64,000 nt of DNA from Rhodococcus rhodochrous (GTDB taxonomy: Bacteria; Actinomycetota; Actinomycetes; Mycobacteriales; Mycobacteriaceae), in assembly GCF_014854695.1 (NCBI RefSeq), contig NZ_CP027557.1:4340001-4404000 (forward strand), written 5' to 3'. Shown one piece after another: positions 1 through 64,000 of the stretch. The stretch's first letter is position 1. Each line of letters starts with the position of its first letter. Position numbers and translations under genes: made by a program. Under the pieces are notes generated by a model. The model was not told where the DNA came from. It searched no databases and saw only the letters and a program-made list of their open reading frames with translations.

Positions 1-2
1 TC

Positions 3-1802
3 GTCGCGACGCGCACCACGAGTTCCGCCGGTGCGGACATGCCCTCCGACACGAGGATCCTCACCTCCGCCGACCTCGCCTTCACCGTCGATGAAACAGC
101 CGCGTACCTGCGTGATGCCGGTGTTCCGCAGGAGCGGTGGGTCGTGGAGCGGATCGTTCACCGCACCGGAGGGCTACCGGCCGTGATCGGCCGTCTCCCC
201 GCAGCCCTGTGCTCCGCACCGCTCCCCGGAGCGACCGAGCTCGAGCGCCTCGTGGACGCGGTGACCGACTCGGTGACAGCGCGGACGATCAAGAACGAAC
301 CACTCCTCGCACACCTGCTCCGACCGGTTCTGATGTCGGCGATGACCGACTCGCTGACCTGCGCGTCCCTCGCAGAGTCGGGCGTGGACGCCCCGACCTT
401 TCTCACCACCCTCGAATCCCTCGGCCTGGTCGAACCCGTGCCCGGGAACTCGGCCCGGGTGTACCCGGACGCCGTCCGTCGGTCGTTGTTGCGACGGGCC
501 GTGAACGACCTGCCGGCAGAACCGACGAGGACCTACCTCGTGGTACCAGGGAGCCCCGATCGCGGATCGGACGGCGCTGCGAAGCTCGGGCAGGTCGTCG
601 CCCTACGGAGGGAGGGACGGTTCGCCGAGGCGGCGTCGATCTGCGACGAGCTCGCGTCGAGAGCGGCGTCCTCGTCGACGGCACCCGAAACGACGGTCGT
701 CTCCGACGCCACCTTCTGTTTCCAGGCCGGGCTGACCTATTTCTTCGCGGTGCGTCCGCACGAAGCGATGGGCATGCTGCGCCGCGCCCGTTCCGCCGGG
801 GCCGGGACACCCGTCGGCGAAGACGCCGCCGCCGTACTCGGGCTCATGCACGCCCTACGCGGAGAAGGGCCGGAGGCACGCGCGGCGCTCTCCACCGATC
901 GGACGCCTCGCCGGCACCACCGCGACAGCGCACGACTCGCGCACACAGCCGAGCAGATCGCGGCGGCACTGCTCGCGATCGACCGACTCGAAACCGACGT
1001 GGCGCTCGACATCCTCGTCGACATCGAGGCGTCCACGGCCCCGAACGAGTTCTGGGCCCTCGCCCTCTACGCACAGGGCTCCCTCGCGCTGCTCACCCAC
1101 ACTCCGATGGACGGGCTGCGGCGCATCAAGGCAGAGATCCGGAAGCACCCGGAGCTCCACGCGGGGTACAACGCGGTGCTCGTCAACGCGATACGCGCCG
1201 ATCTCGAACTCGCGCTGGGCGATTTCGACCGGGCGCGGAATCTCGTCGCCGATTCCACCCACCTGTTCACCGCGCCCGTCCATGCCCGCATGCGTCTGCT
1301 GACGGGCGATCCGGCCGGCAGCGAAGCGCTCGTGCACCACTACGGGACCGATCCGATCTGCACGCCCCGCCAGGCGATGGAACTGGCCGTGCTCGGTGCC
1401 GCTGCCGCGTGCGCGCTCGGACGTGACAGCGAGGCCCGTCCTCACCTCGACCGGGCGATCGCGCTGTCGCAGCAGACCGGACTGTTGCGACCGTTCACCA
1501 TGGTCTCGCCGTTGATGGCGCGTCATCTCGGCTCGCTGGGAGTCGCCCTGCCGACCGCCTCGGAGCCGACGGCGCTCGACACGGCCACCTATCCGAAGTC
1601 GAAACCGGTGGTGCGACTGACGCCGCGCGAACGTGCGGTCCTCGACGGGTTGATCGCGGGTCGCTCGGCACGCACCATCGCGAAGGCCGAATTCGTCAGC
1701 GTGAACACGGTGAAGACGCAATTGCGGTCGCTGTACCGGAAGCTCGGTGTGAACTCCGGGAAGGACGCGGTGATCGCCGCCCGGCACCTCATGCTCGACT
1801 GA
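3..1802 (+). CDS. LuxR-family transcriptional regulator, 5' end cut by window edge
   Basis: C-terminal part of a large regulator. The last 65 or so residues form a LuxR/GerE helix-turn-helix, with LTPRERAVLDGL followed by VSVNTVKTQLRSLYRKLGV. The preceding 450 residues are alanine- and leucine-rich and resemble the helical repeat arm of MalT/LAL-type STAND regulators. An ATG lies at 39, but the frame is open to the left edge and the residues around it (LAFTVDETAAYL) look like the internal winged-helix part of such regulators, so I treat the gene as truncated and give the first complete codon. The ATPase domain should lie outside the window. It stops about 100 bases before the convergent HAD gene. 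The regulated pathway is unknown. Confidence 0.75.
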   Translation, partial: VATRTTSSAGADMPSDTRILTSADLAFTVDETAAYLRDAGVPQERWVVERIVHRTGGLPAVIGRLPAALCSAPLPGATELERLVDAVTDSVTARTIKNEPLLAHLLRPVLMSAMTDSLTCASLAESGVDAPTFLTTLESLGLVEPVPGNSARVYPDAVRRSLLRRAVNDLPAEPTRTYLVVPGSPDRGSDGAAKLGQVVALRREGRFAEAASICDELASRAASSSTAPETTVVSDATFCFQAGLTYFFAVRPHEAMGMLRRARSAGAGTPVGEDAAAVLGLMHALRGEGPEARAALSTDRTPRRHHRDSARLAHTAEQIAAALLAIDRLETDVALDILVDIEASTAPNEFWALALYAQGSLALLTHTPMDGLRRIKAEIRKHPELHAGYNAVLVNAIRADLELALGDFDRARNLVADSTHLFTAPVHARMRLLTGDPAGSEALVHHYGTDPICTPRQAMELAVLGAAAACALGRDSEARPHLDRAIALSQQTGLLRPFTMVSPLMARHLGSLGVALPTASEPTALDTATYPKSKPVVRLTPRERAVLDGLIAGRSARTIAKAEFVSVNTVKTQLRSLYRKLGVNSGKDAVIAARHLMLD

Positions 1803-1908
1803 CGCTCGGGTCCGGCCGTCTCAGAGTGTGTGTTCGACCGTGGTCATGTGGTGGTAGCCGATACGTACCAGCTCCGACAGCACGTCGGTGTCCACGGTCG
1901 ACAACCTG

Positions 1909-2610
1909 TCACGGAATGTCCCGCAGGTCCTCGATGCGATGGTCGAACTCCCCCTCGGTGTCGTCGACCGCGTCCTCGACCCGGCCGTTCTCGAGCGGCC
2001 GGTACACGAAGACCGTGTTCAGTCCGACCTCGCGGGCGGCCCGCAGATCGTAGGGATGCGACGCGACCATCGCGGCCCGGGAGGGATCGACCCCCAGATA
2101 CCGGCAGGTGCGCTCGTACAGGAAACGTTCGGGTTTGAAGGCGCCGAACAGTTCGGCCGTGAGGATGGCGTCGGCCTCGAGCTGCTGGTCGCGGAAGAGC
2201 GTGATCATCGTGGCCATGTCCGTGTTGGACAGTGTCGCCACCACTGCCTGCGAACGGAGTTCCTTCAGCCCGGGCCGCACGTCCGGCCACGCCTCGAGGC
2301 GCTGCCAGGCCCGCGCCGTCTCGACGCGCACGTCCTCGGGAAGGTCGATCCCGAACTGCCCGCACACGTCGCCGAGTCCGTCGACGTAGGAGTCCTGCAC
2401 GCGATACCACTTCTCCACCGACTGGTCGAGACGGAGGATGCGTTCGTAGTAGTCGCTCCTCCAGGCCCGCACCAGGTCACCCACGGTCGCCGGATCGGCA
2501 TCGGAGCCGAGCGCATCAGCCACCGCCCGGGTGACCGGGGTGTAGAAGTCCATCAGCGTGCCCTGCACGTCGAAGATGTACGCGTCGTATCGGCTCACGC
2601 CCAGGAGCAT
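1909..2610 (-). CDS. HAD-superfamily hydrolase, haloacid dehalogenase type II-like
   Basis: All four HAD motifs are visible: nucleophile motif FDVQGTL near the N-terminus, LSNTD (motif II), the lysine in AFKPE (motif III) and the acidic motif VASHPYDLRAA (motif IV). Length (233 residues) fits type II L-2-haloacid dehalogenases and related phosphatases; the substrate cannot be told. I chose the ATG at 2610; a GTG at 2598 gives MSRYDAYIF and is equally possible. The 3' end is odd. The stop at 1909 falls just after IEDLRDIP, and a one-base shift would continue as DRLSTVDTD and on to a stop near 1821. That matches the usual DLADRL-type ending of this family better, so a frameshift or base-call error is suspected. 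Confidence 0.75.
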   Translation of the reverse strand: MLLGVSRYDAYIFDVQGTLMDFYTPVTRAVADALGSDADPATVGDLVRAWRSDYYERILRLDQSVEKWYRVQDSYVDGLGDVCGQFGIDLPEDVRVETARAWQRLEAWPDVRPGLKELRSQAVVATLSNTDMATMITLFRDQQLEADAILTAELFGAFKPERFLYERTCRYLGVDPSRAAMVASHPYDLRAAREVGLNTVFVYRPLENGRVEDAVDDTEGEFDHRIEDLRDIP

Positions 2611-2712
2611 GCCCGATCGTGCCGTCCCGAAACGGAGTTGCAGAACCCGCCCACCGATGTGGCCCGCGTCGCATACTGGGACCGAAGCGTCGCCGCGCTC
2701 CGGGGGTGCACC

Positions 2713-3234
2713 ATGGACGACCTGGCGGAATTCCGTCACGATCTCGATCGCATCGAACACCGCGTCGCCGGTGAGGTGGTCGTCGGCCGCTCGCGGGTCC
2801 GGATCCTGGCGGGGTGCGTCGCGCTGCTGGTCGTGGGCCTGCTGCTTCCCCAGGCCACCTCCGTGACGTCCCTGACGGCCCTTGTGCGCTGGGATTCCGA
2901 GGCCGCCACGCTCCCCCTCCGCGTCTTCGATGTCTTCGTGGTGGTGTTCGGCATACTCGTACCGCTCGTCGCATTGCTCCGACGGAGGTGGGGTGCCGCG
3001 ACGATCGCAATGCTCGGTTCGGGCGCGGCGTCGATGGTGGGATTGTTCGCGGTCTGGTCGCAGGCCGGAATGGTCGCCCACACCTCTCACGCACCGCACG
3101 TCGGCCTGTATCTGTGCTGGGGCGCGGTGATGGCATCCACCGCGGTGTGGCTGCCGGTCGTGCTCTCCACCGCTCCCCTGCGCAGCGCTCCGCCGGTCAC
3201 CTCCGGAGTTCTGACTCCCCGGGACGGTCGCTGA
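2713..3234 (+). CDS. Small integral membrane protein, unknown function
   Basis: 173-residue protein with four predicted hydrophobic segments: around the ILAGCVALLVVGLLL stretch, VFVVVFGILVPLVALL, an alanine/glycine-rich segment ending in FAVW, and a C-terminal one with LYLCWGAVMAS. The N-terminus is charged (DDLAEFRHDLDRIEHR) and probably cytoplasmic. ATG at 2713 is preceded by GGGGGTG. It diverges from the HAD gene with about 100 bases between starts. I do not recognise the family; it resembles small membrane proteins common in Rhodococcus and mycobacteria. Confidence 0.65.
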   Translation: MDDLAEFRHDLDRIEHRVAGEVVVGRSRVRILAGCVALLVVGLLLPQATSVTSLTALVRWDSEAATLPLRVFDVFVVVFGILVPLVALLRRRWGAATIAMLGSGAASMVGLFAVWSQAGMVAHTSHAPHVGLYLCWGAVMASTAVWLPVVLSTAPLRSAPPVTSGVLTPRDGR

Positions 3235-3275
3235 CCGCACCGTTCACCGATCGACAGTGGCGCGCGTCACGCGTG

Positions 3276-3303
3276 CAGTGCAACACTGTAATCAGTGCAA
3301 CAC
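3276..3303. repeat. Paired AGTGCAACAC direct repeats, operator-like
   Basis: Two exact copies of AGTGCAACAC start at 3277 and 3294, 17 bases apart. The first is also part of the inverted repeat CAGTG-CAA-CACTG (3276-3288). They sit 50-80 bases upstream of the ATG at 3356, where a promoter would be expected. The spacing (under two helical turns) fits a dimeric regulator binding in tandem, perhaps the product of the gene itself, but this is inference. Confidence 0.5.
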
Positions 3304-3355
3304 GCACAGGTTGATCGGTGCGACACGCACCAGGTCGCGTCCCGAGGAGGACATC

Positions 3356-3904
3356 ATGCGACATTCACACATCCACGGATTCGGACGACCGGGCGGCTGG
3401 CAACAGGCCGACGTCCCCGACGCGAGCGATGCCGCCGAGTGGTTCGCCGGCAGGCTCCCCGACGATTGGTTCACCGGACCGCCCGACATCGAGATCGACA
3501 GAGAGGAAATCTTCGTCGTCGGACCCCTCGGGGTGCCCGACGGCACGAGCGACACCGAGATCGACGGACGCATCGCTCGATTCCGCGAGACCACGCGCGC
3601 CGACCGGATGCGCATCGCCGACGAGGCCGAGGCCCGCTACGGCCGCAAGGTGGCCTGGGGCGTGAAGGTCGGCGACCGGACCGACCTGTTCACCCACCTC
3701 GCCGTCCCGGTCATGACGCGACTGCGTCAACCCGAACGGAAGGTGCTCGACACCCTCGTCGACGCGGGTGTCGCGCGGTCCCGTTCGGATGCGCTGAAAT
3801 GGACCGTCAGGCTCGTGGGGCAGCACTCGGAGCAGTGGCTCCGGGAACTGCGCGAGGCGATGAAGAAGGTCGACGATCTGCGTTCCGAAGGTCCGCAGGT
3901 CTGA
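3356..3904 (+). CDS. Conserved hypothetical soluble protein, possible RHH-like C-terminus
   Basis: 182-residue hydrophilic protein with no signal peptide or membrane segment. The ATG at 3356 has a strong ribosome binding site (GAGGAGG, 5-6 bases upstream). Residues about 75-110 are charged and helical. The C-terminal third has an ARSRSDALKWTVRLVGQHSEQW stretch, of the kind that forms a ribbon-helix-helix or small helical dimerisation unit in actinobacterial proteins. Tandem repeats lie in its promoter region, so autoregulation is possible. The 3' end overlaps the convergent cobK frame by 98 bases. Function not recognised. Confidence 0.65.
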   Translation: MRHSHIHGFGRPGGWQQADVPDASDAAEWFAGRLPDDWFTGPPDIEIDREEIFVVGPLGVPDGTSDTEIDGRIARFRETTRADRMRIADEAEARYGRKVAWGVKVGDRTDLFTHLAVPVMTRLRQPERKVLDTLVDAGVARSRSDALKWTVRLVGQHSEQWLRELREAMKKVDDLRSEGPQV

Positions 3905-4637
3905 CCTCCGCGCTCCGGAGGATCCATTCCCGCGCTGCCGCCACGGTCTCCACCGTGGCGACACCGCGGGGTGCGGGCGGGCGGCGCACGACGATCACGC
4001 GCACGCCCAGTTCGTCGGCGGCGTCGAGTTTGCCGCGGGTGAGCGAGCCACCCGAATCCTTCGTCACGAGGGTGTCGATCCCGTTGTCGAGCAGCAGTTT
4101 CCGTTCGTCAGTCGCTGTGTAGGGGCCGCGTCCGAGCAGCACCGACCAGCCCGGTGGCAACTCGGTCGTCAGCGGGTCGACGACGCGGACGAGCACGTCG
4201 TGCGCGGCGAGCGGCCCGACGAAGCGGTCGAGGGTCTGCCGTCCGGTGCTGAGGAAGATCCTCCGGCTGGTCGCGGCGACGTGCGCGGCACCGTCGTGGT
4301 CGTCGACCCACGTCCACAGGCCGTGCTCGTCGTGCCAACCGGGTCGTTGCAGGCGCACCAGCGGAACGTGCGCGGCGGTGCATGCCGTCGCGGCGTTCGC
4401 GCTGATGCCCGCGGCGAACGGATGGGTGGCGTCGACGACGGCTCGGATACCGCGCTCGGTCAGGTACCGGGCGAGACCGTCCGCGCCACCGAACCCTCCG
4501 ATGCGCACCGGACCGACGGGCAGGCGGGGATTGCGGACCCGGCCTGCCAGGGAGGATTCGAACGCGATGTCCGTGCCGTCCAATGTCACGGCGAGGGAAC
4601 GGGCTTCCCCTGTCCCACCGAGGATGAGGACCGTCAC
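3807..4637 (-). CDS. cobK: Precorrin-6A reductase (CobK/CbiJ)
   Basis: Reduces precorrin-6A in cobalamin (corrin ring) synthesis using NAD(P)H. The N-terminus has the family dinucleotide motif VLILGGTGEARSL, then DATHPFA and LSTGRQTL, and near the C-terminus LVTKDSGG, all typical of CobK. GTG at 4637 overlaps the cobQ stop by four bases (GTGA), showing translational coupling. Length is 276 residues, against about 245-250 for most homologues. The extra C-terminal residues (after REWILRS) are arginine/proline-rich and lie antisense to the 3' end of the convergent gene, so they may be a non-conserved read-through tail. Confidence 0.88.
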   Translation of the reverse strand: MTVLILGGTGEARSLAVTLDGTDIAFESSLAGRVRNPRLPVGPVRIGGFGGADGLARYLTERGIRAVVDATHPFAAGISANAATACTAAHVPLVRLQRPGWHDEHGLWTWVDDHDGAAHVAATSRRIFLSTGRQTLDRFVGPLAAHDVLVRVVDPLTTELPPGWSVLLGRGPYTATDERKLLLDNGIDTLVTKDSGGSLTRGKLDAADELGVRVIVVRRPPAPRGVATVETVAAAREWILRSAEVRPADLRNADRRPSSSPRAVPGATAPSAAPRA

Positions 4638-6112
4638 CGAAGGGTTCCCCTCAGCACGGGCAGGGTTCGCTCGTCGGAGAGCATGGCGAGCAGAGCGTCC
4701 ATGTCGAGATGTTCGTCGACGAGGTCCGCGAGCGCCTCGATGCGGGCCTCGCGTGCTGCCGGGAAACTCACTTCCCCGGTGCGGATCTCGCGGCCCACTG
4801 CCGCAGCGACCTCGCGCAACCATGCCCGGCGCACCGCGTCCCCTTCGAGGGCGCCGTGCCACATGGTGCCGAACATCGAGCCCACACGGGTGCCACCGAG
4901 GAAGTCGGTGCCACCGTCGACGGTGACGCGTCCGTGGTGGATCTCGTAGCCGGAGGCGGCCGCCTCCAACGCCGTGCCCCTCGGTAATCGGAGAACCTTC
5001 TCGTGTGCGAATTCGGTTCGGACGGGGAGTAATCCGAGACCCGTCGCGCTCGCACCGGGCACACCTTCGACACCGTGCGGGTCGTCGATGTGCGTGCCGA
5101 GCATCTGGAATCCGCCGCAGATACCGAGGACCGGTCCATCCCGGCGGGCGTGGTCGACGATCGCGGTGTCGAGTCCTCGCGAGCGCAGCCACGCGAGATC
5201 CGCGAGTGTGGCGCGTGTTCCGGGCACGATCACGACGTCGGCACCGGCGAGCGCTCGCGGGTCGTCGACGAAGCGGACCCGCACGTCCGGTTCGAGGCAC
5301 AACGCGTCGACATCGGTGAAGTTGCTGACCCGCGGCAGCATCACGACGGCGATGCTCAGTGCGCCGTCACCGTCGTGCGCGGGGCGGGAGGTGAGGGCGA
5401 GCGAATCCTCGGAGTCGAGCCACAGCTCGCGTTGCCACGGCAGCACGCCGAGCACCGGGCGGCCGGTGACCCGTTCGAACGAGTCGAGTCCGGGTTTCAG
5501 GAGCGAGACGTCGCCGCGGAACTTGTTGATCACGAAGCCGCGGATCAACTGCTGATCCGCGGCGTCGAGCAGGGCCAGCGTCCCGTACATCGAGGCGAAC
5601 ACGCCACCGCGGTCGATGTCGCCGACGACGACGGTCGGCATCGAACCGTGTTGCGCCAGGCCCATGTTCACGTAGTCGTGGTCGCGCAGATTGATCTCGG
5701 CCGCGCTTCCGGCACCTTCGCACACCACCACGTCGAACCGGCGACGGAGGTCGTCGAAGGCGCCGAACGCCGCGTCGGCGAGATGCTGTCGCCCACCGGC
5801 GAACTCACCCGCCTCCAGCGATCCGGCGGGGCGCCCGAGAACCACGACGTGGCTGCGCCGGTCGCTGCCGGGTTTGAGCAGCACCGGGTTCATCGCGGCC
5901 TCGGGGATCGCACGGGCGGCCACCGCCTGGATCCACTGGGCGCGCCCGATCTCCGCGCCCTCGCTCGTCACCATCGAGTTGTTCGACATGTTCTGCGCCT
6001 TGAACGGCGCGACCTTCAGGCCGCGCCGCGCCAAGGATCGGCAGATCCCGGTGACGACCACGGATTTCCCTGCATCCGAGGTCGTTCCGGCGACGAGCAG
6101 ACCCGAACCCAT
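4634..6112 (-). CDS. cobQ: Cobyric acid synthase (CobQ/CbiP)
   Basis: ATP- and glutamine-dependent amidation of four carboxylates of adenosyl-cobyrinic a,c-diamide to cobyric acid. The N-terminal half is a dethiobiotin-synthetase-like ATPase with the P-loop GTTSDAGKS. The C-terminal half is a class I glutamine amidotransferase with catalytic Cys in GICGGFQMLG and His in GYEIHHGRV. The 492-residue length is normal. ATG at 6112 starts four bases after the cbtA stop; downstream it overlaps cobK. It therefore belongs to the riboswitch-led cbtB-cbtA-cobQ-cobK transcript. Confidence 0.93.
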   Translation of the reverse strand: MGSGLLVAGTTSDAGKSVVVTGICRSLARRGLKVAPFKAQNMSNNSMVTSEGAEIGRAQWIQAVAARAIPEAAMNPVLLKPGSDRRSHVVVLGRPAGSLEAGEFAGGRQHLADAAFGAFDDLRRRFDVVVCEGAGSAAEINLRDHDYVNMGLAQHGSMPTVVVGDIDRGGVFASMYGTLALLDAADQQLIRGFVINKFRGDVSLLKPGLDSFERVTGRPVLGVLPWQRELWLDSEDSLALTSRPAHDGDGALSIAVVMLPRVSNFTDVDALCLEPDVRVRFVDDPRALAGADVVIVPGTRATLADLAWLRSRGLDTAIVDHARRDGPVLGICGGFQMLGTHIDDPHGVEGVPGASATGLGLLPVRTEFAHEKVLRLPRGTALEAAASGYEIHHGRVTVDGGTDFLGGTRVGSMFGTMWHGALEGDAVRRAWLREVAAAVGREIRTGEVSFPAAREARIEALADLVDEHLDMDALLAMLSDERTLPVLRGTLR

Positions 6113-6116
6113 GTCG

Positions 6117-6887
6117 TCAGGCCGGGATCGTCACGCGACGGGAGGCGCGTTCGGTGAGGTAGGCGAAGACCACACCGAGCGCCGCCCACAGGGTGAGCTG
6201 CACGGTGAACGACGCGACCCGGAACTCCCACAGCAGCGTCGCGGGGAAGCCCTCCCCCACCTCGTCGATTCTCGGCAAGGCGAGATATCCGAGACCCACC
6301 ACGACGAGGAAGGCGACCGCTGGGCCTGCGATGCGGACGGTGTGCAGGTCCTGGGCGGCCAGCGCCTTCGCCACCGCGACGGCCACGGCGATCGCGACGA
6401 GTCCGAGAGCGACCGAGGCGAGCCACAGCAAAGTGCGTTGATCGATCGTCTCGGGATCACCGACGGCCGGCGGATTCGCCGGATACTTCACGAACGGGAC
6501 GGCCTCGACGGCGAGCCACGCTCCGGCCGCCCCGAACAATCCGAGCTTCCAGCCCGGCATGTCGGTGAGGCGACGCGCGAAGTGCAACACCGACGCGTAG
6601 AGGGCGCCGAGCGCGAGACCCGCGAGGGTCGTCGCGAGGAACAGTCCGGCCTTCTGACCGGTACGGTCGACGAGCGCATCCTCGCCGTGACTGTGACCGT
6701 GGGATTCCCCGGTGGTCGCAGCGTGGTCGTGATCGTGCGAATGCGCTTCGCCGGCAGCTTCTTCGAGCGCGATCGCGGATTCGATGTGGGGTTCGCCGAC
6801 GACGAAGGCGACACCGCCGGCGAGCAGACCCGCGACGAGTCCGGCGAGCAGGCCCCTCAGCAGCAGGTGGAGGTAGGTTCCGGGCAT
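6117..6887 (-). CDS. cbtA: Cobalt transporter subunit CbtA (predicted)
   Basis: Integral membrane protein of 256 residues with about five or six hydrophobic segments and a cytoplasmic or periplasmic histidine-rich loop (AHSHDHDHAA and SHGHSHGED, residues about 47-70) suited to Co2+ binding. CbtA proteins are predicted cobalt importers that almost always sit beside CbtB and under B12 control, as here. Start ATG at 6887 follows GGGGACC. The end is four bases before cobQ. Transport itself is inferred from family and context. Confidence 0.85.
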   Translation of the reverse strand: MPGTYLHLLLRGLLAGLVAGLLAGGVAFVVGEPHIESAIALEEAAGEAHSHDHDHAATTGESHGHSHGEDALVDRTGQKAGLFLATTLAGLALGALYASVLHFARRLTDMPGWKLGLFGAAGAWLAVEAVPFVKYPANPPAVGDPETIDQRTLLWLASVALGLVAIAVAVAVAKALAAQDLHTVRIAGPAVAFLVVVGLGYLALPRIDEVGEGFPATLLWEFRVASFTVQLTLWAALGVVFAYLTERASRRVTIPA

Positions 6888-6901
6888 CGTGGTCCCCGTT
6901 C

Positions 6902-7096
6902 TCAATGGCACGGAAGACCGAGGAGGTGCCGGCCGTCGTGCATCAGTTCGTGCATGAACATGCCGGTGCGCGAGATCGCGCCCTGATCGAATCCGACCAG
7001 GTAGAGAACGAGAAATGCCGCGACGATCACTGCAGCGAGAGCGACTGCGAGTGCGGCGGAGCCGAGCGACTCGTCGGGGGTATGGACAACAGCCAT
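6902..7096 (-). CDS. cbtB: Cobalt transporter subunit CbtB (predicted)
   Basis: 64-residue single-span membrane protein. One hydrophobic segment (AALAVALAAVIVAAFLVLYL) is followed by a short tail with the histidine signature MFMHELMHDGRHLLG...CH, the hallmark of CbtB metal-binding subunits. The start ATG at 7096 has an excellent AGGAGG eight bases upstream; the longer in-frame upstream ATG at 7138 lies inside the riboswitch leader and was rejected. First gene of the cbtB-cbtA-cobQ-cobK run. Confidence 0.88.
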   Translation of the reverse strand: MAVVHTPDESLGSAALAVALAAVIVAAFLVLYLVGFDQGAISRTGMFMHELMHDGRHLLGLPCH

Positions 7097-7142
7097 GACA
7101 ATCCTCCTGGGATTTCGCGTCCCATTCGATTCCGTCATGTGC

Positions 7143-7262
7143 CGCGGGAGTTTTCTGGCTTCCGGAGATTTCGAGATCTCCGGTTACAGTGGCGCGACCG
7201 CTCCGGTTTCCCACCGGATTGCCTACACCTCGGCACATCTTTACCGACGCACCTTCGCACCG
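7143..7262 (-). ncRNA. Cobalamin riboswitch in cbtB leader
   Basis: Read on the minus strand, the leader holds the conserved order of a cobalamin riboswitch: GGTAAAGATGTGCC, then CCGGTGGGAAACCGG, then the core GCGCCACTGTAACCGG, then a hairpin GGAGATCTCGAAATCTCC, then the B12-box-like GGAAGCCAGAAAACTCC near the 3' end. The cbtB ribosome binding site follows about 35 bases downstream, which suits control of translation or early termination by adenosylcobalamin. Assigned from these sequence elements and the downstream cobalt/cobalamin genes; the ends are approximate. Confidence 0.88.
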
Positions 7263-7300
7263 TGCGGTCTGCGATGTCAAGCGGAGAGGACGTACCTGCC

Positions 7301-7861
7301 GTGACCCGATTGTTCTTCGTCGCACACGCTTCCACGCGTGCGACGGAACAGGCCCGATTTCCGTGCGACGAGTCGATCTCCGAACGAGGCCGCCGCGAAC
7401 TCGGACGCGTCGCGGTGCCGGTCGTCGACCGGTGGGTGTGTGCGCCCGAGCGACGCGCGGTCGACACGGTCCACGCCTTCGGCGTCCCCGCCGAGATCGA
7501 CTCCGCTCTGCGCGAGCTCGACTACGGCAGGTGGTGCGGGGCGGGGTTGGACGAGCTGCCCGAGAGCGACCTGGCGATGTGGCTGACCGAGCCGGCTTCG
7601 GCACCGCACGGCGGCGAGTCCGTCGAAGACCTCATCCGTCGGATCGGCACCTGGCTGGCCGCCCAGGACGACAGCTACGAACGTGTCGGGGTGGTGACGC
7701 ACCCGGCGGTCGTGCGGGCCGCGACGGTGTGCGCTCTCGACGCTCCGGCGTCGTCGTTCCGGAGGGTCGACGTGGGACCGCTGGACGTCGTCCGGCTCTA
7801 CGGCGGGCCGGGTCGGTGGACGTTGCGGCCGAACCGGTTCGCGCGGCGAGCTACCAGGTGA
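7301..7861 (+). CDS. Histidine phosphatase-superfamily protein with altered RHG motif
   Basis: 186 residues resembling phosphoglycerate-mutase-type phosphatases such as CobC: RLFFVAHAST at the N-terminus, CAPERRAVDT, LRELDYGRW and VGVVTHPAVVRA near the end. The catalytic His of the RHG motif is kept (AHA), but the Arg and Gly are replaced, which should weaken phosphate binding. The GTG at 7301 gives a family-like N-terminus; an ATG at 7274 adds nine residues. It diverges from the cobalamin operon, so a link to cobalamin (alpha-ribazole phosphate) is possible but not shown. Its last 11 bases overlap the convergent CDF gene. Confidence 0.7.
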   Translation: MTRLFFVAHASTRATEQARFPCDESISERGRRELGRVAVPVVDRWVCAPERRAVDTVHAFGVPAEIDSALRELDYGRWCGAGLDELPESDLAMWLTEPASAPHGGESVEDLIRRIGTWLAAQDDSYERVGVVTHPAVVRAATVCALDAPASSFRRVDVGPLDVVRLYGGPGRWTLRPNRFARRATR

Positions 7862-8780
7862 CGTCCTTCTCGCACTGCTTGCCGTCGACCGTCGACTCCA
7901 CCTGGACGGTGGCGTGCTCGAGCCCGTGCGACGACAGCGCGGTGCGCGCCGAGTCGAGGATCCACTGCGGGTCGTGGTCGCTGACGAGATGCACGGTCGC
8001 CACATCCATGCCGGTGGTCAGCGTCCACACGTGCAGGTCGTGCACGCCGCACACGCCGGGCAGCGCGAGCAGGTCGGTGCGCAGGAGGTCGACGTCGAGA
8101 TGTGCGGGCGAGGTCTGCGTGAGGATGCGCAGCGACTCCGCGGCCAGTCGCAGGGCGCGCGGTACGACCCACAGGGAGATGAGCACACCGACGACGACGT
8201 CGGCCAGGCTCCAGCCGAAGATCATGACGAGTGCGCCCGCGATGAGGACGCCGACGGATCCGACGGCGTCGGCGAGCACCTCCATGTAGGCGCCGCGCAC
8301 CGCGATGCTGTCCTTCGCGTCGGCCCGCAGCATGAGCATCACGACGATGTTGGCGGCCAGTCCCGCGAGGGCGGTGACGATCATGGGCAGGCCGGGAAGT
8401 TCGGGGGCGTCGCCGATGCGGTCGATTGCCTCGTAGAACACCCAGCCGGCGACGCCGAGCAGCAGCACCGCGTTGACCATCGCGGTGAGGACCTCGGCGC
8501 GGTGCCAGCCGAAGGTGCGCGACGCCGCGCTGCTCCCTCGCCGGGCGAGGATGAGGGCGACCATGCCCATGGACACCCCGACGACGTCGGTGAGCATGTG
8601 GCCCGCGTCGGCGAGCAGGGCGAGGGAGCCGATCAGGAGACCGACGAGAGCCTCGAGGACGAAGAACGCTCCGAGGATGCCCAGCGCGAAGGCCATGCGC
8701 CGGATGACGGCGCGCGTGGGACCGGCGCCCTGACCGTGACCGTGGCCGACGCCGTGTGAGTGCCCGTGACCCGAACCCAT
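7851..8780 (-). CDS. Cation diffusion facilitator (Zn/Co/Cd exporter)
   Basis: 309-residue CDF antiporter that exports divalent metal ions. The N-terminus is histidine-rich (HGHSHGVGHGHGQG), then six transmembrane segments with the site-A motif LLADAGHMLTDV in TM2 and EVLADAVGSVG in TM5, where E replaces the first His of the usual HxxxD. A cytoplasmic ferredoxin-like domain follows (VHDLHVWTLTTGMDVATVHLV). Start ATG at 8780. A strong inverted repeat lies upstream, suggesting metal-responsive repression. Confidence 0.88.
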   Translation of the reverse strand: MGSGHGHSHGVGHGHGQGAGPTRAVIRRMAFALGILGAFFVLEALVGLLIGSLALLADAGHMLTDVVGVSMGMVALILARRGSSAASRTFGWHRAEVLTAMVNAVLLLGVAGWVFYEAIDRIGDAPELPGLPMIVTALAGLAANIVVMLMLRADAKDSIAVRGAYMEVLADAVGSVGVLIAGALVMIFGWSLADVVVGVLISLWVVPRALRLAAESLRILTQTSPAHLDVDLLRTDLLALPGVCGVHDLHVWTLTTGMDVATVHLVSDHDPQWILDSARTALSSHGLEHATVQVESTVDGKQCEKDVTW

Positions 8781-8810
8781 CGAACTCCCTCTCCGAACCT
8801 CGGGCCATCG

Positions 8811-8828
8811 TATGCACGAATGTGCATA
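8811..8828. promoter_or_regulatory. ArsR/SmtB-like operator upstream of the CDF gene
   Basis: Perfect inverted repeat TATGCAC-GAAT-GTGCATA, 30-48 bases upstream of the CDF start. AT-rich palindromes of this form with TGCAC/GTGCA arms are typical operators of ArsR/SmtB metal sensors. No such regulator is encoded in the window, so the binding protein would be elsewhere. Confidence 0.55.
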
Positions 8829-8865
8829 TGTTCAACGGCTACGTGCCCGGCGAGATCGGAGGGAC

Positions 8866-10029
8866 TTATTCGTCCGGGTCGTAGGCCGGATGTTCGACGG
8901 TGGGAGGAAGAGTCGCGATCGCGGTGATCCGCTTGAGTCCGGCGGTCCGCAGCAGGTCGACGATCAGCGACCTCATCTGCGCGAACACCACCGTCGCCGA
9001 CACTCCTGCCCCGGCGATGAGTTCGGGATCCATCTTCTTGGCGATGCTGCGCAGGACACGCGCGGCCTCGGCCTGGTCGGGCTGCTCCCCCGGCTCGGCC
9101 AGAACCATCTCGCGAAGGACGTCCACCGCGTCGGCTACCTCGACGAAACGGTGCACCAGTCGCGAGTCGAGGATCTCGTCGTCGCGGACGAGAGTCAGGG
9201 AACGTCGCGCGAGCACGCGGATGTTGCGCATCGCGTGATCGATCGGGTCGGCGGCAGCCGTCAGGACCGCGAGACGCTTGCGGCTGTTCCAGTACAGCGG
9301 CGAGACTCGGCTGATCTCTCTGCCGCCCTTGAGGTTGGACCGCATCGCGTCGATCGCGGGCTGGGTGGCGCGGGCCTGTCGCAGCGCTTCCTCGATCGGT
9401 TTCGCATTGTTCTCCACGAGACCGGACTCCACCTTGCGCAATACCTCGCTCGCGGTGGCGAGGATCTCGGCGGCGTTGCGGCGCGCCCGCCGCACGGGAT
9501 GCGTGGGAATGAGCGCAACCACTGCAATCCCCGTGAGCCCGCCGATGAGAGCGTCGACCATACGGTCGACACCCCCCGTGCCGCCGGGCGGCAGAAGGGT
9601 GGCGACGAGCACCGCGGAATTACCCGCCTGCATCGAGAAGATCGGGCCGCTGTCGAGCGCCACAGCGGTACCCATCGCCATGATCACGACCAGTGCGATC
9701 TGCCACGGTCCGCTGCCGATCAGCGAGACGAGCAGGTCGCCCACGCCGATCCCCACCGTCACACCGCAGACGAGTTCGACGGAACGCCGCAACCGGGCGC
9801 CGAGACCGAGCCCGAGGGAGACGACTGCCGCGATGGGCGCGAAGAAGGGCTGCTGGTGCCCGACCAGGTCCTTCGCGACCCACCACGCCAGACCCGCCGC
9901 CAGCGCGCACTGCACGATCGGCAGCGCCGATGAGCGCAGCCGTTCGAACGAGTCGGTCAGGCGATTACGAGCTCCCTGACGGGTGGGTCGGCGCCGGGTC
10001 GCCGCGGACAGTCTGTTCGACACAGACAT
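8866..10029 (-). CDS. FUSC/aromatic acid exporter-family membrane protein
   Basis: 387 residues. The N-terminal 170 or so contain about five or six hydrophobic segments (QCALAAGLAWWVAKDL, FFAPIAAVVSLGLGLG, VCGVTVGIGVGDLLV, IALVVIMAMGTAVAL and DALIGGLTGIAVVALIP). The rest is a soluble helical domain, a layout typical of the FUSC (ArAE-like) family. These proteins are thought to export aromatic or other organic acids; the substrate is unknown. ATG at 10029 is 11 bases after the DUF3151 stop, so the two are probably cotranscribed. Confidence 0.75.
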   Translation of the reverse strand: MSVSNRLSAATRRRPTRQGARNRLTDSFERLRSSALPIVQCALAAGLAWWVAKDLVGHQQPFFAPIAAVVSLGLGLGARLRRSVELVCGVTVGIGVGDLLVSLIGSGPWQIALVVIMAMGTAVALDSGPIFSMQAGNSAVLVATLLPPGGTGGVDRMVDALIGGLTGIAVVALIPTHPVRRARRNAAEILATASEVLRKVESGLVENNAKPIEEALRQARATQPAIDAMRSNLKGGREISRVSPLYWNSRKRLAVLTAAADPIDHAMRNIRVLARRSLTLVRDDEILDSRLVHRFVEVADAVDVLREMVLAEPGEQPDQAEAARVLRSIAKKMDPELIAGAGVSATVVFAQMRSLIVDLLRTAGLKRITAIATLPPTVEHPAYDPDE

Positions 10030-10040
10030 GTACGGGGCGT

Positions 10041-10457
10041 CTATTCGACGCCGAGTTCTTCCGCTGCCCGCGGGTCGCAGTCCTCGAGCAGGTCCAGGCA
10101 GCGGGCGTGCTCGTCCGACTCACCGATGGTCCGGGCTGCCCGGGCGAGCACGGCGACGCAGCGCAGGAAACCGCGGTTGGGTTCGTGGCTGTAGGGCACG
10201 GGACCGAAGCCCTTCCAGCCGTTGCGGCGCAGCTGGTCGAGGCCGCGGTGGTATCCGGTGCGTGCGTAGGCGTAGGCCTGGATCGTCTCGCCACGGTCGA
10301 GTGCGGCCTCGGCGAGATACGCCCATGCGATCGAGGCGGTGGGATGGTCGGCTGCGACCTTCGCCGGGTCCTCGTTGTTCAGCAGGGCCGACTCCGCGTC
10401 GTCGTCGCCGGGGAGAAGGGTGGGCTGCGGTCCGAGAAGATCACCGAAAGACGTCAT
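10041..10457 (-). CDS. DUF3151 family protein (Rv0360c-like)
   Basis: 138-residue soluble protein with the conserved pattern of the actinobacterial DUF3151 family: GPQPTLLP near the N-terminus, HPTASIAWAYLAE, AYAYARTGYHRGLD and NGWKGFGPVP. Helical, TPR-like composition. Function unknown. Diverges from the Rv0361-like membrane protein, exactly the arrangement around Rv0360c/Rv0361 in M. tuberculosis. Start ATG at 10457. Confidence 0.8.
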   Translation of the reverse strand: MTSFGDLLGPQPTLLPGDDDAESALLNNEDPAKVAADHPTASIAWAYLAEAALDRGETIQAYAYARTGYHRGLDQLRRNGWKGFGPVPYSHEPNRGFLRCVAVLARAARTIGESDEHARCLDLLEDCDPRAAEELGVE

Positions 10458-10536
10458 GGGGTCATTGTGCCCTTCCGTGACGAAGGCTCGATAGAGTCCC
10501 CGGGTAACCGCAGGCCGTCGAGCGAGGTGCAGCACG

Positions 10537-11454
10537 TTGTCGGACCCGAAGAACGAAGAGTCACCCGAGCAGACTTCGACGACCCCTTCTGTCGGAACAC
10601 CGGACGAGAGTACGGAGAACGAACCCGCCCTCGAGCCGGCTGAGCAGGTCTCCGAGGAAGCGGAGCAGGTCTCCGAGGAACCGGAGGAGCCGACCACCGA
10701 TGCGGCGTCCTCGGGTGAGGACGCGAGCAGCGACGAGCCGGAACAGGCTGCAGACGAGAACGTCGCGACGGACGAGACCGTGGCGCTTCCAGTCGCCGAA
10801 CCCGAGACCGCCGAGTCCCGCCCGGACCCCGAATCCGAGCCCGCGTCCGATGCCACCTCCGCCGCCGATGCGCCCACGGTGCAGATCCCGGTCCGCAGCC
10901 ACGTGCCGAAGGCGCCGCCGCAGCGCATCGCTCCGCGCGGTGAGGAACCGACGGTTCAGCCCGAGCCCGTCCGCGTCGCCGTCCAGCCCACGCCCACGCG
11001 CATCCCGCCGGCCCGCGACAAGAGTCGCGGACGCTGGCTGATCGTTGCGGGAGCAGCGGCCGTGCTGGTGGTCGTGGCGATCGTCGCGGCCGGGGTGATC
11101 GTGTTCCTGAAGGACCGTGCCGACAACTCCCCCGAGAGCCGGATCCGTTCGAGCATCGACACCTTCGTCGGAGCACTCGAATCGGGCGACCTCACGACCC
11201 TGCGGGAGTCGACCTGCGGAGCGCTCTCCGACTTCTACGAGACGGTCGATCCGGAGAACTTCCGCGACATCCACCGGCTCGCCGTCGAACAGGGCGAGAT
11301 CCCGGTGGTGACGAGCGTCGACCGCATCCAGATCACCGAGGGCACCGCCATCGCGCAGGTCACCGCGCACACGGTGAACGATCCCGGCGATGTCACCGAC
11401 CGCACCTTCGACCTCACGCTCGACGGCGAGCAGTGGAAGGTCTGCAGCGAATAA
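10537..11454 (+). CDS. Single-pass membrane protein with acidic disordered N-terminus (Rv0361-like)
   Basis: 305 residues. The first 165 are glutamate-, serine- and proline-rich and probably disordered, including the short duplication EQVSEEAEQVSEE. One transmembrane helix follows (LIVAGAAAVLVVVAIVAAGVIVFL, about residues 168-191), then an extracytoplasmic domain of about 110 residues resembling DUF4878/NTF2-like lumenal domains (IDTFVGALESGDLTTLRE to WKVCSE). Two Cys in this domain may pair. The start is probably the TTG at 10537. Function unknown; position corresponds to mycobacterial Rv0361. Confidence 0.7.
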   Translation: MSDPKNEESPEQTSTTPSVGTPDESTENEPALEPAEQVSEEAEQVSEEPEEPTTDAASSGEDASSDEPEQAADENVATDETVALPVAEPETAESRPDPESEPASDATSAADAPTVQIPVRSHVPKAPPQRIAPRGEEPTVQPEPVRVAVQPTPTRIPPARDKSRGRWLIVAGAAAVLVVVAIVAAGVIVFLKDRADNSPESRIRSSIDTFVGALESGDLTTLRESTCGALSDFYETVDPENFRDIHRLAVEQGEIPVVTSVDRIQITEGTAIAQVTAHTVNDPGDVTDRTFDLTLDGEQWKVCSE

Positions 11455-11535
11455 CGGAACAATGCCGGCGACGAGTGCGCAGAAGTCGTCGTTCGCCCTC
11501 CGCGTGTCGCGACGATTTCTGCACACCGTAGGGAC

Positions 11536-11573
11536 GACGAAGGGCGCCGACAGCAACGTCGGCGCCCTTCGTC
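11536..11573. terminator. Bidirectional intrinsic terminator between Rv0361-like gene and fba
   Basis: Perfect 16-base-pair stem GACGAAGGGCGCCGAC with a six-base loop (AGCAAC), between two convergent genes. No long T-run follows, as is usual in high-GC actinobacteria. Confidence 0.8.
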
Positions 11574-11585
11574 TATCGGTGGGGC

Positions 11586-12623
<1,038 letters not shown>

Positions 12624-12697
12624 AGCGGCTGTCCTCCAGATGAGAGTCGATCGGCATCCCACCGGGGTGTGGTGGGTGCCCGGTTGTCCTTGCAGTA

Positions 12698-12709
12698 TGT
12701 CAAGTGACA
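12698..12709. promoter_or_regulatory. Palindrome in the fba-dedA divergent intergenic region
   Basis: TGTCA-AG-TGACA lies between the divergent fba and dedA starts (164 bases apart), where both promoters must be. I see no clear -10 elements. It may be an operator for a shared regulator, but a short palindrome like this can also arise by chance. Confidence 0.3.
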
Positions 12710-12787
12710 CGCCTCCTCGATACTCGGGCCGTCCGGGTCGGTGTCGGGATTCGGGGAGAGGTGGACGCCGCCGGTACCCTGGATCGC

Positions 12788-13528
12788 GTGACTGTGCTCG
12801 AAGCCTCGGAGTCCGTGACCAATCTGGCCCTGCTACCGGGGTTTCTGGATCCTGTCAATCTACTCAATTCGTTCGGTACCTGGATGCTCATCGGGCTGCT
12901 GCTCGTGGTGTTCATCGAATCCGGTCTGCTGTTCCCGCTGCTGCCCGGCGACTCGCTGCTGTTCACCGCGGGCCTGATCGCGGCCGCCAAGTCGGCGGAG
13001 GTCGAACCGTTCGCCCCTTTGTGGGTGCTGATGGTGACGATTCCGATCGCCGCGGTCCTCGGCGACCAGGTCGGCTATCTCATCGGAGCGAAGGGCGGAA
13101 CCAGGCTGTTCAAGCCGGATTCGAAGCTCTTCAAGCAGGCCTACATCGACGAAGCGCACCGCTTCTTCCTGCGACACGGACCCGCGATGATCTTCCTGGC
13201 ACGTTTCGTGCCGATCGTGCGCACCTACGCCCCGCTCGTCGCGGGCGCCGCGAAGATGCCCTACCGCGTGTTCATCACCTACAACATCATCGGCGGCATC
13301 GTGTGGGGCGCCGGCGTGACGCTGCTCGGCTACCTGCTGGGACAGATCAGCTTCATCGCCGACAACATCGACATCATCTTCCTGGGCATCGTGTTCGTCT
13401 CGGTCATCCCGATCATCACCGAGGTCGGCAAGCGCGTGCTCAGCTCGCGTCGGGCCAAGAACGGTGAGGCGCCGGCCGCCGAGACCGAGGCCGCGACGAT
13501 GCCGATCAACCGCATCGACAGCAAGTAG
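12788..13528 (+). CDS. DedA-family membrane protein (Rv0364-like)
   Basis: 246-residue DedA/SNARE-associated protein, a family involved in membrane lipid (undecaprenyl-phosphate or phosphatidylethanolamine) recycling and envelope homeostasis. Family features: FIESGLLFPLLPGDSLLF, GDQVGYLIGAKGG, the RFVPIVRTYAPLVAGAAKMPYRVF signature with its essential Arg residues, and C-terminal hydrophobic segments. GTG at 12788 gives MTVLEASES; a longer reading from 12704 is antisense to the fba leader and was rejected. Confidence 0.9.
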   Translation: MTVLEASESVTNLALLPGFLDPVNLLNSFGTWMLIGLLLVVFIESGLLFPLLPGDSLLFTAGLIAAAKSAEVEPFAPLWVLMVTIPIAAVLGDQVGYLIGAKGGTRLFKPDSKLFKQAYIDEAHRFFLRHGPAMIFLARFVPIVRTYAPLVAGAAKMPYRVFITYNIIGGIVWGAGVTLLGYLLGQISFIADNIDIIFLGIVFVSVIPIITEVGKRVLSSRRAKNGEAPAAETEAATMPINRIDSK

Positions 13529-13546
13529 GAACGGTCCTCACACCGC

Positions 13547-13594
13547 AGAAGGTGGATTCCGCCCGTCGAACGAACGGGTCGGAATCCACCTTCT
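13547..13594. terminator. Bidirectional terminator between dedA and the GH76 gene
   Basis: Long hairpin: outer arms AGAAGGTGGATTCCG and CGGAATCCACCTTCT, with an additional inner CCCGT/ACGGG stem. It fills the gap between the two convergent stops. Confidence 0.8.
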
Positions 13595-13600
13595 TCCGTT

Positions 13601-14743
13601 TCATGACCGCGACGCGGTGACGGCGTAGGCAGCTTCCATGAGCATCCACCCGCCGAGCTGCACCGACATGTCGCGTTCGGCGACGGCCGACTCGCGGACG
13701 GTGCCGCCCGCGAACCGCGCGACCGACGTGCCCAGACCGGGCAGCCGCGCCTGCCGCGACCAGTCGCGGCCGAAGACCGGCAGCTCCTCGACCTGCAGTC
13801 GGTTCTCCCAGGCGGCCTCCGCCGACGCCAGCACGATGCGTGCCGCGGCGTTGCGGGCGCGGATGTCGTCGCCGTCGACGACGGGCAGTGTCGTGGCGAC
13901 CATCGCGAGGTAGCGGGCCAGGATCCCGTTGAACAGTCCCCCGTCGCCGCCTCCCCCGCCGGTGACGACGCTGCGTTCGGTGAGATGATCGTCGACCGCG
14001 GTGACGAGCGCGTGGACCCTGCGGCGGTGCCGGGGGTCGTCGAGCTGCAGGGCGAGTTCGGTCTCGAGGCCGAGCGTCACCCCCTGGCAGTAGCTGTAGA
14101 TCGCGCGTTCGTGCACGCCGTCGCGGATGCCGTCCAGGACGAGACCCGTCTCGGGGTCGAGCAGCACGTCGTGGATCCAGTCGGCCATCTCCTCGGCGCG
14201 GTAGACCTTGCCGGTGCGGGCGAGCAGCAGCGCCGCCGGACCGTTCGCGGGGGCGTTGAAGAAGTTGTCCCGCCGACGCCACGGGATGCCGCCCCCGCGC
14301 TCGGGTTGCCACGCGTCGACGAGCTCGTCGACGAGGGTCGCGATCGCGCCCCGGTGGTCGACGTAGAGATGCCGTTCGGCCCGTTCGAGCGACAGGCCGA
14401 GCCACGCCATGTCGTCGTAGTAGTTGTTGGTCCAGCCGGTGAGATTGCGGATGCGGTGGGTGCGCGCAAGCCGCACGACACGGCGCCGGCGACGCGGGGT
14501 GGCGTCGCGCTCGGCGGCGTCGACGGCGGTGTCGATCAGGTGCGCCTGCCACCAGTAGTGCCAGGAGAAGAACAGCCGCTCACGTCGGACGGCGGGCCAG
14601 CCGACCACCCCGAGCGCGGTGCCGGGGAGGGCCCAGAGACGACGGATGTGCCGCGACACGATGGCACCCTCTGCGGCGTCGGCCCGTTCCGACCACCGGG
14701 CGGCCTCGACTCCGTCCGAACGCTGTCCTGCTGCGGTGTTCAT
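13601..14743 (-). CDS. Glycoside hydrolase family 76-like protein (Rv0365c-like)
   Basis: 380 residues, no signal peptide. Family GH76 (alpha-1,6-mannanase-like) features include LTGWTNNYYDDMAWLGLSL with the paired Asp (YYDD), and NFFNAPANGPAALLLAR, IYSYCQGVTLGLETEL and GGGDGGLFNGILARYL. The ATG at 14743 has GGAGGGTG immediately upstream and yields a length close to mycobacterial Rv0365c; a longer start at 14800 lacks a good ribosome binding site. Predicted cytoplasmic; the substrate is unproven, possibly a mannoside of the cell envelope. Confidence 0.8.
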   Translation of the reverse strand: MNTAAGQRSDGVEAARWSERADAAEGAIVSRHIRRLWALPGTALGVVGWPAVRRERLFFSWHYWWQAHLIDTAVDAAERDATPRRRRRVVRLARTHRIRNLTGWTNNYYDDMAWLGLSLERAERHLYVDHRGAIATLVDELVDAWQPERGGGIPWRRRDNFFNAPANGPAALLLARTGKVYRAEEMADWIHDVLLDPETGLVLDGIRDGVHERAIYSYCQGVTLGLETELALQLDDPRHRRRVHALVTAVDDHLTERSVVTGGGGGDGGLFNGILARYLAMVATTLPVVDGDDIRARNAAARIVLASAEAAWENRLQVEELPVFGRDWSRQARLPGLGTSVARFAGGTVRESAVAERDMSVQLGGWMLMEAAYAVTASRS

Positions 14744-14820
14744 CACCCTCCACACTGCCCGACCGGCGGCCGCCCCGACGACGGTCCGCGCGACTTTCAT
14801 CCCGGAATGCGGGGCAGGTG

Positions 14821-15507
14821 TTACCAGGCGTCCGAGAAATCGGCGTGCTGCCGGATCCACGCGTGCATCGCGATGCCCGCGGCGACACCCGCGTTGATCG
14901 ACCGTGTGGAGCCGAACTGGGCGATGGAGACCGTCATCGAGGCGACGTTGCGGGCTGCTTCGGTGACGCCGGGGCCCTCCTGCCCGAACAGCAGCAGGCA
15001 GCGGCGCGGCAGGGTCGCCGTCTCCAGCCGGACCGAGCCGGGGGTGTTGTCCACCGCGACGATCTCGAGGTCCTGTTCGGCCGCCCACGCGACGAGCGCG
15101 TCGACATCCGAGTGGTGGAGCAGGTGCTGGTAGCGGTCGGTGACCATCGCTCCGCGCCGGTTCCACCGGCGTCGTCCGACGATGTGCACGGTGCCCACGG
15201 CGAACGCATTGGCGGTGCGGACGACAGTTCCGATGTTCGCGTCGTGGGCGAAGTTCTCGATGGCGACGTGCAGCGGGTGCCGGCGACGGTCGATGTCCGC
15301 GACGATCGCCTCGCGGGTCCAGTAGCGGTAGGCGTCGACGACGTTGCGCCGGTCGCCGTGGGCGAGCAACTCGGGGTCGTAGCGCGGGTCGATGGGCGGC
15401 TCGGTGCCGAACTCCTCGATCCACGGTCCGACGCCGTGCGGGTGCTCACCCCACTCGGTGGGGCCCGCCGCGTCCTCGACGGCCGGTTCGGAATGCGTGT
15501 CGGTCAC
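14821..15507 (-). CDS. TrmH/SpoU-family RNA 2'-O-methyltransferase
   Basis: 228 residues of the SPOUT superfamily (Rv0380c-like). Motif 1 is IENFAHDANIGTVVRTANAF, motif 2 LLLFGQEGPGVTEAA, motif 3 VSIAQFGSTRSINAGVAAGIAMHAW, together forming the trefoil-knot SAM site. Acts on tRNA or rRNA ribose; the target is not identifiable. GTG at 15507 is two bases after the lipoprotein stop, suggesting cotranscription. Confidence 0.88.
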   Translation of the reverse strand: MTDTHSEPAVEDAAGPTEWGEHPHGVGPWIEEFGTEPPIDPRYDPELLAHGDRRNVVDAYRYWTREAIVADIDRRRHPLHVAIENFAHDANIGTVVRTANAFAVGTVHIVGRRRWNRRGAMVTDRYQHLLHHSDVDALVAWAAEQDLEIVAVDNTPGSVRLETATLPRRCLLLFGQEGPGVTEAARNVASMTVSIAQFGSTRSINAGVAAGIAMHAWIRQHADFSDAW

Positions 15508-15509
15508 CG

Positions 15510-16130
15510 TCAGAACGTCTCGTTCGAACCTGCTGCGACGCGGAAACCGTGGCCGGTGGCATCGTTGGTGCAGGTCACGTCGGCTGCGGTGGTGGCGCAC
15601 GTGTAGCCGAGCTGCGACAGCGACGATCCCGGCGGCAGGACGGGGCTCGCTCCGTCGGGTGAGAGGTAGACCGGTCCGCCCGAGCACACGAACTCGCCTT
15701 CGCCGGAGTCCTGCACGCGGATGCCGAGTCCCCAGTTGACCATGCAGTCCTCGGGGCGCGGCGGGATCGGATCGGTCGGTCCCTCGCAGCCCGCCTCGGT
15801 GCGGGTGGGCAGCCGGACGATGCCGCATTCGAAGGTGCCGTCGGGGCTGCTGAAGTAGTACGACTCGTTGCGCTGGTACTCGACCTGCGCGAGCGGAGCG
15901 GGTTCCTCCGGGGAGGTCTCCGGCTCGGGAGCCGGTTCGGTCGTCGACGGGGTCGTCTCCTCGGTGGTGCTCGGAGCGACCGTCGTGGGCGAGGTCGTCG
16001 AGGCAGCCGCCGAGGTCGTCGTCGACGTCGCTCCGGAGTCGGCCTCCGGCCCGTCCGCGGAGCCCCCGCATCCTGCGACGAACAGTGCCGCACCCGCGAC
16101 GACTGCGACCGGCCACATCCGAATTCTCAC
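15510..16130 (-). CDS. Predicted secreted lipoprotein, Thr/Ser/Pro-rich linker
   Basis: 206 residues with a lipoprotein signal peptide ending in the lipobox LFVAGC (Cys at about residue 20). A low-complexity TTTSAAASTT/TTEETTPSTTEP linker follows, then a globular domain with several Cys (FECGIVRL, GCEG, EDCMVNW, EFVCSGG, YTCATT, VTCTND) that could form three disulphides. GTG at 16130 follows GAAGGG. Function not recognised; similar Cys-rich exported domains are common in Rhodococcus and mycobacteria. Confidence 0.75.
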   Translation of the reverse strand: MRIRMWPVAVVAGAALFVAGCGGSADGPEADSGATSTTTSAAASTTSPTTVAPSTTEETTPSTTEPAPEPETSPEEPAPLAQVEYQRNESYYFSSPDGTFECGIVRLPTRTEAGCEGPTDPIPPRPEDCMVNWGLGIRVQDSGEGEFVCSGGPVYLSPDGASPVLPPGSSLSQLGYTCATTAADVTCTNDATGHGFRVAAGSNETF

Positions 16131-16177
16131 GCAACACCCTTCCCGACGACGTGCGGGTGTCACTCTATCGAGCGGTG

Positions 16178-16960
16178 TCAGTGGCCGGTCAGGCGCCGGT
16201 TGACCAGGCGATTCATCCATCCGGGCGACACCTGGGCGAGTGTGGCGAGCACGGTCGCCTGCCGGCCCACGGGCCTGTGCACCCGTCCCGAGCGCCGCGT
16301 GGGGCGGGTCGCGTCGAACACCGCGCGGGCGACGTCGTCGGCGCCGAGGTTCACGCCCAGTGAGCGTCGCGAGCCGATGTCCATCCCGTCGACCATGTTC
16401 GTGTCGACGAACAGCGGCCACAGCGCCTGCACCTTGATGTCGTGGCGTGCCCACTCGAGTTCGAGTGCTTCGGTCAGACCGCGCACCGCGAACTTGGTGG
16501 CGCTGTAGGTGGCGAGCTCGGGTTGTCCGTAGAGCGCCGACGCCGAGCACATGTTCACGATGTGCGCGCCGGGGGTGTCGCGGAGATACGGGAAGGCCGC
16601 GTGGCAGCCGAGGACGACACCGGTGACGTTGACGTCGACGAGCTGGCGGTGCCGACTCGCCGGGATGTCCTCGAACGGCCCGGACGACAGCAGCCCGGCG
16701 TTGTTGACGAGGACGTCGAGCCGACCGTCGGTGCAGAAGTCCTCGAGGGCGCGGGTCCACGCGGAGGTGTCGGTGACGTCGAGGGCACCGGTGACGATCC
16801 GCCCTGCGGCGATCGAGGCGCCCTCCTCGGCGAGGCTCGCGAGCCCCACGGTGTCGATGTCGAAGGCACCGACGCGGTAACCGTGACGGGCGAAGAGCAG
16901 GGCGGTGGAGCGACCGATACCGGCGGCGGCGCCGGTGATCACCACGTTGGGAGCGGACAT
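16178..16960 (-). CDS. Short-chain dehydrogenase/reductase
   Basis: 260-residue classical SDR. Cofactor motif VVITGAAAGIGRS, NNAG, catalytic Ser in NMCSASALYG, and YSATK with the catalytic Tyr and Lys. An Asp after beta-2 (FDIDT) suggests NAD(H). The C-terminal segment with a Trp-Met-Asn-Arg tail resembles SDRs annotated as acyl or sterol-type reductases, but the substrate is unknown. ATG at 16960. Not linked to the island further right. Confidence 0.82.
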   Translation of the reverse strand: MSAPNVVITGAAAGIGRSTALLFARHGYRVGAFDIDTVGLASLAEEGASIAAGRIVTGALDVTDTSAWTRALEDFCTDGRLDVLVNNAGLLSSGPFEDIPASRHRQLVDVNVTGVVLGCHAAFPYLRDTPGAHIVNMCSASALYGQPELATYSATKFAVRGLTEALELEWARHDIKVQALWPLFVDTNMVDGMDIGSRRSLGVNLGADDVARAVFDATRPTRRSGRVHRPVGRQATVLATLAQVSPGWMNRLVNRRLTGH

Positions 16961-17027
16961 GGCATCACCCTAATCACGGGCGGAAGCCGACGGGGCCGAG
17001 CGGGGATAGGCTGGAACCGGAGGAGCT

Positions 17028-17468
17028 GTGAATCGTCGTATCGTCGCTACTGTCGGATTCGTCACCGCGGGATATGTCGTCGTTCTCGCGTTGTGGCTGA
17101 ACCTGTTCCTGCCGATCTCCGAACCGGGCACCGAGGGCTTCCAGGTGGTCTTCCTCGTCTGTCTGTACGGCACCGTGCTCGGCCTGTCCTTGGCGCTCGC
17201 GGGTCGGAGTTCGAAGGTCATGCGCCGCATCGAACGCGAGGGTTACGAGGGATGGGCGATCATCCGTTCCGCGACCCCGCTCGATCTGACCTCGACCGGT
17301 CAGCTGACCCGGCTCGATCTCGAGCTCACGGTGCCCGGCTCGGAGTCCTATCGCGGCACGGTCGTCTACGAGGTCGACCGTCGCAACCTGCAGCGCTACG
17401 CGCCCGGCGAGGTCGTGAGCATCTGGGTGGACCCGCTCGACCGCGACCGGATCGTCCTCTATCCTTGA
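17028..17468 (+). CDS. Small membrane protein with DUF3592-like extracytoplasmic domain
   Basis: 146 residues: two hydrophobic segments near the N-terminus (VGFVTAGYVVVLALWLNLFL and VVFLVCLYGTVLGLSLAL), then a soluble beta-rich domain (EGWAIIRSATPL to VSIWVDPLDRDRIVLYP) of DUF3592-like form. GTG at 17028 with GGAGGAGC upstream. Its last 10 bases overlap the convergent YhhN-family gene. Function unknown. Confidence 0.65.
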   Translation: MNRRIVATVGFVTAGYVVVLALWLNLFLPISEPGTEGFQVVFLVCLYGTVLGLSLALAGRSSKVMRRIEREGYEGWAIIRSATPLDLTSTGQLTRLDLELTVPGSESYRGTVVYEVDRRNLQRYAPGEVVSIWVDPLDRDRIVLYP

Positions 17469-18187
17469 CTGTCCCGGCTCGTGAGAGCGAGAAGCCCTTC
17501 CACGAGCAGCAGCTGGGCCACGACGTAGGTGGCCAGCACGAATCCTTCCGCTGCCGCGCGCGTCTTCTCGTCCTTCAGCAGGGTGCGGCGCACGACGATC
17601 GATCCGTCGGACAGCGTGAAGATCAGGCCGCCGAGACCGAGCCGACTGCGCCGGTCGGAACCCGGCACGGGCAGACCCGCGCGCACGCGCGCACCGGGCG
17701 CGAGGGCAGGGTCTCCGGCGAGGGTCGCGGTGGTGGCGAGCAGGGCGCCGTATCCGGTCAGCGGCGCGGCCACCGAGCGGTTGCGGGCGGCGAGCAGACC
17801 GGCCGCACCGGCGAGAGCGCCGGCACGTTGCACCGCGACCGGCGTCGAGACCCGCGCACCGCGCCGGACGAGGATGCTCGAGTAGGCGGTCTGCATGACG
17901 CCGAAACAGGCTGCACCGCTCAGGATCCGGCGGTCCTCGTCGGAGCGGATCATCGCGATGTCACCGAGGGTGGCGGCTGCGAGACCCGCGACCAGCAGGG
18001 CGGTGTCGGCGCGATCGGTGTCGCGGGAGCGGCGCAGCACCCGCACGGCGAGCGCCGGTGCGATGAGTGGTTTGGCGATCTGCTGCAGCTTCTCGTTCCC
18101 CGCCACTCCCCCGACGACGGTGGCGGCCGACGCCGCCGCGAACACCGCGTGCTCGACGCCCCATCTCTTGCGACTGAACCAACCCAT
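17459..18187 (-). CDS. YhhN/TMEM86-family membrane protein, lysoplasmalogenase-like
   Basis: 242 residues, about seven hydrophobic segments. Family hallmarks are KPLIAPALAVRVL in the second segment, GDIAMI (the usual LGDIxL) and the ending segment YVVAQLLLVEGLLAL. Members of this family hydrolyse lysoplasmalogens in animals; the bacterial role is unclear. ATG at 18187. The longer upstream frame is antisense to galK's 3' region and was not used. Confidence 0.75.
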   Translation of the reverse strand: MGWFSRKRWGVEHAVFAAASAATVVGGVAGNEKLQQIAKPLIAPALAVRVLRRSRDTDRADTALLVAGLAAATLGDIAMIRSDEDRRILSGAACFGVMQTAYSSILVRRGARVSTPVAVQRAGALAGAAGLLAARNRSVAAPLTGYGALLATTATLAGDPALAPGARVRAGLPVPGSDRRSRLGLGGLIFTLSDGSIVVRRTLLKDEKTRAAAEGFVLATYVVAQLLLVEGLLALTSRDSQG

Positions 18188-18227
18188 GCGCGCACAGTAC
18201 CCGGCTGCATCGATCAGCCCGCAAGCT

Positions 18228-19349
18228 TCAGCAGCGGCGCGCACCGCCGGACGCCGTGGCGCGCAGGAAGGTCGGCGCCGGCAGGTCGCGACGTGCAGCG
18301 GCGTCGGCGACGGCCTTCCGCACCGAGTCGACGCGGTCGTCCTCGCACAGCGCGATCGCCGACCCGCCGAAACCGCCACCCACCATCCGGGCGCCGAGCG
18401 CACCGGCAGCGACGGCCGCGTCGACGGCGGTGTCGAGTTCGAGGCAGCTGACCTCGAAGTCGTCGCGCAACGAGCGGTGCGACGCGTCGAGCAACGGTCC
18501 GAGATCCCGGATCTGCCCTGCCCGCAACAACTCCGCAGCCTCCTGAACGCGGGCGATCTCGTCGATCACGTGCCGGGCGCGCCGACGCAGGACGGGATCG
18601 TCGATCGGGTCCGCCGAGGAGGCGTCGCGCAAGCTCTCCACGCCGAGGATGCGGGTGGCGTCCTCGACCTCACGGCGGCGCTGTCCGTACTGCCCGTCGG
18701 CGAGCTCGTGTCCGGTGCCGGTGTCGACGACCAGCACGGTCAGCCCGCGGGCTTCCGCGTCGAACGGGATGTGTTCGCTGCTGCCGTCGGCGAAGTCGAG
18801 GAGCAGCGCGTGGCCGGGACGTGCGTGGAGGGCGATCCGCTGGTCGAGTCCGCCGGTAGGGGCGCCGGCGTAGTCGTTCTCCGCGCGCACACACGCCGCG
18901 GCGAGCCGGTCACGGCCGTCGTCGTCGAGGGGCAGGCCGCACAGGTCGGCGAGCGCTACCGCGATCGACGTCTCGAGCGCTGCGGACGACGAGAGCCCTG
19001 CCCCGACGGGCACGTCCGACGCGACCGCGATGTCCGCGCCGGTGAATCCCGGCGGGTCGAGCGTCCAGATCACGCCTGCGACGTAGGCGGCCCAACCGTC
19101 GACGTGCCGGTCGCGCAGATCGAGGTCGACGCTGTCGAAACCGGAACTGCGCACGCGCAGCACGTGATCGGAGCGCCGACGCACCGCGACGATCGTGACC
19201 TGCGGGATCGCCATCGGCAGGCACAGACCCCCGGCGTAGTCGACGTGCTCGCCGATGAGATTGACGCGCCCGGGGGCGCACCAACAGCCCTCGGGTTCGG
19301 TGCCGAACTCGGCTGTGAACAGTGCGCGGGCGGTCGCTGCGAGTGTCAT
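18228..19349 (-). CDS. galK: Galactokinase
   Basis: GHMP kinase converting galactose plus ATP to galactose 1-phosphate in the Leloir pathway. 373 residues with the galactokinase signature GRVNLIGEHVDYAGG, the ATP-binding PVGAGLSSSAALE, and MVGGGFGGSAIAL near the C-terminus. The ATG at 19349 overlaps the galT stop by four bases, so galT and galK are coupled. Confidence 0.95.
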   Translation of the reverse strand: MTLAATARALFTAEFGTEPEGCWCAPGRVNLIGEHVDYAGGLCLPMAIPQVTIVAVRRRSDHVLRVRSSGFDSVDLDLRDRHVDGWAAYVAGVIWTLDPPGFTGADIAVASDVPVGAGLSSSAALETSIAVALADLCGLPLDDDGRDRLAAACVRAENDYAGAPTGGLDQRIALHARPGHALLLDFADGSSEHIPFDAEARGLTVLVVDTGTGHELADGQYGQRRREVEDATRILGVESLRDASSADPIDDPVLRRRARHVIDEIARVQEAAELLRAGQIRDLGPLLDASHRSLRDDFEVSCLELDTAVDAAVAAGALGARMVGGGFGGSAIALCEDDRVDSVRKAVADAAARRDLPAPTFLRATASGGARRC

Positions 19350-20461
19350 GGCGCCACCTCACGCAGGCGTTCGGCGATCCGTTCGGGGGTGGTGTCGCTG
19401 ATCCACGCGCCCATCGCGGATTCGGACCCGGCGAGATATTTCAGCTTGTCCGGGGCGCGGCGCAACGAGAAGATCTGGCAGAACAGTCGCACGTCCCCAT
19501 GAGGTGCACCGACCGGTGCCTGGTGCCAGGCGGCGATGTAGGGGGCGCGGTCGACTCCGGGGAAGAACCGGTCGACGCGGCCGAGCAGGTCGCGCTGGAT
19601 GCGGGCGAGTTCGTCGCGTTCGTGCTCGTCGAGGGCGGCGAGACCGGGGATGTCGCGGTGCGGGACGAGGTGCACCTCGACGGGCCAGCGTGCCGCGGCG
19701 GGAACGTAGGCCGACCACGCGTCGCCGGAGAGCACGAGCCTGGTGCCGGCGCGTCGTTCGGCGTCGAGGATGTCGCCCTGCAGCGACCTCCCGGTCCGCC
19801 GGCGATGCTCGCGGGCGCGGTCGAGCAAGGCCTGCGAGCGTGGTGGGACGAACGGGTAGGCGTAGATCTGTCCGTGCGGATGCTGCAGTGTCACACCGAT
19901 TTCCACACCGCGGTTCTCGAAACAGAAGACCTGCTCGACGTCCGGCAGCTGCGACAACTCGGCGGCGCGGGCGGCGAGCGCATCGATGACGGTGCGCGCC
20001 CGGGACACGGAGAGGTCGGCGAACCGGGCGTCGTGGTCGGGGGTGAACGCGACGACCTCGCAGCGGCCGGTCGCCGGTCGTCGCGGCCACAGACCGTCGT
20101 CGTCGACGAGATCCTCGTCGGATGGGGGCGCCCCGAGCGACGGGAAACGGTTCTCGAACACGACGACGTCGTAGTCGTCGGCCGGGATCTCGGTGCACGC
20201 ATCGGCCCTGCTCGGACACAGCGGGCAGTCGACGGCCGACGGCAGGAAGGTGCGCTCCATGCGGTGCGCCGCGAAGGTGACCCACTCCCCCGTCAGCGGG
20301 TCGCGGCGCATCTCGGAGGTCGCCGCAACAGGCGGCAGGTCGCGGCGGTCGTGGAGGTCGCGGGTCGCGGCACCGGAGACGAACGGCTCGGTGTCGTCGA
20401 AGTAGATCAATTCCCGGCCGTCGGCGAGATGCGTGACGGTCTGCCGGACCCGCGCCCCCAC
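19346..20461 (-). CDS. galT: Galactose-1-phosphate uridylyltransferase
   Basis: Transfers UMP between UDP-glucose and galactose 1-phosphate. About 371 residues. Zinc-site CPLCPS, the active-site HPHGQ (QHPHGQIYAYP, His-166-equivalent nucleophile) and a second His-rich VEVHLVPHRD are present. The start is best placed at GTG 20461, four bases after the pyrE stop. The early residues (ELIYFDDTEPF, RRDPLTGEWV) match the actinobacterial GalT N-terminus. Likely cotranscribed as pyrE-galT-galK. Confidence 0.92.
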   Translation of the reverse strand: MGARVRQTVTHLADGRELIYFDDTEPFVSGAATRDLHDRRDLPPVAATSEMRRDPLTGEWVTFAAHRMERTFLPSAVDCPLCPSRADACTEIPADDYDVVVFENRFPSLGAPPSDEDLVDDDGLWPRRPATGRCEVVAFTPDHDARFADLSVSRARTVIDALAARAAELSQLPDVEQVFCFENRGVEIGVTLQHPHGQIYAYPFVPPRSQALLDRAREHRRRTGRSLQGDILDAERRAGTRLVLSGDAWSAYVPAAARWPVEVHLVPHRDIPGLAALDEHERDELARIQRDLLGRVDRFFPGVDRAPYIAAWHQAPVGAPHGDVRLFCQIFSLRRAPDKLKYLAGSESAMGAWISDTTPERIAERLREVAP

Positions 20462-20465
20462 GCGG

Positions 20466-21005
20466 CTACTTGTCGTCCAGACCCAGGTCGGCGAGGCCGA
20501 GCAGGGAACGGTACTCGACGCCCTCGGCGGCGATGACCTCGTCGGCGCCGGTCGCGCGGTCGACGACGGTCGCGACACCCACGACGATCGCGCCGGCCTC
20601 GCGCAGCGCCTTGACGGCGGTGAGGGGCGAGTTGCCGGTGGTGGTGGTGTCCTCGACGACGAGCACACGCTTGCCGGTGACGTCCGGTCCCTCGATCTGC
20701 CGCTGCATGCCGTGGGCCTTGGCGGCCTTGCGGACGACGAAGGCGTCGATGGGCCGGCCGGGGGCGTGCATGACGGCGAGAGCGACGGGGTCGGCACCCA
20801 TGGTCAGGCCACCGACGGCGTCGAAGTCCCAGTCGGAGACGAGTTCGCGCAGGAGCTTGCCGATGAGCGGGCCGGCCTTGTGGTGCAGGGTCGCGCGGCG
20901 CAGGTCGACGTAGTAGTCGGCTTCCTTACCGGACGACAGGGTCACGCGGCCGTGTACCACCGCCAGCTCGCGTACCAGTGCTGCCAGTTCGTCGCGGTCA
21001 CTCAT
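20466..21005 (-). CDS. pyrE: Orotate phosphoribosyltransferase
   Basis: Converts orotate and PRPP to orotidine 5'-phosphate in pyrimidine synthesis. 179 residues, the short actinobacterial form. Contains the PRPP-binding loop VLVVEDTTTTGNSP and VTLSSGKEADYYVDLR at the N-terminus. ATG at 21005. Its neighbours match the Rv0382c region. Confidence 0.95.
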   Translation of the reverse strand: MSDRDELAALVRELAVVHGRVTLSSGKEADYYVDLRRATLHHKAGPLIGKLLRELVSDWDFDAVGGLTMGADPVALAVMHAPGRPIDAFVVRKAAKAHGMQRQIEGPDVTGKRVLVVEDTTTTGNSPLTAVKALREAGAIVVGVATVVDRATGADEVIAAEGVEYRSLLGLADLGLDDK

Positions 21006-21091
21006 TGCGTCCTCACCCGTCGTTCGGCGGCGCGACGCCGGTGCGGTCGCGCTCGTGTCGGGGAACGAGCCTAGTCGCTGCGGGTCGCAGG

Positions 21092-21724
21092 TCAGGCAGC
21101 GACGGTGTCGGAGGTCGCCTCGGACTCCGGCCGGACGTCGCTCTCGACGATCTCCGCCTCGACGGTCTCGGGCTTCCGCGCCGGTTCGGATGCGGCGACG
21201 GGCGCGGGCGCCTCGAACAGCACGACCGGTCCGACGGCCGCGAGCTTCGCGAACAGCGAGGTGGGGAATCGGCCGACCGCGGTGTTCAGGGCGCCGCCGA
21301 GGTCGTTGTGCACGCGGACGGCGCCGGCGATGCGCTGCTCGCGGGTCTGCAGTTCCCGGGCAACCCGGATGAACGGCCAGTGGTTGACCCCTTCGAGTCC
21401 ACCGATCAGCTCGTGGAGCGTCGCGGACAGCGCGTTCTCGGCGCCGGCGCGTTCGGTGAGCCCGAGACGCTGGTCGCGCATGCCGATGGCGAGCGACCGG
21501 GCGCCGACGACGGGCCGGATGCGCTCACGTTCGACACCGGCACCGGCCGACGCCGCGATGAGCGCGGGCACGAGATCGTAGCGGTCGTCGAGTTCGTGGA
21601 GGAGCAGACGCAGGCTCTCCCGCTGGCGTTGCTGCAACGTCCGAAGACGGCGCACGCCTGCGCGCAACCAGAGCACCACCGCAACCACGACAGCAACACA
21701 GAGCACCACAGCCACAGACGTCAC
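21092..21724 (-). CDS. LemA-like membrane-anchored protein
   Basis: 210 residues. One N-terminal transmembrane helix (VAVVLCVAVVVAVVLWL), then a helical domain with LemA-type features: RLLLHELDDRYDLVPALI (LemA: variable RR/DLIPNLV) and a later FPTSLFAKLAAVG segment. The C-terminal tail is acidic and low-complexity. LemA proteins have no settled function. Start at 21724 gives MTSVAVVLCV. Lies between pyrE and an SDR. Confidence 0.6.
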   Translation of the reverse strand: MTSVAVVLCVAVVVAVVLWLRAGVRRLRTLQQRQRESLRLLLHELDDRYDLVPALIAASAGAGVERERIRPVVGARSLAIGMRDQRLGLTERAGAENALSATLHELIGGLEGVNHWPFIRVARELQTREQRIAGAVRVHNDLGGALNTAVGRFPTSLFAKLAAVGPVVLFEAPAPVAASEPARKPETVEAEIVESDVRPESEATSDTVAA

Positions 21725-21863
21725 GCGCAGAAATGTACCGAGCGCACGAATCGCGTCGAAGACTGCACCCGGCGTGTCCTGCGCGGTGTATCCGTACCGT
21801 GATCTGGCAACGCCCGCCGTCAGTTCGTCCGTGGCGATCGGGCGCTGTCGCGGCGGCAGCCGA

Positions 21864-22646
21864 TCAGGTGCGGCCGCGACCGTTGCCGAAGGTGTTGGTC
21901 AGCTTCCGCACGAGGTTCTGCGGCACCAGTCGTCCCGCCGTGGCGAGCACCTTGTACTGCAGCCCGGGGATGCTGCGGACCTTGCCCTTGTCGAGGTCGG
22001 CGAGCGAGGTGCGCACCACCTCGTCGACCTCGAGCCACATCAGGTTCGGGGTGGACGACATGTCGATCCCGGCGCGCCGATGGAATTCGGTGCGCACGAA
22101 GCCGGGGCACAGTGCCTGCACCCGCACGCCCGTGCCGGCGAGACCACCGGCCAGCCCTTCGGTGAACGACACGACATAGGCCTTGCTGCCGGAGTAGGTG
22201 GAGCCGCGCCCGGGCAGCAGACCGGCCACGCTCGCGACGTTGACGATGTCGCCCCTGCCCGCCTCGATCATCGACGGGAGCGCGGCGCGGGTGAACGCGA
22301 CAACCGAGGTGACGTTGACGTCGAGCTGCGCCTGCAGCAGGGCCGGATCGGCGGTCCAGAACTCGCCGGTCGTGCCGAATCCGGCGTTGTTGACGAGCAT
22401 GTCGACACCGCGACCGAGGCGCTCGACGACGAGATCGCGACCGTCGGCGGCCGCCAGGTCGGCGACGATGATCTCCGATGCCGCCCCGAACTTCTGCTTC
22501 AGCTCGGCGGCGAGTTCGTCGAGGGCGGGACGGGTGCGGGCGACGAGCACGAGGTCGTAACCGCGACTCGCGAGTGTGCGGGCGAAACCCGCACCGATTC
22601 CCGAGGTGGGGCCGGTCACGAGCGCGACGGGGCGGGCGGAAGTCAT
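21864..22646 (-). CDS. Short-chain dehydrogenase/reductase
   Basis: 260-residue SDR of the DltE-like subgroup: [21 protein letters not shown], catalytic Ser in [13 protein letters not shown], and PGFVRTEFH. Arg after beta-2 (LVARTR) indicates NADP(H). I chose ATG 22646; a GTG nine bases upstream is equally possible, with no decisive ribosome binding site. The substrate is unknown. Confidence 0.8.
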
Positions 22647-22700
22647 GGCCGTCACACTAACGACACGCAGCGTGCGCGACCACCTCTCGGAAATCCTCGC

Positions 22701-23369
22701 TCAGTGGCGAGCGGAGGGCCGACCCGGATCCTGCGAACCCCGGTCGAGTTCCTCGGGTTCGACGACGGGCGGCAGCACGTGGAGGATGCCCGACAAACGC
22801 GCGACGGTCTCGATGGCCGAGTCCCATTCGCGTCCGGAGCTGCCGACGGGGATCGAGCCGAGCGTCCACTCGCCTTCGCTCCACAGCATCTGCACGTGGT
22901 CGGGGATGGACTCGGTGAACGCGACCATCCGCTGGTCGCACACGCGTCGCGCGATCTCGAGGTCGGTGGCGAAGACGATGCGCGGGCCGATCGAACCGAG
23001 CAGGTTCATGTCGGGGTCCTTCGGCGGCGGCGTCGACTTGAGCCGCAGATCGATGTCGACGTCGGAGCCGACCTTGCGCCGGACCGCGATGATCGTCGCG
23101 GTCTCCTCGATGTCGAACAGGACGAACTCCTCGCCGCGGCGAACCCCGCGGACGATGTCGATCGCGCCGAGATATTCCTGCTTGGCGAGCGCCGCGCGGT
23201 GCCAGGTGGACGGCAGGTGGTCCTCGGCGGAGGTGTACTTGTAGCCCTGCGCCTTGGCCCAGATCTCCCGGATACGACCCGACTGCTCTCGCCGCGTCCG
23301 GTCGACGTAGAGCAGCGCGACCGCACCCAGCAGTGCGACCGCGGCCAGAGAGAACCACATGACAGTCAT
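22701..23369 (-). CDS. Conserved membrane-anchored protein (Rv0383c-like by position)
   Basis: 222 residues. N-terminal signal anchor (WFSLAAVALLGAVALLYV), then a hydrophilic domain with GYKYTSAEDHLPSTWHR, GVRRGEEFVLFDIEET and a WTLGSIPVGSSGREWD segment. No catalytic motif is recognisable. Its place between pyrE and clpB corresponds to mycobacterial Rv0383c. Starts with an ATG preceded by a weak purine-rich stretch. Confidence 0.65.
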   Translation of the reverse strand: MTVMWFSLAAVALLGAVALLYVDRTRREQSGRIREIWAKAQGYKYTSAEDHLPSTWHRAALAKQEYLGAIDIVRGVRRGEEFVLFDIEETATIIAVRRKVGSDVDIDLRLKSTPPPKDPDMNLLGSIGPRIVFATDLEIARRVCDQRMVAFTESIPDHVQMLWSEGEWTLGSIPVGSSGREWDSAIETVARLSGILHVLPPVVEPEELDRGSQDPGRPSARH

Positions 23370-23389
23370 CGTCGAGTCAGCCTAGCGGG

Positions 23390-24301
23390 TCAGCGGCCCG
23401 AACCACCGAAGGATGGGAGGGACGCGCTGACGACGGTCTCAGCGGTCATCCGTCCCTGCTCGACGGCACTGCCGGTCGCCACGGCGGTCGCTCCGACCTC
23501 GAGGCTGTCGGCGGTATTGCCGGTCAGGGTGATGATCTCGGTGTCGGGGGTGAGGACGACGGTGACCGTCGAACCACCGATGACGCCGAGGGTGATGCTG
23601 CCGCCGTCGTTGGCGGTGATCGTGCCCACGACCGCGCCCGCGTCGCCCATGACCTCGCCGAGTCCGCCCGGGATCCGGTCGAGCGGCAGTCCCGGTGTGG
23701 TCGGTTCGGGTGCCGGCGGGAGAGTCGCCGTCGGCGGGGGCGCGACGGTGGCCGGGGCGCGATCCGACGCGACCCGCGAGGTGGAGTCGTCGGGCCGGCT
23801 GAGCAGGAACCCGATGGTGCCGCCGAGCGCGATGAGGACCACCGCGGCGAGCGCGATCAGTCCCCAGCGCGGGCCGCGCGGCTTCCCGGCATCCGCGCCG
23901 GGCACCGGACCCGTGGGTGGCTGCCCGGGGATTCCGTGCCCCGGCGTTCCCGGTCCCGGGTTCATCGCCGTCTGCGGGTTACCGGGGTCGTATCCGGGGA
24001 GCACCTGTGTGGGCTGATAGCCGTGCGGAGGCGGGTAGCCCGGCCGAGGCGGATACGGCTGTTGCGACGGAGGACCCTGGGGGGAGGGATAGGCATGGGT
24101 GGGCTGGTACTCGCTCCCCTGCGCGCCCCACTGCTCGTAGCGGGTGTACGCGACCGTCGGGTGGGTGACCGGCCGCCCGTACGCCTCGGTCGGGTCGTCG
24201 GTGTGCAGCACGCGGGTCGCGTCGTCGTCCGTCCCGTTCGACGACTCGTCGAGTGCGTAGGCCCGTTCCTGCGGGGTGCGCGGATCCTGGGGATTCGTCA
24301 T
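23390..24301 (-). CDS. Proline-rich membrane protein with DUF5666-like extracytoplasmic domain
   Basis: 303 residues in three parts: a cytoplasmic Pro/Gly/Tyr/Gln-rich disordered region (residues 1-145), one transmembrane helix (WGLIALAAVVLIALGGTIGFLL), and a Thr/Pro linker leading to a small beta domain with VVGTITANDGGSITL and TPDTEIITLTG, the pattern of DUF5666-type repeats. Function unknown. It lies 20 bases before the Rv0383c-like gene and downstream of clpB. Confidence 0.65.
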   Translation of the reverse strand: MTNPQDPRTPQERAYALDESSNGTDDDATRVLHTDDPTEAYGRPVTHPTVAYTRYEQWGAQGSEYQPTHAYPSPQGPPSQQPYPPRPGYPPPHGYQPTQVLPGYDPGNPQTAMNPGPGTPGHGIPGQPPTGPVPGADAGKPRGPRWGLIALAAVVLIALGGTIGFLLSRPDDSTSRVASDRAPATVAPPPTATLPPAPEPTTPGLPLDRIPGGLGEVMGDAGAVVGTITANDGGSITLGVIGGSTVTVVLTPDTEIITLTGNTADSLEVGATAVATGSAVEQGRMTAETVVSASLPSFGGSGR

Positions 24302-24368
24302 AACGCCTTCCAGAGTAGGCGCGCGCGGCCCCGGCGGCTCCTGCCACCGAGGCCGCGCACCGGTGCCG

Positions 24369-26924
24369 TCAGGCGCTGATCACGAGGTGGTCGCCGTCCT
24401 CGCTGACGCCCACGTGGACGGTGTCTCCGTCCTTGATCTCACCGGCGAGCAGCTTCTTGGCGAGCTGGTCGCCGACCGCCTGCTGGATCAGGCGGCGCAA
24501 CGGACGTGCACCGTACTGCGGGTCGTAGCCGCGTACCGCCAGCCAGAACCGCGCGGTGTTCGAGACGTCCAACGTCAGTCGCCGTGCCGACATGCGGTCG
24601 GCGAACTGGTCGAGCTGGATGTCGACGATCTTCTCGAGCTGCTCCTCCGAGAGCGGGTCGAAGATCACGACGTCGTCGAGCCGGTTGATGAACTCCGGTT
24701 TGAACGCCGCCCGCACCGCCGCCATGATGTGCTCCCGATCGCCACCCGCGCCGAGGTTCGACGTGAGGATCAGGATGGTGTTGCGGAAGTCGACCGTGCG
24801 TCCCTGGCCGTCGGTGAGACGACCGTCGTCGAGCACCTGCAGCAGCGTGTCGAAGACGTCCGGGTGGGCCTTCTCGACCTCGTCGAACAGCACCACCGTG
24901 TAGGGGCGGCGCCGCACGGCCTCGGTCAGCTGACCGCCGGCCTCGTAGCCGACGTAGCCCGGAGGCGCACCGACGAGGCGTGCCACCGAGTGCTTCTCGC
25001 TGTACTCGGACATGTCGATCCGCACCATGGCGCGTTCGTCGTCGAACAGGAAGTCGGCGAGCGCCTTCGCCAGCTCCGTCTTGCCGACACCGGTCGGGCC
25101 GAGGAACAGGAAGGACCCCGTCGGACGGTTCGGGTCGGCGACACCGGCACGTGCACGACGCACCGCGTCGGAGACGGCCTGCACCGCGACGTCCTGGCCG
25201 ACGACCCGCTTGCGCAGTTCGTCCTCCATTCGCAGCAACTTGGCGGTCTCGCCCTCGAGCATGCGGCCGGCGGGGATGCCGGTCCATGCCGCGACGACGT
25301 CGGCGACGTCGTCCGGGCCGACCTCCTCCTTGAGCATCAGGTCGCCACCGGCGGTGGTACCCGACGCGGCGGCTGCCGCCTCGAGCTTCTTCTCCAGCTC
25401 GGGGATGCGGCCGTAGCGCAGCTCGGCGGCCTTGCCGAGGTCGCCGTCGCGTTCGGCGCGTTCCTCCTCACCGCGCAGGGATTCGAGCTGTTCCTTGATC
25501 TCCCGCACGGAGTCGATCGCGGTCTTCTCGTTCTGCCAGCGCGTGGTGAGCTGGTTGAGCTTCTCCCGCTCGTCGGCGAGTTCGGCGCGCAGCTTCTCGA
25601 GGCGTTCCTTCGAGGCTTCGTCGCTCTCCTTCTGCAACGCCATCTCCTCGATCTCGAGGCGACGGACGATGCGTTCGACGGTGTCGATCTCCTCGGGACG
25701 CGAGTCGATCTCCATCCGCAGGCGCGAGGCCGCCTCGTCGACGAGGTCGATGGCCTTGTCGGGCAGGAAGCGCGAGGTGATGTACCGGTCGGACAGCGTC
25801 GCCGCCGCGACGAGCGCGGAGTCGGTGATGCGCACGCCGTGGTGCACCTCGTAGCGCTCCTTGAGGCCGCGCAGGATGCCGACGGTGTCCTCGACACTCG
25901 GCTCCCCCACCAGAACCTGCTGGAAGCGGCGTTCGAGGGCCGCGTCCTTCTCGATGTACTTGCGGTACTCGTCGAGGGTTGTGGCACCGACCAGCCGCAG
26001 CTCACCGCGGGCGAGCATCGGCTTGATCATGTTGCCGGCGTCCATCGCCGACTCGCCGGTCGCGCCGGCACCGACGATGGTGTGGAGCTCGTCGATGAAG
26101 GTGATGATCTGCCCGGCCGATTCCTTGATCTCGTCGAGCACGGCCTTGAGGCGTTCCTCGAACTCGCCGCGGTACTTCGCGCCCGCGACCATCGAGCCGA
26201 GGTCGAGGGAGATGACGGTCTTGCCGCGCAGCGACTCGGGGACGTCCCCGGCGACGATGCGCTGAGCGAGGCCCTCGACGATGGCGGTCTTGCCGACACC
26301 CGGCTCACCGATGAGGACCGGGTTGTTCTTGGTCCTGCGGGAGAGCACCTGGACGACACGGCGGATCTCGTTGTCGCGACCGATGACCGGGTCGAGCTTG
26401 CCTTCGCGCGCCCGCGCCGTCAGATCGGTGGAGTACTTCTCCAGGGCCTGATAGCTGGCCTCGGGATCGGCGGAGGTCACGCGGCGGTTGCCGCGGACGG
26501 TCGTGAAGGCGTCGCGCAGGGCGGCCGGCGTCGCGCCGTGCCCGGCGAGGAGCTTCGCGACGTCGGAGTCGCCACCGGCGAGGCCGACGAGGACATGCTC
26601 GGTGGAGACGAATTCGTCGGTGAGTTCGGTGGCGAGTTTCTGCGCCGCGGTCATGGCCGCAATCGCCTCACGCCCGAGCTGTGGCGTGGTGGTCGCACCA
26701 CTGGTCTGCGGAAGGCGACGGACGAGGTCCTCGGCTTCCCTGCGGACCGCGGCCGGGTCGACGCCCACCGCTTCGAGCAGCGGGCCGGCGATGCCGTCGG
26801 TCTGGTCGAGCAGTGCCACGAGCAGGTGTGCCGGACGGATCTCCGGGTTGCCCGCAGCGGACGCCGACTGAAGTGCGGCGGTGAGTGCGGCCTGGGTCTT
26901 GGTCGTCGGATTGAACGAGTCCAC
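24369..26924 (-). CDS. clpB: ATP-dependent chaperone ClpB
   Basis: Hsp100 disaggregase that works with DnaK to recover aggregated proteins. 851 residues: N-domain (1-145), AAA1 with Walker [10 protein letters not shown] (near residue 205), the ClpB middle coiled coil (about 400-525, many E/R/L), AAA2 with Walker [10 protein letters not shown] (near 605) and Walker [13 protein letters not shown], and a C-terminal D2 small domain. GTG at 26924 gives [11 protein letters not shown], the normal ClpB start; the longer open frame upstream covers the promoter region. Preceded by HAIR and SigH/E-type elements. Confidence 0.97.
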
Positions 26925-27032
26925 TGCGCGCCCCTTTCTTTCTCGGTGCACTCCACGCGCAGGCGAGTGCCCCATGTCGATTCTGCAGCCGATTCCCTGC
27001 ATCGGGCAGGTCTCGGTGATGTCGAATTCTTC

Positions 27033-27058
27033 AACGGATCGTAAGTTGAGTTTGTTCC
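27033..27058 (-). promoter_or_regulatory. SigH/SigE-type heat-shock promoter of clpB
   Basis: On the minus strand, a GGAAC -35 element (27058-27054) is followed by 18 bases and GTT (27035-27033), matching the GGAAC-N16/19-GTT pattern of actinobacterial stress sigma factors. Transcription would start about 100 bases upstream of clpB. Confidence 0.65.
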
Positions 27059-27067
27059 ACTCAACTT
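27043..27067. promoter_or_regulatory. HAIR operator for HspR upstream of clpB
   Basis: Perfect inverted repeat AAGTTGAGT-N7-ACTCAACTT, matching the HspR consensus CTTGAGT-N7-ACTCAAG. It overlaps the -35 of the putative stress promoter, as expected for a repressor of clpB under non-stress conditions. A second, weaker TGAGT...ACTC half-site pair follows at about 27071-27085. Confidence 0.85.
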
Positions 27068-27078
27068 TCCTGAGTGTA

Positions 27079-27092
27079 GTGACTCTGATCAC
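27079..27092. promoter_or_regulatory. CRP-like site between clpB and flavohemoglobin gene
   Basis: GTGA-CTCTGA-TCAC flanked by A on each side, matching TGTGA-N6-TCACA at nine of ten defined positions. About 105 bases upstream of the flavohemoglobin start, so it could serve that gene. Confidence 0.45.
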
Positions 27093-27194
27093 AAACCGCT
27101 CGCAGGTTGTGACGGACCCGGCGGTCAGTGGCCGGGCGCCCTGCAACCGACTACAGTGGCGGCGTTCGCGCAGCACGGATACAGGGAGGATGGC

Positions 27195-28355
27195 GTGGAG
27201 GCTTTCGCCATCGCCCGGGTTCAGCTCAGCTTCGCGTCGATCATCGCCACCCCCACCGGAGCCGAACGGTTCGCGACGGCGTTCTACACCGCCATGTGGA
27301 GCGAGTCCACCGGCATCCGCTCACTGTTCCCCGCCGGCATGGAGTCGATGCGGCAGCGTTTCGCGACCGCGGTCGGCTGGGTCGTCGCCCGCCTCCACGA
27401 GCCGGGCACCGTCGACAGGTTCCTCGCCCAGCTCGCGCGCGACCACCGGAAGTACGGGGTCGAGCCGCTGCACTACCGCGTCGCGGGCAACGCACTGCTC
27501 GCCGCGGTCCGCGAATGCACTCCCCTGATCCTGTGGACGGCCGCGCTCGAACGCACATGGGCCGAGGTCGTCGACGGGGTCGTCGAGACGATGGCGACCG
27601 CCGCGGCCACCGACGACCTGCCCGCCTCGTGGGGCGCCACCGTCGTCGGCCACGAACGCGTGCTCCCCGATCTGGCGATCATCCGGCTCGAGGCCGACAG
27701 CCCGATCCCCTACTACGCGGGCCAGTACATGAGCGTGCAGATCCCGCAGCGCCCGCACATGTGGCGCTACCTGTCCGCCGCGATCCCCCCGAATCCGTAC
27801 GGGCAGATCGAATTCCATGTCCGACGGGTCTCCACCGGATGGGTGAGCCCCGCGCTCGTCGGCGAGACCGCCGTCGGCGACCGATGGACGATCGGCCCAC
27901 CGCTCGGCGGCCTGCACGTCGACCGTGAGAGCGGCCAGGACGTGCTGATGATCGCGTCCGGCACCGGCCTCGCACCGATGCGCGCCCAGATCATGGAGAT
28001 GGCGATGCGCGGCGACAACCCGCGCGTCCACCTGTTCTACGGCGGCAAGTATCCGTGCGACCTGTACGACCTCGAGACACTGTGGCAGATCGCCACGACC
28101 AACCCGTGGCTGACCATCGTGCCGGTGCTCGAGGAGAAGGAGAACCCTTGGTGGCACCCGGTTCCCGTGAAGGAACCGCCCACCGGCCTCAACCGGCCGA
28201 TGTACGGCAAGCTCGGTAAGGTCGCCGGGCAGTTCGGCACGTGGGCCGACCGTCAGATCCAGATCGCCGGGTCGCCGTCGATGATCCGCACGACGCTGTA
28301 CGCACTGTCGGCAGCGGGAACGCCGCGTCAGAACATCAGCTTCGACCCGCTCTGA
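27195..28355 (+). CDS. Type II flavohemoglobin-like protein (Rv0385-like)
   Basis: 386 residues: N-terminal globin (about 1-135) with a helix-B FYTAMW, proximal His in [13 protein letters not shown], then an FAD domain with the RYLS motif (usually RxYS) and an NAD domain with [14 protein letters not shown] and a C-terminal ISFDPL. This matches the mycobacterial type II flavohemoglobins (Rv0385), which differ from NO-dioxygenating Hmp and have been linked to D-lactate/quinone redox. GTG at 27195 follows AGGGAGGA; an earlier GTG at 27156 lacks a ribosome binding site. Divergent from clpB. Confidence 0.82.
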
Positions 28356-28400
28356 TCTGCTTGCGCAGCTTCCGTGCTGCGAGAGGTTCCGCGCCGGCGA

Positions 28401-28967
28401 CTACATCCGCTGCGCCGCGACCGCCCGCGCGAACTCGGGATGCGCCTGCGAGATGACGAGTTCCGAACCGTCCTCCGCCACCGACATTCCCAGCGACGCC
28501 CGTTTCGGTTCGAGCACCCGCAGGGCGACGTAGATCGGGAGGAACGACAGACCGAAGACGCTGAGCAGCGCGAGACCGTAGATCTTGGGAGCGCCCTGTA
28601 CGAGCGCGAACACCAGCGCGAGGAAGATGACGCCGAGGACCGTGCAGGTCGCGGCGGCGGCGATCTGCCAGCGCGTGCGGACTGCGACGCAGCGAGCGCA
28701 CACGGGCCAGTCCACCGCGGCGACCTGCACCGTGTAGGCGGCCTCGAGCGCCGAACCGAACCGGTTCGATCCCTGGCGGGGCTCCGACGCGTCGGCCGCG
28801 ACCGTCACCCGGACACGTCCGGTCTCGGGCTCTCCGTGACGCGGGCAGATCGGGGGGATGGGATCGATCGGTCGCATCGAACCGTCTCCGAGCGTGCTCG
28901 TCGCTCCCGAGCCCGGATATTCGACTGCCAACCGCACCTCGACCCGCTGGGCGTCCCCGTTCACCAT
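28401..28967 (-). CDS. Membrane protein of unknown function
   Basis: 188 residues with two hydrophobic segments (IAAAATCTVLGVIFLALVFALV and ALLSVFGLSFLPIYVAL, about residues 100-150). The N-terminal part carries a lone Cys-His element (PICPRHGEPE) and a CARC pair before the first helix, possibly a small zinc-binding knuckle. ATG at 28967. Its 3' end faces that of the flavohemoglobin gene. Not recognised. Confidence 0.55.
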   Translation of the reverse strand: MVNGDAQRVEVRLAVEYPGSGATSTLGDGSMRPIDPIPPICPRHGEPETGRVRVTVAADASEPRQGSNRFGSALEAAYTVQVAAVDWPVCARCVAVRTRWQIAAAATCTVLGVIFLALVFALVQGAPKIYGLALLSVFGLSFLPIYVALRVLEPKRASLGMSVAEDGSELVISQAHPEFARAVAAQRM

Positions 28968-29155
28968 GCGAGGGAGTATGTCAGCACGGCCCGGGCAGTG
29001 AAAGACCGGCTGCACCTGACCGGTACTCGTACGGTCGCGCGGGTACCGACGCAGCCCCTACGCGCTCGTTCCCGAAAGCGCGCACGACCTTTCGGGCAGA
29101 CCTCCGCGAGGACACAGCACGAACTCCGCCGCAGCAGCAGAACGACGAAGCTCGA

Positions 29156-29171
29156 TGTAACGCAGATCACA
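29156..29171. promoter_or_regulatory. CRP-like site upstream of secreted protein gene
   Basis: TGTAA-CGCAGA-TCACA, one mismatch from TGTGA-N6-TCACA, 45-60 bases upstream of the ATG at 29216. The 248-base divergent gap (28968-29215) otherwise shows no feature I can identify. Confidence 0.4.
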
Positions 29172-29215
29172 CTCCTCGCGATGATCCATCATCAGCCACA
29201 CACAGAGGAACGGAC

Positions 29216-29740
29216 ATGAGCAGGATTCACGTGTGGCTCGCGATGATCGTCGTCATCGCGGGGATCGGGCTGACGGGCCCGACCGCGTCGGCCGCAACGC
29301 CCTATTGCGGCATCCACTGGGGTTCGCTGGACAAGGTGAACCCGACGATGGTCACCTCACCGTTCACCGCCGTGCGGGCGGGACGGCACGAGTGCTTCGA
29401 CCGGATCGTCGTCGATCTCGCCGGACCGGCCGCGGGCTACCGCGTCGGCTACGTCCCCGCCGTCCACGAGGACGGATCGGGGTTCGAGGTCCCGCTGCGC
29501 GGAGGCGCCTACCTCCAGGTGGTCGTCCTCGCTCCCGCCTACTACGTACCGGCGAACCGGCGCGAGGTCGTCGACGTGAGCGGGTACCGGACTCTGCGGC
29601 AGGTGGCGTGGGCCAACAGTTTCGAAGGCCAGACCACCCTCGGGGTCGGGGTACGGGCCCGGCTGCCGTTCCGGGTGTTCACCCTCGACGGTCCCGGTAG
29701 CGGTTCCCGGGTGGTGCTGGACGTCGCGCACCAGTGGTGA
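29216..29740 (+). CDS. Secreted AMIN-like domain protein
   Basis: 174 residues with a Sec signal peptide (MIVVIAGIGLTGPTASA, cleavage near residue 27). The mature part has two Cys (YCGIHWG and HECFDR) that may pair, and the pattern FDRIVVDLAG...YRVGYV...VVLAP...VDVSGYRTLRQVAW...FRVFTLDG...RVVLDV seen in actinobacterial AMIN-like exported proteins, perhaps cell-wall binding. ATG at 29216 with AGAGGAACGGAC upstream. Confidence 0.75.
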   Translation: MSRIHVWLAMIVVIAGIGLTGPTASAATPYCGIHWGSLDKVNPTMVTSPFTAVRAGRHECFDRIVVDLAGPAAGYRVGYVPAVHEDGSGFEVPLRGGAYLQVVVLAPAYYVPANRREVVDVSGYRTLRQVAWANSFEGQTTLGVGVRARLPFRVFTLDGPGSGSRVVLDVAHQW

Positions 29741-29783
29741 GGCCGGAGACCGGCACCTCCGGATCCGCGGATCCTTGTGATAC

Positions 29784-29827
29784 ACAGCCGCTCCCGGCAA
29801 TCACGGTCGATTGCCGGGAGCGGCTGT
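29784..29827. terminator. Bidirectional terminator between AMIN-like gene and fadD
   Basis: Perfect 18-base-pair stem (ACAGCCGCTCCCGGCAAT) with an eight-base loop, lying between convergent stops. Marks the left border of the catabolic island. Confidence 0.85.
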
Positions 29828-29840
29828 CACGAATGCAGGG

Positions 29841-31394
29841 TCAGCGATAGGACGCCCGCAGCGTCTTCTTGTCGAGCTTGCCCAGCGGCGTCAGCGGCAG
29901 CGCGTCGAGGAAGTCGACCGACTTGGGGGCGTGCACCGAGCCCTTTGCGGCACGCACCTTCTCGATCAGTTCTTCGGCCGGCACCGACTGGCCCTCACGC
30001 AGCACGACGCATGCCTTGACGGCCTCACCCCACTTGGTGTCCGGCACCCCGACGACGGCCACGGACGCGACCGCGGGATGCGAGGAGATGACGTCCTCGA
30101 TCTCGCGGGGGAAGACGTTGAAGCCGCCGGTGACGATCATGTCCTTCTTACGATCGACGATCGTCATGAAGCCGTTCTTGTCGGCACGCGCGACGTCGCC
30201 GGTGTGCAGCCATCCGCCGCGCAGCGCCTCGGCGGTCTCCTCCGGCTTGTTCAGATAGCCCTTCATCACGAGCGGGCCGCGCACACAGATCTCGCCGAGT
30301 TCACCCTGCGGCACCTCGTTCAAGTCGTCGTCGAGCAGGCGGACGTCGAGCCACGGCACGGGGCGCCCGCACGACGCGAGGCGGCTCGGATCGTCGGGGA
30401 GGTGTTCCTCCTTGCGCAGCACCGAGATGGTCATGCCGCATTCGGACTGACCGTAGAACTGGAAGAAGACCGGACCGAGCCGCTCGATTCCTTCGCGTAG
30501 GCGGGACGGCGACATGGCCGACGCGCCGTAGAACAGGGTCTCGAGGCTCGACAGGTCGCGGCCGTCGAAATCGGGATGGTCGAGCAGCATGTAGATCATC
30601 GTCGGCACGAGCATGGTCGCGTTGATGCGGTGCTTCTCGATCGTTTCGAGCACGAGCGCGGGATCGAAATGGGGCAGCACGTAGAGGCATCCGCCGCGCA
30701 GGAGCGTGGGGACGAAGAACGCCGCCCCGGCGTGCGAGAGCGGGGTGCACACGAGGAAGCGTGGCTGCTCGGGCCACTGCCACTCGGCCATCTGGATCTG
30801 GTTCAGGGCCGCTCCCGATCGGAACGAGCCCATGACACCCTTCGGTTTCCCGGTGGTGCCGCCGGTGTAGACGATGGATGAGGTGTCCTCGATGTCGACA
30901 GGTGCGGACACGAGCCGCTGCTCGGTGAACTGCTCGGACAGGGCGAGGATGTCGGTACCCACCGAGGACGGGCCGAGGGAGAACAGGTTCTTCAGGGTCG
31001 GTACCTGCTCGCGCAGCTCCGCGGCGCGTTCCTCGAAGTGCCGGGGATCGAAGATCAAGGTCTCGATCTCGGCGTCGGTCGAGATGTACTGGTGGTCGGA
31101 GAGCGAGCCCATCGGGTTCAGGGCCGTGTTGCGGCAGCCGGCGACCATCGTGGCACCCATCGAGATGAGTACCTCGGGCCGGTTCTTGGACAGCATCGCC
31201 ACCGCCGATCCCTGCCCGACCCCGACGGACGCGAGCGCCTGCTGGAACCGGCTGATGGCGGCGCGCATCTCGGCTCCGGTGAGGACGACGTCACCGAGGT
31301 GCAGGGCGGGCCGGTCGGCGCTGCGGTCGAGCGCGGTGATGAGGAGATCGGGCGTGAATGCGGGGCGGTAGAGGTCGGCGTACTCCTCGGGCAT
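29841..31394 (-). CDS. Acyl-CoA ligase (FadD-like, ANL superfamily)
   Basis: 517-residue AMP-forming ligase that would activate a carboxylic acid to its CoA thioester. Core motifs: P-loop-like YTGGTTGKPKGV, FYGQSECGMT (A5), GGWLHTGDVA (A7), DRKKDMIVTGGFNVFPREIE (A8) and the catalytic Lys in PLGKLDKKTL. ATG at 31394 with GGAAGGAC upstream. The KstR-type motif in its promoter region and position beside kstD suggest a steroid-derived acid (side chain or ring fragment) as substrate, but ordinary fatty or aromatic acids cannot be excluded. Confidence 0.85.
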   Translation of the reverse strand: MPEEYADLYRPAFTPDLLITALDRSADRPALHLGDVVLTGAEMRAAISRFQQALASVGVGQGSAVAMLSKNRPEVLISMGATMVAGCRNTALNPMGSLSDHQYISTDAEIETLIFDPRHFEERAAELREQVPTLKNLFSLGPSSVGTDILALSEQFTEQRLVSAPVDIEDTSSIVYTGGTTGKPKGVMGSFRSGAALNQIQMAEWQWPEQPRFLVCTPLSHAGAAFFVPTLLRGGCLYVLPHFDPALVLETIEKHRINATMLVPTMIYMLLDHPDFDGRDLSSLETLFYGASAMSPSRLREGIERLGPVFFQFYGQSECGMTISVLRKEEHLPDDPSRLASCGRPVPWLDVRLLDDDLNEVPQGELGEICVRGPLVMKGYLNKPEETAEALRGGWLHTGDVARADKNGFMTIVDRKKDMIVTGGFNVFPREIEDVISSHPAVASVAVVGVPDTKWGEAVKACVVLREGQSVPAEELIEKVRAAKGSVHAPKSVDFLDALPLTPLGKLDKKTLRASYR

Positions 31395-31508
31395 GGTCGT
31401 CCTTCCGGTGTGCTGTGACGGTCCGTTGTGTGACGTCACCGGTCGGCGTTCTCCGCTGTGGTGACCATCACCTGCCGTTCGTCACGATAACCGCTCGAAG
31501 CCAAAAAC

Positions 31509-31522
31509 TGAAACACGTTCCA
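31509..31522. promoter_or_regulatory. KstR-type operator between fadD and reductase gene
   Basis: TGAAACACGTTCCA matches the KstR cholesterol-regulon pattern TNNAACNNGTTNNA at every defined position and has the central ACACGT found in strong sites. It lies 115 bases upstream of the fadD start and 70 bases upstream of the divergent reductase. Confidence 0.6.
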
Positions 31523-31591
31523 CTCTGCCTTTTCGCCGATTTCTCGCCTAGAGTCTTGGGCACGTCACAGCACACCACCGGGGGATCACGC

Positions 31592-32383
31592 ATGCAGTCG
31601 GCCACGCCGTCACCGAGCGAGACCGAAACGGCAGTCACCGCAACCGTCGTCGAACATCATCGGCTCCGGCACGACCTCGCCGTCGTGCGTCTCGAATGCG
31701 ACGACGCGATCGTCGATTTCCGCCCCGGACAGTACGTCGACGTGGCCGTGCCGCAACGTCCCACGCTGCCGCGTCGCCTCTCCCCCGCGCTGCCACCGTC
31801 GCTGGACGGCAAGCTCGAGTTCCACGTGCGCACGGTCCCGGGTGGCTGGGTGAGCGGCGCGATCGTCGTCGACACCCAACCGGGCGACGTGTGGCAGATC
31901 GGCGCCGCCCGCGGCGGCGACCTCCACATCGACGACACGGGCCGCATCGTCATCATGGTGGCCGGCGGCACGGGCCTCGCGCCGCTGCGGTCGTTGATCC
32001 TCGACACGGCGCGTCGCCCGGATCCGCCCCGCACCTTCCTGTTCACGGGCGCCCGCAACCCGCGCGACCTGTACGCCGCCGACATGCTCATGCTCCTGTC
32101 GGAGGCGCTGCCGTGGCTGACGGTGGTGCCGGTCGTGGAGACCCTCGAGATCCCCGACATCCCCGACCCCTGGTTCGACCGCATCGCCCCGCGCATCGAC
32201 GAGTTCGGACCCGACCCCGACGAACTGCTCGAGGGCAGCGTCGACGAGGTCGTCACGTCCTACGGTGCGTTCGGCGACCACCAGGTGCTCGTGTGCGGCC
32301 CGGCGGCCATGGTGCGCACCACCGCTCAGCGGCTGATCGAGACCGGTACCCCGGTCGAGAACATCCGCTACGACCCGTACTGA
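31592..32383 (+). CDS. Globin-less FAD/NAD(P) reductase, paralogue of type II flavohemoglobin
   Basis: 263-residue ferredoxin-NADP reductase-like protein: FAD motif RRLSPALPP, FHVRTVPGGWVS, NAD motif VMVAGGTGLAPLRS, VLVCGPAAMV and a C-terminal NIRYDPY. Its sequence closely parallels the reductase half of the flavohemoglobin gene at 27195 (shared FHVR...GWVS, GTGLAP, DPRD-type blocks and C-terminus) but it has no globin domain and no [2Fe-2S] cysteines. It may supply electrons to an oxygenase in the island; partner unknown. ATG at 31592 follows GGGGGATC. Confidence 0.75.
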   Translation: MQSATPSPSETETAVTATVVEHHRLRHDLAVVRLECDDAIVDFRPGQYVDVAVPQRPTLPRRLSPALPPSLDGKLEFHVRTVPGGWVSGAIVVDTQPGDVWQIGAARGGDLHIDDTGRIVIMVAGGTGLAPLRSLILDTARRPDPPRTFLFTGARNPRDLYAADMLMLLSEALPWLTVVPVVETLEIPDIPDPWFDRIAPRIDEFGPDPDELLEGSVDEVVTSYGAFGDHQVLVCGPAAMVRTTAQRLIETGTPVENIRYDPY

Positions 32384-32408
32384 GTGCCCCGGCGCACCGG
32401 CCGGCGCT

Positions 32409-32924
32409 CTACGAAGCGGCCGCGGTCACCCAGGCACGGGCGACGACCGACCGGGACGAGTCCGTGCCGACGAGCGCGACGTCCTCGACGTTCTCGTGAT
32501 CGGTGCGGTAACGCTGCAACACGGTCACCGACCAGGTCGGTGATCCGGGACCCGCGGAGTGCTCGTAGAAGCGCATCCGGAGCCGCCGCACATCGGCGAG
32601 GTCGAACCGTTCGACAACCGAATGCAGCAGTTCGTCGGCGTACGGGGTGGGCACACCGTGCTCACCGCCCGGACGCGCCGATCCGGACACGAAGACCTCG
32701 GCGACGACCCGCCCGATCTCATCGACGTATCCGAGTGTCCGGTCGAGCCGGCCGGACACCTCGTCACGGTTGTCGCGGGCCCGGCAGGTCAGCGCGTCGG
32801 TGGTGGGTGGCGCAAAGAACACGACGTCCACTTCGTCCACCGGGCCGTCTTCGAGGTGTGGCCCGGCTCCCCAGAGGGACAGCACGGTAGGGAGGGAACG
32901 GACGTTCCCGTTCGTGATCGTCAC
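32409..32924 (-). CDS. Hypothetical protein downstream of kstD
   Basis: 171-residue soluble protein, mixed alpha/beta, no signal or membrane segment. Blocks such as DGPVDEVDVVFFAPPTTD, RVVAEVFVSGSARPGG and RRLRMRFYEHSAGPGSPTWSVTVLQRY are visible, but I recognise no family. GTG at 32924 has an excellent GGGAGGG. It starts 29 bases after the kstD stop, so it is probably in the same transcript. Its stop faces that of the reductase 25 bases away. Confidence 0.6.
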   Translation of the reverse strand: MTITNGNVRSLPTVLSLWGAGPHLEDGPVDEVDVVFFAPPTTDALTCRARDNRDEVSGRLDRTLGYVDEIGRVVAEVFVSGSARPGGEHGVPTPYADELLHSVVERFDLADVRRLRMRFYEHSAGPGSPTWSVTVLQRYRTDHENVEDVALVGTDSSRSVVARAWVTAAAS

Positions 32925-32953
32925 ATGCCCTCCCTACCTCTCGGATCGTCCAC

Positions 32954-34666
32954 TCAGGCGACCGGTGCGTCCGACGATGCTGCGTCGCGTGCCGCGATGT
33001 ACCCGAAGACCAGGCCCTGCCCGATGGTGGCGCCGGCACCGGGATAGCGGTGGCCGAACGCGTTGGCCGCGGTGTTGCCGATGGCGTAGAGACCGGCGAT
33101 GGGGCTGCCGTCCTCGCGGAGGACCCGCGCCCGTTCGTCGGCGCGCACGCCACCGCACGTGCCGAGATCGCTCAGCGTCATCTTCACCGCGTAGAGCGGA
33201 CCGTGCGTCAGGGGTCGCAGGTTCGGGTTCGGCTGGACGGTCGGGTCACCGTAGTAGCGGTCGTAGGCACTGCCGCCACGTCCGAACTCGGAATCCGTTC
33301 CCGCCGCCGCGTCCTCGTTGAACTTGCCGAACGTCGCGGCGAAGGCGTCCACCGGCACGCCCATCGACGCCGCGAGTTCCGCAGCGGTGGTGCCGCGGTG
33401 AGCGATGCCCGCCTTGTACCAGGCCTCCGGGAGCGGCTGGCGCGGGAACACCCCGGCCGCGAAGACGTAACTGTTGCGGTACTTCTGGTCGAAGACGATC
33501 CACATCGACTCGATCGGATCGCCGGCACGCTCGCGTTCGAGCACCAGCCGTCCGAACGACATGTAGTCGGACGACTCGTTCGTGAACCGGCGTCCCGTCT
33601 GGTCGACGATGAACGAGCCGGGCAGCGATCGCTCGGCGAGCATGACCATCGGCGGCTTGCCCGGGCGGGTCGGCGCGACGGCGGGGAACCACCAGGCCTG
33701 GTCCATGAGGGCGAGATCGGCACCGACCTCCTGGGCCGCCTTGATCGCATCGCCGGTGTTGGTCTCCGCCCCGAGGCTCTCGTGGTCGAGCAGACGCTCG
33801 GACTGGAACTTACGGCGCATCTCCATGTCGTGGTCGAACCCGCCGGCGGCGAGCACCACCCCGCGACGCGCGGTCACCGTCACCTCACGTCCGTTCTGCG
33901 CTACGACGGCACCGGTGACACGGTCGCCGTCGGTGAGCAGACGCACCAGCGACGTCTCGGTCCACACCGGCACACCGGCCTTCAGCACACCCGCGAACAG
34001 TCCGGCGGCGATCGCCTGTCCACCGGCGACGTATTCACGCTTGACGGCGAGACCGGCGACACCCTGGGCGAGCCGCTTGAAGATGCGCGGAAAACCCTTG
34101 TGCGGCACGCGCAGCATGAGGTTCATCCACTTGTAGTCGGCACCGGTGGTGGGCATCGGCAGGCTCGCCTCCATGAGGCCGGGACGCAGTCGACCGCGCT
34201 CCTCACCGAGGACCGACAGGTCCAGGGGCAGGCACTCGCAGCTGCGGCCGACCGCCGAACCACCCGCCAGTTCGGGGTGATAGTCGGAGTAGCCCTCTGC
34301 CCAGAACAGCTTCATGGGGGTGGTGCGCTGGAGCATTTCGACGGTGGCGACACCGTTGTCGACGAAGGCCTCGCCCCGCTCGACCGGCGCCGTGCCGTCG
34401 ACGACCGTCCGCACGTAGGTGTGGCCGCGCTCGATGGTGTCGCCGCTTCCCGCCGCGTCGAGTACCGGATTGGCCGGCACCCAGAACGCACCGCCGGAAC
34501 GGGCGGTCGATCCGCCGACGTAGGCCGATTTCTCCACGATGAGGGCGGACAGGCCCGCCTCGTGCGCGGTGAGCGCGGCGGCCATGCCGGTACCGGACCC
34601 GATCACGAGCAGGTCCACGGTCGTGTCGCGGGCTGTGGTCACGGCCGGTACAGGGGTCTTGGCCAT
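32954..34666 (-). CDS. kstD: 3-ketosteroid delta1-dehydrogenase (KstD2-like)
   Basis: FAD enzyme inserting the 1,2 double bond into ring A of 3-ketosteroids. 570 residues. FAD motif LLVIGSGTGMAAALTAHEAG, the KstD signature VEKSAYVGGSTARSGGAFW, YSDYHPELAGG, the substrate-domain WWFPAVAP, SAYDRYYGDP, and the C-terminal TCGGVRADER...GLYAIGNTAANAFG...YPGAGATIGQG. The match to the KstD2 group is strong over the full length as far as I can recall it. ATG at 34666 has GGAGACAG upstream. Preceded by a 119-base gap that should hold a promoter. Confidence 0.9.
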   Translation of the reverse strand: MAKTPVPAVTTARDTTVDLLVIGSGTGMAAALTAHEAGLSALIVEKSAYVGGSTARSGGAFWVPANPVLDAAGSGDTIERGHTYVRTVVDGTAPVERGEAFVDNGVATVEMLQRTTPMKLFWAEGYSDYHPELAGGSAVGRSCECLPLDLSVLGEERGRLRPGLMEASLPMPTTGADYKWMNLMLRVPHKGFPRIFKRLAQGVAGLAVKREYVAGGQAIAAGLFAGVLKAGVPVWTETSLVRLLTDGDRVTGAVVAQNGREVTVTARRGVVLAAGGFDHDMEMRRKFQSERLLDHESLGAETNTGDAIKAAQEVGADLALMDQAWWFPAVAPTRPGKPPMVMLAERSLPGSFIVDQTGRRFTNESSDYMSFGRLVLERERAGDPIESMWIVFDQKYRNSYVFAAGVFPRQPLPEAWYKAGIAHRGTTAAELAASMGVPVDAFAATFGKFNEDAAAGTDSEFGRGGSAYDRYYGDPTVQPNPNLRPLTHGPLYAVKMTLSDLGTCGGVRADERARVLREDGSPIAGLYAIGNTAANAFGHRYPGAGATIGQGLVFGYIAARDAASSDAPVA

Positions 34667-34729
34667 CGACTGTCTCCTTCACATCGTTGTCTTCCGGACG
34701 GTATGGCAGCTCCGGGAGTCGTAACATGC

Positions 34730-34743
34730 GTGATCCCGATCAC
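34730..34743. promoter_or_regulatory. CRP-like palindrome upstream of kstD
   Basis: GTGA-TCCCGA-TCAC, a perfect match to the inner half-sites of the GTGA-N6-TCAC pattern, 64-77 bases upstream of the kstD start. It could equally be an operator of an unidentified dimeric regulator. Confidence 0.4.
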
Positions 34744-34785
34744 CGGGAGAACGCGAGGACGGACGATCGGTCTCCGGCCGTCCGA

Positions 34786-35709
34786 TCATTCCGGCGAGGC
34801 GAAGACACCGGAGAGGTAGGCGACGATCTCGTGGAACAACTCCTCCGCAGCAGGTAGCACGGCTGTCATGGTCGCGAAACCGTGCATCATCCCGTCGTAC
34901 CGCCGTAGTTCGACCGGCACACCGGATTCCTGCATACGCCGCGCGTACTCCTCGGTGCCGTCGCGCGTGGGGTCCACTTCGGCGGTGGCGACGAAGGCGG
35001 GCGGCAGGCCGACCAGGTCGCCGGCGAGGCCCGGAGATGCCTGCACAGAACGCCGGTCGGTGGGATCCGGCACGTACATGTCCCAGAACCAGTGACAATC
35101 CTCCGGGGACAGCAGTGCCGTGGCGTACTCGGGATTGGTCACCTCCATCACCGCAGTCCCGTACAGGGAGATCTGCGCGAGCGGACATGGAAGGCCGGTC
35201 TCGTGGAGTTGCTGGGCCAACGCGAAGGTCAGAGTGCCACCGGCACTCTCGCCTGCGATCACTGCTCGCGTCACGTCGACGGACCGAAGTTCATCGGGCG
35301 CAGAGGTGATCCATTCCCAAACACTCCGACAATCGTCGAGCGCCGCCGGACAGGGGTGTTCCGGCGCCAGCCGGTAGTCCACGGAGACGATGACGCACCG
35401 GGATGCGTTGCTCAGCTTCCGCAGGTACTCCTCGTTCTGATCGAGATTTCCGACGGCGAATCCTCCACTGTGCATCCACTGCACCACCGGCAACCCCGGG
35501 TCGTCGGACGGCCGGTAGATGCGCACGGGAACGCCACCACCGGCAGAGGGAACGACGCTGTCCTGTCGATGATGAATGGGTGTCGTTGCCGGAATCGCGT
35601 GTGCAGCGAGAGCGGCACGCAGATCCTCCACAGGCGTCTCGTGCATGGGTCTTGCCATGCGTGTTGCAGATGCATCGACCACCCGCTGTGCTTCCGGTGA
35701 GAGCGGCAT
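34786..35709 (-). CDS. Alpha/beta hydrolase, hormone-sensitive-lipase family esterase
   Basis: 307 residues. Oxyanion motif MHSGGFAVG (HGGG variant), nucleophile GESAGG, acid in TAEVDPTRD and His in MMHGFA, the full HSL-family triad. It would hydrolyse a carboxylic ester or lactone. With two Baeyer-Villiger monooxygenases in the same island, the obvious proposal is hydrolysis of the ester or lactone they make (for instance a 17-acetate). That is inference. ATG at 35709. It lies downstream of the NTF2-like/SDR genes. Confidence 0.82.
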   Translation of the reverse strand: MPLSPEAQRVVDASATRMARPMHETPVEDLRAALAAHAIPATTPIHHRQDSVVPSAGGGVPVRIYRPSDDPGLPVVQWMHSGGFAVGNLDQNEEYLRKLSNASRCVIVSVDYRLAPEHPCPAALDDCRSVWEWITSAPDELRSVDVTRAVIAGESAGGTLTFALAQQLHETGLPCPLAQISLYGTAVMEVTNPEYATALLSPEDCHWFWDMYVPDPTDRRSVQASPGLAGDLVGLPPAFVATAEVDPTRDGTEEYARRMQESGVPVELRRYDGMMHGFATMTAVLPAAEELFHEIVAYLSGVFASPE

Positions 35710-35776
35710 ATGTTCTCGTTTCGTCGACGTCTCGTACGGGCCGGGACGGTTCCGATCGCGGCGGCGGCCGTTCGGA

Positions 35777-36262
35777 TCAGAGAACTCGCGCGGACACCTC
35801 TGCGAAGTGATCGGCGTATCTCACCGAGTCCTGGGTATCGAGGACGACGTGGACAGCACTGAAGACCGGTCCCGCTTCGGTGGCCCGGATGCTGCCGCGC
35901 ACGATGCCACTCGATACGTTGAACGGCCTACCGTCGACGATCTTGGTGACGAAGATGTAGGACGAGAACTCGACCTCTCCGTCCGCGACGCCGGTGACGA
36001 ACACATTGGTGCCGTTGTGACGCAGCGGATAAGGACTGTTGCGCCGGTGGTCGTCCTTCCATGCCATCACATTGGCGGCGCCACGCACGTCGACGCGGAT
36101 GAAGTCCTCGTAGTCGGTCTCACCCGTGTCGCTCGCGCAACTGAAGGCGATGTCGTCGGCCATGAGCGCCCGAAGTTCGATGGGATTCCATTCGTCGTAA
36201 TGGAACCACCAGGCCGCGACGAGGGCGCTGACGGTGCCCGGATCCACGGTCGACTCGTTCAT
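35777..36262 (-). CDS. NTF2-like/SnoaL-fold protein
   Basis: 161 residues of the NTF2-like superfamily, which includes ketosteroid isomerase, SnoaL cyclases and small dioxygenase subunits. Seen: VSALVAAWWFHYDEWNPIELRALMADDIAFSC at the N-terminus, VDVRGAANVMAWKDDH, and the beta-strand VFSAVHVVLDTQD. An Asp/His-lined pocket is likely but no clear KSI Tyr/Asp pair can be assigned. In a steroid cluster a double-bond isomerase or hydratase-like role is plausible. ATG at 36262 with CAGGAGAG. Confidence 0.65.
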   Translation of the reverse strand: MNESTVDPGTVSALVAAWWFHYDEWNPIELRALMADDIAFSCASDTGETDYEDFIRVDVRGAANVMAWKDDHRRNSPYPLRHNGTNVFVTGVADGEVEFSSYIFVTKIVDGRPFNVSSGIVRGSIRATEAGPVFSAVHVVLDTQDSVRYADHFAEVSARVL

Positions 36263-36312
36263 GGAACTCTCCTGGAAGTCGGGACGGATGGTCGGGGAAT
36301 CCGGAAGCTCTG

Positions 36313-37197
36313 TCACCGGTCGCGTCCGGCGGCGATACCCATTCGTGTGAGCATCGCCTGTGGGTCGGCCGGCGGCGCGAGATCGAGAAGCTGGTGCGCA
36401 CGCCGATGTACTGCGGCGATGCACAGGTCGTCATCCGAGTGGATCCAGAACTCGCCGCGCGCGATCTGCTCGACCATGTGCTCGGCAGCGACGAGCGGAT
36501 CGAGCCCTTTCTCGACGTTGTCGCGTTGCATGGCCGCGAACACCGCGTTCGCCGTCGGGTTGTCCGTGGGTGCCTCACGCTGCGCCGACAGGAAGATCTC
36601 GCTCCGGATCGAATGCGGGATCACGGCACTCACCTGGATCGGTGCACCGACGATGGCCAGGTCCTGGTGCAGACACTCCGTCATCGCGAGCACCGCATGC
36701 TTGCTCACGATGTACGGGGATTGCACCGCAACGGCATTCAGTCCACCGACCGACGACAGATTGGCGATGCACGACGGAGTTCCCGCTGCGATCATCCGCG
36801 GGACGAACGATCGCAAGCAATAGAAGACACCATCGACGTTGATCTGCATCAGCCGTTGCCACCGCTCGCGGTCGATCTCCCACAGCAGGCCGGCCGACTC
36901 GACGCCGGCATTGTTCACCAGGAGTTCGACGCTGCCGTGACGCTCGAAGACCTCGCTCGCCATCGTCTCGACAGCGTCGGGGTCGGCGACGTCGACGGCA
37001 TACGGTTCCGCCTTGCCCCCTGCGGCGACGATCTCGTCGACGACCTTCGCCGCTCGACCGCCGTCGATATCCGAGACGACGACCGTCATTCCCAGTGACG
37101 AGAGATGCCGTACCAGACCTTCACCGATACCGGCGGCGGCGCCGGTCACCACGGCCACGCCCCGGGAGAACCGTTCCCGCGCACTGCTCGTCTGCAT
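36313..37197 (-). CDS. SDR-family oxidoreductase
   Basis: 294-residue classical SDR: TGAAAGIGEGL, Asp after beta-2 (VVSDIDGG, NAD-type), NNAG, Ser in NLSSVGG, and YIVSK. The long C-terminal tail (DDDLCIAAVHRRAHQLLDL) is typical of larger actinobacterial SDRs annotated as hydroxysteroid or cyclic-alcohol dehydrogenases. ATG at 37197 has GAGGG upstream; an alternative GTG at 37203 overlaps the previous stop (GTGA). Substrate inferred to be an island intermediate. Confidence 0.82.
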   Translation of the reverse strand: MQTSSARERFSRGVAVVTGAAAGIGEGLVRHLSSLGMTVVVSDIDGGRAAKVVDEIVAAGGKAEPYAVDVADPDAVETMASEVFERHGSVELLVNNAGVESAGLLWEIDRERWQRLMQINVDGVFYCLRSFVPRMIAAGTPSCIANLSSVGGLNAVAVQSPYIVSKHAVLAMTECLHQDLAIVGAPIQVSAVIPHSIRSEIFLSAQREAPTDNPTANAVFAAMQRDNVEKGLDPLVAAEHMVEQIARGEFWIHSDDDLCIAAVHRRAHQLLDLAPPADPQAMLTRMGIAAGRDR

Positions 37198-37199
37198 GC

Positions 37200-38093
37200 T
37201 CACGCCCTCAGTCCGTCGTCGGCGATGTTGGGATTGCACCAGGCAGGCGGCTCGCGGCGAGGCAGTTCGTCCTTGCCGTCGAGGCTCTTCACCGGGATCC
37301 CCTGAGACCACGGGAAATGCAGACTGAAGCCCACCAGACCGGTACGTTCGGCGGCGGGCAAGGTGCACATCTCCAGGACGGTCTGCGCCAGGTATTCCGG
37401 TGGTTCCGTCTCGTACCCCTCGGGCAGCAGTGCGGCAGCGCCCGGGGTCATGATCGCCGTGGACGGCCCGACCGCATTGACGGCGATGTTGTCGTCGACG
37501 AGTTCCGCGGCGAGGCCTTGGGTGAACCGGTGCAGAGCAGCTTTCGCCGACGCATAGATCACGTCACCGGAGGTCTTGTTGTACTCGCGGAACGGGCGGA
37601 TCGGGCTCACACCGGTGGACGAGCCGATGTTGACGATCCACCCCGCACCGGACTTGCGCATGTGAGGGATGGCGGCCTGCGAGAGGAGGAAGGGAGCCTT
37701 CAGGTAGTGCTCCAGAGTCCTGTCGAACGTTTCTTCGCTCATCTTCTCGATCGACGAGTAATCGGCGAATCCCGCATTGTTGACCAGGATGTCGAGCCCT
37801 CCGACGGCGTCCGCCGCTGCGTCGATCAGTCCCGCGCGCTGGTCGCGGTCCTCGAGATCCGCCGCGATCGGCACTGCGCGACCACCGGCCTGTTCGATCA
37901 GCTGCACCGTCTCTTCCAGAGTGCCCTCGAGTACGTGCTCCTGCCCGTCCCGGAGCGATCGGGACGGGGACATGGAACGAGCCGTGACCACTACGGTGGC
38001 ACCTTCGGATGCGAGACGTCGCGCGATCGCCCGGCCGATCCCCCGGCTGCTTCCGGTCACGAGAGCGGTACGTCCGGTCAGTCGTTGTGTCAT
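37200..38093 (-). CDS. SDR-family oxidoreductase
   Basis: 297 residues. VTGSSRGIGRAIA with TARS after beta-2 (NADP-type), NNAGFADYS, Ser in NIGSSTGVSP, catalytic YASAK. The insertion after beta-2 (MSPSRSLRDGQEHVLEGTLEE) and the C-terminal HFPWSQGIPVKSLDG extension mark a subgroup seen beside steroid and terpenoid genes. ATG at 38093. Near-overlap with the next SDR implies coupled translation. Confidence 0.82.
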   Translation of the reverse strand: MTQRLTGRTALVTGSSRGIGRAIARRLASEGATVVVTARSMSPSRSLRDGQEHVLEGTLEETVQLIEQAGGRAVPIAADLEDRDQRAGLIDAAADAVGGLDILVNNAGFADYSSIEKMSEETFDRTLEHYLKAPFLLSQAAIPHMRKSGAGWIVNIGSSTGVSPIRPFREYNKTSGDVIYASAKAALHRFTQGLAAELVDDNIAVNAVGPSTAIMTPGAAALLPEGYETEPPEYLAQTVLEMCTLPAAERTGLVGFSLHFPWSQGIPVKSLDGKDELPRREPPAWCNPNIADDGLRA

Positions 38094-38211
38094 GTCGGTT
38101 CCTGCTGCCTGTTCGTCTGTGTGCTCGGACTTCTCGTCGAACCACTCCGAAGCTATGCCGCAGCCCGTACGGGCGGACCGTTCCCTCCCGTTGTGCGGGA
38201 GGTCACTCCGA

Positions 38212-39060
38212 CTACTTCCCCGATCTGCGGAACCGGAGCAGATAGGACGGAAGCCCGCGAATCGGAACCGACCGGGGCCAGTCGTCGGCACGGAAGTACG
38301 CGTCGGAACCACCATCGACGAACACCACGCTGCCGCACAGGAAATCCGCAGCGTCCGACAGCATGAAGACCGCCCATGCAGCAAGCTGTCCGGCATCACC
38401 GAAGCCACCGACCGGTACGGGGAACGAGCGGATCGCCTTCGCTTCGGAAGGAGTGGACAACTGCTTCTCCAGCAGCGGTGTCATGATCGCTCCCGGCGCC
38501 AGAGCGTTCAGCCGGATACCGGCACCCGCCCACTCCGGCTGCACGGCGGTGCGGCGAACCCATCTGCTGACGGCGATCTTCGACGCCGCGTAGATGATTG
38601 CAGGCGCGACCTTGCCGAACAGCCGGACCGATCGCACCGCCTTGTCCGCGTCCCCTCGCAGAAAAGCCTTGACCGTCCGACCCGGTACAGCGGGCGTGGT
38701 GGTCGTCGAATTGCTCGAGAACACAACCACCCTGGCGTTGCCCGCTGCTTCGAGGGCCGCACGCCAACCCATCAGGAGGTCGACGACCCCGAAGTAGTTG
38801 ACCTCCGCGATGAGCCGGGGGCGTTCCGGGCCGGGCGCCGGCCCGAGACCCGCAGCGAGCACGGCGCCGTCCAGCCGGCCCTCGGCGGCCTCGAGCACCT
38901 TCTCGACGGCGCCCTTCCTGCCCTGCGGTGTCGACAGGTCCGCGACAACCTCCGCCTCTCCGATATCGACACCGATGACGGTGTGCCCGGCGGCGCGAAG
39001 TTGTTCTGCGACGGCGCGCCCCATGCCCGATGCAGATCCTGTCACCACATAGACGCCCAC
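38212..39060 (-). CDS. 3alpha-hydroxysteroid dehydrogenase/carbonyl reductase-like SDR
   Basis: 282 residues. Strong likeness to Comamonas 3alpha-HSD/carbonyl reductase: AGHTVIGVDIGEAEVVADLSTPQGR, DGAVLAAGLGP (replacing the usual NNAG), VNYFGV, catalytic YAASK, APGAIMTPLL and VFVDGG. This group oxidises or reduces the 3-hydroxyl of 5-reduced steroids. GTG at 39060 has GAAGGAGAC upstream, better than a GTG at 39084. First gene of the minus-strand SDR/hydrolase run, divergent from a TetR gene. Confidence 0.85.
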   Translation of the reverse strand: MGVYVVTGSASGMGRAVAEQLRAAGHTVIGVDIGEAEVVADLSTPQGRKGAVEKVLEAAEGRLDGAVLAAGLGPAPGPERPRLIAEVNYFGVVDLLMGWRAALEAAGNARVVVFSSNSTTTTPAVPGRTVKAFLRGDADKAVRSVRLFGKVAPAIIYAASKIAVSRWVRRTAVQPEWAGAGIRLNALAPGAIMTPLLEKQLSTPSEAKAIRSFPVPVGGFGDAGQLAAWAVFMLSDAADFLCGSVVFVDGGSDAYFRADDWPRSVPIRGLPSYLLRFRRSGK

Positions 39061-39104
39061 GTCGTCTCCTTCGTTCTCACGCACCGTTTCTCGGTGAAAG
39101 ATAT

Positions 39105-39123
39105 TTGACAGAGTAGGACAAAA
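39105..39123. promoter_or_regulatory. Imperfect palindrome in the SDR-tetR intergenic region
   Basis: TTTGAC-N7-GACAAA with one base mismatch per arm, in the 79-base gap between the divergent SDR and tetR starts. The natural place for a TetR operator controlling both directions. The surrounding TTCTCGG occurs on each side as a direct repeat. Confidence 0.4.
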
Positions 39124-39139
39124 ATGGTGTTCTCGGAAT

Positions 39140-39784
39140 GTGCGTCAGGAATCCTCCGATCCGCCGAAAGCATCCACCGAATCGGCGGGTGGACGCAGGC
39201 GTGGCCGACCATCGGTCATCGATACCGAAGCGATCGCCGAGGCTGCTTTCCGCCTCTGGTCCCGACAGGGATATGCCGACACCAGCTGGAACGACCTCGC
39301 CGAAGCGACCGGGATCAGTGCCCGCACCCTCATCAGGCACTTCTCCGTCAAGTCCGCGATCGCCTGGATCGGTGTGGCTCCCGCGACCGAACGGCTGCGC
39401 GCATCTCTCTCCGTCGCACCCGAGACCGCTCCACTGACCGATGCCGTACGCACGGCGATCGTCGAATCGATCTCGCACCGTCCGCACATCCAGCGCGTCG
39501 GACGCGATTGGCTCCGCCTCATCGCGGGCACACCCGAACTCGCCGCGATGTCGTCGGAGGCGTACCGGCCGTGGATCACCGAACTGGCCGATTACATCGG
39601 CCGACGCGTCCCCGAAGTCCCGGCAGCGATCGCGCGCGCGTTGGCGACCGCATACCAGGCCGCGGCGTTCGCGGCGTTGACGGAGTGGGCGGAAGAGGGT
39701 GCCCACGGGGATCCTGCCGACGCCGTCGACGCGATGCTGCGCTGGATGGACATCGTCCCCCGCTCCTCTGCACGTCCCGCCTGA
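39140..39784 (+). CDS. TetR-family transcriptional regulator
   Basis: 214 residues. N-terminal TetR helix-turn-helix (about 20-65): IAEAAFRLWSRQGYADTSWNDLAEATGISARTLIRHFSVKSAIAW. The C-terminal ligand domain is helical and unassigned. GTG at 39140. Transcribed with the Old Yellow Enzyme gene 54 bases downstream and divergent from the 3alpha-HSD-like operon, so it probably represses these genes and is released by a pathway metabolite. Confidence 0.85.
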   Translation: MRQESSDPPKASTESAGGRRRGRPSVIDTEAIAEAAFRLWSRQGYADTSWNDLAEATGISARTLIRHFSVKSAIAWIGVAPATERLRASLSVAPETAPLTDAVRTAIVESISHRPHIQRVGRDWLRLIAGTPELAAMSSEAYRPWITELADYIGRRVPEVPAAIARALATAYQAAAFAALTEWAEEGAHGDPADAVDAMLRWMDIVPRSSARPA

Positions 39785-39838
39785 ATCAGCACTCTCCGCC
39801 TGGAATTCCTCTCACAGCCCGAGAATACGGAGATCACC

Positions 39839-41047
39839 ATGACGACAGTCGACCCCGAATCTGCTACCGCGCCCACGGTCGATCCGCTGGCGCCTGCGCG
39901 CCTCGGACCGATCACCCTGCGCAACAGAATCATCAAGTCCGCAACATTCGAGGGCGCCAGCCCGAACGCCCTGGTCAGCGACCGCCTCGTCGACTTCCAT
40001 GTCAGGGTCGGTGAAGGAGGCGTCGGGATGACCACCGTTGCCTACCTGGCGGTGGCACCCGAAGGGCGCACCGAGAAGGATCAGATCTACTGGCGCCCGG
40101 AGGCCCTCGACGGTCTCCGACGGCTCACCGATGCCGTGCACGCCACCGGTGCGAAGGTGTCCGCCCAGATCGGCCATGCCGGCCCCGTGGCCAACTCGCG
40201 ATCGAACGGTCTCCCCTCGCTGGCGCCCTCCGCGCGCCCGAATCCCCTGTCGATGAGCATCGACCGGAAGGCGAGCGAGGACGACATCCGACGGATCATC
40301 GCCGCGCACGGTGAAGCGACACGATACGCCCGGGAAGTCGGATTCGACGCGGTCGAGGTCCATCTCGGACACAACTACCTCGCCAGTTCGTTCCTGAGCC
40401 CGAAGGTGAACCGCCGCAAGGACCGTTGGGGCGGCTCCCTGACGAACCGTGCCGAGTTCGCCCGCCGTATCGTCGCCGCCGTTGCGGAGGCGGCGGACGG
40501 TGAGATCGCCGTGCTGGCCAAGATGAACATGGCCGACGGGGTGCCTGGCGGACTCTGGCTCGACGAATCCCTGCCGTTCGCGAAGATGCTCGAATCCGAC
40601 GGTCACCTCGACGCACTCGAACTCACCGGCGGTTCGTCGCTGCTCAACCCCATGTATCTGTTCCGCGGAGACGTACCGCTGCGGGAGATGGCCGAGACAC
40701 AGATTCCGATCCTGCAACTCGGGATGAAGATGTTCGGCAACTTCGTCTTCCAGCATTATTCGTACGAGCCGCTGTACTTCCTCGAGTACGCCCGTCAGTT
40801 CCGCGACGAACTCGACCTGCCGCTCGTGCTGCTCGGCGGCATCACCGATCTCGACGGAATGCAGGTCGCGATGCGCGAGGGTTTCGAGTTCGTCGCGATG
40901 GCCCGGGCACTGCTGCGCGAACCGGACCTGATCGCGCAGATCCAGCGGGACAGGGACACCCGGTCGCTGTGCATCCACTGCAATCGATGCGCGGCCAGCA
41001 TCTTCACGGGAACGCGGTGCCCGCTGGTCGTCGAATCCCTCTCCTGA
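39839..41047 (+). CDS. NADH:flavin oxidoreductase, Old Yellow Enzyme family
   Basis: 402-residue FMN beta/alpha barrel: APARLGPITLRNRIIKS at the N-terminus, the active-site region VEVHLGHNYLASSFLSPKVNRRKDRWGGSLTNR, and a LLGGITDLDGMQVAMREGFEFVAMARALLREPDL phosphate-binding block. The C-terminal CIHCNRC...C resembles the iron-sulfur cysteines of 2,4-dienoyl-CoA reductases, but the second (FAD/NAD) domain is absent. A role in reducing an enone of a steroid ring or side chain is plausible. ATG at 39839. Confidence 0.85.
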   Translation: MTTVDPESATAPTVDPLAPARLGPITLRNRIIKSATFEGASPNALVSDRLVDFHVRVGEGGVGMTTVAYLAVAPEGRTEKDQIYWRPEALDGLRRLTDAVHATGAKVSAQIGHAGPVANSRSNGLPSLAPSARPNPLSMSIDRKASEDDIRRIIAAHGEATRYAREVGFDAVEVHLGHNYLASSFLSPKVNRRKDRWGGSLTNRAEFARRIVAAVAEAADGEIAVLAKMNMADGVPGGLWLDESLPFAKMLESDGHLDALELTGGSSLLNPMYLFRGDVPLREMAETQIPILQLGMKMFGNFVFQHYSYEPLYFLEYARQFRDELDLPLVLLGGITDLDGMQVAMREGFEFVAMARALLREPDLIAQIQRDRDTRSLCIHCNRCAASIFTGTRCPLVVESLS

Positions 41048-41056
41048 CAGCAGCAG

Positions 41057-41092
41057 ACGGGCCCCGCAGCACGGTTCTGCTGCGGGGCCCGT
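41057..41092. terminator. Bidirectional terminator between OYE and zinc-ribbon-like gene
   Basis: Perfect 15-base-pair stem ACGGGCCCCGCAGCA with six-base loop CGGTTC between convergent stops. Confidence 0.85.
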
Positions 41093-41100
41093 CGTCGCTC

Positions 41101-41361
41101 TCAGTGCAATCGGGGCAGCTTCTGCCCGACAGGCAGTTCGATGCGCGATTCGGTCAGCACGCGCTGCGCGACCGCACGGTCGATGCTGTCGCGCAGCGCG
41201 CTGCACTCCCGGCCGTGATCACCGGGAGCCGAACCGCTCCGCGAGATGAGCGGGCACTCCGACGTATCGGATTCCCACTGGATCGAGGTGTGGGCAGGGC
41301 TGAACTTCTCGACGAGCACACCGACTCCGCACTTCTCGCACGACAGTGCCTGCATCGTCAT
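41101..41361 (-). CDS. Small Cys-containing protein coupled to the Baeyer-Villiger monooxygenase
   Basis: 86 residues, not recognised. It has CEKC near the N-terminus (Cys8, Cys11), then Cys36 and Cys53 and a His24, a spacing that could bind zinc or an iron centre. The segment VLVEKFSPAHTSIQWESD is distinctive. The C-terminus (SALRDSIDRAVAQRVLTESRIELP) looks helical. ATG at 41361 overlaps the BVMO stop by four bases (ATGA), so it is translationally coupled and a probable partner or accessory of the monooxygenases. It is the last gene of the kshA-hsaA-hsaC-BVMO run. Confidence 0.65.
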   Translation of the reverse strand: MTMQALSCEKCGVGVLVEKFSPAHTSIQWESDTSECPLISRSGSAPGDHGRECSALRDSIDRAVAQRVLTESRIELPVGQKLPRLH

Positions 41362-43355
41362 GCCGAAGTTCCCTTTCCGCCCACGCGCGCGGGGTCGATG
41401 AACTCGAAGTGGTCGGGATGCGGTTCGCGGAGCAGGGTCCAGTAGTCGACGAGCCGCCACGGGCACGGTACGACGGCGCGTCCTTCGCTGTTCCGGTAGT
41501 AGCCGTTGGTCTCGGCACCGGGATGCACCCACACGGTCTTGTCCAGCGCCTCGTCCACCCTGCGGTTGTACTCGTCGAGCACATCCTGCCGCACATCCAT
41601 CGCGTCGTGCCCGTTCTCCACGAGGTACTGCAGACACTCGACGATGTAGTGGACGTGCTCCTCGCTGAGGATGTTGTGGCCGGCACCGTGGTTGGGCGCG
41701 GAGTTCGGACCCGCGGTGACGAAGAGGTTCGGGAAACCGGACACCTGGATGCCCAGATACGCCCGCGGGTCGTCACCGCCCTTCCACTGCTCGGCGAGGG
41801 TGCGTCCTCCTGTCCCCACGATGTCGATCGAAGTCGTGAACTCCAGCTTGAAACCCGTTGCGAGAACGATGACGTCGGCGGGTACGAACTCGCCCTCGGT
41901 CGTGACCACGCCTTCCGGTGTCACCTCCCGGAACGACGCGCGGTGCAAGGTCACGTGATCACGGGTGAGCGCCGCGTAGAAGCCCGGATCCTTGACGATC
42001 CGCTTGCTGTAGGGACGGAAGTCGGGTGTCAGTTTCTCGACGAGATCCGGACGGTCGGGGAAGTTGGCGTGCAGGTGGTTCAGTGCCGTCTGCAGCACCA
42101 TCTCGTTCGCCGGTGAGGCCGAGAAGTGCGTCTTCGCCCATTCGGGGTCGATGCGCGGCATCACGTAGAGGTTGTCCGATGCGAACCAGTAGGAGCGCAA
42201 CCGGAACCACTCGTGGTACCGAGGAAGATGCGCCAACGCCCACTTCTCGCCGTCCGGAACCTCGTTCACGACGGCCTTCTCCGGGACGATCCAGTGCGGC
42301 GACCTCACCACGACGTCGAGCGATTCGACTCGGTCGACGATGCTCGCGACCACCTGGACGGACGTGCATCCGGTGCCCAGAACGACGACGCGCTTGCCGG
42401 TGAGGTCGAGGTTCTCGTCCCACTCGGCGGTGTGCACGACGGTGCCGCGGAAGGTGTCCATACCGTCGACGTCCGGGATGTTCGGTGAGTTGAGCATCCC
42501 GAGCGCTGTCACGACGGCCTTGGCGCGGTGCACCTCGCGGGTTCCGTCGACGGATTCGACGGTCACCTCCCATACGTGCTGATCGTCGAGCCACCGCGCG
42601 GACTGCACCCGCGTACGGAAGGAGATGTTCTCCGCAATTCCGTAGGTGTCGACGACCCCCTTCAGGTACTTCTGGTATTCGGTACCCGTCGGGTAGTACT
42701 TGGACCACCCGGGGTTCAGCTCGAACGAATACGAGTAGTAGTGGCTGGGTGTATCGACGGCGGCGCCGGGATAGGTGTTGCGCGACCAGGTTCCGCCGAT
42801 CTCGTCACGGGCTTCGAACACACGGTAGGTGAAGCCGGCCTCACCGAGCTTGATCGCGGCATTGATGCCGACGATGCCGGCACCGATCACGATCACGGAG
42901 AATTCCGGCGCCGGTTTCCGTGTGACCGGGACGCAGCGTTCGGAAAGGACGAAGCCCGCTTGTTCCCGGAGGATCGGAACGAACTCCTCGTCGACACGCT
43001 CCGAGGTCGCGACCGTCGCCATCCGGAGGAACAGCTCCGGCTCGGGTACACCCAGCCGGTCCTCGGCATCCGGCGTGAGCAGTTCGTGGGCACGCGCCCG
43101 GATATCTGCGACCACGTCGTCCGGGTACTGCCCCGGCGGCGTCGTCGGACGCGTCCCGGTGCGGTAGTGGTTTCCCGGCTCGCCGATCGTCAGGCGTGGC
43201 GCGAACTCGTCGAGCAGAGTGGTGTCGCCGGTGGCGTGGACCAGGGACATGAGTAGCGGTGCCGGATCGCATACGTCGATGGCGGCATGCAGCCGGCCTT
43301 CGCGGTCCTCCACGTCCTCGGCACCCGAGCCGAGGGAGATCGTCTCGGTCATCAT
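41358..43355 (-). CDS. Baeyer-Villiger monooxygenase, HAPMO-like
   Basis: Flavin enzyme converting a ketone to an ester or lactone with O2 and NADPH. 665 residues: an N-terminal extension of about 150 residues as in 4-hydroxyacetophenone monooxygenase, FAD motif VIGAGIVG (158-163), the Baeyer-Villiger fingerprint F302-R-G-TVV-H308-TAE-W312-D, and the NADPH motif LGTGCTS. Start ATG at 43355 shares a base with the preceding stop (TGATG); a second ATG follows at once. A much longer open frame upstream is a shadow of the neighbouring gene. Position in the kshA-hsaA-hsaC operon suggests a steroid or ring-cleavage ketone as substrate. Confidence 0.9.
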   Translation of the reverse strand: MMTETISLGSGAEDVEDREGRLHAAIDVCDPAPLLMSLVHATGDTTLLDEFAPRLTIGEPGNHYRTGTRPTTPPGQYPDDVVADIRARAHELLTPDAEDRLGVPEPELFLRMATVATSERVDEEFVPILREQAGFVLSERCVPVTRKPAPEFSVIVIGAGIVGINAAIKLGEAGFTYRVFEARDEIGGTWSRNTYPGAAVDTPSHYYSYSFELNPGWSKYYPTGTEYQKYLKGVVDTYGIAENISFRTRVQSARWLDDQHVWEVTVESVDGTREVHRAKAVVTALGMLNSPNIPDVDGMDTFRGTVVHTAEWDENLDLTGKRVVVLGTGCTSVQVVASIVDRVESLDVVVRSPHWIVPEKAVVNEVPDGEKWALAHLPRYHEWFRLRSYWFASDNLYVMPRIDPEWAKTHFSASPANEMVLQTALNHLHANFPDRPDLVEKLTPDFRPYSKRIVKDPGFYAALTRDHVTLHRASFREVTPEGVVTTEGEFVPADVIVLATGFKLEFTTSIDIVGTGGRTLAEQWKGGDDPRAYLGIQVSGFPNLFVTAGPNSAPNHGAGHNILSEEHVHYIVECLQYLVENGHDAMDVRQDVLDEYNRRVDEALDKTVWVHPGAETNGYYRNSEGRAVVPCPWRLVDYWTLLREPHPDHFEFIDPARVGGKGTSA

Positions 43356-45010
43356 CAGCCCTTCTTCGACGCGAGTTCGGTGGGTGTCTCGATCGCCGCT
43401 CGCCGGACGATCTCGAATCCCTTGTAACCGGCTGCCGCGATCTCGGCACAGATGTTGCCGTAGTTCGCGAATCCGCCGATGTACGGCATGAACACCCGTG
43501 GTTTGCCGGGAATGTTGGCGCCCATGTACCAGGAGTTCGCCGAGGGGAACAGGGTGCCGGCGGCTTTCTCGTTGCACTCGGCGACCCATTCCTCGACGGC
43601 CCGTTCGGTCGGTTCGATCGAGGCGGCATCGTGCTCGTCGAGATGGTCGAGGCAGTCGGAGATCCAGTCCACCTGTTGCTCCGCCATGAGCACCATGTTC
43701 GCCAGCACACTCGGGCTGCCCGCACCCACCATGAAGAACATGTTGGGGAACCCGTGGGACGCGAGCCCCAGATAGGTTCGCGGTCCTGCGGACCACTCCT
43801 CACGGAGGGTGCGCCCGCCGCGGCCTCGGATGTCGATCCGGGCAAGCGCACCCGTCATCGCATCGAATCCGGTCGCGAAGACGATCATGTCCAGCGCATG
43901 GTGATCCTCGCTCGTGCGCACACCGCTCTCGGTGATCTCGACGATCGGAGTGGTGCGCAGGTTCACCAACGTCACGTTGTCGCGGTTGAACGTCTCGAAG
44001 TACCCGTCGTCGGTGACGATGCGCTTCGTGCCGATGGGGTGGTCGTTCGGGATCAACTGGTTCGCGATCTCCGGGTCCTCGACCATCTCCCGGATCTTCG
44101 CCTCGACGTATTCGCGGGCCGTGTCGTTCGCCCGGCGGTCCATCATCTGATCGGGGAACGCCTTCGCGAAGAGGTAACCTCCACGCTGCCACCACTCGTC
44201 GTACACCCTGCGACGCTCGGCCTCGTCGACCTCCATCGCGCCCTTCGGGTACGGCGTGAACGGTGTGCCTCCGCCGCTCATCCGTGCCAGTCGCCGACGC
44301 TCCGGATACGTCGCCTTGACTTCGGCGATCTGCTCGGCGGTCAGCGGCCGGTTGCCGGCCGGGATCGAGTAGTTGGGGGTCCGCTGGAATACGAAGACGT
44401 GGTCCGCTTCCTTCGCGATCACAGGAATCGACTGGATGCCCGACGAACCCGTTCCGATCACGCCGACGCGCTTACCGGTGAATTCGACGGGCTCGTGGGG
44501 CCATTCACCGGTGTGGTAGGACTCGCCCGCGAACGTGTCGCAACCGGGAATGTCGGGTCGGTTCGTCGCCGACAGCACCCCGGTGGCCATGATGCAGAAT
44601 CGCGCCCTGACCGATCGACCGGTGTCGGTGGTGATGGTCCACAGCGCAGACTCCTCGTCGTACACGGTCGACACCACCCGGGTGAGGAACTCGAAGGCGC
44701 TTCGCAGGTCGTGCCGGTCCGCCACGTGTTCGAGATACGCCAGGATCTCCTCCTGCGTGGCGAACCGCTCGGTCCACGTCCATTCCTGCTGCAGTTCCTC
44801 GTCGAAGGAGTACGAGTAGTCGATACTCTCGACATCGCAGCGGGCACCCGGATAGCGGTTGTGGAACCAGGTTCCTCCCACTCCTGCAGCGGATTCGAAA
44901 CCGTGGACGGTCATCCCGCGCTTCCGGAGCTTGTACACGGCGTACAGCCCGGATATGCCCGCGCCGATCACGACCGCGTCCACGTCACTCGAGGTGGTCA
45001 CGGGAATCAT
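43355..45010 (-). CDS. Baeyer-Villiger monooxygenase, steroid monooxygenase-like
   Basis: 551 residues, resembling the R. rhodochrous progesterone (steroid) monooxygenase and cyclohexanone monooxygenase group: FAD motif GAGISG (16-21), DVESIDYSYSF, fingerprint F160-AGESY-H166-TGE-W170-P, NADPH motif VIGTGSSG, NANSWY-type SANSWYMGANIPGKPRVFMPY near the C-terminus. Known relatives convert progesterone to testosterone acetate. ATG at 45010 overlaps the hsaC stop by four bases. The specific substrate here is an inference from similarity and context. Confidence 0.92.
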   Translation of the reverse strand: MIPVTTSSDVDAVVIGAGISGLYAVYKLRKRGMTVHGFESAAGVGGTWFHNRYPGARCDVESIDYSYSFDEELQQEWTWTERFATQEEILAYLEHVADRHDLRSAFEFLTRVVSTVYDEESALWTITTDTGRSVRARFCIMATGVLSATNRPDIPGCDTFAGESYHTGEWPHEPVEFTGKRVGVIGTGSSGIQSIPVIAKEADHVFVFQRTPNYSIPAGNRPLTAEQIAEVKATYPERRRLARMSGGGTPFTPYPKGAMEVDEAERRRVYDEWWQRGGYLFAKAFPDQMMDRRANDTAREYVEAKIREMVEDPEIANQLIPNDHPIGTKRIVTDDGYFETFNRDNVTLVNLRTTPIVEITESGVRTSEDHHALDMIVFATGFDAMTGALARIDIRGRGGRTLREEWSAGPRTYLGLASHGFPNMFFMVGAGSPSVLANMVLMAEQQVDWISDCLDHLDEHDAASIEPTERAVEEWVAECNEKAAGTLFPSANSWYMGANIPGKPRVFMPYIGGFANYGNICAEIAAAGYKGFEIVRRAAIETPTELASKKG

Positions 45011-45918
45011 TCGGTCGCCTCCTGCAATTGCTTGGCCCACAGCCATTCGTGACCCCAGTAGCTGTCGGCGGTGATCTCCTCGGCCGTGTAATAGGTCTCG
45101 TCGACGAGCATGCCCTCGGTGCCGTATTCGATGTCCCATCCGCCGGGGACCTGGACGTAGAAGGACACCATCTTGTCGTTGGTGTGGCGACCCAGCGTGG
45201 ACGATACCGGGAAGTCCCGGGCGGTCACCTGATCGAGGGCACGGCCGACTGCATCGAGCGAATCGACCTCCACCATCACGTGGACGAGGCCCGGGTCCCG
45301 ATCCTCGGGGCTGGGCATGAGGGCCAGACTGTGATGGCGCTGGTTGACACCGAGGAACCGGATCCGCATCGGGTCCATACCGGGAGGAGTCGGCAACCGG
45401 AACGCCCCTCGCGGAAGAAATTCGAGCACGTCCACGTAGAAATGGAACGATTCGTCGAAGGCGGTGGTGGGCATGACGACGTGCCCGAGGCCCTGTGGTC
45501 CCGTCACGAACTTCTGTCCGTAGCGTGTGACGACGGGACTGTGGTCGAGAGCCGGCCCGAAGAAGAACTCGAGCGGGGTGCCACCCGGATCCTTCATGAT
45601 CAGGCCACCTTCGACGCGCCGCCGCTCGCACATCTCGAAAGGCATGGCCTCGAATTCGTATCCCGCGGTGGTCAGTCGGTCCGCGAGAGCCCGGAGGGCG
45701 GTACCGTCCCTGACTTCCCAGCCGACCGCGGTCACGCGGTCGGTGTCGCCCGGTTCGACGGTGATCCGAGCCGGACGTTCGTCCATGCGGAAGTGCAGTG
45801 CGTCGTCCTCCGGACCGGTGCCCGGCGCGAAGCCGAGCACATCGAACCCGAGCTCGCGCCAACGCGCCATGTCGGTGGCCTGGACGCGAACGTAGCCGAG
45901 GCTCTTGATCTCAGTCAC
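45007..45918 (-). CDS. hsaC: Extradiol ring-cleavage dioxygenase, HsaC-like
   Basis: 303 residues, two VOC modules of the BphC/HsaC type that cleave a catechol next to the hydroxyls (in steroid degradation, 3,4-DHSA to 4,9-DSHA). The Fe(II) ligands are visible: His146 (GLGH), His213 (LVHV), Glu264 (WDIEYG). Length and start match HsaC (about 300). GTG at 45918 with GAAAGGAA upstream. Flanked by hsaA and the BVMO genes, with start/stop overlap downstream. Confidence 0.9.
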   Translation of the reverse strand: MTEIKSLGYVRVQATDMARWRELGFDVLGFAPGTGPEDDALHFRMDERPARITVEPGDTDRVTAVGWEVRDGTALRALADRLTTAGYEFEAMPFEMCERRRVEGGLIMKDPGGTPLEFFFGPALDHSPVVTRYGQKFVTGPQGLGHVVMPTTAFDESFHFYVDVLEFLPRGAFRLPTPPGMDPMRIRFLGVNQRHHSLALMPSPEDRDPGLVHVMVEVDSLDAVGRALDQVTARDFPVSSTLGRHTNDKMVSFYVQVPGGWDIEYGTEGMLVDETYYTAEEITADSYWGHEWLWAKQLQEATE

Positions 45919-45946
45919 AGAATTCCTTTCGAGTGCGCAAGGGGTG

Positions 45947-47131
45947 TCAGATCATCACGCGGAGGGGTCCGTCCGGAACGTCGATTCCGAGGGAGGCCAT
46001 GGCCGACGCGTGATAGGTGGTGCTGGTGACGTGGATGGCGTGGTGCAGGCCGGCGTGCGCATCCCGCCAGAAGCGCTGCAAGGGGTTGTCGACGCGGAGG
46101 GCGTTTCCGCCGCACCGGTCGAAGACTTCGTCCGCGGCGCGGACGGCACGCCATGCCGAGCGCACCTGGTTGCGGCGCGACGTCGCCCGGGTCTCGAAGT
46201 CGACCTCCTTGCCGGCATCGACGAGATCCCAGATCCGGTCGACGTTCGCCAGGAGTTGCTGCCGGGCCGCGTCGATCTCGGCAGCGGCCTCGCCGAGGGC
46301 GTGCAGGACGTACGGATCGTCCTTGATGGCAGTCCCTGCCGCACCCACGCGCCCGCGCTGATAGTCGACACCCGCCGCGAGTACGCCCTCGCAGATCCCG
46401 ATGGTGGCGGAGGTGATACCGAGCGGGAACATCGTCGACCACGGCATCCGGTAGAGGGTCTCGGTGACGCCGTACTCCTTGGCCGCGGTCCCGTCGATCA
46501 CCGCTCCGCCGTTCATCACCCGGTACTCGGGAATGAACGCGTCCTTGACGACGATATCCTTGCTGCCGGTACCCCGCAGACCGACGACATCCCAGGAATC
46601 GTCGATGATCTCGTAGTCGGAACGCGGAAGGATCACGTGCAGGCCGACGGGGGGCATGACCGGTGCGCCGTCCTCACCACCCACCAACGCGCCGAGGAAG
46701 ATCCACTCGCAGTGGTCGGTTCCCGACGAGAACTGCCACCGCCCGTTCAACCTGTACCCGCCGTCGACGGGAACCGCGACGCCCCCGGGCATGTACGGGG
46801 ATGCCTGCCAGGTATCGGAATTCGTGCCCAGCACTTCGTCCTGCACCTTGGGGTCGGCGAAAGCGAGCTGCCACGGATGGACGCCGACGATCCCGCCGAC
46901 CCATCCCGCGGAACCGTAGATGCTCGCCGTCTTCATCACCGTCTCGGCGAACTCCCGAGGATGTGCTTCGTACCCGTTGTACTTCTTCCGCTGCAGCAAC
47001 CGGATGATCCCGGACTGCCGGAGGCCGGCGGCCATGTCGTCCGTCAGCCGACCGAGCCGGTCGGAGTCGTCGGCCCCCGCTCGGATCTCGTCGGCCATCG
47101 CGACGATGTTGTCGAGCACTTCGTAACTCAT
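45947..47131 (-). CDS. hsaA: Flavin-dependent monooxygenase, HsaA-like
   Basis: 394 residues, the length of HsaA. It has acyl-CoA dehydrogenase fold features (GIVGVHPWQLAFAD, RLNGRWQFSSGTDHCEWIF, DVVGLRGTGSKDIVV, FDRCGGNALRVDNPLQRFWRDAHAGLHHA), typical of the oxygenase component that 4-hydroxylates 3-HSA using reduced flavin from HsaB. No HsaB is in the window. ATG at 47131 with CCTGGAGA upstream; an in-frame upstream start at 47233 is spurious. A 28-base gap to hsaC indicates an operon. Confidence 0.9.
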   Translation of the reverse strand: MSYEVLDNIVAMADEIRAGADDSDRLGRLTDDMAAGLRQSGIIRLLQRKKYNGYEAHPREFAETVMKTASIYGSAGWVGGIVGVHPWQLAFADPKVQDEVLGTNSDTWQASPYMPGGVAVPVDGGYRLNGRWQFSSGTDHCEWIFLGALVGGEDGAPVMPPVGLHVILPRSDYEIIDDSWDVVGLRGTGSKDIVVKDAFIPEYRVMNGGAVIDGTAAKEYGVTETLYRMPWSTMFPLGITSATIGICEGVLAAGVDYQRGRVGAAGTAIKDDPYVLHALGEAAAEIDAARQQLLANVDRIWDLVDAGKEVDFETRATSRRNQVRSAWRAVRAADEVFDRCGGNALRVDNPLQRFWRDAHAGLHHAIHVTSTTYHASAMASLGIDVPDGPLRVMI

Positions 47132-47171
47132 GGTTTCTCCAGGAGGTATGTGATGATGCGGAATTGCGGGG

Positions 47172-48371
47172 TCAGGATCCCGATTCGGCGGAGGCTGCCT
47201 CACGAGCCCGGGTGAGGTTCGGGGCGAAGGCACTACGTCCGGCAGCGACGTTCTCGTCGACTTCGGCCTGCCAGCTCGTCAGGGCGCGCGTGGTGTCGAT
47301 CTCGTACTCGAACCGGTTGACCATCTCGGGTCGGATGTCCTCGACGTCGACGTAGAACTGTTCGTACCACCGCCGCAGTTGGTAGACGGGACCGTCCTCC
47401 TCGCACAGCAGGGGGTTGTCGATCCGCGACTTGTTCTTCCAGATCTCGACGTCCTGCTCGAATCCGATCGCGACGCCCTGGGCGACGGCCTGGGCGATCT
47501 GTTCCGCCTGCTCCGGGGGCACTCCCTCGGGCCTTTCCACCATCACGCCGTACTGCAGGCGGAAGGAGGTCGGAAAGATGGGGTAGTGGCAGTTGATCAG
47601 GTAGATGTTCGGCGGCGACTCGGGATCACGGCCGGCGCTCCACAGCTTGTCGATCATGTACGAGGGACCGTAATACGTGGCATCGGATCTGCTCTCGGCA
47701 CTGTAATTGGTGGTCTGGCTGACGCCTACGGCATCCGCCCGGGGCAGGGACCACATGACCTGGGTGGCGGTATGACCTTCGAACACGTTTCGGAAGTAGG
47801 TCGGCATTCCGTAGTGGACGTAGAAGAAGTGCGCCATGTCGACGACGTTGTCCACGATCTCGCGACAGTGGGATCCGGTCACCTCGATCGAGTTCCACAC
47901 CCAGTCGGTCCACCCGGGATCGCCGTAGGTGGGAACCTCCGGAACGGCGAGCTCCGCCGGCGGCTTGCTGCCCTGCGGGTCGTGCCAGACGAAGAGCTGA
48001 CCGCTCACCTCCGCCACCGGCCACGTCCGCGTGCGGGCGAGCGGTGGAACACGACGCGCATAGGGGATCTCGGCGCACTTCCCGTCACCGCGCCAGCGCC
48101 AGTCGTGGAACGGACAGGCGATGGTGTTGCCCTTCACGGCTCCCTGCGCCAGATTTCCACCCATGTGCCTGCAGTAGGCGTCCAGAACGTTGAGCTTTCC
48201 GTCCTCACCGGCGAACACCACGAGCGAGGTCCCGAACGCGTCGACCTGATGGGGCTTGCCGTCCGCGAAATCGCGTACGAGCCCCAAGCAGTGCCATCCT
48301 CGCGCGTAGCGCTCCGGCGGCGTGCCTACATCGATGGTTCGGACCTGATCTTCGGTGTCTGTGGAACCCAC
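47172..48371 (-). CDS. kshA: 3-ketosteroid 9alpha-hydroxylase, oxygenase component KshA
   Basis: Rieske non-heme iron oxygenase hydroxylating C9 of ADD-type steroids, which opens ring B. 399 residues. Rieske site C67-R-H69 and C86-PF-H89; mononuclear iron site N175, D178, H181, H186 and D307, the same spacing as M. tuberculosis KshA. The blocks RGWHCLGLVRDF and PYARRVPPLARTR are diagnostic. Needs a KshB reductase, not found here. GTG at 48371 preceded by AGGAGG. First gene of the minus-strand operon running through hsaA, hsaC, both BVMOs and the small Cys protein. Confidence 0.94.
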   Translation of the reverse strand: MGSTDTEDQVRTIDVGTPPERYARGWHCLGLVRDFADGKPHQVDAFGTSLVVFAGEDGKLNVLDAYCRHMGGNLAQGAVKGNTIACPFHDWRWRGDGKCAEIPYARRVPPLARTRTWPVAEVSGQLFVWHDPQGSKPPAELAVPEVPTYGDPGWTDWVWNSIEVTGSHCREIVDNVVDMAHFFYVHYGMPTYFRNVFEGHTATQVMWSLPRADAVGVSQTTNYSAESRSDATYYGPSYMIDKLWSAGRDPESPPNIYLINCHYPIFPTSFRLQYGVMVERPEGVPPEQAEQIAQAVAQGVAIGFEQDVEIWKNKSRIDNPLLCEEDGPVYQLRRWYEQFYVDVEDIRPEMVNRFEYEIDTTRALTSWQAEVDENVAAGRSAFAPNLTRAREAASAESGS

Positions 48372-48547
48372 GATGCCTCCTGATCGACTGATCGCGACGA
48401 CTCGCCCGTCGCACCAGGGACCAGGATCGAGAACCCGGACGTCGATGTGATGTCCGTCTCCCGAAGAGCGGGAGGGCAGTTTCGGTCACAGGGATCCACC
48501 TGGCACGGTCGGTTCCATGGTTGCCGTACGTGGCGCTTCGCGGATAT

Positions 48548-48565
48548 GGTGACGCCCATCACACC
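48548..48565. promoter_or_regulatory. Palindromic operator upstream of iclR
   Basis: GGTGA-CGCCCA-TCACACC, 24-41 bases upstream of the IclR start in the 217-base divergent iclR-kshA gap. It fits either a CRP-like site (GTGA-N6-TCAC) or an IclR autoregulatory operator. No other clear element was found in this gap. Confidence 0.45.
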
Positions 48566-48588
48566 TGGGGGGTGTTCAGGAGGAGAAT

Positions 48589-49359
48589 GTGAGTACGTCA
48601 CGCACCGATGGTCTGCCCGTGTCCGTCGTGGACCGGATTTCCCTGGTCCTGGAGGCCTTGAGCACGGGCCCGATGACGCTGGCCAAGGTCACGGCCCGCA
48701 CCGGGCTCCCCCGCTCGTCGGCGCACCGCCTTCTGGAACAACTCGCCAACGCGGGCTGGTTGGCGAGGTCACCCGAGCAGACGTACGAGTTCGGGGTGAA
48801 GGCGTACGAATTGGGTCAGGCCGCGCTCAATCAGAACCGGCTCCTGCATCATGCGCGTCCCCTGATGCATGCCTTCGCGCATCGCTCGGGGTTCACGGTG
48901 CAATTGGGGGTTGTGGACCGCGGCGACACCGTCTACCTGGCCAAGGTGAACGGACGCACATCGGGCTCGACCCCGACGGCCGTCGGCCAACGCGTGCCGG
49001 CCCACTCGACCGCCCTCGGCAAGGTCATCATGGCGTACTCGGCGGTCTCGTCGCAGCACCGTCCGGACCGTGACCGGATTGCCTCCGGGACAGCACCTTC
49101 CGCACGGAGCCGCTTCGAGGACGAGCTCGCCCAGGTGCGTGATCGTGGCGCCGCGTTCGACCGCGCCGAGGCGTTCCCCGGCATAGCCTGTGTCGGGGTG
49201 TCGATCGGTCCGCCCGATCACATGTACGGGAATCTCGCCGGGCTGTCCGTGTGCGCCCCCGTCAGCGTGCTGGATCACCACAAGATGATCGGGCCGCTAC
49301 GTGTTCTGGCCGGCGACATCTGGCAGCGCTGTGTCGCGTCGGATCTTTCGACGCACTAG
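48589..49359 (+). CDS. IclR-family transcriptional regulator
   Basis: 256 residues. Winged helix-turn-helix at residues about 10-70 (VVDRISLVLEALSTGPMTLAKVTARTGLPRSSAHRLLEQL), then the IclR effector domain with STALGKVIMAY and a C-terminal VGVSIGPPDHMYGNLAGLSVCAPV. GTG at 48589 has GGAGGAG upstream. Divergent from the kshA operon, which it most likely controls. Effector unknown. Confidence 0.87.
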   Translation: MSTSRTDGLPVSVVDRISLVLEALSTGPMTLAKVTARTGLPRSSAHRLLEQLANAGWLARSPEQTYEFGVKAYELGQAALNQNRLLHHARPLMHAFAHRSGFTVQLGVVDRGDTVYLAKVNGRTSGSTPTAVGQRVPAHSTALGKVIMAYSAVSSQHRPDRDRIASGTAPSARSRFEDELAQVRDRGAAFDRAEAFPGIACVGVSIGPPDHMYGNLAGLSVCAPVSVLDHHKMIGPLRVLAGDIWQRCVASDLSTH

Positions 49360-49365
49360 CCGACG

Positions 49366-49403
49366 GCGGTGGGCGCGGAACACATGTGTTCCGCGCCCAC
49401 CGC
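49366..49403. terminator. Perfect-palindrome terminator between iclR and the VOC gene
   Basis: 38-base perfect palindrome: GCGGTGGGCGCGGAACACA followed by its complement. Located between convergent stops. Confidence 0.82.
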
Positions 49404-49441
49404 TGTGATGTCGAGAGTATGGCGAGGGCCGAGGGTACGGA

Positions 49442-49843
49442 TCAGCCTCGCTGCACGAACTCCACGAGATAGCCGTCCGGGTCGCGAACCGTGCCGATCA
49501 CCATCCCGTAGGCCTCGAGTTCCGTTGCCGGTGTCTCCTCGACGCCACCGTGCCTACATGCGTGGGCCATCCTCTCCCTGACGTCGTCGGTGTTCAGCAC
49601 GATCTTGACGAACATGTTGCCGTGTTCGTGTGGGGTCTCCCCCTCGATGCCGGTCGGCACGACGAGTTCGAGGCCCGCGGCACCGGCCCGGACGATCGAC
49701 GCGCGGAATGTAGGGGTGTCCAGATCCTTGTCGTGCGCGAATCCGCATCCCCGGGTGTAGAACTCGGCAGATCTTTCCAGGTCGGCGACTCTCAGCGCAG
49801 TGAGCGAGAGCAACGTCGGCGCACCCGACTCCTGCACGGTCAT
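49442..49843 (-). CDS. VOC-superfamily (glyoxalase/dioxygenase-like) protein
   Basis: 133-residue single VOC module: TLLSLTALRVADLERSAEFYTR at the start, LELVVPTGIEGETPHEHGNMFVKIVL, and DPDGYLVEFV at the end. Resembles methylmalonyl-CoA epimerase/glyoxalase-like proteins; His and Glu ligands are only partly clear. The ATG at 49843 overlaps the stop of the upstream SDR by four bases, so both form a two-gene unit opposite the acyl-CoA operon. Confidence 0.75.
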   Translation of the reverse strand: MTVQESGAPTLLSLTALRVADLERSAEFYTRGCGFAHDKDLDTPTFRASIVRAGAAGLELVVPTGIEGETPHEHGNMFVKIVLNTDDVRERMAHACRHGGVEETPATELEAYGMVIGTVRDPDGYLVEFVQRG

Positions 49844-50598
49844 CGCGTCTGGGACCCACCGTTGAAGTCCAGTGTCTGACCGGTGATTCCGCCCGCCTCG
49901 TTCGAGGCCAGGTAGGCGCAGAATGCGCCGACCTCGATGGGATCGCCCAGGCGGCCGATCGGGATCGTCCGGAGGATCTGCTCGATCATCTCCGCACTCA
50001 TCTTCTCCTCGAGGTTCTTCTGATGCCCCAGTGCCACGATGTTCGCCGTCACGCCGTACTGCCCGGTCTCGGCCGCCAGGTGCCGGATGAACCCTTCGAT
50101 TCCGCTCTTACCCGTTGCGTACATCGATTGATTGATGTTCTGACCCGTGCGTGCAGAACCCGACGAGATCTGGACGACCCGTCCCCAGCCGGCCTCGCAC
50201 ATCCCGTCGAGGGCGACCTTGATGCAGTTCATCGCGCCGTAGATGTTGAGATCGATCGGAGCGCGCCATTCCTCGGGCGACAACTCGCGGAACGGTTTGA
50301 TGACGCGTCCTTCCGCGATGCCCGCATTGTTGACGACGATGTCGACGTGTCCGCCGAGTGTCTCCTCCGCCGCCCGTACGCATTCGAGCGTGGCGTCGTA
50401 GTCGGTGACGTCGAAGGCCGATGCGACCGCCGTGTTCCCCTCCTCGACGATCGCCGCGGCGACCTTCTCGGCGCGGTCCGGGAACAGATCGTTGACGATG
50501 ACCGAGGCCCCCTGCCGCGCAAGGACCTTCGCGATTCCCTCACCGACGCTCTGACCGGCACCGCTGACGAGCGCGATGCGTCCGGCAAGACTGAACAC
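49840..50598 (-). CDS. SDR-family oxidoreductase
   Basis: 252 residues. ALVSGAGQSVGEGIA (an unusual glycine motif with Q-S between the first glycines), NDLFPD after beta-2 (NAD-type), NNAGIAEGR, Ser in QISSGSAR, YATGK and the C-terminal GGITGQTLDFNGG. GTG at 50598 with GGAAGGAG upstream. Divergent from the enoyl-CoA hydratase-like gene across a 124-base region with a strong palindrome. Confidence 0.82.
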   Translation of the reverse strand: MFSLAGRIALVSGAGQSVGEGIAKVLARQGASVIVNDLFPDRAEKVAAAIVEEGNTAVASAFDVTDYDATLECVRAAEETLGGHVDIVVNNAGIAEGRVIKPFRELSPEEWRAPIDLNIYGAMNCIKVALDGMCEAGWGRVVQISSGSARTGQNINQSMYATGKSGIEGFIRHLAAETGQYGVTANIVALGHQKNLEEKMSAEMIEQILRTIPIGRLGDPIEVGAFCAYLASNEAGGITGQTLDFNGGSQTR

Positions 50599-50680
50599 AG
50601 GTACTCCTTCCCGTCGAACATGATTCGACGAATCGTGATGTGAGCCAGTGCACAACAGAGAACCATTTATTGTCAACAGA

Positions 50681-50694
50681 TATTGGATCCAATA
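50681..50694. promoter_or_regulatory. VanR/GntR-type operator (TATTGGATCCAATA)
   Basis: Perfect 14-base palindrome 29-42 bases upstream of the ECH-like gene, in the divergent gap. Its core ATTGGATCCAAT is, to my memory, identical to the Caulobacter VanR (FCD-GntR) operator. The likely binder is the GntR product encoded at the end of the same operon. Confidence 0.7.
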
Positions 50695-50722
50695 ATCGCT
50701 ACGCATCTGTTACGGTCTCCGC

Positions 50723-51535
50723 ATGACCCAGATCTCATCCGATCCTGAGCTGGGCGGCGGCCCGACGGAGCCGATTCTCTGTTCCGTCGCAGACGGTCTC
50801 GCCCGCATCACCTTGAACAATCCTCGTCGCAAGAACGCGATCACCCTGGACATGGCAGCCGAGATCTCGGCGTTCTGCGACCGCGTCGAACGGGATACGA
50901 CCATCGGTGCCGTGGTCGTCGACGCGAACGGAAGCTATTTCTGCAGCGGCGCCGACACTCGCGACCTCGCATCCTCATCCACCGATCCCGCTTCTCCCGA
51001 AGCGGTACAACGCACGTCGGCGGTCTACAACGCCTTCGTACGCATCGGGTCGCTCCCGGTACCGACCGTCGCCGTGGTGACCGGTGGCGCTGTCGGGGCA
51101 GGTCTGAACCTCGCCATGGCCGCCGACATCATGGTGGTGACACCCGAGACCGTCCTCGACAGCGGCTTCTCCGCTCGGAACATCCATCCGGGTGGCGGCC
51201 ACATCTCCCTGCTGGGACGTGCGATGGGTTGGTCCGGCGCGATCGCCCTCGCAGCGTGCGGACAGTCCCTGAGCGGATCCGACGCCGTGGCACGAGGACT
51301 CGCCTACATCGCTGTGGCCGCCGAGGACATACCGGCGACCGTCGAGCAGCTCACCCGCACGGCCGCCGCCGATCCCGAACTGACGCGACGCATCATGACG
51401 AGCGCGCGCCTCGAACTCGGCCCACCCGCCGTGAGCTGGGAATCGGCGCTGGAGATCGAACGCGGCGTGCAGATGTGGTCGATGGCCCGGAAGGGCCACG
51501 CATCGTGGTCGTCGCGAGGACCGGGCCGCTCGTGA
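50723..51535 (+). CDS. Enoyl-CoA hydratase/isomerase-family protein with atypical active site
   Basis: 270-residue crotonase-fold protein: ARITLNNPRRKNAITLDMA, oxyanion loop GSYFCSGADTRDL, VTGGAVGAGLNLAMAADIMVV and NIHPGGGHISLLGRAMG. The two Glu residues of true enoyl-CoA hydratases appear absent: Asn stands where GGxxE normally has Glu, and the second site reads SARNIH. It could be an isomerase, thioesterase or ring-cleaving homologue. Opens an operon with two acyl-CoA dehydrogenases and a CoA-transferase; the downstream start overlaps its stop by four bases. Confidence 0.8.
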   Translation: MTQISSDPELGGGPTEPILCSVADGLARITLNNPRRKNAITLDMAAEISAFCDRVERDTTIGAVVVDANGSYFCSGADTRDLASSSTDPASPEAVQRTSAVYNAFVRIGSLPVPTVAVVTGGAVGAGLNLAMAADIMVVTPETVLDSGFSARNIHPGGGHISLLGRAMGWSGAIALAACGQSLSGSDAVARGLAYIAVAAEDIPATVEQLTRTAAADPELTRRIMTSARLELGPPAVSWESALEIERGVQMWSMARKGHASWSSRGPGRS

Positions 51536-52689
51536 CCGCCACCGGAACCGAGCACCTCGAGGACATCGACTCCGGGCTCGGGCACCTCCGCGCCGAGGTA
51601 CGGGCCTTCTTGTCCCAGGAGATCACCCCGGGCCGGTTCGTTCCCGACACGGACAGCTGGATGACCGGGTTCGACCCCGACTTCAGCGCTCGTGTGGCCG
51701 GACGAGGCTGGCTCGGCATGACGGTCCCCACGGAGTACGGCGGGCACGGACGCAGTCCGCTCGAACGCTTCGTCGTCAGCGAGGAGATGCTCGCGCACGG
51801 CGCCCCCGTCGCGGCGCACTGGATCGCCGACCGCCAGATGGCACCGAGCATCCTCGCCAACGGATCGGAAGAGCAGAAGCAGCGGTACCTTCCGGAGATC
51901 GCCTCGGGCCGAGCCTTCTTCGCCATCGGTATGAGCGAACCCGACGCAGGCTCGGATCTGGCTTCGGTGCGTACCCGCGCCGTCGACAACGGCAATTCGT
52001 GGACGATCACCGGCACCAAGGTCTGGACCACCGGAGCCCACCTCGCGCACGCGATGGTGCTGCTCGCCCGCACCGACGGACAACCGGGCGACCGCCACAG
52101 CGGCCTGTCCCAGTTCGTCGTCGACCTCCCCCACCCCGACATCGAGATCCGTCCCCTGCGGAGCATCGACGGACAGGCACATTTCAACGAGGTCGTCTTC
52201 CACGGCGCGCAGGTGCCGGCATCGGCCCTCCTCGGCAAGCGCGGAAACGGCTGGACCCAGGTCATGGGTGAACTCGCGTTCGAGCGATCCGGTCCCGAGC
52301 GCTATCTGAGCACGATGCCCCTGCTGCGCGCATGGGCGGCCCACCTCGCGGAAAACGGGGCGACTCCCGCACAGAGACAGACCCTGGGCACTCTCACAGC
52401 CAGGGCGTGGGCTCTGCGCCGGATGTCCTTGCGGGTCGCGGCCGAGCTCACGGCCGGCCGCAGGCCCGACATCCTCGCAGCGATGGTGAAGGATCTCGGG
52501 TCGACCTTCGAGGGCGATCTGGTCGAAGCCGTGCGGGCTTCGAGCAACCTCGTCGCCCGGCGCGACGGAGCCGATCCGCTGGCGCGCATGCTGGCCCACA
52601 GTGTTCTGCACACACCCGTGTTCACCCTCAGGGGTGGCACCAACGAGATCCTGCGCGGGATCATCGCGCGCGGATCGGGGGTTCGATGA
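51532..52689 (+). CDS. Acyl-CoA dehydrogenase, subunit one of a probable heteromer
   Basis: 385 residues with the complete family layout: LGMTVPTEYGGHGRSPL, SEPDAGSDLASVRTRA, ITGTKVWTTGAHLAHAMVLLARTD, and TLRGGTNEILRGIIARG. Gly, not Glu, occupies the position of the MCAD catalytic Glu; ELAFERSG could supply an alternative base. GTG at 51532 (GTGA) overlaps the hydratase-like stop. It is immediately followed by a shorter homologue with another ATGA overlap. Confidence 0.85.
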   Translation: MTATGTEHLEDIDSGLGHLRAEVRAFLSQEITPGRFVPDTDSWMTGFDPDFSARVAGRGWLGMTVPTEYGGHGRSPLERFVVSEEMLAHGAPVAAHWIADRQMAPSILANGSEEQKQRYLPEIASGRAFFAIGMSEPDAGSDLASVRTRAVDNGNSWTITGTKVWTTGAHLAHAMVLLARTDGQPGDRHSGLSQFVVDLPHPDIEIRPLRSIDGQAHFNEVVFHGAQVPASALLGKRGNGWTQVMGELAFERSGPERYLSTMPLLRAWAAHLAENGATPAQRQTLGTLTARAWALRRMSLRVAAELTAGRRPDILAAMVKDLGSTFEGDLVEAVRASSNLVARRDGADPLARMLAHSVLHTPVFTLRGGTNEILRGIIARGSGVR

Positions 52690-53786
52690 GCGAGTTCACC
52701 ACCGAGCTGGCGGAGACCACCGCGGCGATCATCGAGCACGTGGGGGTCGATCCGGCCACGCCTGCGGACGGCATGCACGGTGCGCTCTGGACGCAGCTCG
52801 TGGACGGCGGCTTCGTCACCGTCGGCGTACCGGAAGCCGCCGGTGGGGGTGGCGCGACACTCGGCGACGCACTCGCAGTCGTGACGACCGCAGCGCGGCA
52901 CGGCGCAGTGGTGCCCCTCGTCGAGCACGGCATCCTCGCAGCCTGGCTCGCCGCCACAGCCGGACACGAGTTGACCGCGGAGATCGCGACCGCGGCACGA
53001 GGTGACGAGCGATGCTCGATCCACCGCCGGGGCGACACCCTCCTGTTCGACGGCACGGTGACGGATGTCCCCTACGCGGCCGACGCGGACACCCTCGTCG
53101 TGATCCTCCCTCCGGAGAACGGCGCGGACGGTTCCTCGGTCGCCGTCGTGTCGATGTCCGGAAACGGCGCCGACGTCTCGGCAGAAACCGACCTGACCGG
53201 TGTTTCCTACGCCGACATCGTCTTCCGGGACGCACCGGTCGTCTTCCACGGAAGTTCACCGGTTCCCCTCACCGAGTTCCGGCACCGTGGCGCTCTCGCC
53301 TACGCGGCCGCGACGGCGGCTGCAGCTACGGCAGTACGGGACCACACCGTTCGCTATGCATCCGAGCGCCTCCAGTTCGGGCGCCCGATCGCGAAATTCC
53401 AGGCCGTCCAGCAACAGCTGGCACAGCTCGCCGCCCGGACCACGATGATGGAGATCGCCGTCGACTCCGCGATCGCCACGCACGACGACCCGGAGATCGG
53501 CCCGCTCACGACAGCAGCCGCGAAAGTGGTGACCGCGATGTCCGCGCACTCCGTCGCTGCCGCCGGCCATCAGATCCACGGTGCCATCGGCACGACCTCC
53601 GAACACCACCTCGGCCGCTTCACCACCGCGTTGTGGAGCGGGCGCGACCGATTCGGCTCCGAGCAACTCTGGGCGGAGGACCTCGCGAGCCGGATCCTCG
53701 ACGACGGCATCGACGTCTGGGACGTCGTCACCGGAACACGAACAGAGCACGACAGCGCATCGACGGCGTACAGGAGCCCGGCATGA
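52686..53786 (+). CDS. Acyl-CoA dehydrogenase, partner subunit
   Basis: 366 residues, a diverged acyl-CoA dehydrogenase: FVTVGVPEAAGGGGATLGDALAVV, RHRGALAYAAATAAAATAVRDHTVRYASERLQFGRPIAKFQAVQQQLAQLA (the ERxQFGxPI signature), HQIHGAIGTTSEHHLGRFTT. Adjacent unequal pairs of this kind form the alpha2beta2 steroid acyl-CoA dehydrogenases (ChsE1-ChsE2, FadE-type) of mycobacteria. ATG at 52686 overlaps the previous stop. Confidence 0.83.
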   Translation: MSEFTTELAETTAAIIEHVGVDPATPADGMHGALWTQLVDGGFVTVGVPEAAGGGGATLGDALAVVTTAARHGAVVPLVEHGILAAWLAATAGHELTAEIATAARGDERCSIHRRGDTLLFDGTVTDVPYAADADTLVVILPPENGADGSSVAVVSMSGNGADVSAETDLTGVSYADIVFRDAPVVFHGSSPVPLTEFRHRGALAYAAATAAAATAVRDHTVRYASERLQFGRPIAKFQAVQQQLAQLAARTTMMEIAVDSAIATHDDPEIGPLTTAAAKVVTAMSAHSVAAAGHQIHGAIGTTSEHHLGRFTTALWSGRDRFGSEQLWAEDLASRILDDGIDVWDVVTGTRTEHDSASTAYRSPA

Positions 53787-55144
53787 ACGTCTCCACCTCC
53801 CCCGGTCACACGCCCACATCGACGGCCGATTCCGCGATCGACGGTCGTGCCGCGTGGCGGGCGGCCGATCGCAGCACCGGAGTCGGCGCGCTCGCCGGAC
53901 TCCGGGTACTCGACCTCAGCAGGGTCCTCGCCGGGCCGTACACGGCCCAGACCCTCGCCGACCACGGCGCCGAGGTGATCAAGGTGGAGGCACCGTCCGG
54001 CGACGAGACACGCGGATGGGGACCACCTTTCGACGATTCCGGCGAGAGCAGTGCGTACTACGCGGGTCTCAACCACAGCAAGGACAACATCTGTCTCGAT
54101 CTCCGGACCGACGCGGGCCGCGAAGTACTGTCGCATCTGCTGCGTGGCGCCGACGTGGTGATCGAGAACTTCAAGGCCGGCACCATGGCTCGTTGGGGGT
54201 TCGACTACGAGACCGTGCTCGCCGAGGAGAATCGCCGGCTCGTCTACTGCAGGGTGACCGGGTTCGGTGTGGACGGGCCGATGGGCGGACTACCCGGATA
54301 CGACGCGGTGCTGCAGTCCTTCGGTGGCCTGATGAGCGTCAACGGCTATCCCGACGGCAATCCCTTGCGTGTCGGAGTTCCGATCGTCGACATCGTCGCG
54401 TCCCACATGGCGGTCAGCGGCATCCTGCTCGCGCTGAGGGAGCGGGACAGCAGCGGCCGCGGTCAACTCGTGGACATCACCCTGCTCGACTCGGTGATCT
54501 CGCTGCTGCACCCCCACGCATCGAACTGGGTCTCGAGCGGGAAGGTGCCCCAGCGCACCGGCGACTACCACCCGACGGTCGTGCCGTATCAGGTCTTCGC
54601 TGCCCTCGACGGTGACTTCTTCATCAGTGCCGCCAACGACCGGCAGTTCCGCTCCCTGGTGACCGTCCTGGGCAGGCCGGATCTCGCCGACGACCCGCGA
54701 TTCGTCTCCAACGGCGTGCGGTCGCAGAATCGCGACGAACTCGCGACCCTGCTCGGCGGTCTCGTCGCCGGATGGCGACGAGACGATCTCGCGGTCGAAC
54801 TCGAACGCGCCGGTGTCGCGGCCAGCCCGGTCAACACCGTCGACCAGGCCCTCACTGCGCCCCAGACCGTTCACCGCGGGCTCTTCCTCGACACCGTCGA
54901 CTATCGTGGCCTGGGTGTGCCGATAAAGCTCGGGCGGACGGCCACACGGACACCCAGGACGGCGGTTCCGCTCGGAACCGACACCGAAGCGGTGCTGTGT
55001 TCGATGGGATACAGCGCAGACACTGTCGCCGCTCTACGGGCCACCGGCGCGCTGGGCCGTTCACGAACGACGCATGCGGGGACGACCCGGAAGGACGACG
55101 CAGGAGAGGACCGAGGTGAGCCCACGAGCGATGCGGACCGGTGA
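53783..55144 (+). CDS. Class III CoA-transferase (CaiB/BaiF family)
   Basis: 453 residues. GLRVLDLSRVLAGPYTAQTLADHGAEVIKVE, then ENFKAGTMARWGFDY, YCRVTGFGVDGPMGG and the catalytic Asp203 in VGVPIVDIVASH. It would transfer CoA between acids, giving the acyl-CoA used by the dehydrogenase pair without ATP. ATG at 53783 overlaps the previous stop; its last 29 bases overlap the GntR gene. Confidence 0.88.
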   Translation: MNVSTSPGHTPTSTADSAIDGRAAWRAADRSTGVGALAGLRVLDLSRVLAGPYTAQTLADHGAEVIKVEAPSGDETRGWGPPFDDSGESSAYYAGLNHSKDNICLDLRTDAGREVLSHLLRGADVVIENFKAGTMARWGFDYETVLAEENRRLVYCRVTGFGVDGPMGGLPGYDAVLQSFGGLMSVNGYPDGNPLRVGVPIVDIVASHMAVSGILLALRERDSSGRGQLVDITLLDSVISLLHPHASNWVSSGKVPQRTGDYHPTVVPYQVFAALDGDFFISAANDRQFRSLVTVLGRPDLADDPRFVSNGVRSQNRDELATLLGGLVAGWRRDDLAVELERAGVAASPVNTVDQALTAPQTVHRGLFLDTVDYRGLGVPIKLGRTATRTPRTAVPLGTDTEAVLCSMGYSADTVAALRATGALGRSRTTHAGTTRKDDAGEDRGEPTSDADR

Positions 55145-55823
55145 CGACGTCACCGAGCCCGGTCCCCCGGCAACCGTTCGCGGCGCCGACTGGGTCGCCA
55201 CCGAGATCGAGCGGATGATCGTCACCGGTGATCTGCTCCCCGGCCAACCGGTCCGTCAGGAGCAGATGGCGGAACGACTAGGAGTCAGCCGGCTCCCGAT
55301 CCGGGAAGGACTACGCCAACTCGCCTCGCAGGGGCTCATCGAACATCGCCGCAACGCCGGGTACACCGTCGTCCGGCTCGAGCAGTCCGAGTTCGACCAG
55401 ATCTACCTGATGCGCGATGCCCTCGAACGGGAGGTTCTTGCCTCCCTCCCCGCCCTGGATGCCGACGCGCTCGCCGAGGTCCGCAGGCTGGGCGAGCGCG
55501 TCGCCGAGGCGGCAGAACGTGGAGACCTGCTGGAGATGCGCCTGGCGAACCAGGACTTCCACTTCGCCATGTTCGACCGCTCGCCGCTCGGTCTGGTCGT
55601 CTCGGAGATCCGCCGATTGTGGCGACTCGCGATGCCGTATCACGCGGCGTATCTCTTCGATGCCGAAGTGCGCCGACGTGTGATCGCGGAACACGATGCG
55701 ATGATCGACGCGCTCGCCGACCACGACAACGAGCGTCTGATCGGCCTGATGAACGAGCATCGCCGCGGCGGTGAAGCCGGCACGAGCATGCTTCTGCGGA
55801 ACACCGCTCGCGGAGGTTCGTGA
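55116..55823 (+). CDS. GntR-family (FCD-type) transcriptional regulator
   Basis: 235 residues. N-terminal GntR winged helix (ADWVATEIERMIVTGDLLPGQPVRQEQMAERLGVSRLPIREGLRQLASQGLIEH), then an all-helical FCD ligand domain with the metal-site pattern (MRDALEREVLASL, HFAMFDRSP, EHDAMIDALADHD). GTG at 55116 has AGGAG nine bases upstream and overlaps the CoA-transferase end. Predicted repressor of this operon and of the divergent SDR-VOC pair via the palindrome at 50681. Confidence 0.85.
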   Translation: MSPRAMRTGDDVTEPGPPATVRGADWVATEIERMIVTGDLLPGQPVRQEQMAERLGVSRLPIREGLRQLASQGLIEHRRNAGYTVVRLEQSEFDQIYLMRDALEREVLASLPALDADALAEVRRLGERVAEAAERGDLLEMRLANQDFHFAMFDRSPLGLVVSEIRRLWRLAMPYHAAYLFDAEVRRRVIAEHDAMIDALADHDNERLIGLMNEHRRGGEAGTSMLLRNTARGGS

Positions 55824-55842
55824 CTCGGCACCCCACGGGTGA

Positions 55843-55876
55843 CGGCCGGCCCGGGGCAATCACGCCGGGCCGGCCG
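55843..55876. terminator. Bidirectional terminator between gntR and the ferredoxin reductase gene
   Basis: 12-base-pair perfect GC stem (CGGCCGGCCCGG) with a 10-base loop between convergent stops. Confidence 0.78.
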
Positions 55877-55887
55877 ATCGGGTCACC

Positions 55888-57168
55888 TCATGCCGTTCGA
55901 ACGGCCCCCAACAGCTTCTTCAACGGAACCGTCTCGTCCGAGAGCAGTTCCCGGGACGGCCGGTGCCCACGTGCGAGCGCGGACCGCAGTGCGACGAAGT
56001 CGGCGGGCGCGTTGACGCATTCGGCGGCGAGCAGGCGGTCGTCCTCGAAATAGAGTGCGACGCGGCGCCGAGGCTTGCTCGGATCGGTACGGACCAGCAC
56101 CTCCGTGTGCCCGCCGATCATTCCGGCGATCTGCAGTTTCCACGGCCCCTGGTCGGACCAGAACCACGGCACGGGCCGTTCGACTGCCTCACTTCCGAGC
56201 AACGTCGCAGCTGCCACGTTCGCCTGCTCGGTGGCGTTGTCGACGGATTCGAGACGTACCCGGGTTCCCTCACCCGTCGTCTGCACGGTGCAATCACCGA
56301 TGGCGAGGATTCTCCCGTCCGAGGTCACACAACGCTCGTCGACCAGGACGCCACGATCGCAGGCGAGGCCGAGTTGTTCTGCGAGTTCGGTGCGCGGTTC
56401 CGCACCGACCCCTACGAGGACCGTCGCTGCGGCGATCTCGCGACCGTCGTCGAGACGGACCGCACGTACCCGATCACCGTCGAGTGGGATCTCGACGGGT
56501 TTCGCATCGAGGACGACGTCCACGCCCATCTCCCGGTGCGCCGCGAGCAGGAACTCGGCCGTTCCTGCTCCGACAGCACGACCCATCAGCTGCCGGCCCG
56601 CCTCGACGACCGTGACAGCGACACCCAGTCCCCGGAGTGTGGCGGCGACCTCGAGTCCGACGAAACCACCGCCGATGACCACCACCGGTCCGGCAGTGAC
56701 ACGTTCCGCCAGTCGGTGTGCATGGTCGAGTCCACGCAACACCAGGACATCCCGGTGGTCGGAACCGGGAATCGCCAATCGTCGTGCCCGAGCGCCGGTG
56801 GCGAGCACGAGCCGATCGAAGGCGCGCGTCCCGACGGACCCGTCGGAGCGCTCCAGGTGCAGCGTGACGCCGTCGGCGTCACGTTCGACCCTGCGGACGG
56901 TTGTACCCAGCAACACTTCGATCTCGTTGTCCGAGTAGTGATCTGACGCACGTAGCATCAGCCGGTCCGGCGTCGACTCCCCCTTCAGCCATGCCTTCGA
57001 CAAGGGCGGCCTGTGGTAGGGCGGATGCGTCTCGTCGCCGATCAACGTCAGAGGTCCGGTGTACCCGCCGGACCTGAGCCGATCGGCCAGGTGCACCGCC
57101 GCGTGCGAGGCACCGACGACCGCCACACTGCGTGGTGGTGCGCCGGTGCCGGTCGGATCTCCGGTCAT
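55888..57168 (-). CDS. NAD(P)H:ferredoxin reductase (putidaredoxin reductase-like)
   Basis: 426-residue FAD oxidoreductase: VAVVGASHAAVHLADRLR (first dinucleotide fold), PPYHRPPLSKAWL, VVVIGGGFVGLEVAATLRGLG (NADH fold), and the FAD-binding RILAIGDCTVQ. This architecture belongs to P450-type ferredoxin reductases (camA-like). Start ATG at 57168 is one base after the ferredoxin stop; the ATG at 57183 lies inside the ferredoxin. Transfers electrons from NAD(P)H to the ferredoxin next to it for the P450. Confidence 0.88.
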   Translation of the reverse strand: MTGDPTGTGAPPRSVAVVGASHAAVHLADRLRSGGYTGPLTLIGDETHPPYHRPPLSKAWLKGESTPDRLMLRASDHYSDNEIEVLLGTTVRRVERDADGVTLHLERSDGSVGTRAFDRLVLATGARARRLAIPGSDHRDVLVLRGLDHAHRLAERVTAGPVVVIGGGFVGLEVAATLRGLGVAVTVVEAGRQLMGRAVGAGTAEFLLAAHREMGVDVVLDAKPVEIPLDGDRVRAVRLDDGREIAAATVLVGVGAEPRTELAEQLGLACDRGVLVDERCVTSDGRILAIGDCTVQTTGEGTRVRLESVDNATEQANVAAATLLGSEAVERPVPWFWSDQGPWKLQIAGMIGGHTEVLVRTDPSKPRRRVALYFEDDRLLAAECVNAPADFVALRSALARGHRPSRELLSDETVPLKKLLGAVRTA

Positions 57169-57169
57169 C

Positions 57170-57490
57170 TCACGCCTGTTCATCGGGGATCGTCACGTGC
57201 AGGTCGACCCCCTCGCGGAGAATCAACTGGCACGACAGTCGTGACGAGTCCTCACGATCACTCGCGGTGCAGTCCAGCATGTCGTCCTCGTCCTCCGAAG
57301 GAGCATCGAAATGATGCCGGTCCTCTTCGGCGAGGTAGACATGACAGGTCGCGCACGACAGCGAACCGCCGCACTGTCCGACGATCCCGGACACACCGTT
57401 GCGGACGGCTGTCGACATCACGGAATCGCCGGGCACACCGTCGATCACGCGTTCCGTCCCGTCCGGTTGGACATAGAACACCTTGGGCAT
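57170..57490 (-). CDS. [2Fe-2S] ferredoxin, putidaredoxin type
   Basis: 106 residues. Cluster ligands C-x5-C-x2-C in [15 protein letters not shown] and a fourth Cys in [11 protein letters not shown] at 57490 lies nine bases after the P450 stop. Electron carrier between the adjacent reductase and P450, giving a complete class I P450 system. Confidence 0.92.
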
Positions 57491-57499
57491 GTCGGGTCC

Positions 57500-58750
57500 C
57501 TACCAGGTGACGGGGAGATCGACGATGGGCTGTGTGAGGTTGTCGTTGTCCACCACTGCCTCACCAGCGAGCCTGAGGCCCGGGAGCCGCTTGAACAACT
57601 CGGTGATCGCGACCTGCATCTCCATCCGCGCCAGTGGTGCTCCGAGGCAGTGGTGCAGGCCGTAACTCAACGTCAGGTGCGGGTTGTCCTTTCGACGTAC
57701 GTCGAAGGTACCGGGGTCCGAGACTGCGACCGCGTCGTGATTGACCGAAGCGGGATCCACCAGCACGGCCTCCCCCTCGGCAATGACCTGGCCGTCGATC
57801 TCCACGTCCTCGGTGGCGACGAACGGAACGAGCCCCCCGCCTCCTGCAACGGTGTCGTAGATGGACATACGGCCGTTGCGGAGGATCTCCTCGACCGCAG
57901 TGGGTGCCACGGCGTCGACATCCTCGAGGAGGACCGCCAGCTGGTCTGGGTTCTTCAGGAGCGACAGGACACCGGAGCAGATGAAATTCGCCGTGTTGTC
58001 GAAGCCTGCCACGATGAGGATCATCGCGATGGGAAGGATCTCCCCGTCGGTGAGCGAATCGTCCTTGTCCGGCGCATTGGCCAGATCGCTGAGGAGGTCC
58101 TCCCGGGGATTCTTGCGCCGATCCTCGATCAGAGCACTCAGGTACATGAAGAGTTCGGTCATGTTCTGCACGACCTCGTCCTCGGGCATGTTCGCCACCG
58201 CGAGCGTGGCAGCGCTCCACTTCTGGAACTTCGGACGATCCTCCGGCGGAACGCCCAGCAGGTTGGACAGCATCTGGATCGGCAACGCCACGGCGTAGTC
58301 GCTGACCAGATTCGCCGGCGCACCCTTGTCCACCATCTCGTCGATGAGCTCGTTCGCGAACTCGACCGCAGATTCCCGCATGGCGCGCACGCGCTTCGGG
58401 GAGATGGACTTCTGTACGAGTTTGCGAAGTTTGGTGTGGTGCGGCGGATCCTCGAACTGGATCGTCGACTTCAGGAAGTCCGGGAACTCCACGAAGTAGG
58501 GCACGGCCCGCTCACCGGTCCGGAAGGGCTTCCGAACGAAGCGGGGATCGCTGAGCATGTCGCGGGCTGCAGCGTTCCGGTGGATGACCCAGACGTCACC
58601 GCCGATCGGCATCGTCATCTTCGTCATGGGCCGCTCGGCCGAGATGGCGACGTACCGCTGGACGGCATCCTGCGGAGGGACGGCCGCGAACGGGTAGGAG
58701 GTGTCGACCACCCGGCCGGTGGGAGTCGTGGACGTTTCCGTTGAGCTCAC
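57500..58750 (-). CDS. Cytochrome P450
   Basis: 416-residue soluble bacterial P450. ExxR at E288-R291; heme Cys368 in SYGLHHCLG (the usual Phe seven residues before Cys is Leu361). The I-helix reads AGFDNT, so the acid is Asp251 but the usual Thr of the acid-alcohol pair is Asn252, as in cineole hydroxylase P450cin. Sits with its own ferredoxin and reductase (class I system). Substrate likely a steroid or terpenoid intermediate of the island; reaction unproven. ATG at 58750. Confidence 0.9.
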
Positions 58751-58791
58751 TGTAATTCTCCTGGGGCTGAACCGATGTCGGGAGATTCCGC

Positions 58792-59697
58792 TCAGGACGA
58801 AGCGGGAACCTCGGCGGGGGCGACGACCTGCGGCGCAGCGTCGGCGGTGATCGCCATGATCTCCTCGAACCGCTCGGCCACCGTGTCGACCGTAAGATCG
58901 GGGTCGTGGATGCCCACCGTGTTGACCAGAGCGAGACGGTTGACGATGCCGCCGGCGACGTTGAACACCTCACCGGTGACGGTGCAGTCCGGGTGGACCA
59001 GGTATGCAGCGACCGGAGCGACATGCTCGGGGCGCAACTGGGTGCGCATGTACTCCATCACCTCGGGCGACAGGGTGTCCGCAGACGCCTCGGCCATCCG
59101 GGTGCCGGCGCCGGGAGCGATGGCGTTGACCTTCACCCCCGAGGCGAGACCTTCGACCGCCAGGTTCCGGGTGAGGCCGAACAGTGCGCCCTTCGATCCG
59201 CCGTAGTGCGACATGTCCGGATTACCGAGCATCGCTTGGGAAATGGTGTTGACCACGCGACCGGCAGGCGACTTCAGCAGGTGCGGCCAGGCCGCACGGC
59301 ACAGCCGGAGCGCACCGAAATAGTGGACGTCGAGATGACGTTGGTACTCCTCGTAGGGAACTTCGTCGAACGGTGCGGTACGCACGATGCCCGCGTTGTT
59401 GATGACGGCGTCGAGCCGGCCGAATTCCGCCAGGGCGATGTCGACGAGGGCGTTGGCGCCTTCCTCCGTCGAGACGTCGGCCGCACATGCCACGGCACGT
59501 CCACCCGCCGCGGTGATCACCGCGGCGACCTCCGCTGCCGGGTCGTCGCCGTCGACGCCGGAGCCGTCGATGGTGGCACCCAGGTCACCGACCACCACTG
59601 CGGCACCACGCGCGGCCAGCAGTTCGGCGTGGGCGCGGCCGATTCCGCGACCTGCTCCGGTGATGACGACCACGCGGTCGTTGAAATCCAATGTCAT
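58792..59697 (-). CDS. SDR, 17beta-hydroxysteroid dehydrogenase type 4-like
   Basis: 301 residues. VVITGAGRGIGRAHAELLAARGAAVVVGDLGA has the Asp-Leu-Gly after beta-2 typical of the SDR domain of peroxisomal multifunctional enzyme (HSD17B4/MFE-2) and of steroid side-chain beta-hydroxyacyl-CoA dehydrogenases. NNAGIVR, Ser in TISQAM, YGGSK and a long C-terminus are present. Forty bases upstream of the P450, transcribed together. Confidence 0.83.
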   Translation of the reverse strand: MTLDFNDRVVVITGAGRGIGRAHAELLAARGAAVVVGDLGATIDGSGVDGDDPAAEVAAVITAAGGRAVACAADVSTEEGANALVDIALAEFGRLDAVINNAGIVRTAPFDEVPYEEYQRHLDVHYFGALRLCRAAWPHLLKSPAGRVVNTISQAMLGNPDMSHYGGSKGALFGLTRNLAVEGLASGVKVNAIAPGAGTRMAEASADTLSPEVMEYMRTQLRPEHVAPVAAYLVHPDCTVTGEVFNVAGGIVNRLALVNTVGIHDPDLTVDTVAERFEEIMAITADAAPQVVAPAEVPASS

Positions 59698-59731
59698 GAT
59701 GTGTCCTCGGATGTGGTGGGAAGTGTCGGAG

Positions 59732-60679
59732 TCAGGGACGGGTGTCGCCGCCGCTCACGGAAACGTCTGCTGCCCAGATGGTTCCCAGTGCTTCCCGAGC
59801 GGACTTCTCGAAGTCGAAGACCTCGACACCGACGGTCATGTAGAGCGTGGTGCGGTCGGGGCCACCGAGCAGGCAGGCCGAGGCGACGCCGTTCTCGAGC
59901 GGGACCGGAACGGCGTCCGTCATGCCGTCCTCGGTGAAGCGGGCCACGTAACCGCTGCCGGGCATCGCCGCCCACACGCCGCCCTCGGTGTCGAGTCCGA
60001 TTCCGTCGGGAAGGAACGGGCAGGCGGCGAACGGACGAGGATTGGACAGTGATCCATCGGCGGCGCGGTCGATGACCGTCAGTCTCTGCGCCGTCACCTC
60101 TGCGGTGTAGACCTTCGTTCCGTCCGCGCTGATGGTAATGCCGTTGGCGCACATGAGCGGTCCGACCTCATCGGCCGTGGACACGGTCCCGTCGGGCTCG
60201 ACGACGATGATCGGGGACGCCACCGGCTCGGCACCGGCGAACAGGTCGAATCCGAGCTGGGTGACGTATGCGCGGCCCTCCGCGTCGACGACCATGTCGT
60301 TGATGGGGGCCGGCGCGAGTGCGGAGACATCGGCGAGTACCTCGAGGTCGTCGGGCCCCTTCCCGCCGTGGACGAGGACGAGCTTCTCACGCATGGAGGT
60401 GACGATCAGCCGGCCGTCCGGGAGCCATCCGAAACCGCCGAGGTGGATCGGAACGTCGGTCCCTGCACGACGGCCCGACGCGTCCACGACGACCGTCGCG
60501 TTGCCGTCGGCGTCGAGGGTTTTCAGTGTCGAGGTGTACATGTCGGTGAACCAGAGGGCGCCGTCGTGCCAGCGCGGGCACTCGGGCCACGAGAACCCGC
60601 TCGCGATCTTGCGGGGTTCGACGATGCGCGCCTTCGCCTCTGCGACAGCGGCGGCGGTGTCGGCAACTACGTTGGTCAT
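59732..60679 (-). CDS. SMP-30/gluconolactonase-family hydrolase
   Basis: 315-residue six-bladed beta-propeller: WPECPRWHDGALWFTDM (metal ligand Glu33), PINDMVVDAEGRAYVT and PDGIGLDTEGGVWAAMPGSG supply the Asn and Asp ligands. Family members hydrolyse lactones. A lactone from one of the Baeyer-Villiger enzymes or from ring cleavage would be a suitable substrate. ATG at 60679. Confidence 0.85.
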   Translation of the reverse strand: MTNVVADTAAAVAEAKARIVEPRKIASGFSWPECPRWHDGALWFTDMYTSTLKTLDADGNATVVVDASGRRAGTDVPIHLGGFGWLPDGRLIVTSMREKLVLVHGGKGPDDLEVLADVSALAPAPINDMVVDAEGRAYVTQLGFDLFAGAEPVASPIIVVEPDGTVSTADEVGPLMCANGITISADGTKVYTAEVTAQRLTVIDRAADGSLSNPRPFAACPFLPDGIGLDTEGGVWAAMPGSGYVARFTEDGMTDAVPVPLENGVASACLLGGPDRTTLYMTVGVEVFDFEKSAREALGTIWAADVSVSGGDTRP

Positions 60680-60762
60680 GTCGTGCCTTCCAGTGAGAGG
60701 GACCGGGCGCAGATGTCCACGGTGGTTCTGCCAACGCGACGAGGACGACCCGGGAGAGGGCC

Positions 60763-60788
60763 GTGAACTACGTCACAACTACGTTCAC
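60763..60788. promoter_or_regulatory. Inverted/direct repeat upstream of SMP-30 operon
   Basis: GTGAACTACGT and ACTACGTTCAC flank a CACA spacer: outer inverted arms GTGAAC/GTTCAC enclose two direct copies of ACTACGT. It sits 84-109 bases upstream of the SMP-30 start in a 163-base gap, a suitable place for an operator of the P450/SMP-30 operon. Confidence 0.45.
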
Positions 60789-60842
60789 GAGGGACATTAG
60801 GTCCCGGAAAATCCCGCATACGGGGTGCATCCCGCTGAGCGG

Positions 60843-61655
60843 TCAGCTTCCTTTCGCGGGCGTGCCGAGCACGCTCTTCATCTGCCCGGCGACGAGATTC
60901 GTCGTCCACCGGGGCACAAGGCGGACGAGCCGATCGAGGATGTTCGCGTCCTGGCCGATGACCACGCGGAAGCTGCCCTTCTCCATTCCGGAGACGATCA
61001 GCTCCGCTGTCCGCTCGGGTGTCGTGGCACGCACCTTGCGACCACCCGCATCGATCATCTTCACGCCCGAGTTGCCGCTGAGATTCGTACTGATGTTGCC
61101 CGGGAAAACGGTCGTGACCACCACGCCGGTATCCGAGAGTTCCTGGTACAGACCCTCGCTGAACTGTTTGACCGCTCCCTTGGAGGCGCCGTAGACCGTC
61201 TGGCCTGCGAACGGGACGAGACCGGCCAGACTGGCGATGTTCACCAGCGAGGCCTCCGGGCGCTGCCGGAGCTCGGGCACGAATGCCAGGCACATGTTGA
61301 CCACGCCCCAGAGATTGACCTGCAGAACGCGTTCGATCTCGCTCCGTTCGAGTTCGAGGACCGGGACGAACCGGTGGATGACGCCGGCAACGTTGACGAG
61401 ACCGTCTATCCGTCCATGTTCGGCGAGGACGGCTGCGGGCAACGCATCCACCGCCACCCGATCCGTGACGTCCACGACGTGCAGCGAGACCTTCGCGTTC
61501 CGGTCACCGGTGAGTGCCTGCGTCTCGCGCAACCACTCCTCTTTCAGATCGACGAGCGCGACCCGGGCTCCCCGTTCGAGCAACGTCAACGCTGTCTGCC
61601 GTCCGATACCGTTTCCGGCTCCCGTGACGACGACGACCTTCCCGTCCAACCGCAT
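60843..61655 (-). CDS. SDR-family oxidoreductase
   Basis: 270 residues. VVVVTGAGNGIGRQTA, VDLKE after beta-2 (NAD-type), NVAG instead of NNAG, Ser in NIASLAGL and YGASK. The C-terminal region (ERTAELIVSGMEKGSFRVVIGQDANILDRLVRLVPRW) matches long-chain alcohol/sterol-type SDRs. ATG at 61655 with AGGGAGAGG upstream; the track's earlier start at 61697 is not supported. Confidence 0.82.
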   Translation of the reverse strand: MRLDGKVVVVTGAGNGIGRQTALTLLERGARVALVDLKEEWLRETQALTGDRNAKVSLHVVDVTDRVAVDALPAAVLAEHGRIDGLVNVAGVIHRFVPVLELERSEIERVLQVNLWGVVNMCLAFVPELRQRPEASLVNIASLAGLVPFAGQTVYGASKGAVKQFSEGLYQELSDTGVVVTTVFPGNISTNLSGNSGVKMIDAGGRKVRATTPERTAELIVSGMEKGSFRVVIGQDANILDRLVRLVPRWTTNLVAGQMKSVLGTPAKGS

Positions 61656-61781
61656 GCGACACCTCTCCCTGTCCGGTGGCGCACCGCGCGACACCACCCG
61701 TCTCTTCGTCTACCGGGCAGACGTCCTCGGATGTTCGGAGCCGACCGCACAGCGGGAGACCGAATGTGGTTCGTCCTCGGA

Positions 61782-62570
61782 TCACGTGTCCGCGGTGGCC
61801 CGGCTCTCCTTGCCGTTGTGCTGCACGGAGCCGGTGTGTTCCACGGAGTCGTTGTGCTGCACGGACCCCAGATAGGCGTGTTCGATCCGGCCGGGATCGG
61901 CAGCGAGCGATGCCGCGTCCTCCGACAGCACCACCGACCCGTGCACCAGTACGGCGGCACGGTCGGCGACATCGAGCGCAAGGCGCACATGCTGTTCGAC
62001 GAGGAGCACGGACATCTCCCGCTCCTCCACCAACCGCCGTAGCACCGAAAGGATCTCGTCGACGATCACGGGGGCCAGGCCCATACTCAGTTCGTCGATC
62101 AGCAGAACCTTGGGCCGCTGGAGGATCGCCCGGGCGATCGCCAGCATCTGCTGCTCGCCACCCGACAGGCGACCCGCGGCGACACGGAGCCGCTTCTCCA
62201 ATGCGGGAAAGTATTCGAGCATCTCGTCGACGGCGCCGGAACGGCGACGGCGATCGTGTACCGCGAGCCGGACATTGTCGGTCGTGCTCAGTTCTCGGAA
62301 GAGTGCCCGGTCGTCGGGGACGAGGACCATTCCCGAACGCACGGCATCACGCGGCCGGCCCGGAACCACATCGAGTCCGTCCACGACCACGTCGCCACCG
62401 AACCGGGGTAGCAACCCGGCGAGGGAGAGCAAGAGCGTGGTCTTGCCGGCTCCGTTCGGTCCGAGCAGGCAGGTGATCGTTCCCTTCTCCACGCGTAGGT
62501 CGACGTCCCGGACGCAGGGACGCTGCGGTAGGTAGCCCGTCGAGAGTTTTCGAATCGTCAGTCCGCTCAC
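61782..62570 (-). CDS. Branched-chain-type ABC transporter ATPase (LivF-like)
   Basis: 262 residues: Walker A GPNGAGKTT, signature LSGGEQQMLAIARA, Walker B VLLIDE, H-loop EQHVRLAL. Second ATPase of a Liv-type importer. GTG at 62570 overlaps the preceding gene's stop by four bases. The C-terminal 28 residues carry a SVQHND/SVEHTG/SVQHN repeat not found in ordinary LivF. Probably imports the island's substrate, such as a steroid acid or CoA-cleavage product. Confidence 0.87.
   Translation of the reverse strand: MSGLTIRKLSTGYLPQRPCVRDVDLRVEKGTITCLLGPNGAGKTTLLLSLAGLLPRFGGDVVVDGLDVVPGRPRDAVRSGMVLVPDDRALFRELSTTDNVRLAVHDRRRRSGAVDEMLEYFPALEKRLRVAAGRLSGGEQQMLAIARAILQRPKVLLIDELSMGLAPVIVDEILSVLRRLVEEREMSVLLVEQHVRLALDVADRAAVLVHGSVVLSEDAASLAADPGRIEHAYLGSVQHNDSVEHTGSVQHNGKESRATADT
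61815..61865 (-). repeat. 36-base tandem repeat in the LivF C-terminus
   Basis: Two exact copies of GTTGTGCTGCACGGA at 61815 and 61851 reflect the 12-residue repeat near the ATPase C-terminus; the sequence between them is a diverged copy. Tandem slippage seems the likely origin. Confidence 0.7.
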
Positions 62571-64000
62571 GAGAGCGCCTCCTGGGGATCGAGGGCCGGT
62601 GCGGCCGCAGATGCGGGAACCGTGTCGTGCCCGGTCTCCGCCGGAGCAGGCGGCAGGCCCAGATACGCGCTGATCACAGCTTCGTCGGCCCGGACTTCCT
62701 CCGGTGTACCGCATGCGATCACCCGCCCCAGATCCAGGACGACGACGCGGTCGCAGATCGTGAGGACGAGTTCCATGTCGTGATCGACGAGCAGGATCGA
62801 CGTACCGGCGTCGCGAGCGGCGCGGAGCCGGTCGCCGAGCCAGCGGCTCTCGGAGCTGTCGAGGCCTGCGGCCGGTTCGTCGAGCAGCGCCACTTTCGGC
62901 GACGAGACCAGCACGCGGGCCACCGACACCAACTGACGCCTGCCTTGGGACAGGGTCGACACCTCGGCATCCGCGACATCCCCGAGACCCACCGTGTCGA
63001 GGACCCTGCGCACCCGCTCCGAAACCGCTACCGCGGAGGACTCGTGTCCTCTCGCCGCACCGACGGTCACGTTCTCGACGACCGACAGGTCGTCGTACAG
63101 TTCGACGTCCTGGAAACTGCGGCCGAGCCCTCTCCTGCTGAGGCGGTAGGGCCGCAGATCGCTGACGTCCTCCCCGTCCAGGACGATGGCACCGGTCGCC
63201 GGAGCGAAGCCGGTGACGGCGTCGATGACGGTGGTCTTTCCCGCACCGTTCGGCCCGATGAGCCCGACGATCTCTCCGGCGCGGACATCGAAGGAGACCC
63301 CGGACACCGCGTGCACCGCACCGTATTTCACATCGAGGTTCTGCACGGACAGGAGCGGGCCACCCGTCTTCGACGCCGGCACCTGCGCGGCCACCGGTTC
63401 GACCTCGCTGGCGTCCGCTGTTCCGTCGAGGGACGTCCTCCGCCTCGACGGCCAGGGGATCCGTGGCAGCTTCCCGGCGATACCGTCCGGATTGACCATG
63501 ATCGTGACGATGAGCAGAATTCCGCTGATCACCGCGTAGTAGTCACCGATGTGCAGGAACCGGTCGACGAGCAGGAACAGCAGTCCGCCGGGCGCAATGA
63601 TCCCGGCCAGCACTGCACCCGTGATCGACGTGATGCCGGCGATGTACATGATCGCGAACAGGGTGATTCCGAGGAACACCGTGAAGGGTTCCGGTGTCGC
63701 CAACGTCTGTTGATACGCCATGAGCGATCCGGCGAGTCCGGCAAGAAAGGCGCCGATGGCGAATGCCGCCAACTTCGTTCGGGGGACGTCGATTCCGGAT
63801 GCCGCGGCAGACCGCTCGTTCGCCCGGACCGCGAGCATGTCGGTCCCCAGACGGCTGCGCCGTAGCCATGCCACCCCGAGCGCCGCTGCGACGAGCACCG
63901 CCAGGCACATCAGGGCGAAGGCGAGTCGTGGATAGCCCTCCCCCGCACCGATCCCCAGATCGAATCCGAACAACCGAGGGCTGTCGACGGGAGCACCTGC
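62567..64000 (-). CDS. Fused LivM-type permease and LivG-type ATPase, 5' end cut by window edge
   Basis: Visible 477 residues, open to the right edge. The N-terminal part has hydrophobic helices and the LivM signature (RLGTDMLAVRANERSAAASGIDVPRTKLAAFAIGAFLAGLAGSLMA, GITSITGAVLAG). A linker rich in S/R/E/P follows, then a complete ATPase: Walker A GPNGAGKTT, LSQGRRQLVSVARVL (signature variant of LSGG), Walker B VALLDEPAAGLDS and H-loop VDHDMEL. The single chain thus joins the LivM permease and LivG ATPase, a known actinobacterial fusion. The partner LivH and binding protein should lie beyond the edge. Confidence 0.88.
   Translation of the reverse strand, partial: AGAPVDSPRLFGFDLGIGAGEGYPRLAFALMCLAVLVAAALGVAWLRRSRLGTDMLAVRANERSAAASGIDVPRTKLAAFAIGAFLAGLAGSLMAYQQTLATPEPFTVFLGITLFAIMYIAGITSITGAVLAGIIAPGGLLFLLVDRFLHIGDYYAVISGILLIVTIMVNPDGIAGKLPRIPWPSRRRTSLDGTADASEVEPVAAQVPASKTGGPLLSVQNLDVKYGAVHAVSGVSFDVRAGEIVGLIGPNGAGKTTVIDAVTGFAPATGAIVLDGEDVSDLRPYRLSRRGLGRSFQDVELYDDLSVVENVTVGAARGHESSAVAVSERVRRVLDTVGLGDVADAEVSTLSQGRRQLVSVARVLVSSPKVALLDEPAAGLDSSESRWLGDRLRAARDAGTSILLVDHDMELVLTICDRVVVLDLGRVIACGTPEEVRADEAVISAYLGLPPAPAETGHDTVPASAAAPALDPQEALS

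Follow-up and report, generated by a model that had tools for sequence, protein, structure and literature searches.

The region of the Rhodococcus rhodochrous genome considered here raises the question of which compound is degraded by a steroid-type gene set in which ring-degradation enzymes lie among two Baeyer-Villiger monooxygenases (BVMOs), a cytochrome P450 and an SMP-30 family protein. Open reading frames were called using a codon-usage script in the window (the whole stretch of 64,000 nucleotides analysed) and families were assigned from Pfam and NCBIfam profile matches. The gene list of the original prediction was recovered as predicted genes with profile family matches: two type I BVMOs, an Abhydrolase_3 esterase, an Old Yellow Enzyme and a class I P450 system with ferredoxin and ferredoxin reductase, together with two acyl-CoA dehydrogenases, a class III CoA-transferase, SMP-30 and the ATPases of a Liv-type importer. 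Six SDRs were found within 36313-61655, in agreement with the proposed count of one plus five further.

KstD (3-ketosteroid delta1-dehydrogenase family; 32954-34666, minus strand) and KshA (3-ketosteroid 9alpha-hydroxylase oxygenase; 47172-48371, minus strand) were both identified as claimed, the former passing the curated cut-off of NF009479 (1049.8 bits against 793) and matching PDB 7P18 with 350 bits, and the latter matching PF19298 with 284.3 bits. A KshA_C domain, the motif CRHMGG..CPFH and the motifs DMAHFFYVH and FEQD, all intact, are carried by the latter protein, and are presumably the Rieske motif and the two-His-one-carboxylate site; by domain and motifs it is KshA, and its putative activity is 9alpha-hydroxylation of 3-ketosteroids. 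An unassigned FAD/NAD reductase lies at 31592-32383, as judged by family profile match. The predicted HsaA and HsaC do occur, but both score under the 450 bits that NCBIfam sets for the equivalog (HsaA-like monooxygenase, 45947-47131, NF045629, 383.3 bits; HsaC-like extradiol dioxygenase, 45007-45918, NF045631, 339.7 bits; both minus strand) and are therefore regarded as homologues and not as certified HsaA and HsaC; the HsaA-like protein matches PDB 2OR0 with 524.4 bits. None of the 39 HsaD-like matches in the genome lies at 4.37-4.44 Mb, and the complete cholesterol-type A/B-ring arrangement, with HsaD beside HsaA and HsaC, is absent here. The cholesterol-type set of the same genome, at 605-612 kb, shares the KstD, KshA, HsaA and HsaC families with the cluster, but differs in owning HsaD and an over-cut-off HsaC and in having no BVMO among the genes matched by the window BVMOs. 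A cholesterol or cholate cluster is thus ruled out for the window, as the original prediction had it, since those sets map to 0.61 and 0.655 Mb: at 0.607-0.612 Mb the over-cut-off HsaC is accompanied by KshA, HsaA and HsaD, while 0.655 Mb is the site of the KshA1 orthologue (94.7% to PDB 4QDF).

The gene order kshA-hsaA-hsaC-STMO-BVMOa indicates an operon, divergent from an IclR-family regulator gene (48589-49359, plus strand, PF01614), in which the HsaC-like, STMO-like and BVMOa genes and a small open reading frame overlap successively by 1-4 bases. The STMO-like BVMO (43355-45010, minus strand; fingerprint FAGESYHTGEWP) matches the progesterone BVMO of PDB 4AOS with 760.4 bits and 62.7% identity, and in the tree it forms a clade of its own (support 100/100) outside the 4AOS clade, so that its substrate may differ. 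It is not the orthologue of the known progesterone BVMO, which is found at 4.426 Mb. A putative 20-ketosteroid Baeyer-Villiger oxidation is suggested for this enzyme, and among the substrates originally proposed a pregnane-like one is favoured because the STMO-like gene lies inside the kshA operon. BVMOa (41358-43355, minus strand) has about 145 additional residues at its N-terminal end and carries, at position 302, the sequence FRGTVVHTAEWD, which we take to be the type I BVMO fingerprint; its best PDB match is a cyclohexanone monooxygenase (223 bits). It belongs to the kshA operon by a 1-base overlap with the STMO-like gene, and, of 18 genomes examined within the genus, six carry it at no less than 85%, its own included. 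At lower coordinates lie the esterase (probably 34786-35709, minus strand, 307 aa, with the start at 35526 or 35709; PF07859, 208.1 bits; GESAG motif), a candidate enzyme for cleaving the Baeyer-Villiger ester, three SDRs (SDR1, 36313-37197, and SDR2, 37200-38093, both PF00106; SDR3, 38212-39084, PF13561; all minus strand), a TetR-family regulator (39140-39784, plus strand, PF17754/PF00440) and the Old Yellow Enzyme (39839-41047, plus strand, PF00724). SDR1 and SDR2 orthologues occur in seven of the nine loci whose KshA is at least 75% identical. The best NCBIfam match of SDR3 is a coniferyl-alcohol dehydrogenase subfamily (109.1 bits, cut-off 242), and every SDR match to NCBIfam was under its cut-off among the matches listed; the label "3alpha-HSD-like" proposed for one SDR found no support in any specific profile match.

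Comparison with known systems showed the cluster to be a paralogue of the partly characterised KshA5/STMO locus, located about 41 kb away in the same genome (4.426-4.434 Mb; STMO 97.9% to 4AOS, KshA5 99.2% to PDB 4QDC). Both contain an STMO-type BVMO, KshA, HsaA-like and HsaC-like proteins and IclR, at identities of 62, 63 (62.7% for KshA against KshA5), 65, 63 and 40%, respectively, and the same exact palindrome before kshA, whereas no BVMOa, P450 or SMP-30 orthologue was found among the KshA5/STMO-locus genes compared at 4404-4444 kb. In the legend of a figure on the steroid genes of Rhodococcus ruber Chol-4, kstD, kshA, hydroxylase, hsaC, iclR and chnB (cyclohexanone monooxygenase) are named consecutively, a list that resembles the cluster in kinds of gene, by description and not by sequence, and that includes no mention of P450 or SMP-30 in that passage (PMC6498646). 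The pdc genes of Caenibius tardaugens are described, in the excerpts, as turning progesterone into testosterone acetate by a BVMO-type step (PMC12239570); these are alphaproteobacterial and comprise a BVMO, a luciferase-like enzyme and two regulators, with no kshA-type operon in the excerpted description (PMC12239570). Steroid genes alongside a BVMO are therefore already in print, and no description of a P450-SMP-30-BVMO module within a steroid cluster was found among the titles and abstract openings listed for the open-access literature. The claim that the combination is not standard needs tempering: an STMO-type BVMO beside a KshA set has precedents, and the unusual feature is the P450-SDR5-SMP-30-CoA-transferase module together with a second BVMO.

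Apart from BVMOa, this unusual part lies beyond the IclR gene. A VOC/glyoxalase-fold protein (49442-49843) and the FabG-like SDR4 (49840-50598), both on the minus strand, are followed on the plus strand by an operon of enoyl-CoA hydratase (ECH, 50723-51535), acyl-CoA dehydrogenases ACAD1 (to 52689) and ACAD2 (52686-53786) and CoA-transferase III (53783-55144), all identified by profile match. A minus-strand run then comprises ferredoxin reductase (FdR, 55888-57126), ferredoxin (Fdx, 57170-57490), P450 (57500-58711), SDR5 (58792-59697, PF00106), the SMP-30 protein (59732-60679), SDR6 (60843-61655, PF00106, 177.6 bits) and the Liv-type ABC ATPases (61782-63973), the non-SDR members likewise assigned from profiles; a Liv-type permease and binding protein are encoded just past the window edge in the neighbouring genome sequence. 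Comparison of the P450 with solved relatives gave no clear steroid hint on its substrate. The SMP-30 protein has an SGL domain (PF08450, 165.7 bits) and, aligned to 7PLB, residues E33, N127, N179 and D225, presumably the metal residues, invariant in four aligned sequences; with this domain and these residues, lactone hydrolysis is its putative activity.

Conservation was surveyed over 80 KshA loci, of which nine have a KshA at least 75% identical to that of the window and 71 do not. Orthologues of HsaA, HsaC, the STMO-like BVMO and BVMOa were found in 8/9 of the former (in the ninth the contig stops after KshA) and, with the same cut-offs, in 0/71 of the latter, where relatives at 50% or above occur near KshA in 11 loci for STMO and in two loci for BVMOa. 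The conserved kshA block and the FdR-Fdx-P450-SDR5-SMP30 run share a contig in five further compared stretches and in genome G030. Since synteny is conserved and the reading frames overlap by 1-4 bases, the grouping goes beyond chance, and a chance gathering of catabolic genes is ruled out.

The exact palindrome CTCCCG-N5-CGGGAG, the predicted operator for the IclR protein, occurs at nine places in the genome, five of them at 4.378-4.430 Mb, and precedes kshA (48458-48474, between kshA and iclR), SDR2 (38185-38201, 91 bp before the gene), the Liv binding-protein gene and kshA5. Between kshA and iclR it is exact in 5/6 Rhodococcus rows, the window counted, and before kshA it is degraded, with 2-3 mismatches, in all three Nocardia; the SDR2 site is exact only in the window and G030 (nine rows, 300 bp upstream scanned). 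No exact copy was found before the P450, SMP-30, SDR4/ECH or KstD genes, the KstD site having one mismatch. At up to two mismatches there was no signal (14 window matches, 13.25 expected), and therefore only exact palindromes carry weight.

The cluster is best read as catabolic for a 20-ketosteroid (pregnane-type, with a progesterone-like two-carbon ketone side chain) or a close relative, with a second oxidation module, a reading drawn from sequence to which a probability of roughly 0.55 is given. Besides the STMO-like gene within the kshA operon, the over-cut-off KstD, the conserved block, the intact residue motifs and the exact palindromes, it is favoured by an extra esterase-like match (39%) adjoining STMO in 2/3 Nocardia stretches, by P450-SDR5-SMP30-BVMOa-SDR1 adjoining KshA in two Actinomadura and by the second module with CoA-transferase and ACADs in G769; against it count the place of the STMO-like enzyme outside the 4AOS clade, the sub-cut-off HsaA-like and HsaC-like proteins, the inexact or degraded palindromes and the failure to find KshA within the 40 kb read in G769. 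KstD and KshA would open ring B to the 9,10-seco compound, the HsaA-like enzyme would hydroxylate and the HsaC-like enzyme cleave ring A, and an HsaD-type hydrolase would have to be supplied from elsewhere in the genome. The STMO-like enzyme would convert the C20 ketone to a 17-ester, from which the esterase would release the 17-hydroxyl for oxidation to the 17-ketone by an SDR. In the second module, a ketone made by the P450 and SDR5 might be converted by BVMOa to a lactone or ester and hydrolysed by SMP-30, and the resulting acid could enter beta-oxidation via the CoA-transferase, the paired acyl-CoA dehydrogenases, ECH and SDR4. A bolder reading, less probable than not, is that this module is a novel oxidative ring-opening branch of bacterial steroid catabolism, in which BVMOa would expand a ring (e.g. 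D or C) of the P450- and SDR-derived ketone to a lactone, opened by SMP-30 and passed through the class III CoA-transferase and paired acyl-CoA dehydrogenases to beta-oxidation; this would supplement or replace the usual C/D-ring route. If a ring is opened through a lactone in this way, aerobic steroid breakdown would gain a further branch, and the enzymes could serve for work on steroid lactones and in the removal of progestogens. Some Rhodococcus species hold steroid clusters of unknown function, according to an excerpted source (PMC4810484); here the candidate substrate class, the predicted operator and the conserved second oxidation module make the role of the cluster directly testable.

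A rather unlikely alternative is that the cluster duplicates the KshA5/STMO locus, redundantly or in diverged form, and acts on the same substrates, the P450, SMP-30 and acyl-CoA genes forming a separate adjacent pathway. The paralogy of STMO, KshA, HsaA, HsaC and IclR to the 4.426-4.434 Mb set and the exact palindrome common to both kshA loci and absent before the P450 module are consistent with this, as is the finding of the two modules apart: in G769 the second occurs with CoA-transferase and ACADs and no KshA was found within the 40 kb read around it, and in two Actinomadura P450-SDR5-SMP30-BVMOa-SDR1 adjoins KshA. However, the modules are kept linked in Rhodococcus and Nocardia, and BVMOa, while encoded in the kshA operon, accompanies P450-SDR5-SMP30 in compared stretches even where STMO is not seen.

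That BVMOa and SMP-30 act on the side chain rather than on a ring, e.g. in a steroid whose side chain bears a lactone or is longer and oxygenated, is judged improbable; in its favour, the CoA-transferase, paired ACADs and ECH look like a set for beta-oxidation of side chains, and a second esterase-like gene (39% match) adjoins STMO in 2/3 Nocardia stretches. A non-steroid polycyclic target, e.g. a terpenoid, is very improbable: the HsaA-like and HsaC-like proteins are under cut-off and the P450 and BVMOs match terpenoid-pathway NCBIfam families, all far under cut-off, but KshA, an over-cut-off KstD and an STMO-like BVMO occur together, the palindrome is common to the cluster and the KshA5/STMO locus, and KshA_C is present in 12 of the 13 genomes having BVMOa or the SMP-30 set (8/9 when the four reached through KshA itself are left out).

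A GntR regulator is encoded at 55131-55823 (plus strand, profile match), and the palindrome ATTGGATCCAAT in the SDR4/ECH spacer (50682-50693) is a weak candidate GntR site, with one match at up to two mismatches against 0.53 expected and partial conservation in 11 aligned SDR4/ECH spacers.

Genes of the window (G000:C1:4340001-4404000 of the 6.09-Mb genome) were called using a codon-usage script and their products were scanned against Pfam and NCBIfam, whereupon the gene list of the original prediction stood, with corrections. The genes for KshA, the HsaA-like and HsaC-like proteins and the two type I Baeyer-Villiger monooxygenases, one STMO-like and one termed BVMOa, run in the same direction with successive gaps of 40, 28, -4 and -1 bases, and an IclR gene is divergent from this run. 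A second operon encodes an enoyl-CoA hydratase (ECH), two acyl-CoA dehydrogenases (ACAD1 and ACAD2), a CoA-transferase and a GntR protein, divergent from SDR4 (one of six SDRs, SDR1-SDR6) and a VOC protein. The minus strand carries a ferredoxin reductase (FdR), ferredoxin (Fdx), P450, SDR5, SMP-30, SDR6, LivF and LivG; a permease of the Liv type and a periplasmic binding protein follow past the window edge. Two small conserved ORFs were located at window 35777-36262 (weak SnoaL_4 match, E 0.013, below cut-off) and 41101-41361 (no family match; 4-base overlap with the BVMOa gene). The TetR regulator at 39140-39784 is a relative of MftR of the mycofactocin system, scoring 113.2 bits, below the cut-off of 224.9; the adjoining Old Yellow Enzyme (OYE) likewise falls short of the cut-off of a mycofactocin-system model that it matches.

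A PF19298 search of the genome yielded six matches, of which five are full length. The KshA at 0.607 Mb lies alongside KstD, HsaA, HsaD and the only HsaC of the genome above the NCBIfam cut-off, and this cholesterol-type set excludes the cholesterol cluster as the identity of the window set. The cholate cluster was likewise excluded, as a KshA with 94.7% identity to KshA1, which is reported to be the cholate enzyme (passages of PMC4064121), is found at 0.655 Mb. Another copy lies at 4.591 Mb, and that at 4.430 Mb is KshA5 (99.2% identity to KshA5 of 4QDC), which shares 62.7% identity with the window KshA. A FastTree tree of 94 KshA rows, reduced from 101 by removal of identical ones, places the window KshA in a separate 13-row clade with support 100; its closest named relatives among the best 80 of 591 stretches are from R. 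coprophilus and Rhodococcus sp. HM1. The STMO-like enzyme belongs to a clade of 12 rows (100/100) separate from the 4AOS clade in a 25-row tree, and a BVMO elsewhere in the same genome is 97.9% identical to the STMO of PDB 4AOS.

Conservation was surveyed in the best 80 of 591 confirmed KshA stretches, each locus extending at most 10 kb per side. Nine loci encode a KshA at least 75% identical to that of the window, one of which (L040) stops after KshA. Orthologues of IclR were identified in all nine, of HsaA, HsaC, STMO, BVMOa, SDR4 and ACAD1 in eight, and of SDR1, SDR2 and the CoA-transferase in seven; none of the remaining 71 loci was above the same cut-offs. When longer stretches were read, FdR-Fdx-P450-SDR5-SMP30 shared a contig with the cluster in R. 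coprophilus, Rhodococcus HM1, N. shimofusensis, two N. flavorosea and a further genome (G030). N. cerradoensis has these genes on a separate contig with CoA-transferase, GntR, TetR, OYE and Liv genes, and the top SMP-30 match of N. speluncae is on a different contig from its KshA locus. BVMOa at 85% identity or more is present in 6/18 genomes of the genus, and at E<=1e-180 in 8/397 of the order and 2/396 of the phylum (own genome counted throughout; three candidates scored per genome for order and phylum). Judged by these sequence comparisons, the cluster is sparse yet real. Two Rhodococcus genomes possess, in addition to the BVMOa orthologue, another BVMOa-like gene (66-67%) with homologues of the esterase and KstD next to it (G019:C14:8613-10550 and G024:C20:13203-15182).

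Of the 71 other loci among the best 80, 11 have an STMO relative (at least 50%) close to KshA and two a BVMOa relative, both of the latter being Actinomadura. In A. rifamycini and Actinomadura CNU-125, P450-SDR5-SMP30-BVMOa-SDR1 adjoins KshA and no STMO match occurs in the stretch read; in A. rudentiformis, SMP30-SDR5-P450 adjoins KshA without BVMOa. Another genome (G769) groups FdR-Fdx-P450-SDR5-SMP30-esterase-SDR1-BVMOa-IclR-CoA-transferase-ACAD2-ACAD1-GntR-SDR4, with no match to KshA, HsaA, HsaC or STMO in the 40 kb read and a single KshA on another contig. A KshA_C match was obtained in 12 of 13 genomes having BVMOa or the SMP-30 set, the fair count being 8/9 as four were found via KshA itself; the one genome lacking it, G534, encodes a BVMOa at 51% and, in the stretch read, none of the other module genes. 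This co-occurrence, together with the KshA_C counts, suggests that BVMOa goes with the P450-SDR5-SMP30-acyl-CoA set and that this set is linked to steroid users.

The palindrome CTCCCG-N5-CGGGAG, a predicted operator, was defined from two sites, in the kshA/iclR spacer (4388458) and before kshA5 (4429963). It occurs exactly at nine places in the genome, the others being 4378185 (before SDR2), 4406778 (137 bp before the Liv binding-protein gene), 4417601 (3' end of a luciferase-like gene, ahead of SnoaL-like, flavin reductase and luciferase-like genes), 618741 (within a called gene of the cholesterol region), 2867536, 3424403 and C4:44161; a reversed-pattern control gave one match per strand. 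Of the seven places left when the defining sites are set aside, three lie within one 64-kb stretch; even placement would give this with a binomial P of about 4e-5, a value that serves only as a guide, the stretch having been picked after the sites were seen. Before kshA the palindrome is exact in five of six Rhodococcus rows including the window, with one mismatch in R. coprophilus and two to three in all three Nocardia rows. In the 300 bp preceding SDR2, exact copies are present only in the window and G030 among nine rows, Rhodococcus HM1 and G024 having exact copies farther upstream, between SDR3 and SDR2; before KstD, window and G030 each show one mismatch. No exact palindrome precedes the window P450, SMP-30 or SDR4/ECH genes, and the idea that the IclR protein controls the P450-SMP-30 module therefore lacks support.

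Families, motifs, gene order and conservation are established by sequence; the chemistry is proposed. Passages of PMC12239570 describe the conversion of progesterone to testosterone acetate by R. rhodochrous STMO; the STMO-like window enzyme would act on a 20-ketosteroid and the esterase would finish side-chain removal. P450, SDR5, BVMOa and SMP-30 would form a ketone to lactone to acid sequence supplying the CoA-transferase operon. None of 39 HsaD-like matches in the genome lies at 4.37-4.44 Mb, and ring-A breakdown must therefore be completed by enzymes encoded elsewhere. The proposal of an oxygenated or side-chain-modified steroid as substrate is partially supported overall, a pregnane type being favoured and the set being distinct from those for cholesterol and cholate.

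Several kshA clusters per rhodococcus, some without assigned function, are described in parts of PMC4810484 and PMC4064121, and a figure legend for R. ruber gives kstD, kshA, hydroxylase, hsaC, iclR and chnB in a row (PMC6498646), which may represent one cluster. Given these reports, the general kind, a kshA-type steroid cluster with a BVMO, is already known; no description of a second BVMO with a P450-SMP-30-CoA-transferase module was found in searches of an open-access library.

Beyond the window edge (L115 and L116, G000:C1:4404001-4444000) lie the Liv permease and binding protein, an MFS transporter, two Abhydrolase_3 esterases, three FAD_binding_2 (KstD-like) proteins, two luciferase-like monooxygenases with a flavin reductase, DnaK/DnaJ and then the STMO/KshA5 locus. 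The luciferase-like pair and reductase are reminiscent of the type II BVMO for progesterone in the cited portion of PMC12239570. A further region (L125, G000:C1:5213013-5223471), without a KshA_C match in the PF19298 search of the genome, holds another ring-degradation-like set of three KstD-like proteins (25-38% to the window KstD) with HsaC-like (44%) and HsaD-like (44%) proteins.

The G+C content is 0.664 in the cluster versus 0.691 left of it, and 0.654 in window 34700-52000 versus 0.691 in 1-29840; the low value of 34700-52000 would fit acquisition of the cluster. Six of the 30 called genes of window 1-29840 were scanned (ClpB-type AAA protein, flavohaemoglobin-like, GH76, GalT-like, an SDR and one without family) and have an ordinary-chromosome look; gene order in this left part is matched in G030 from gene 12 onward and in R. 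coprophilus from the ClpB gene onward.
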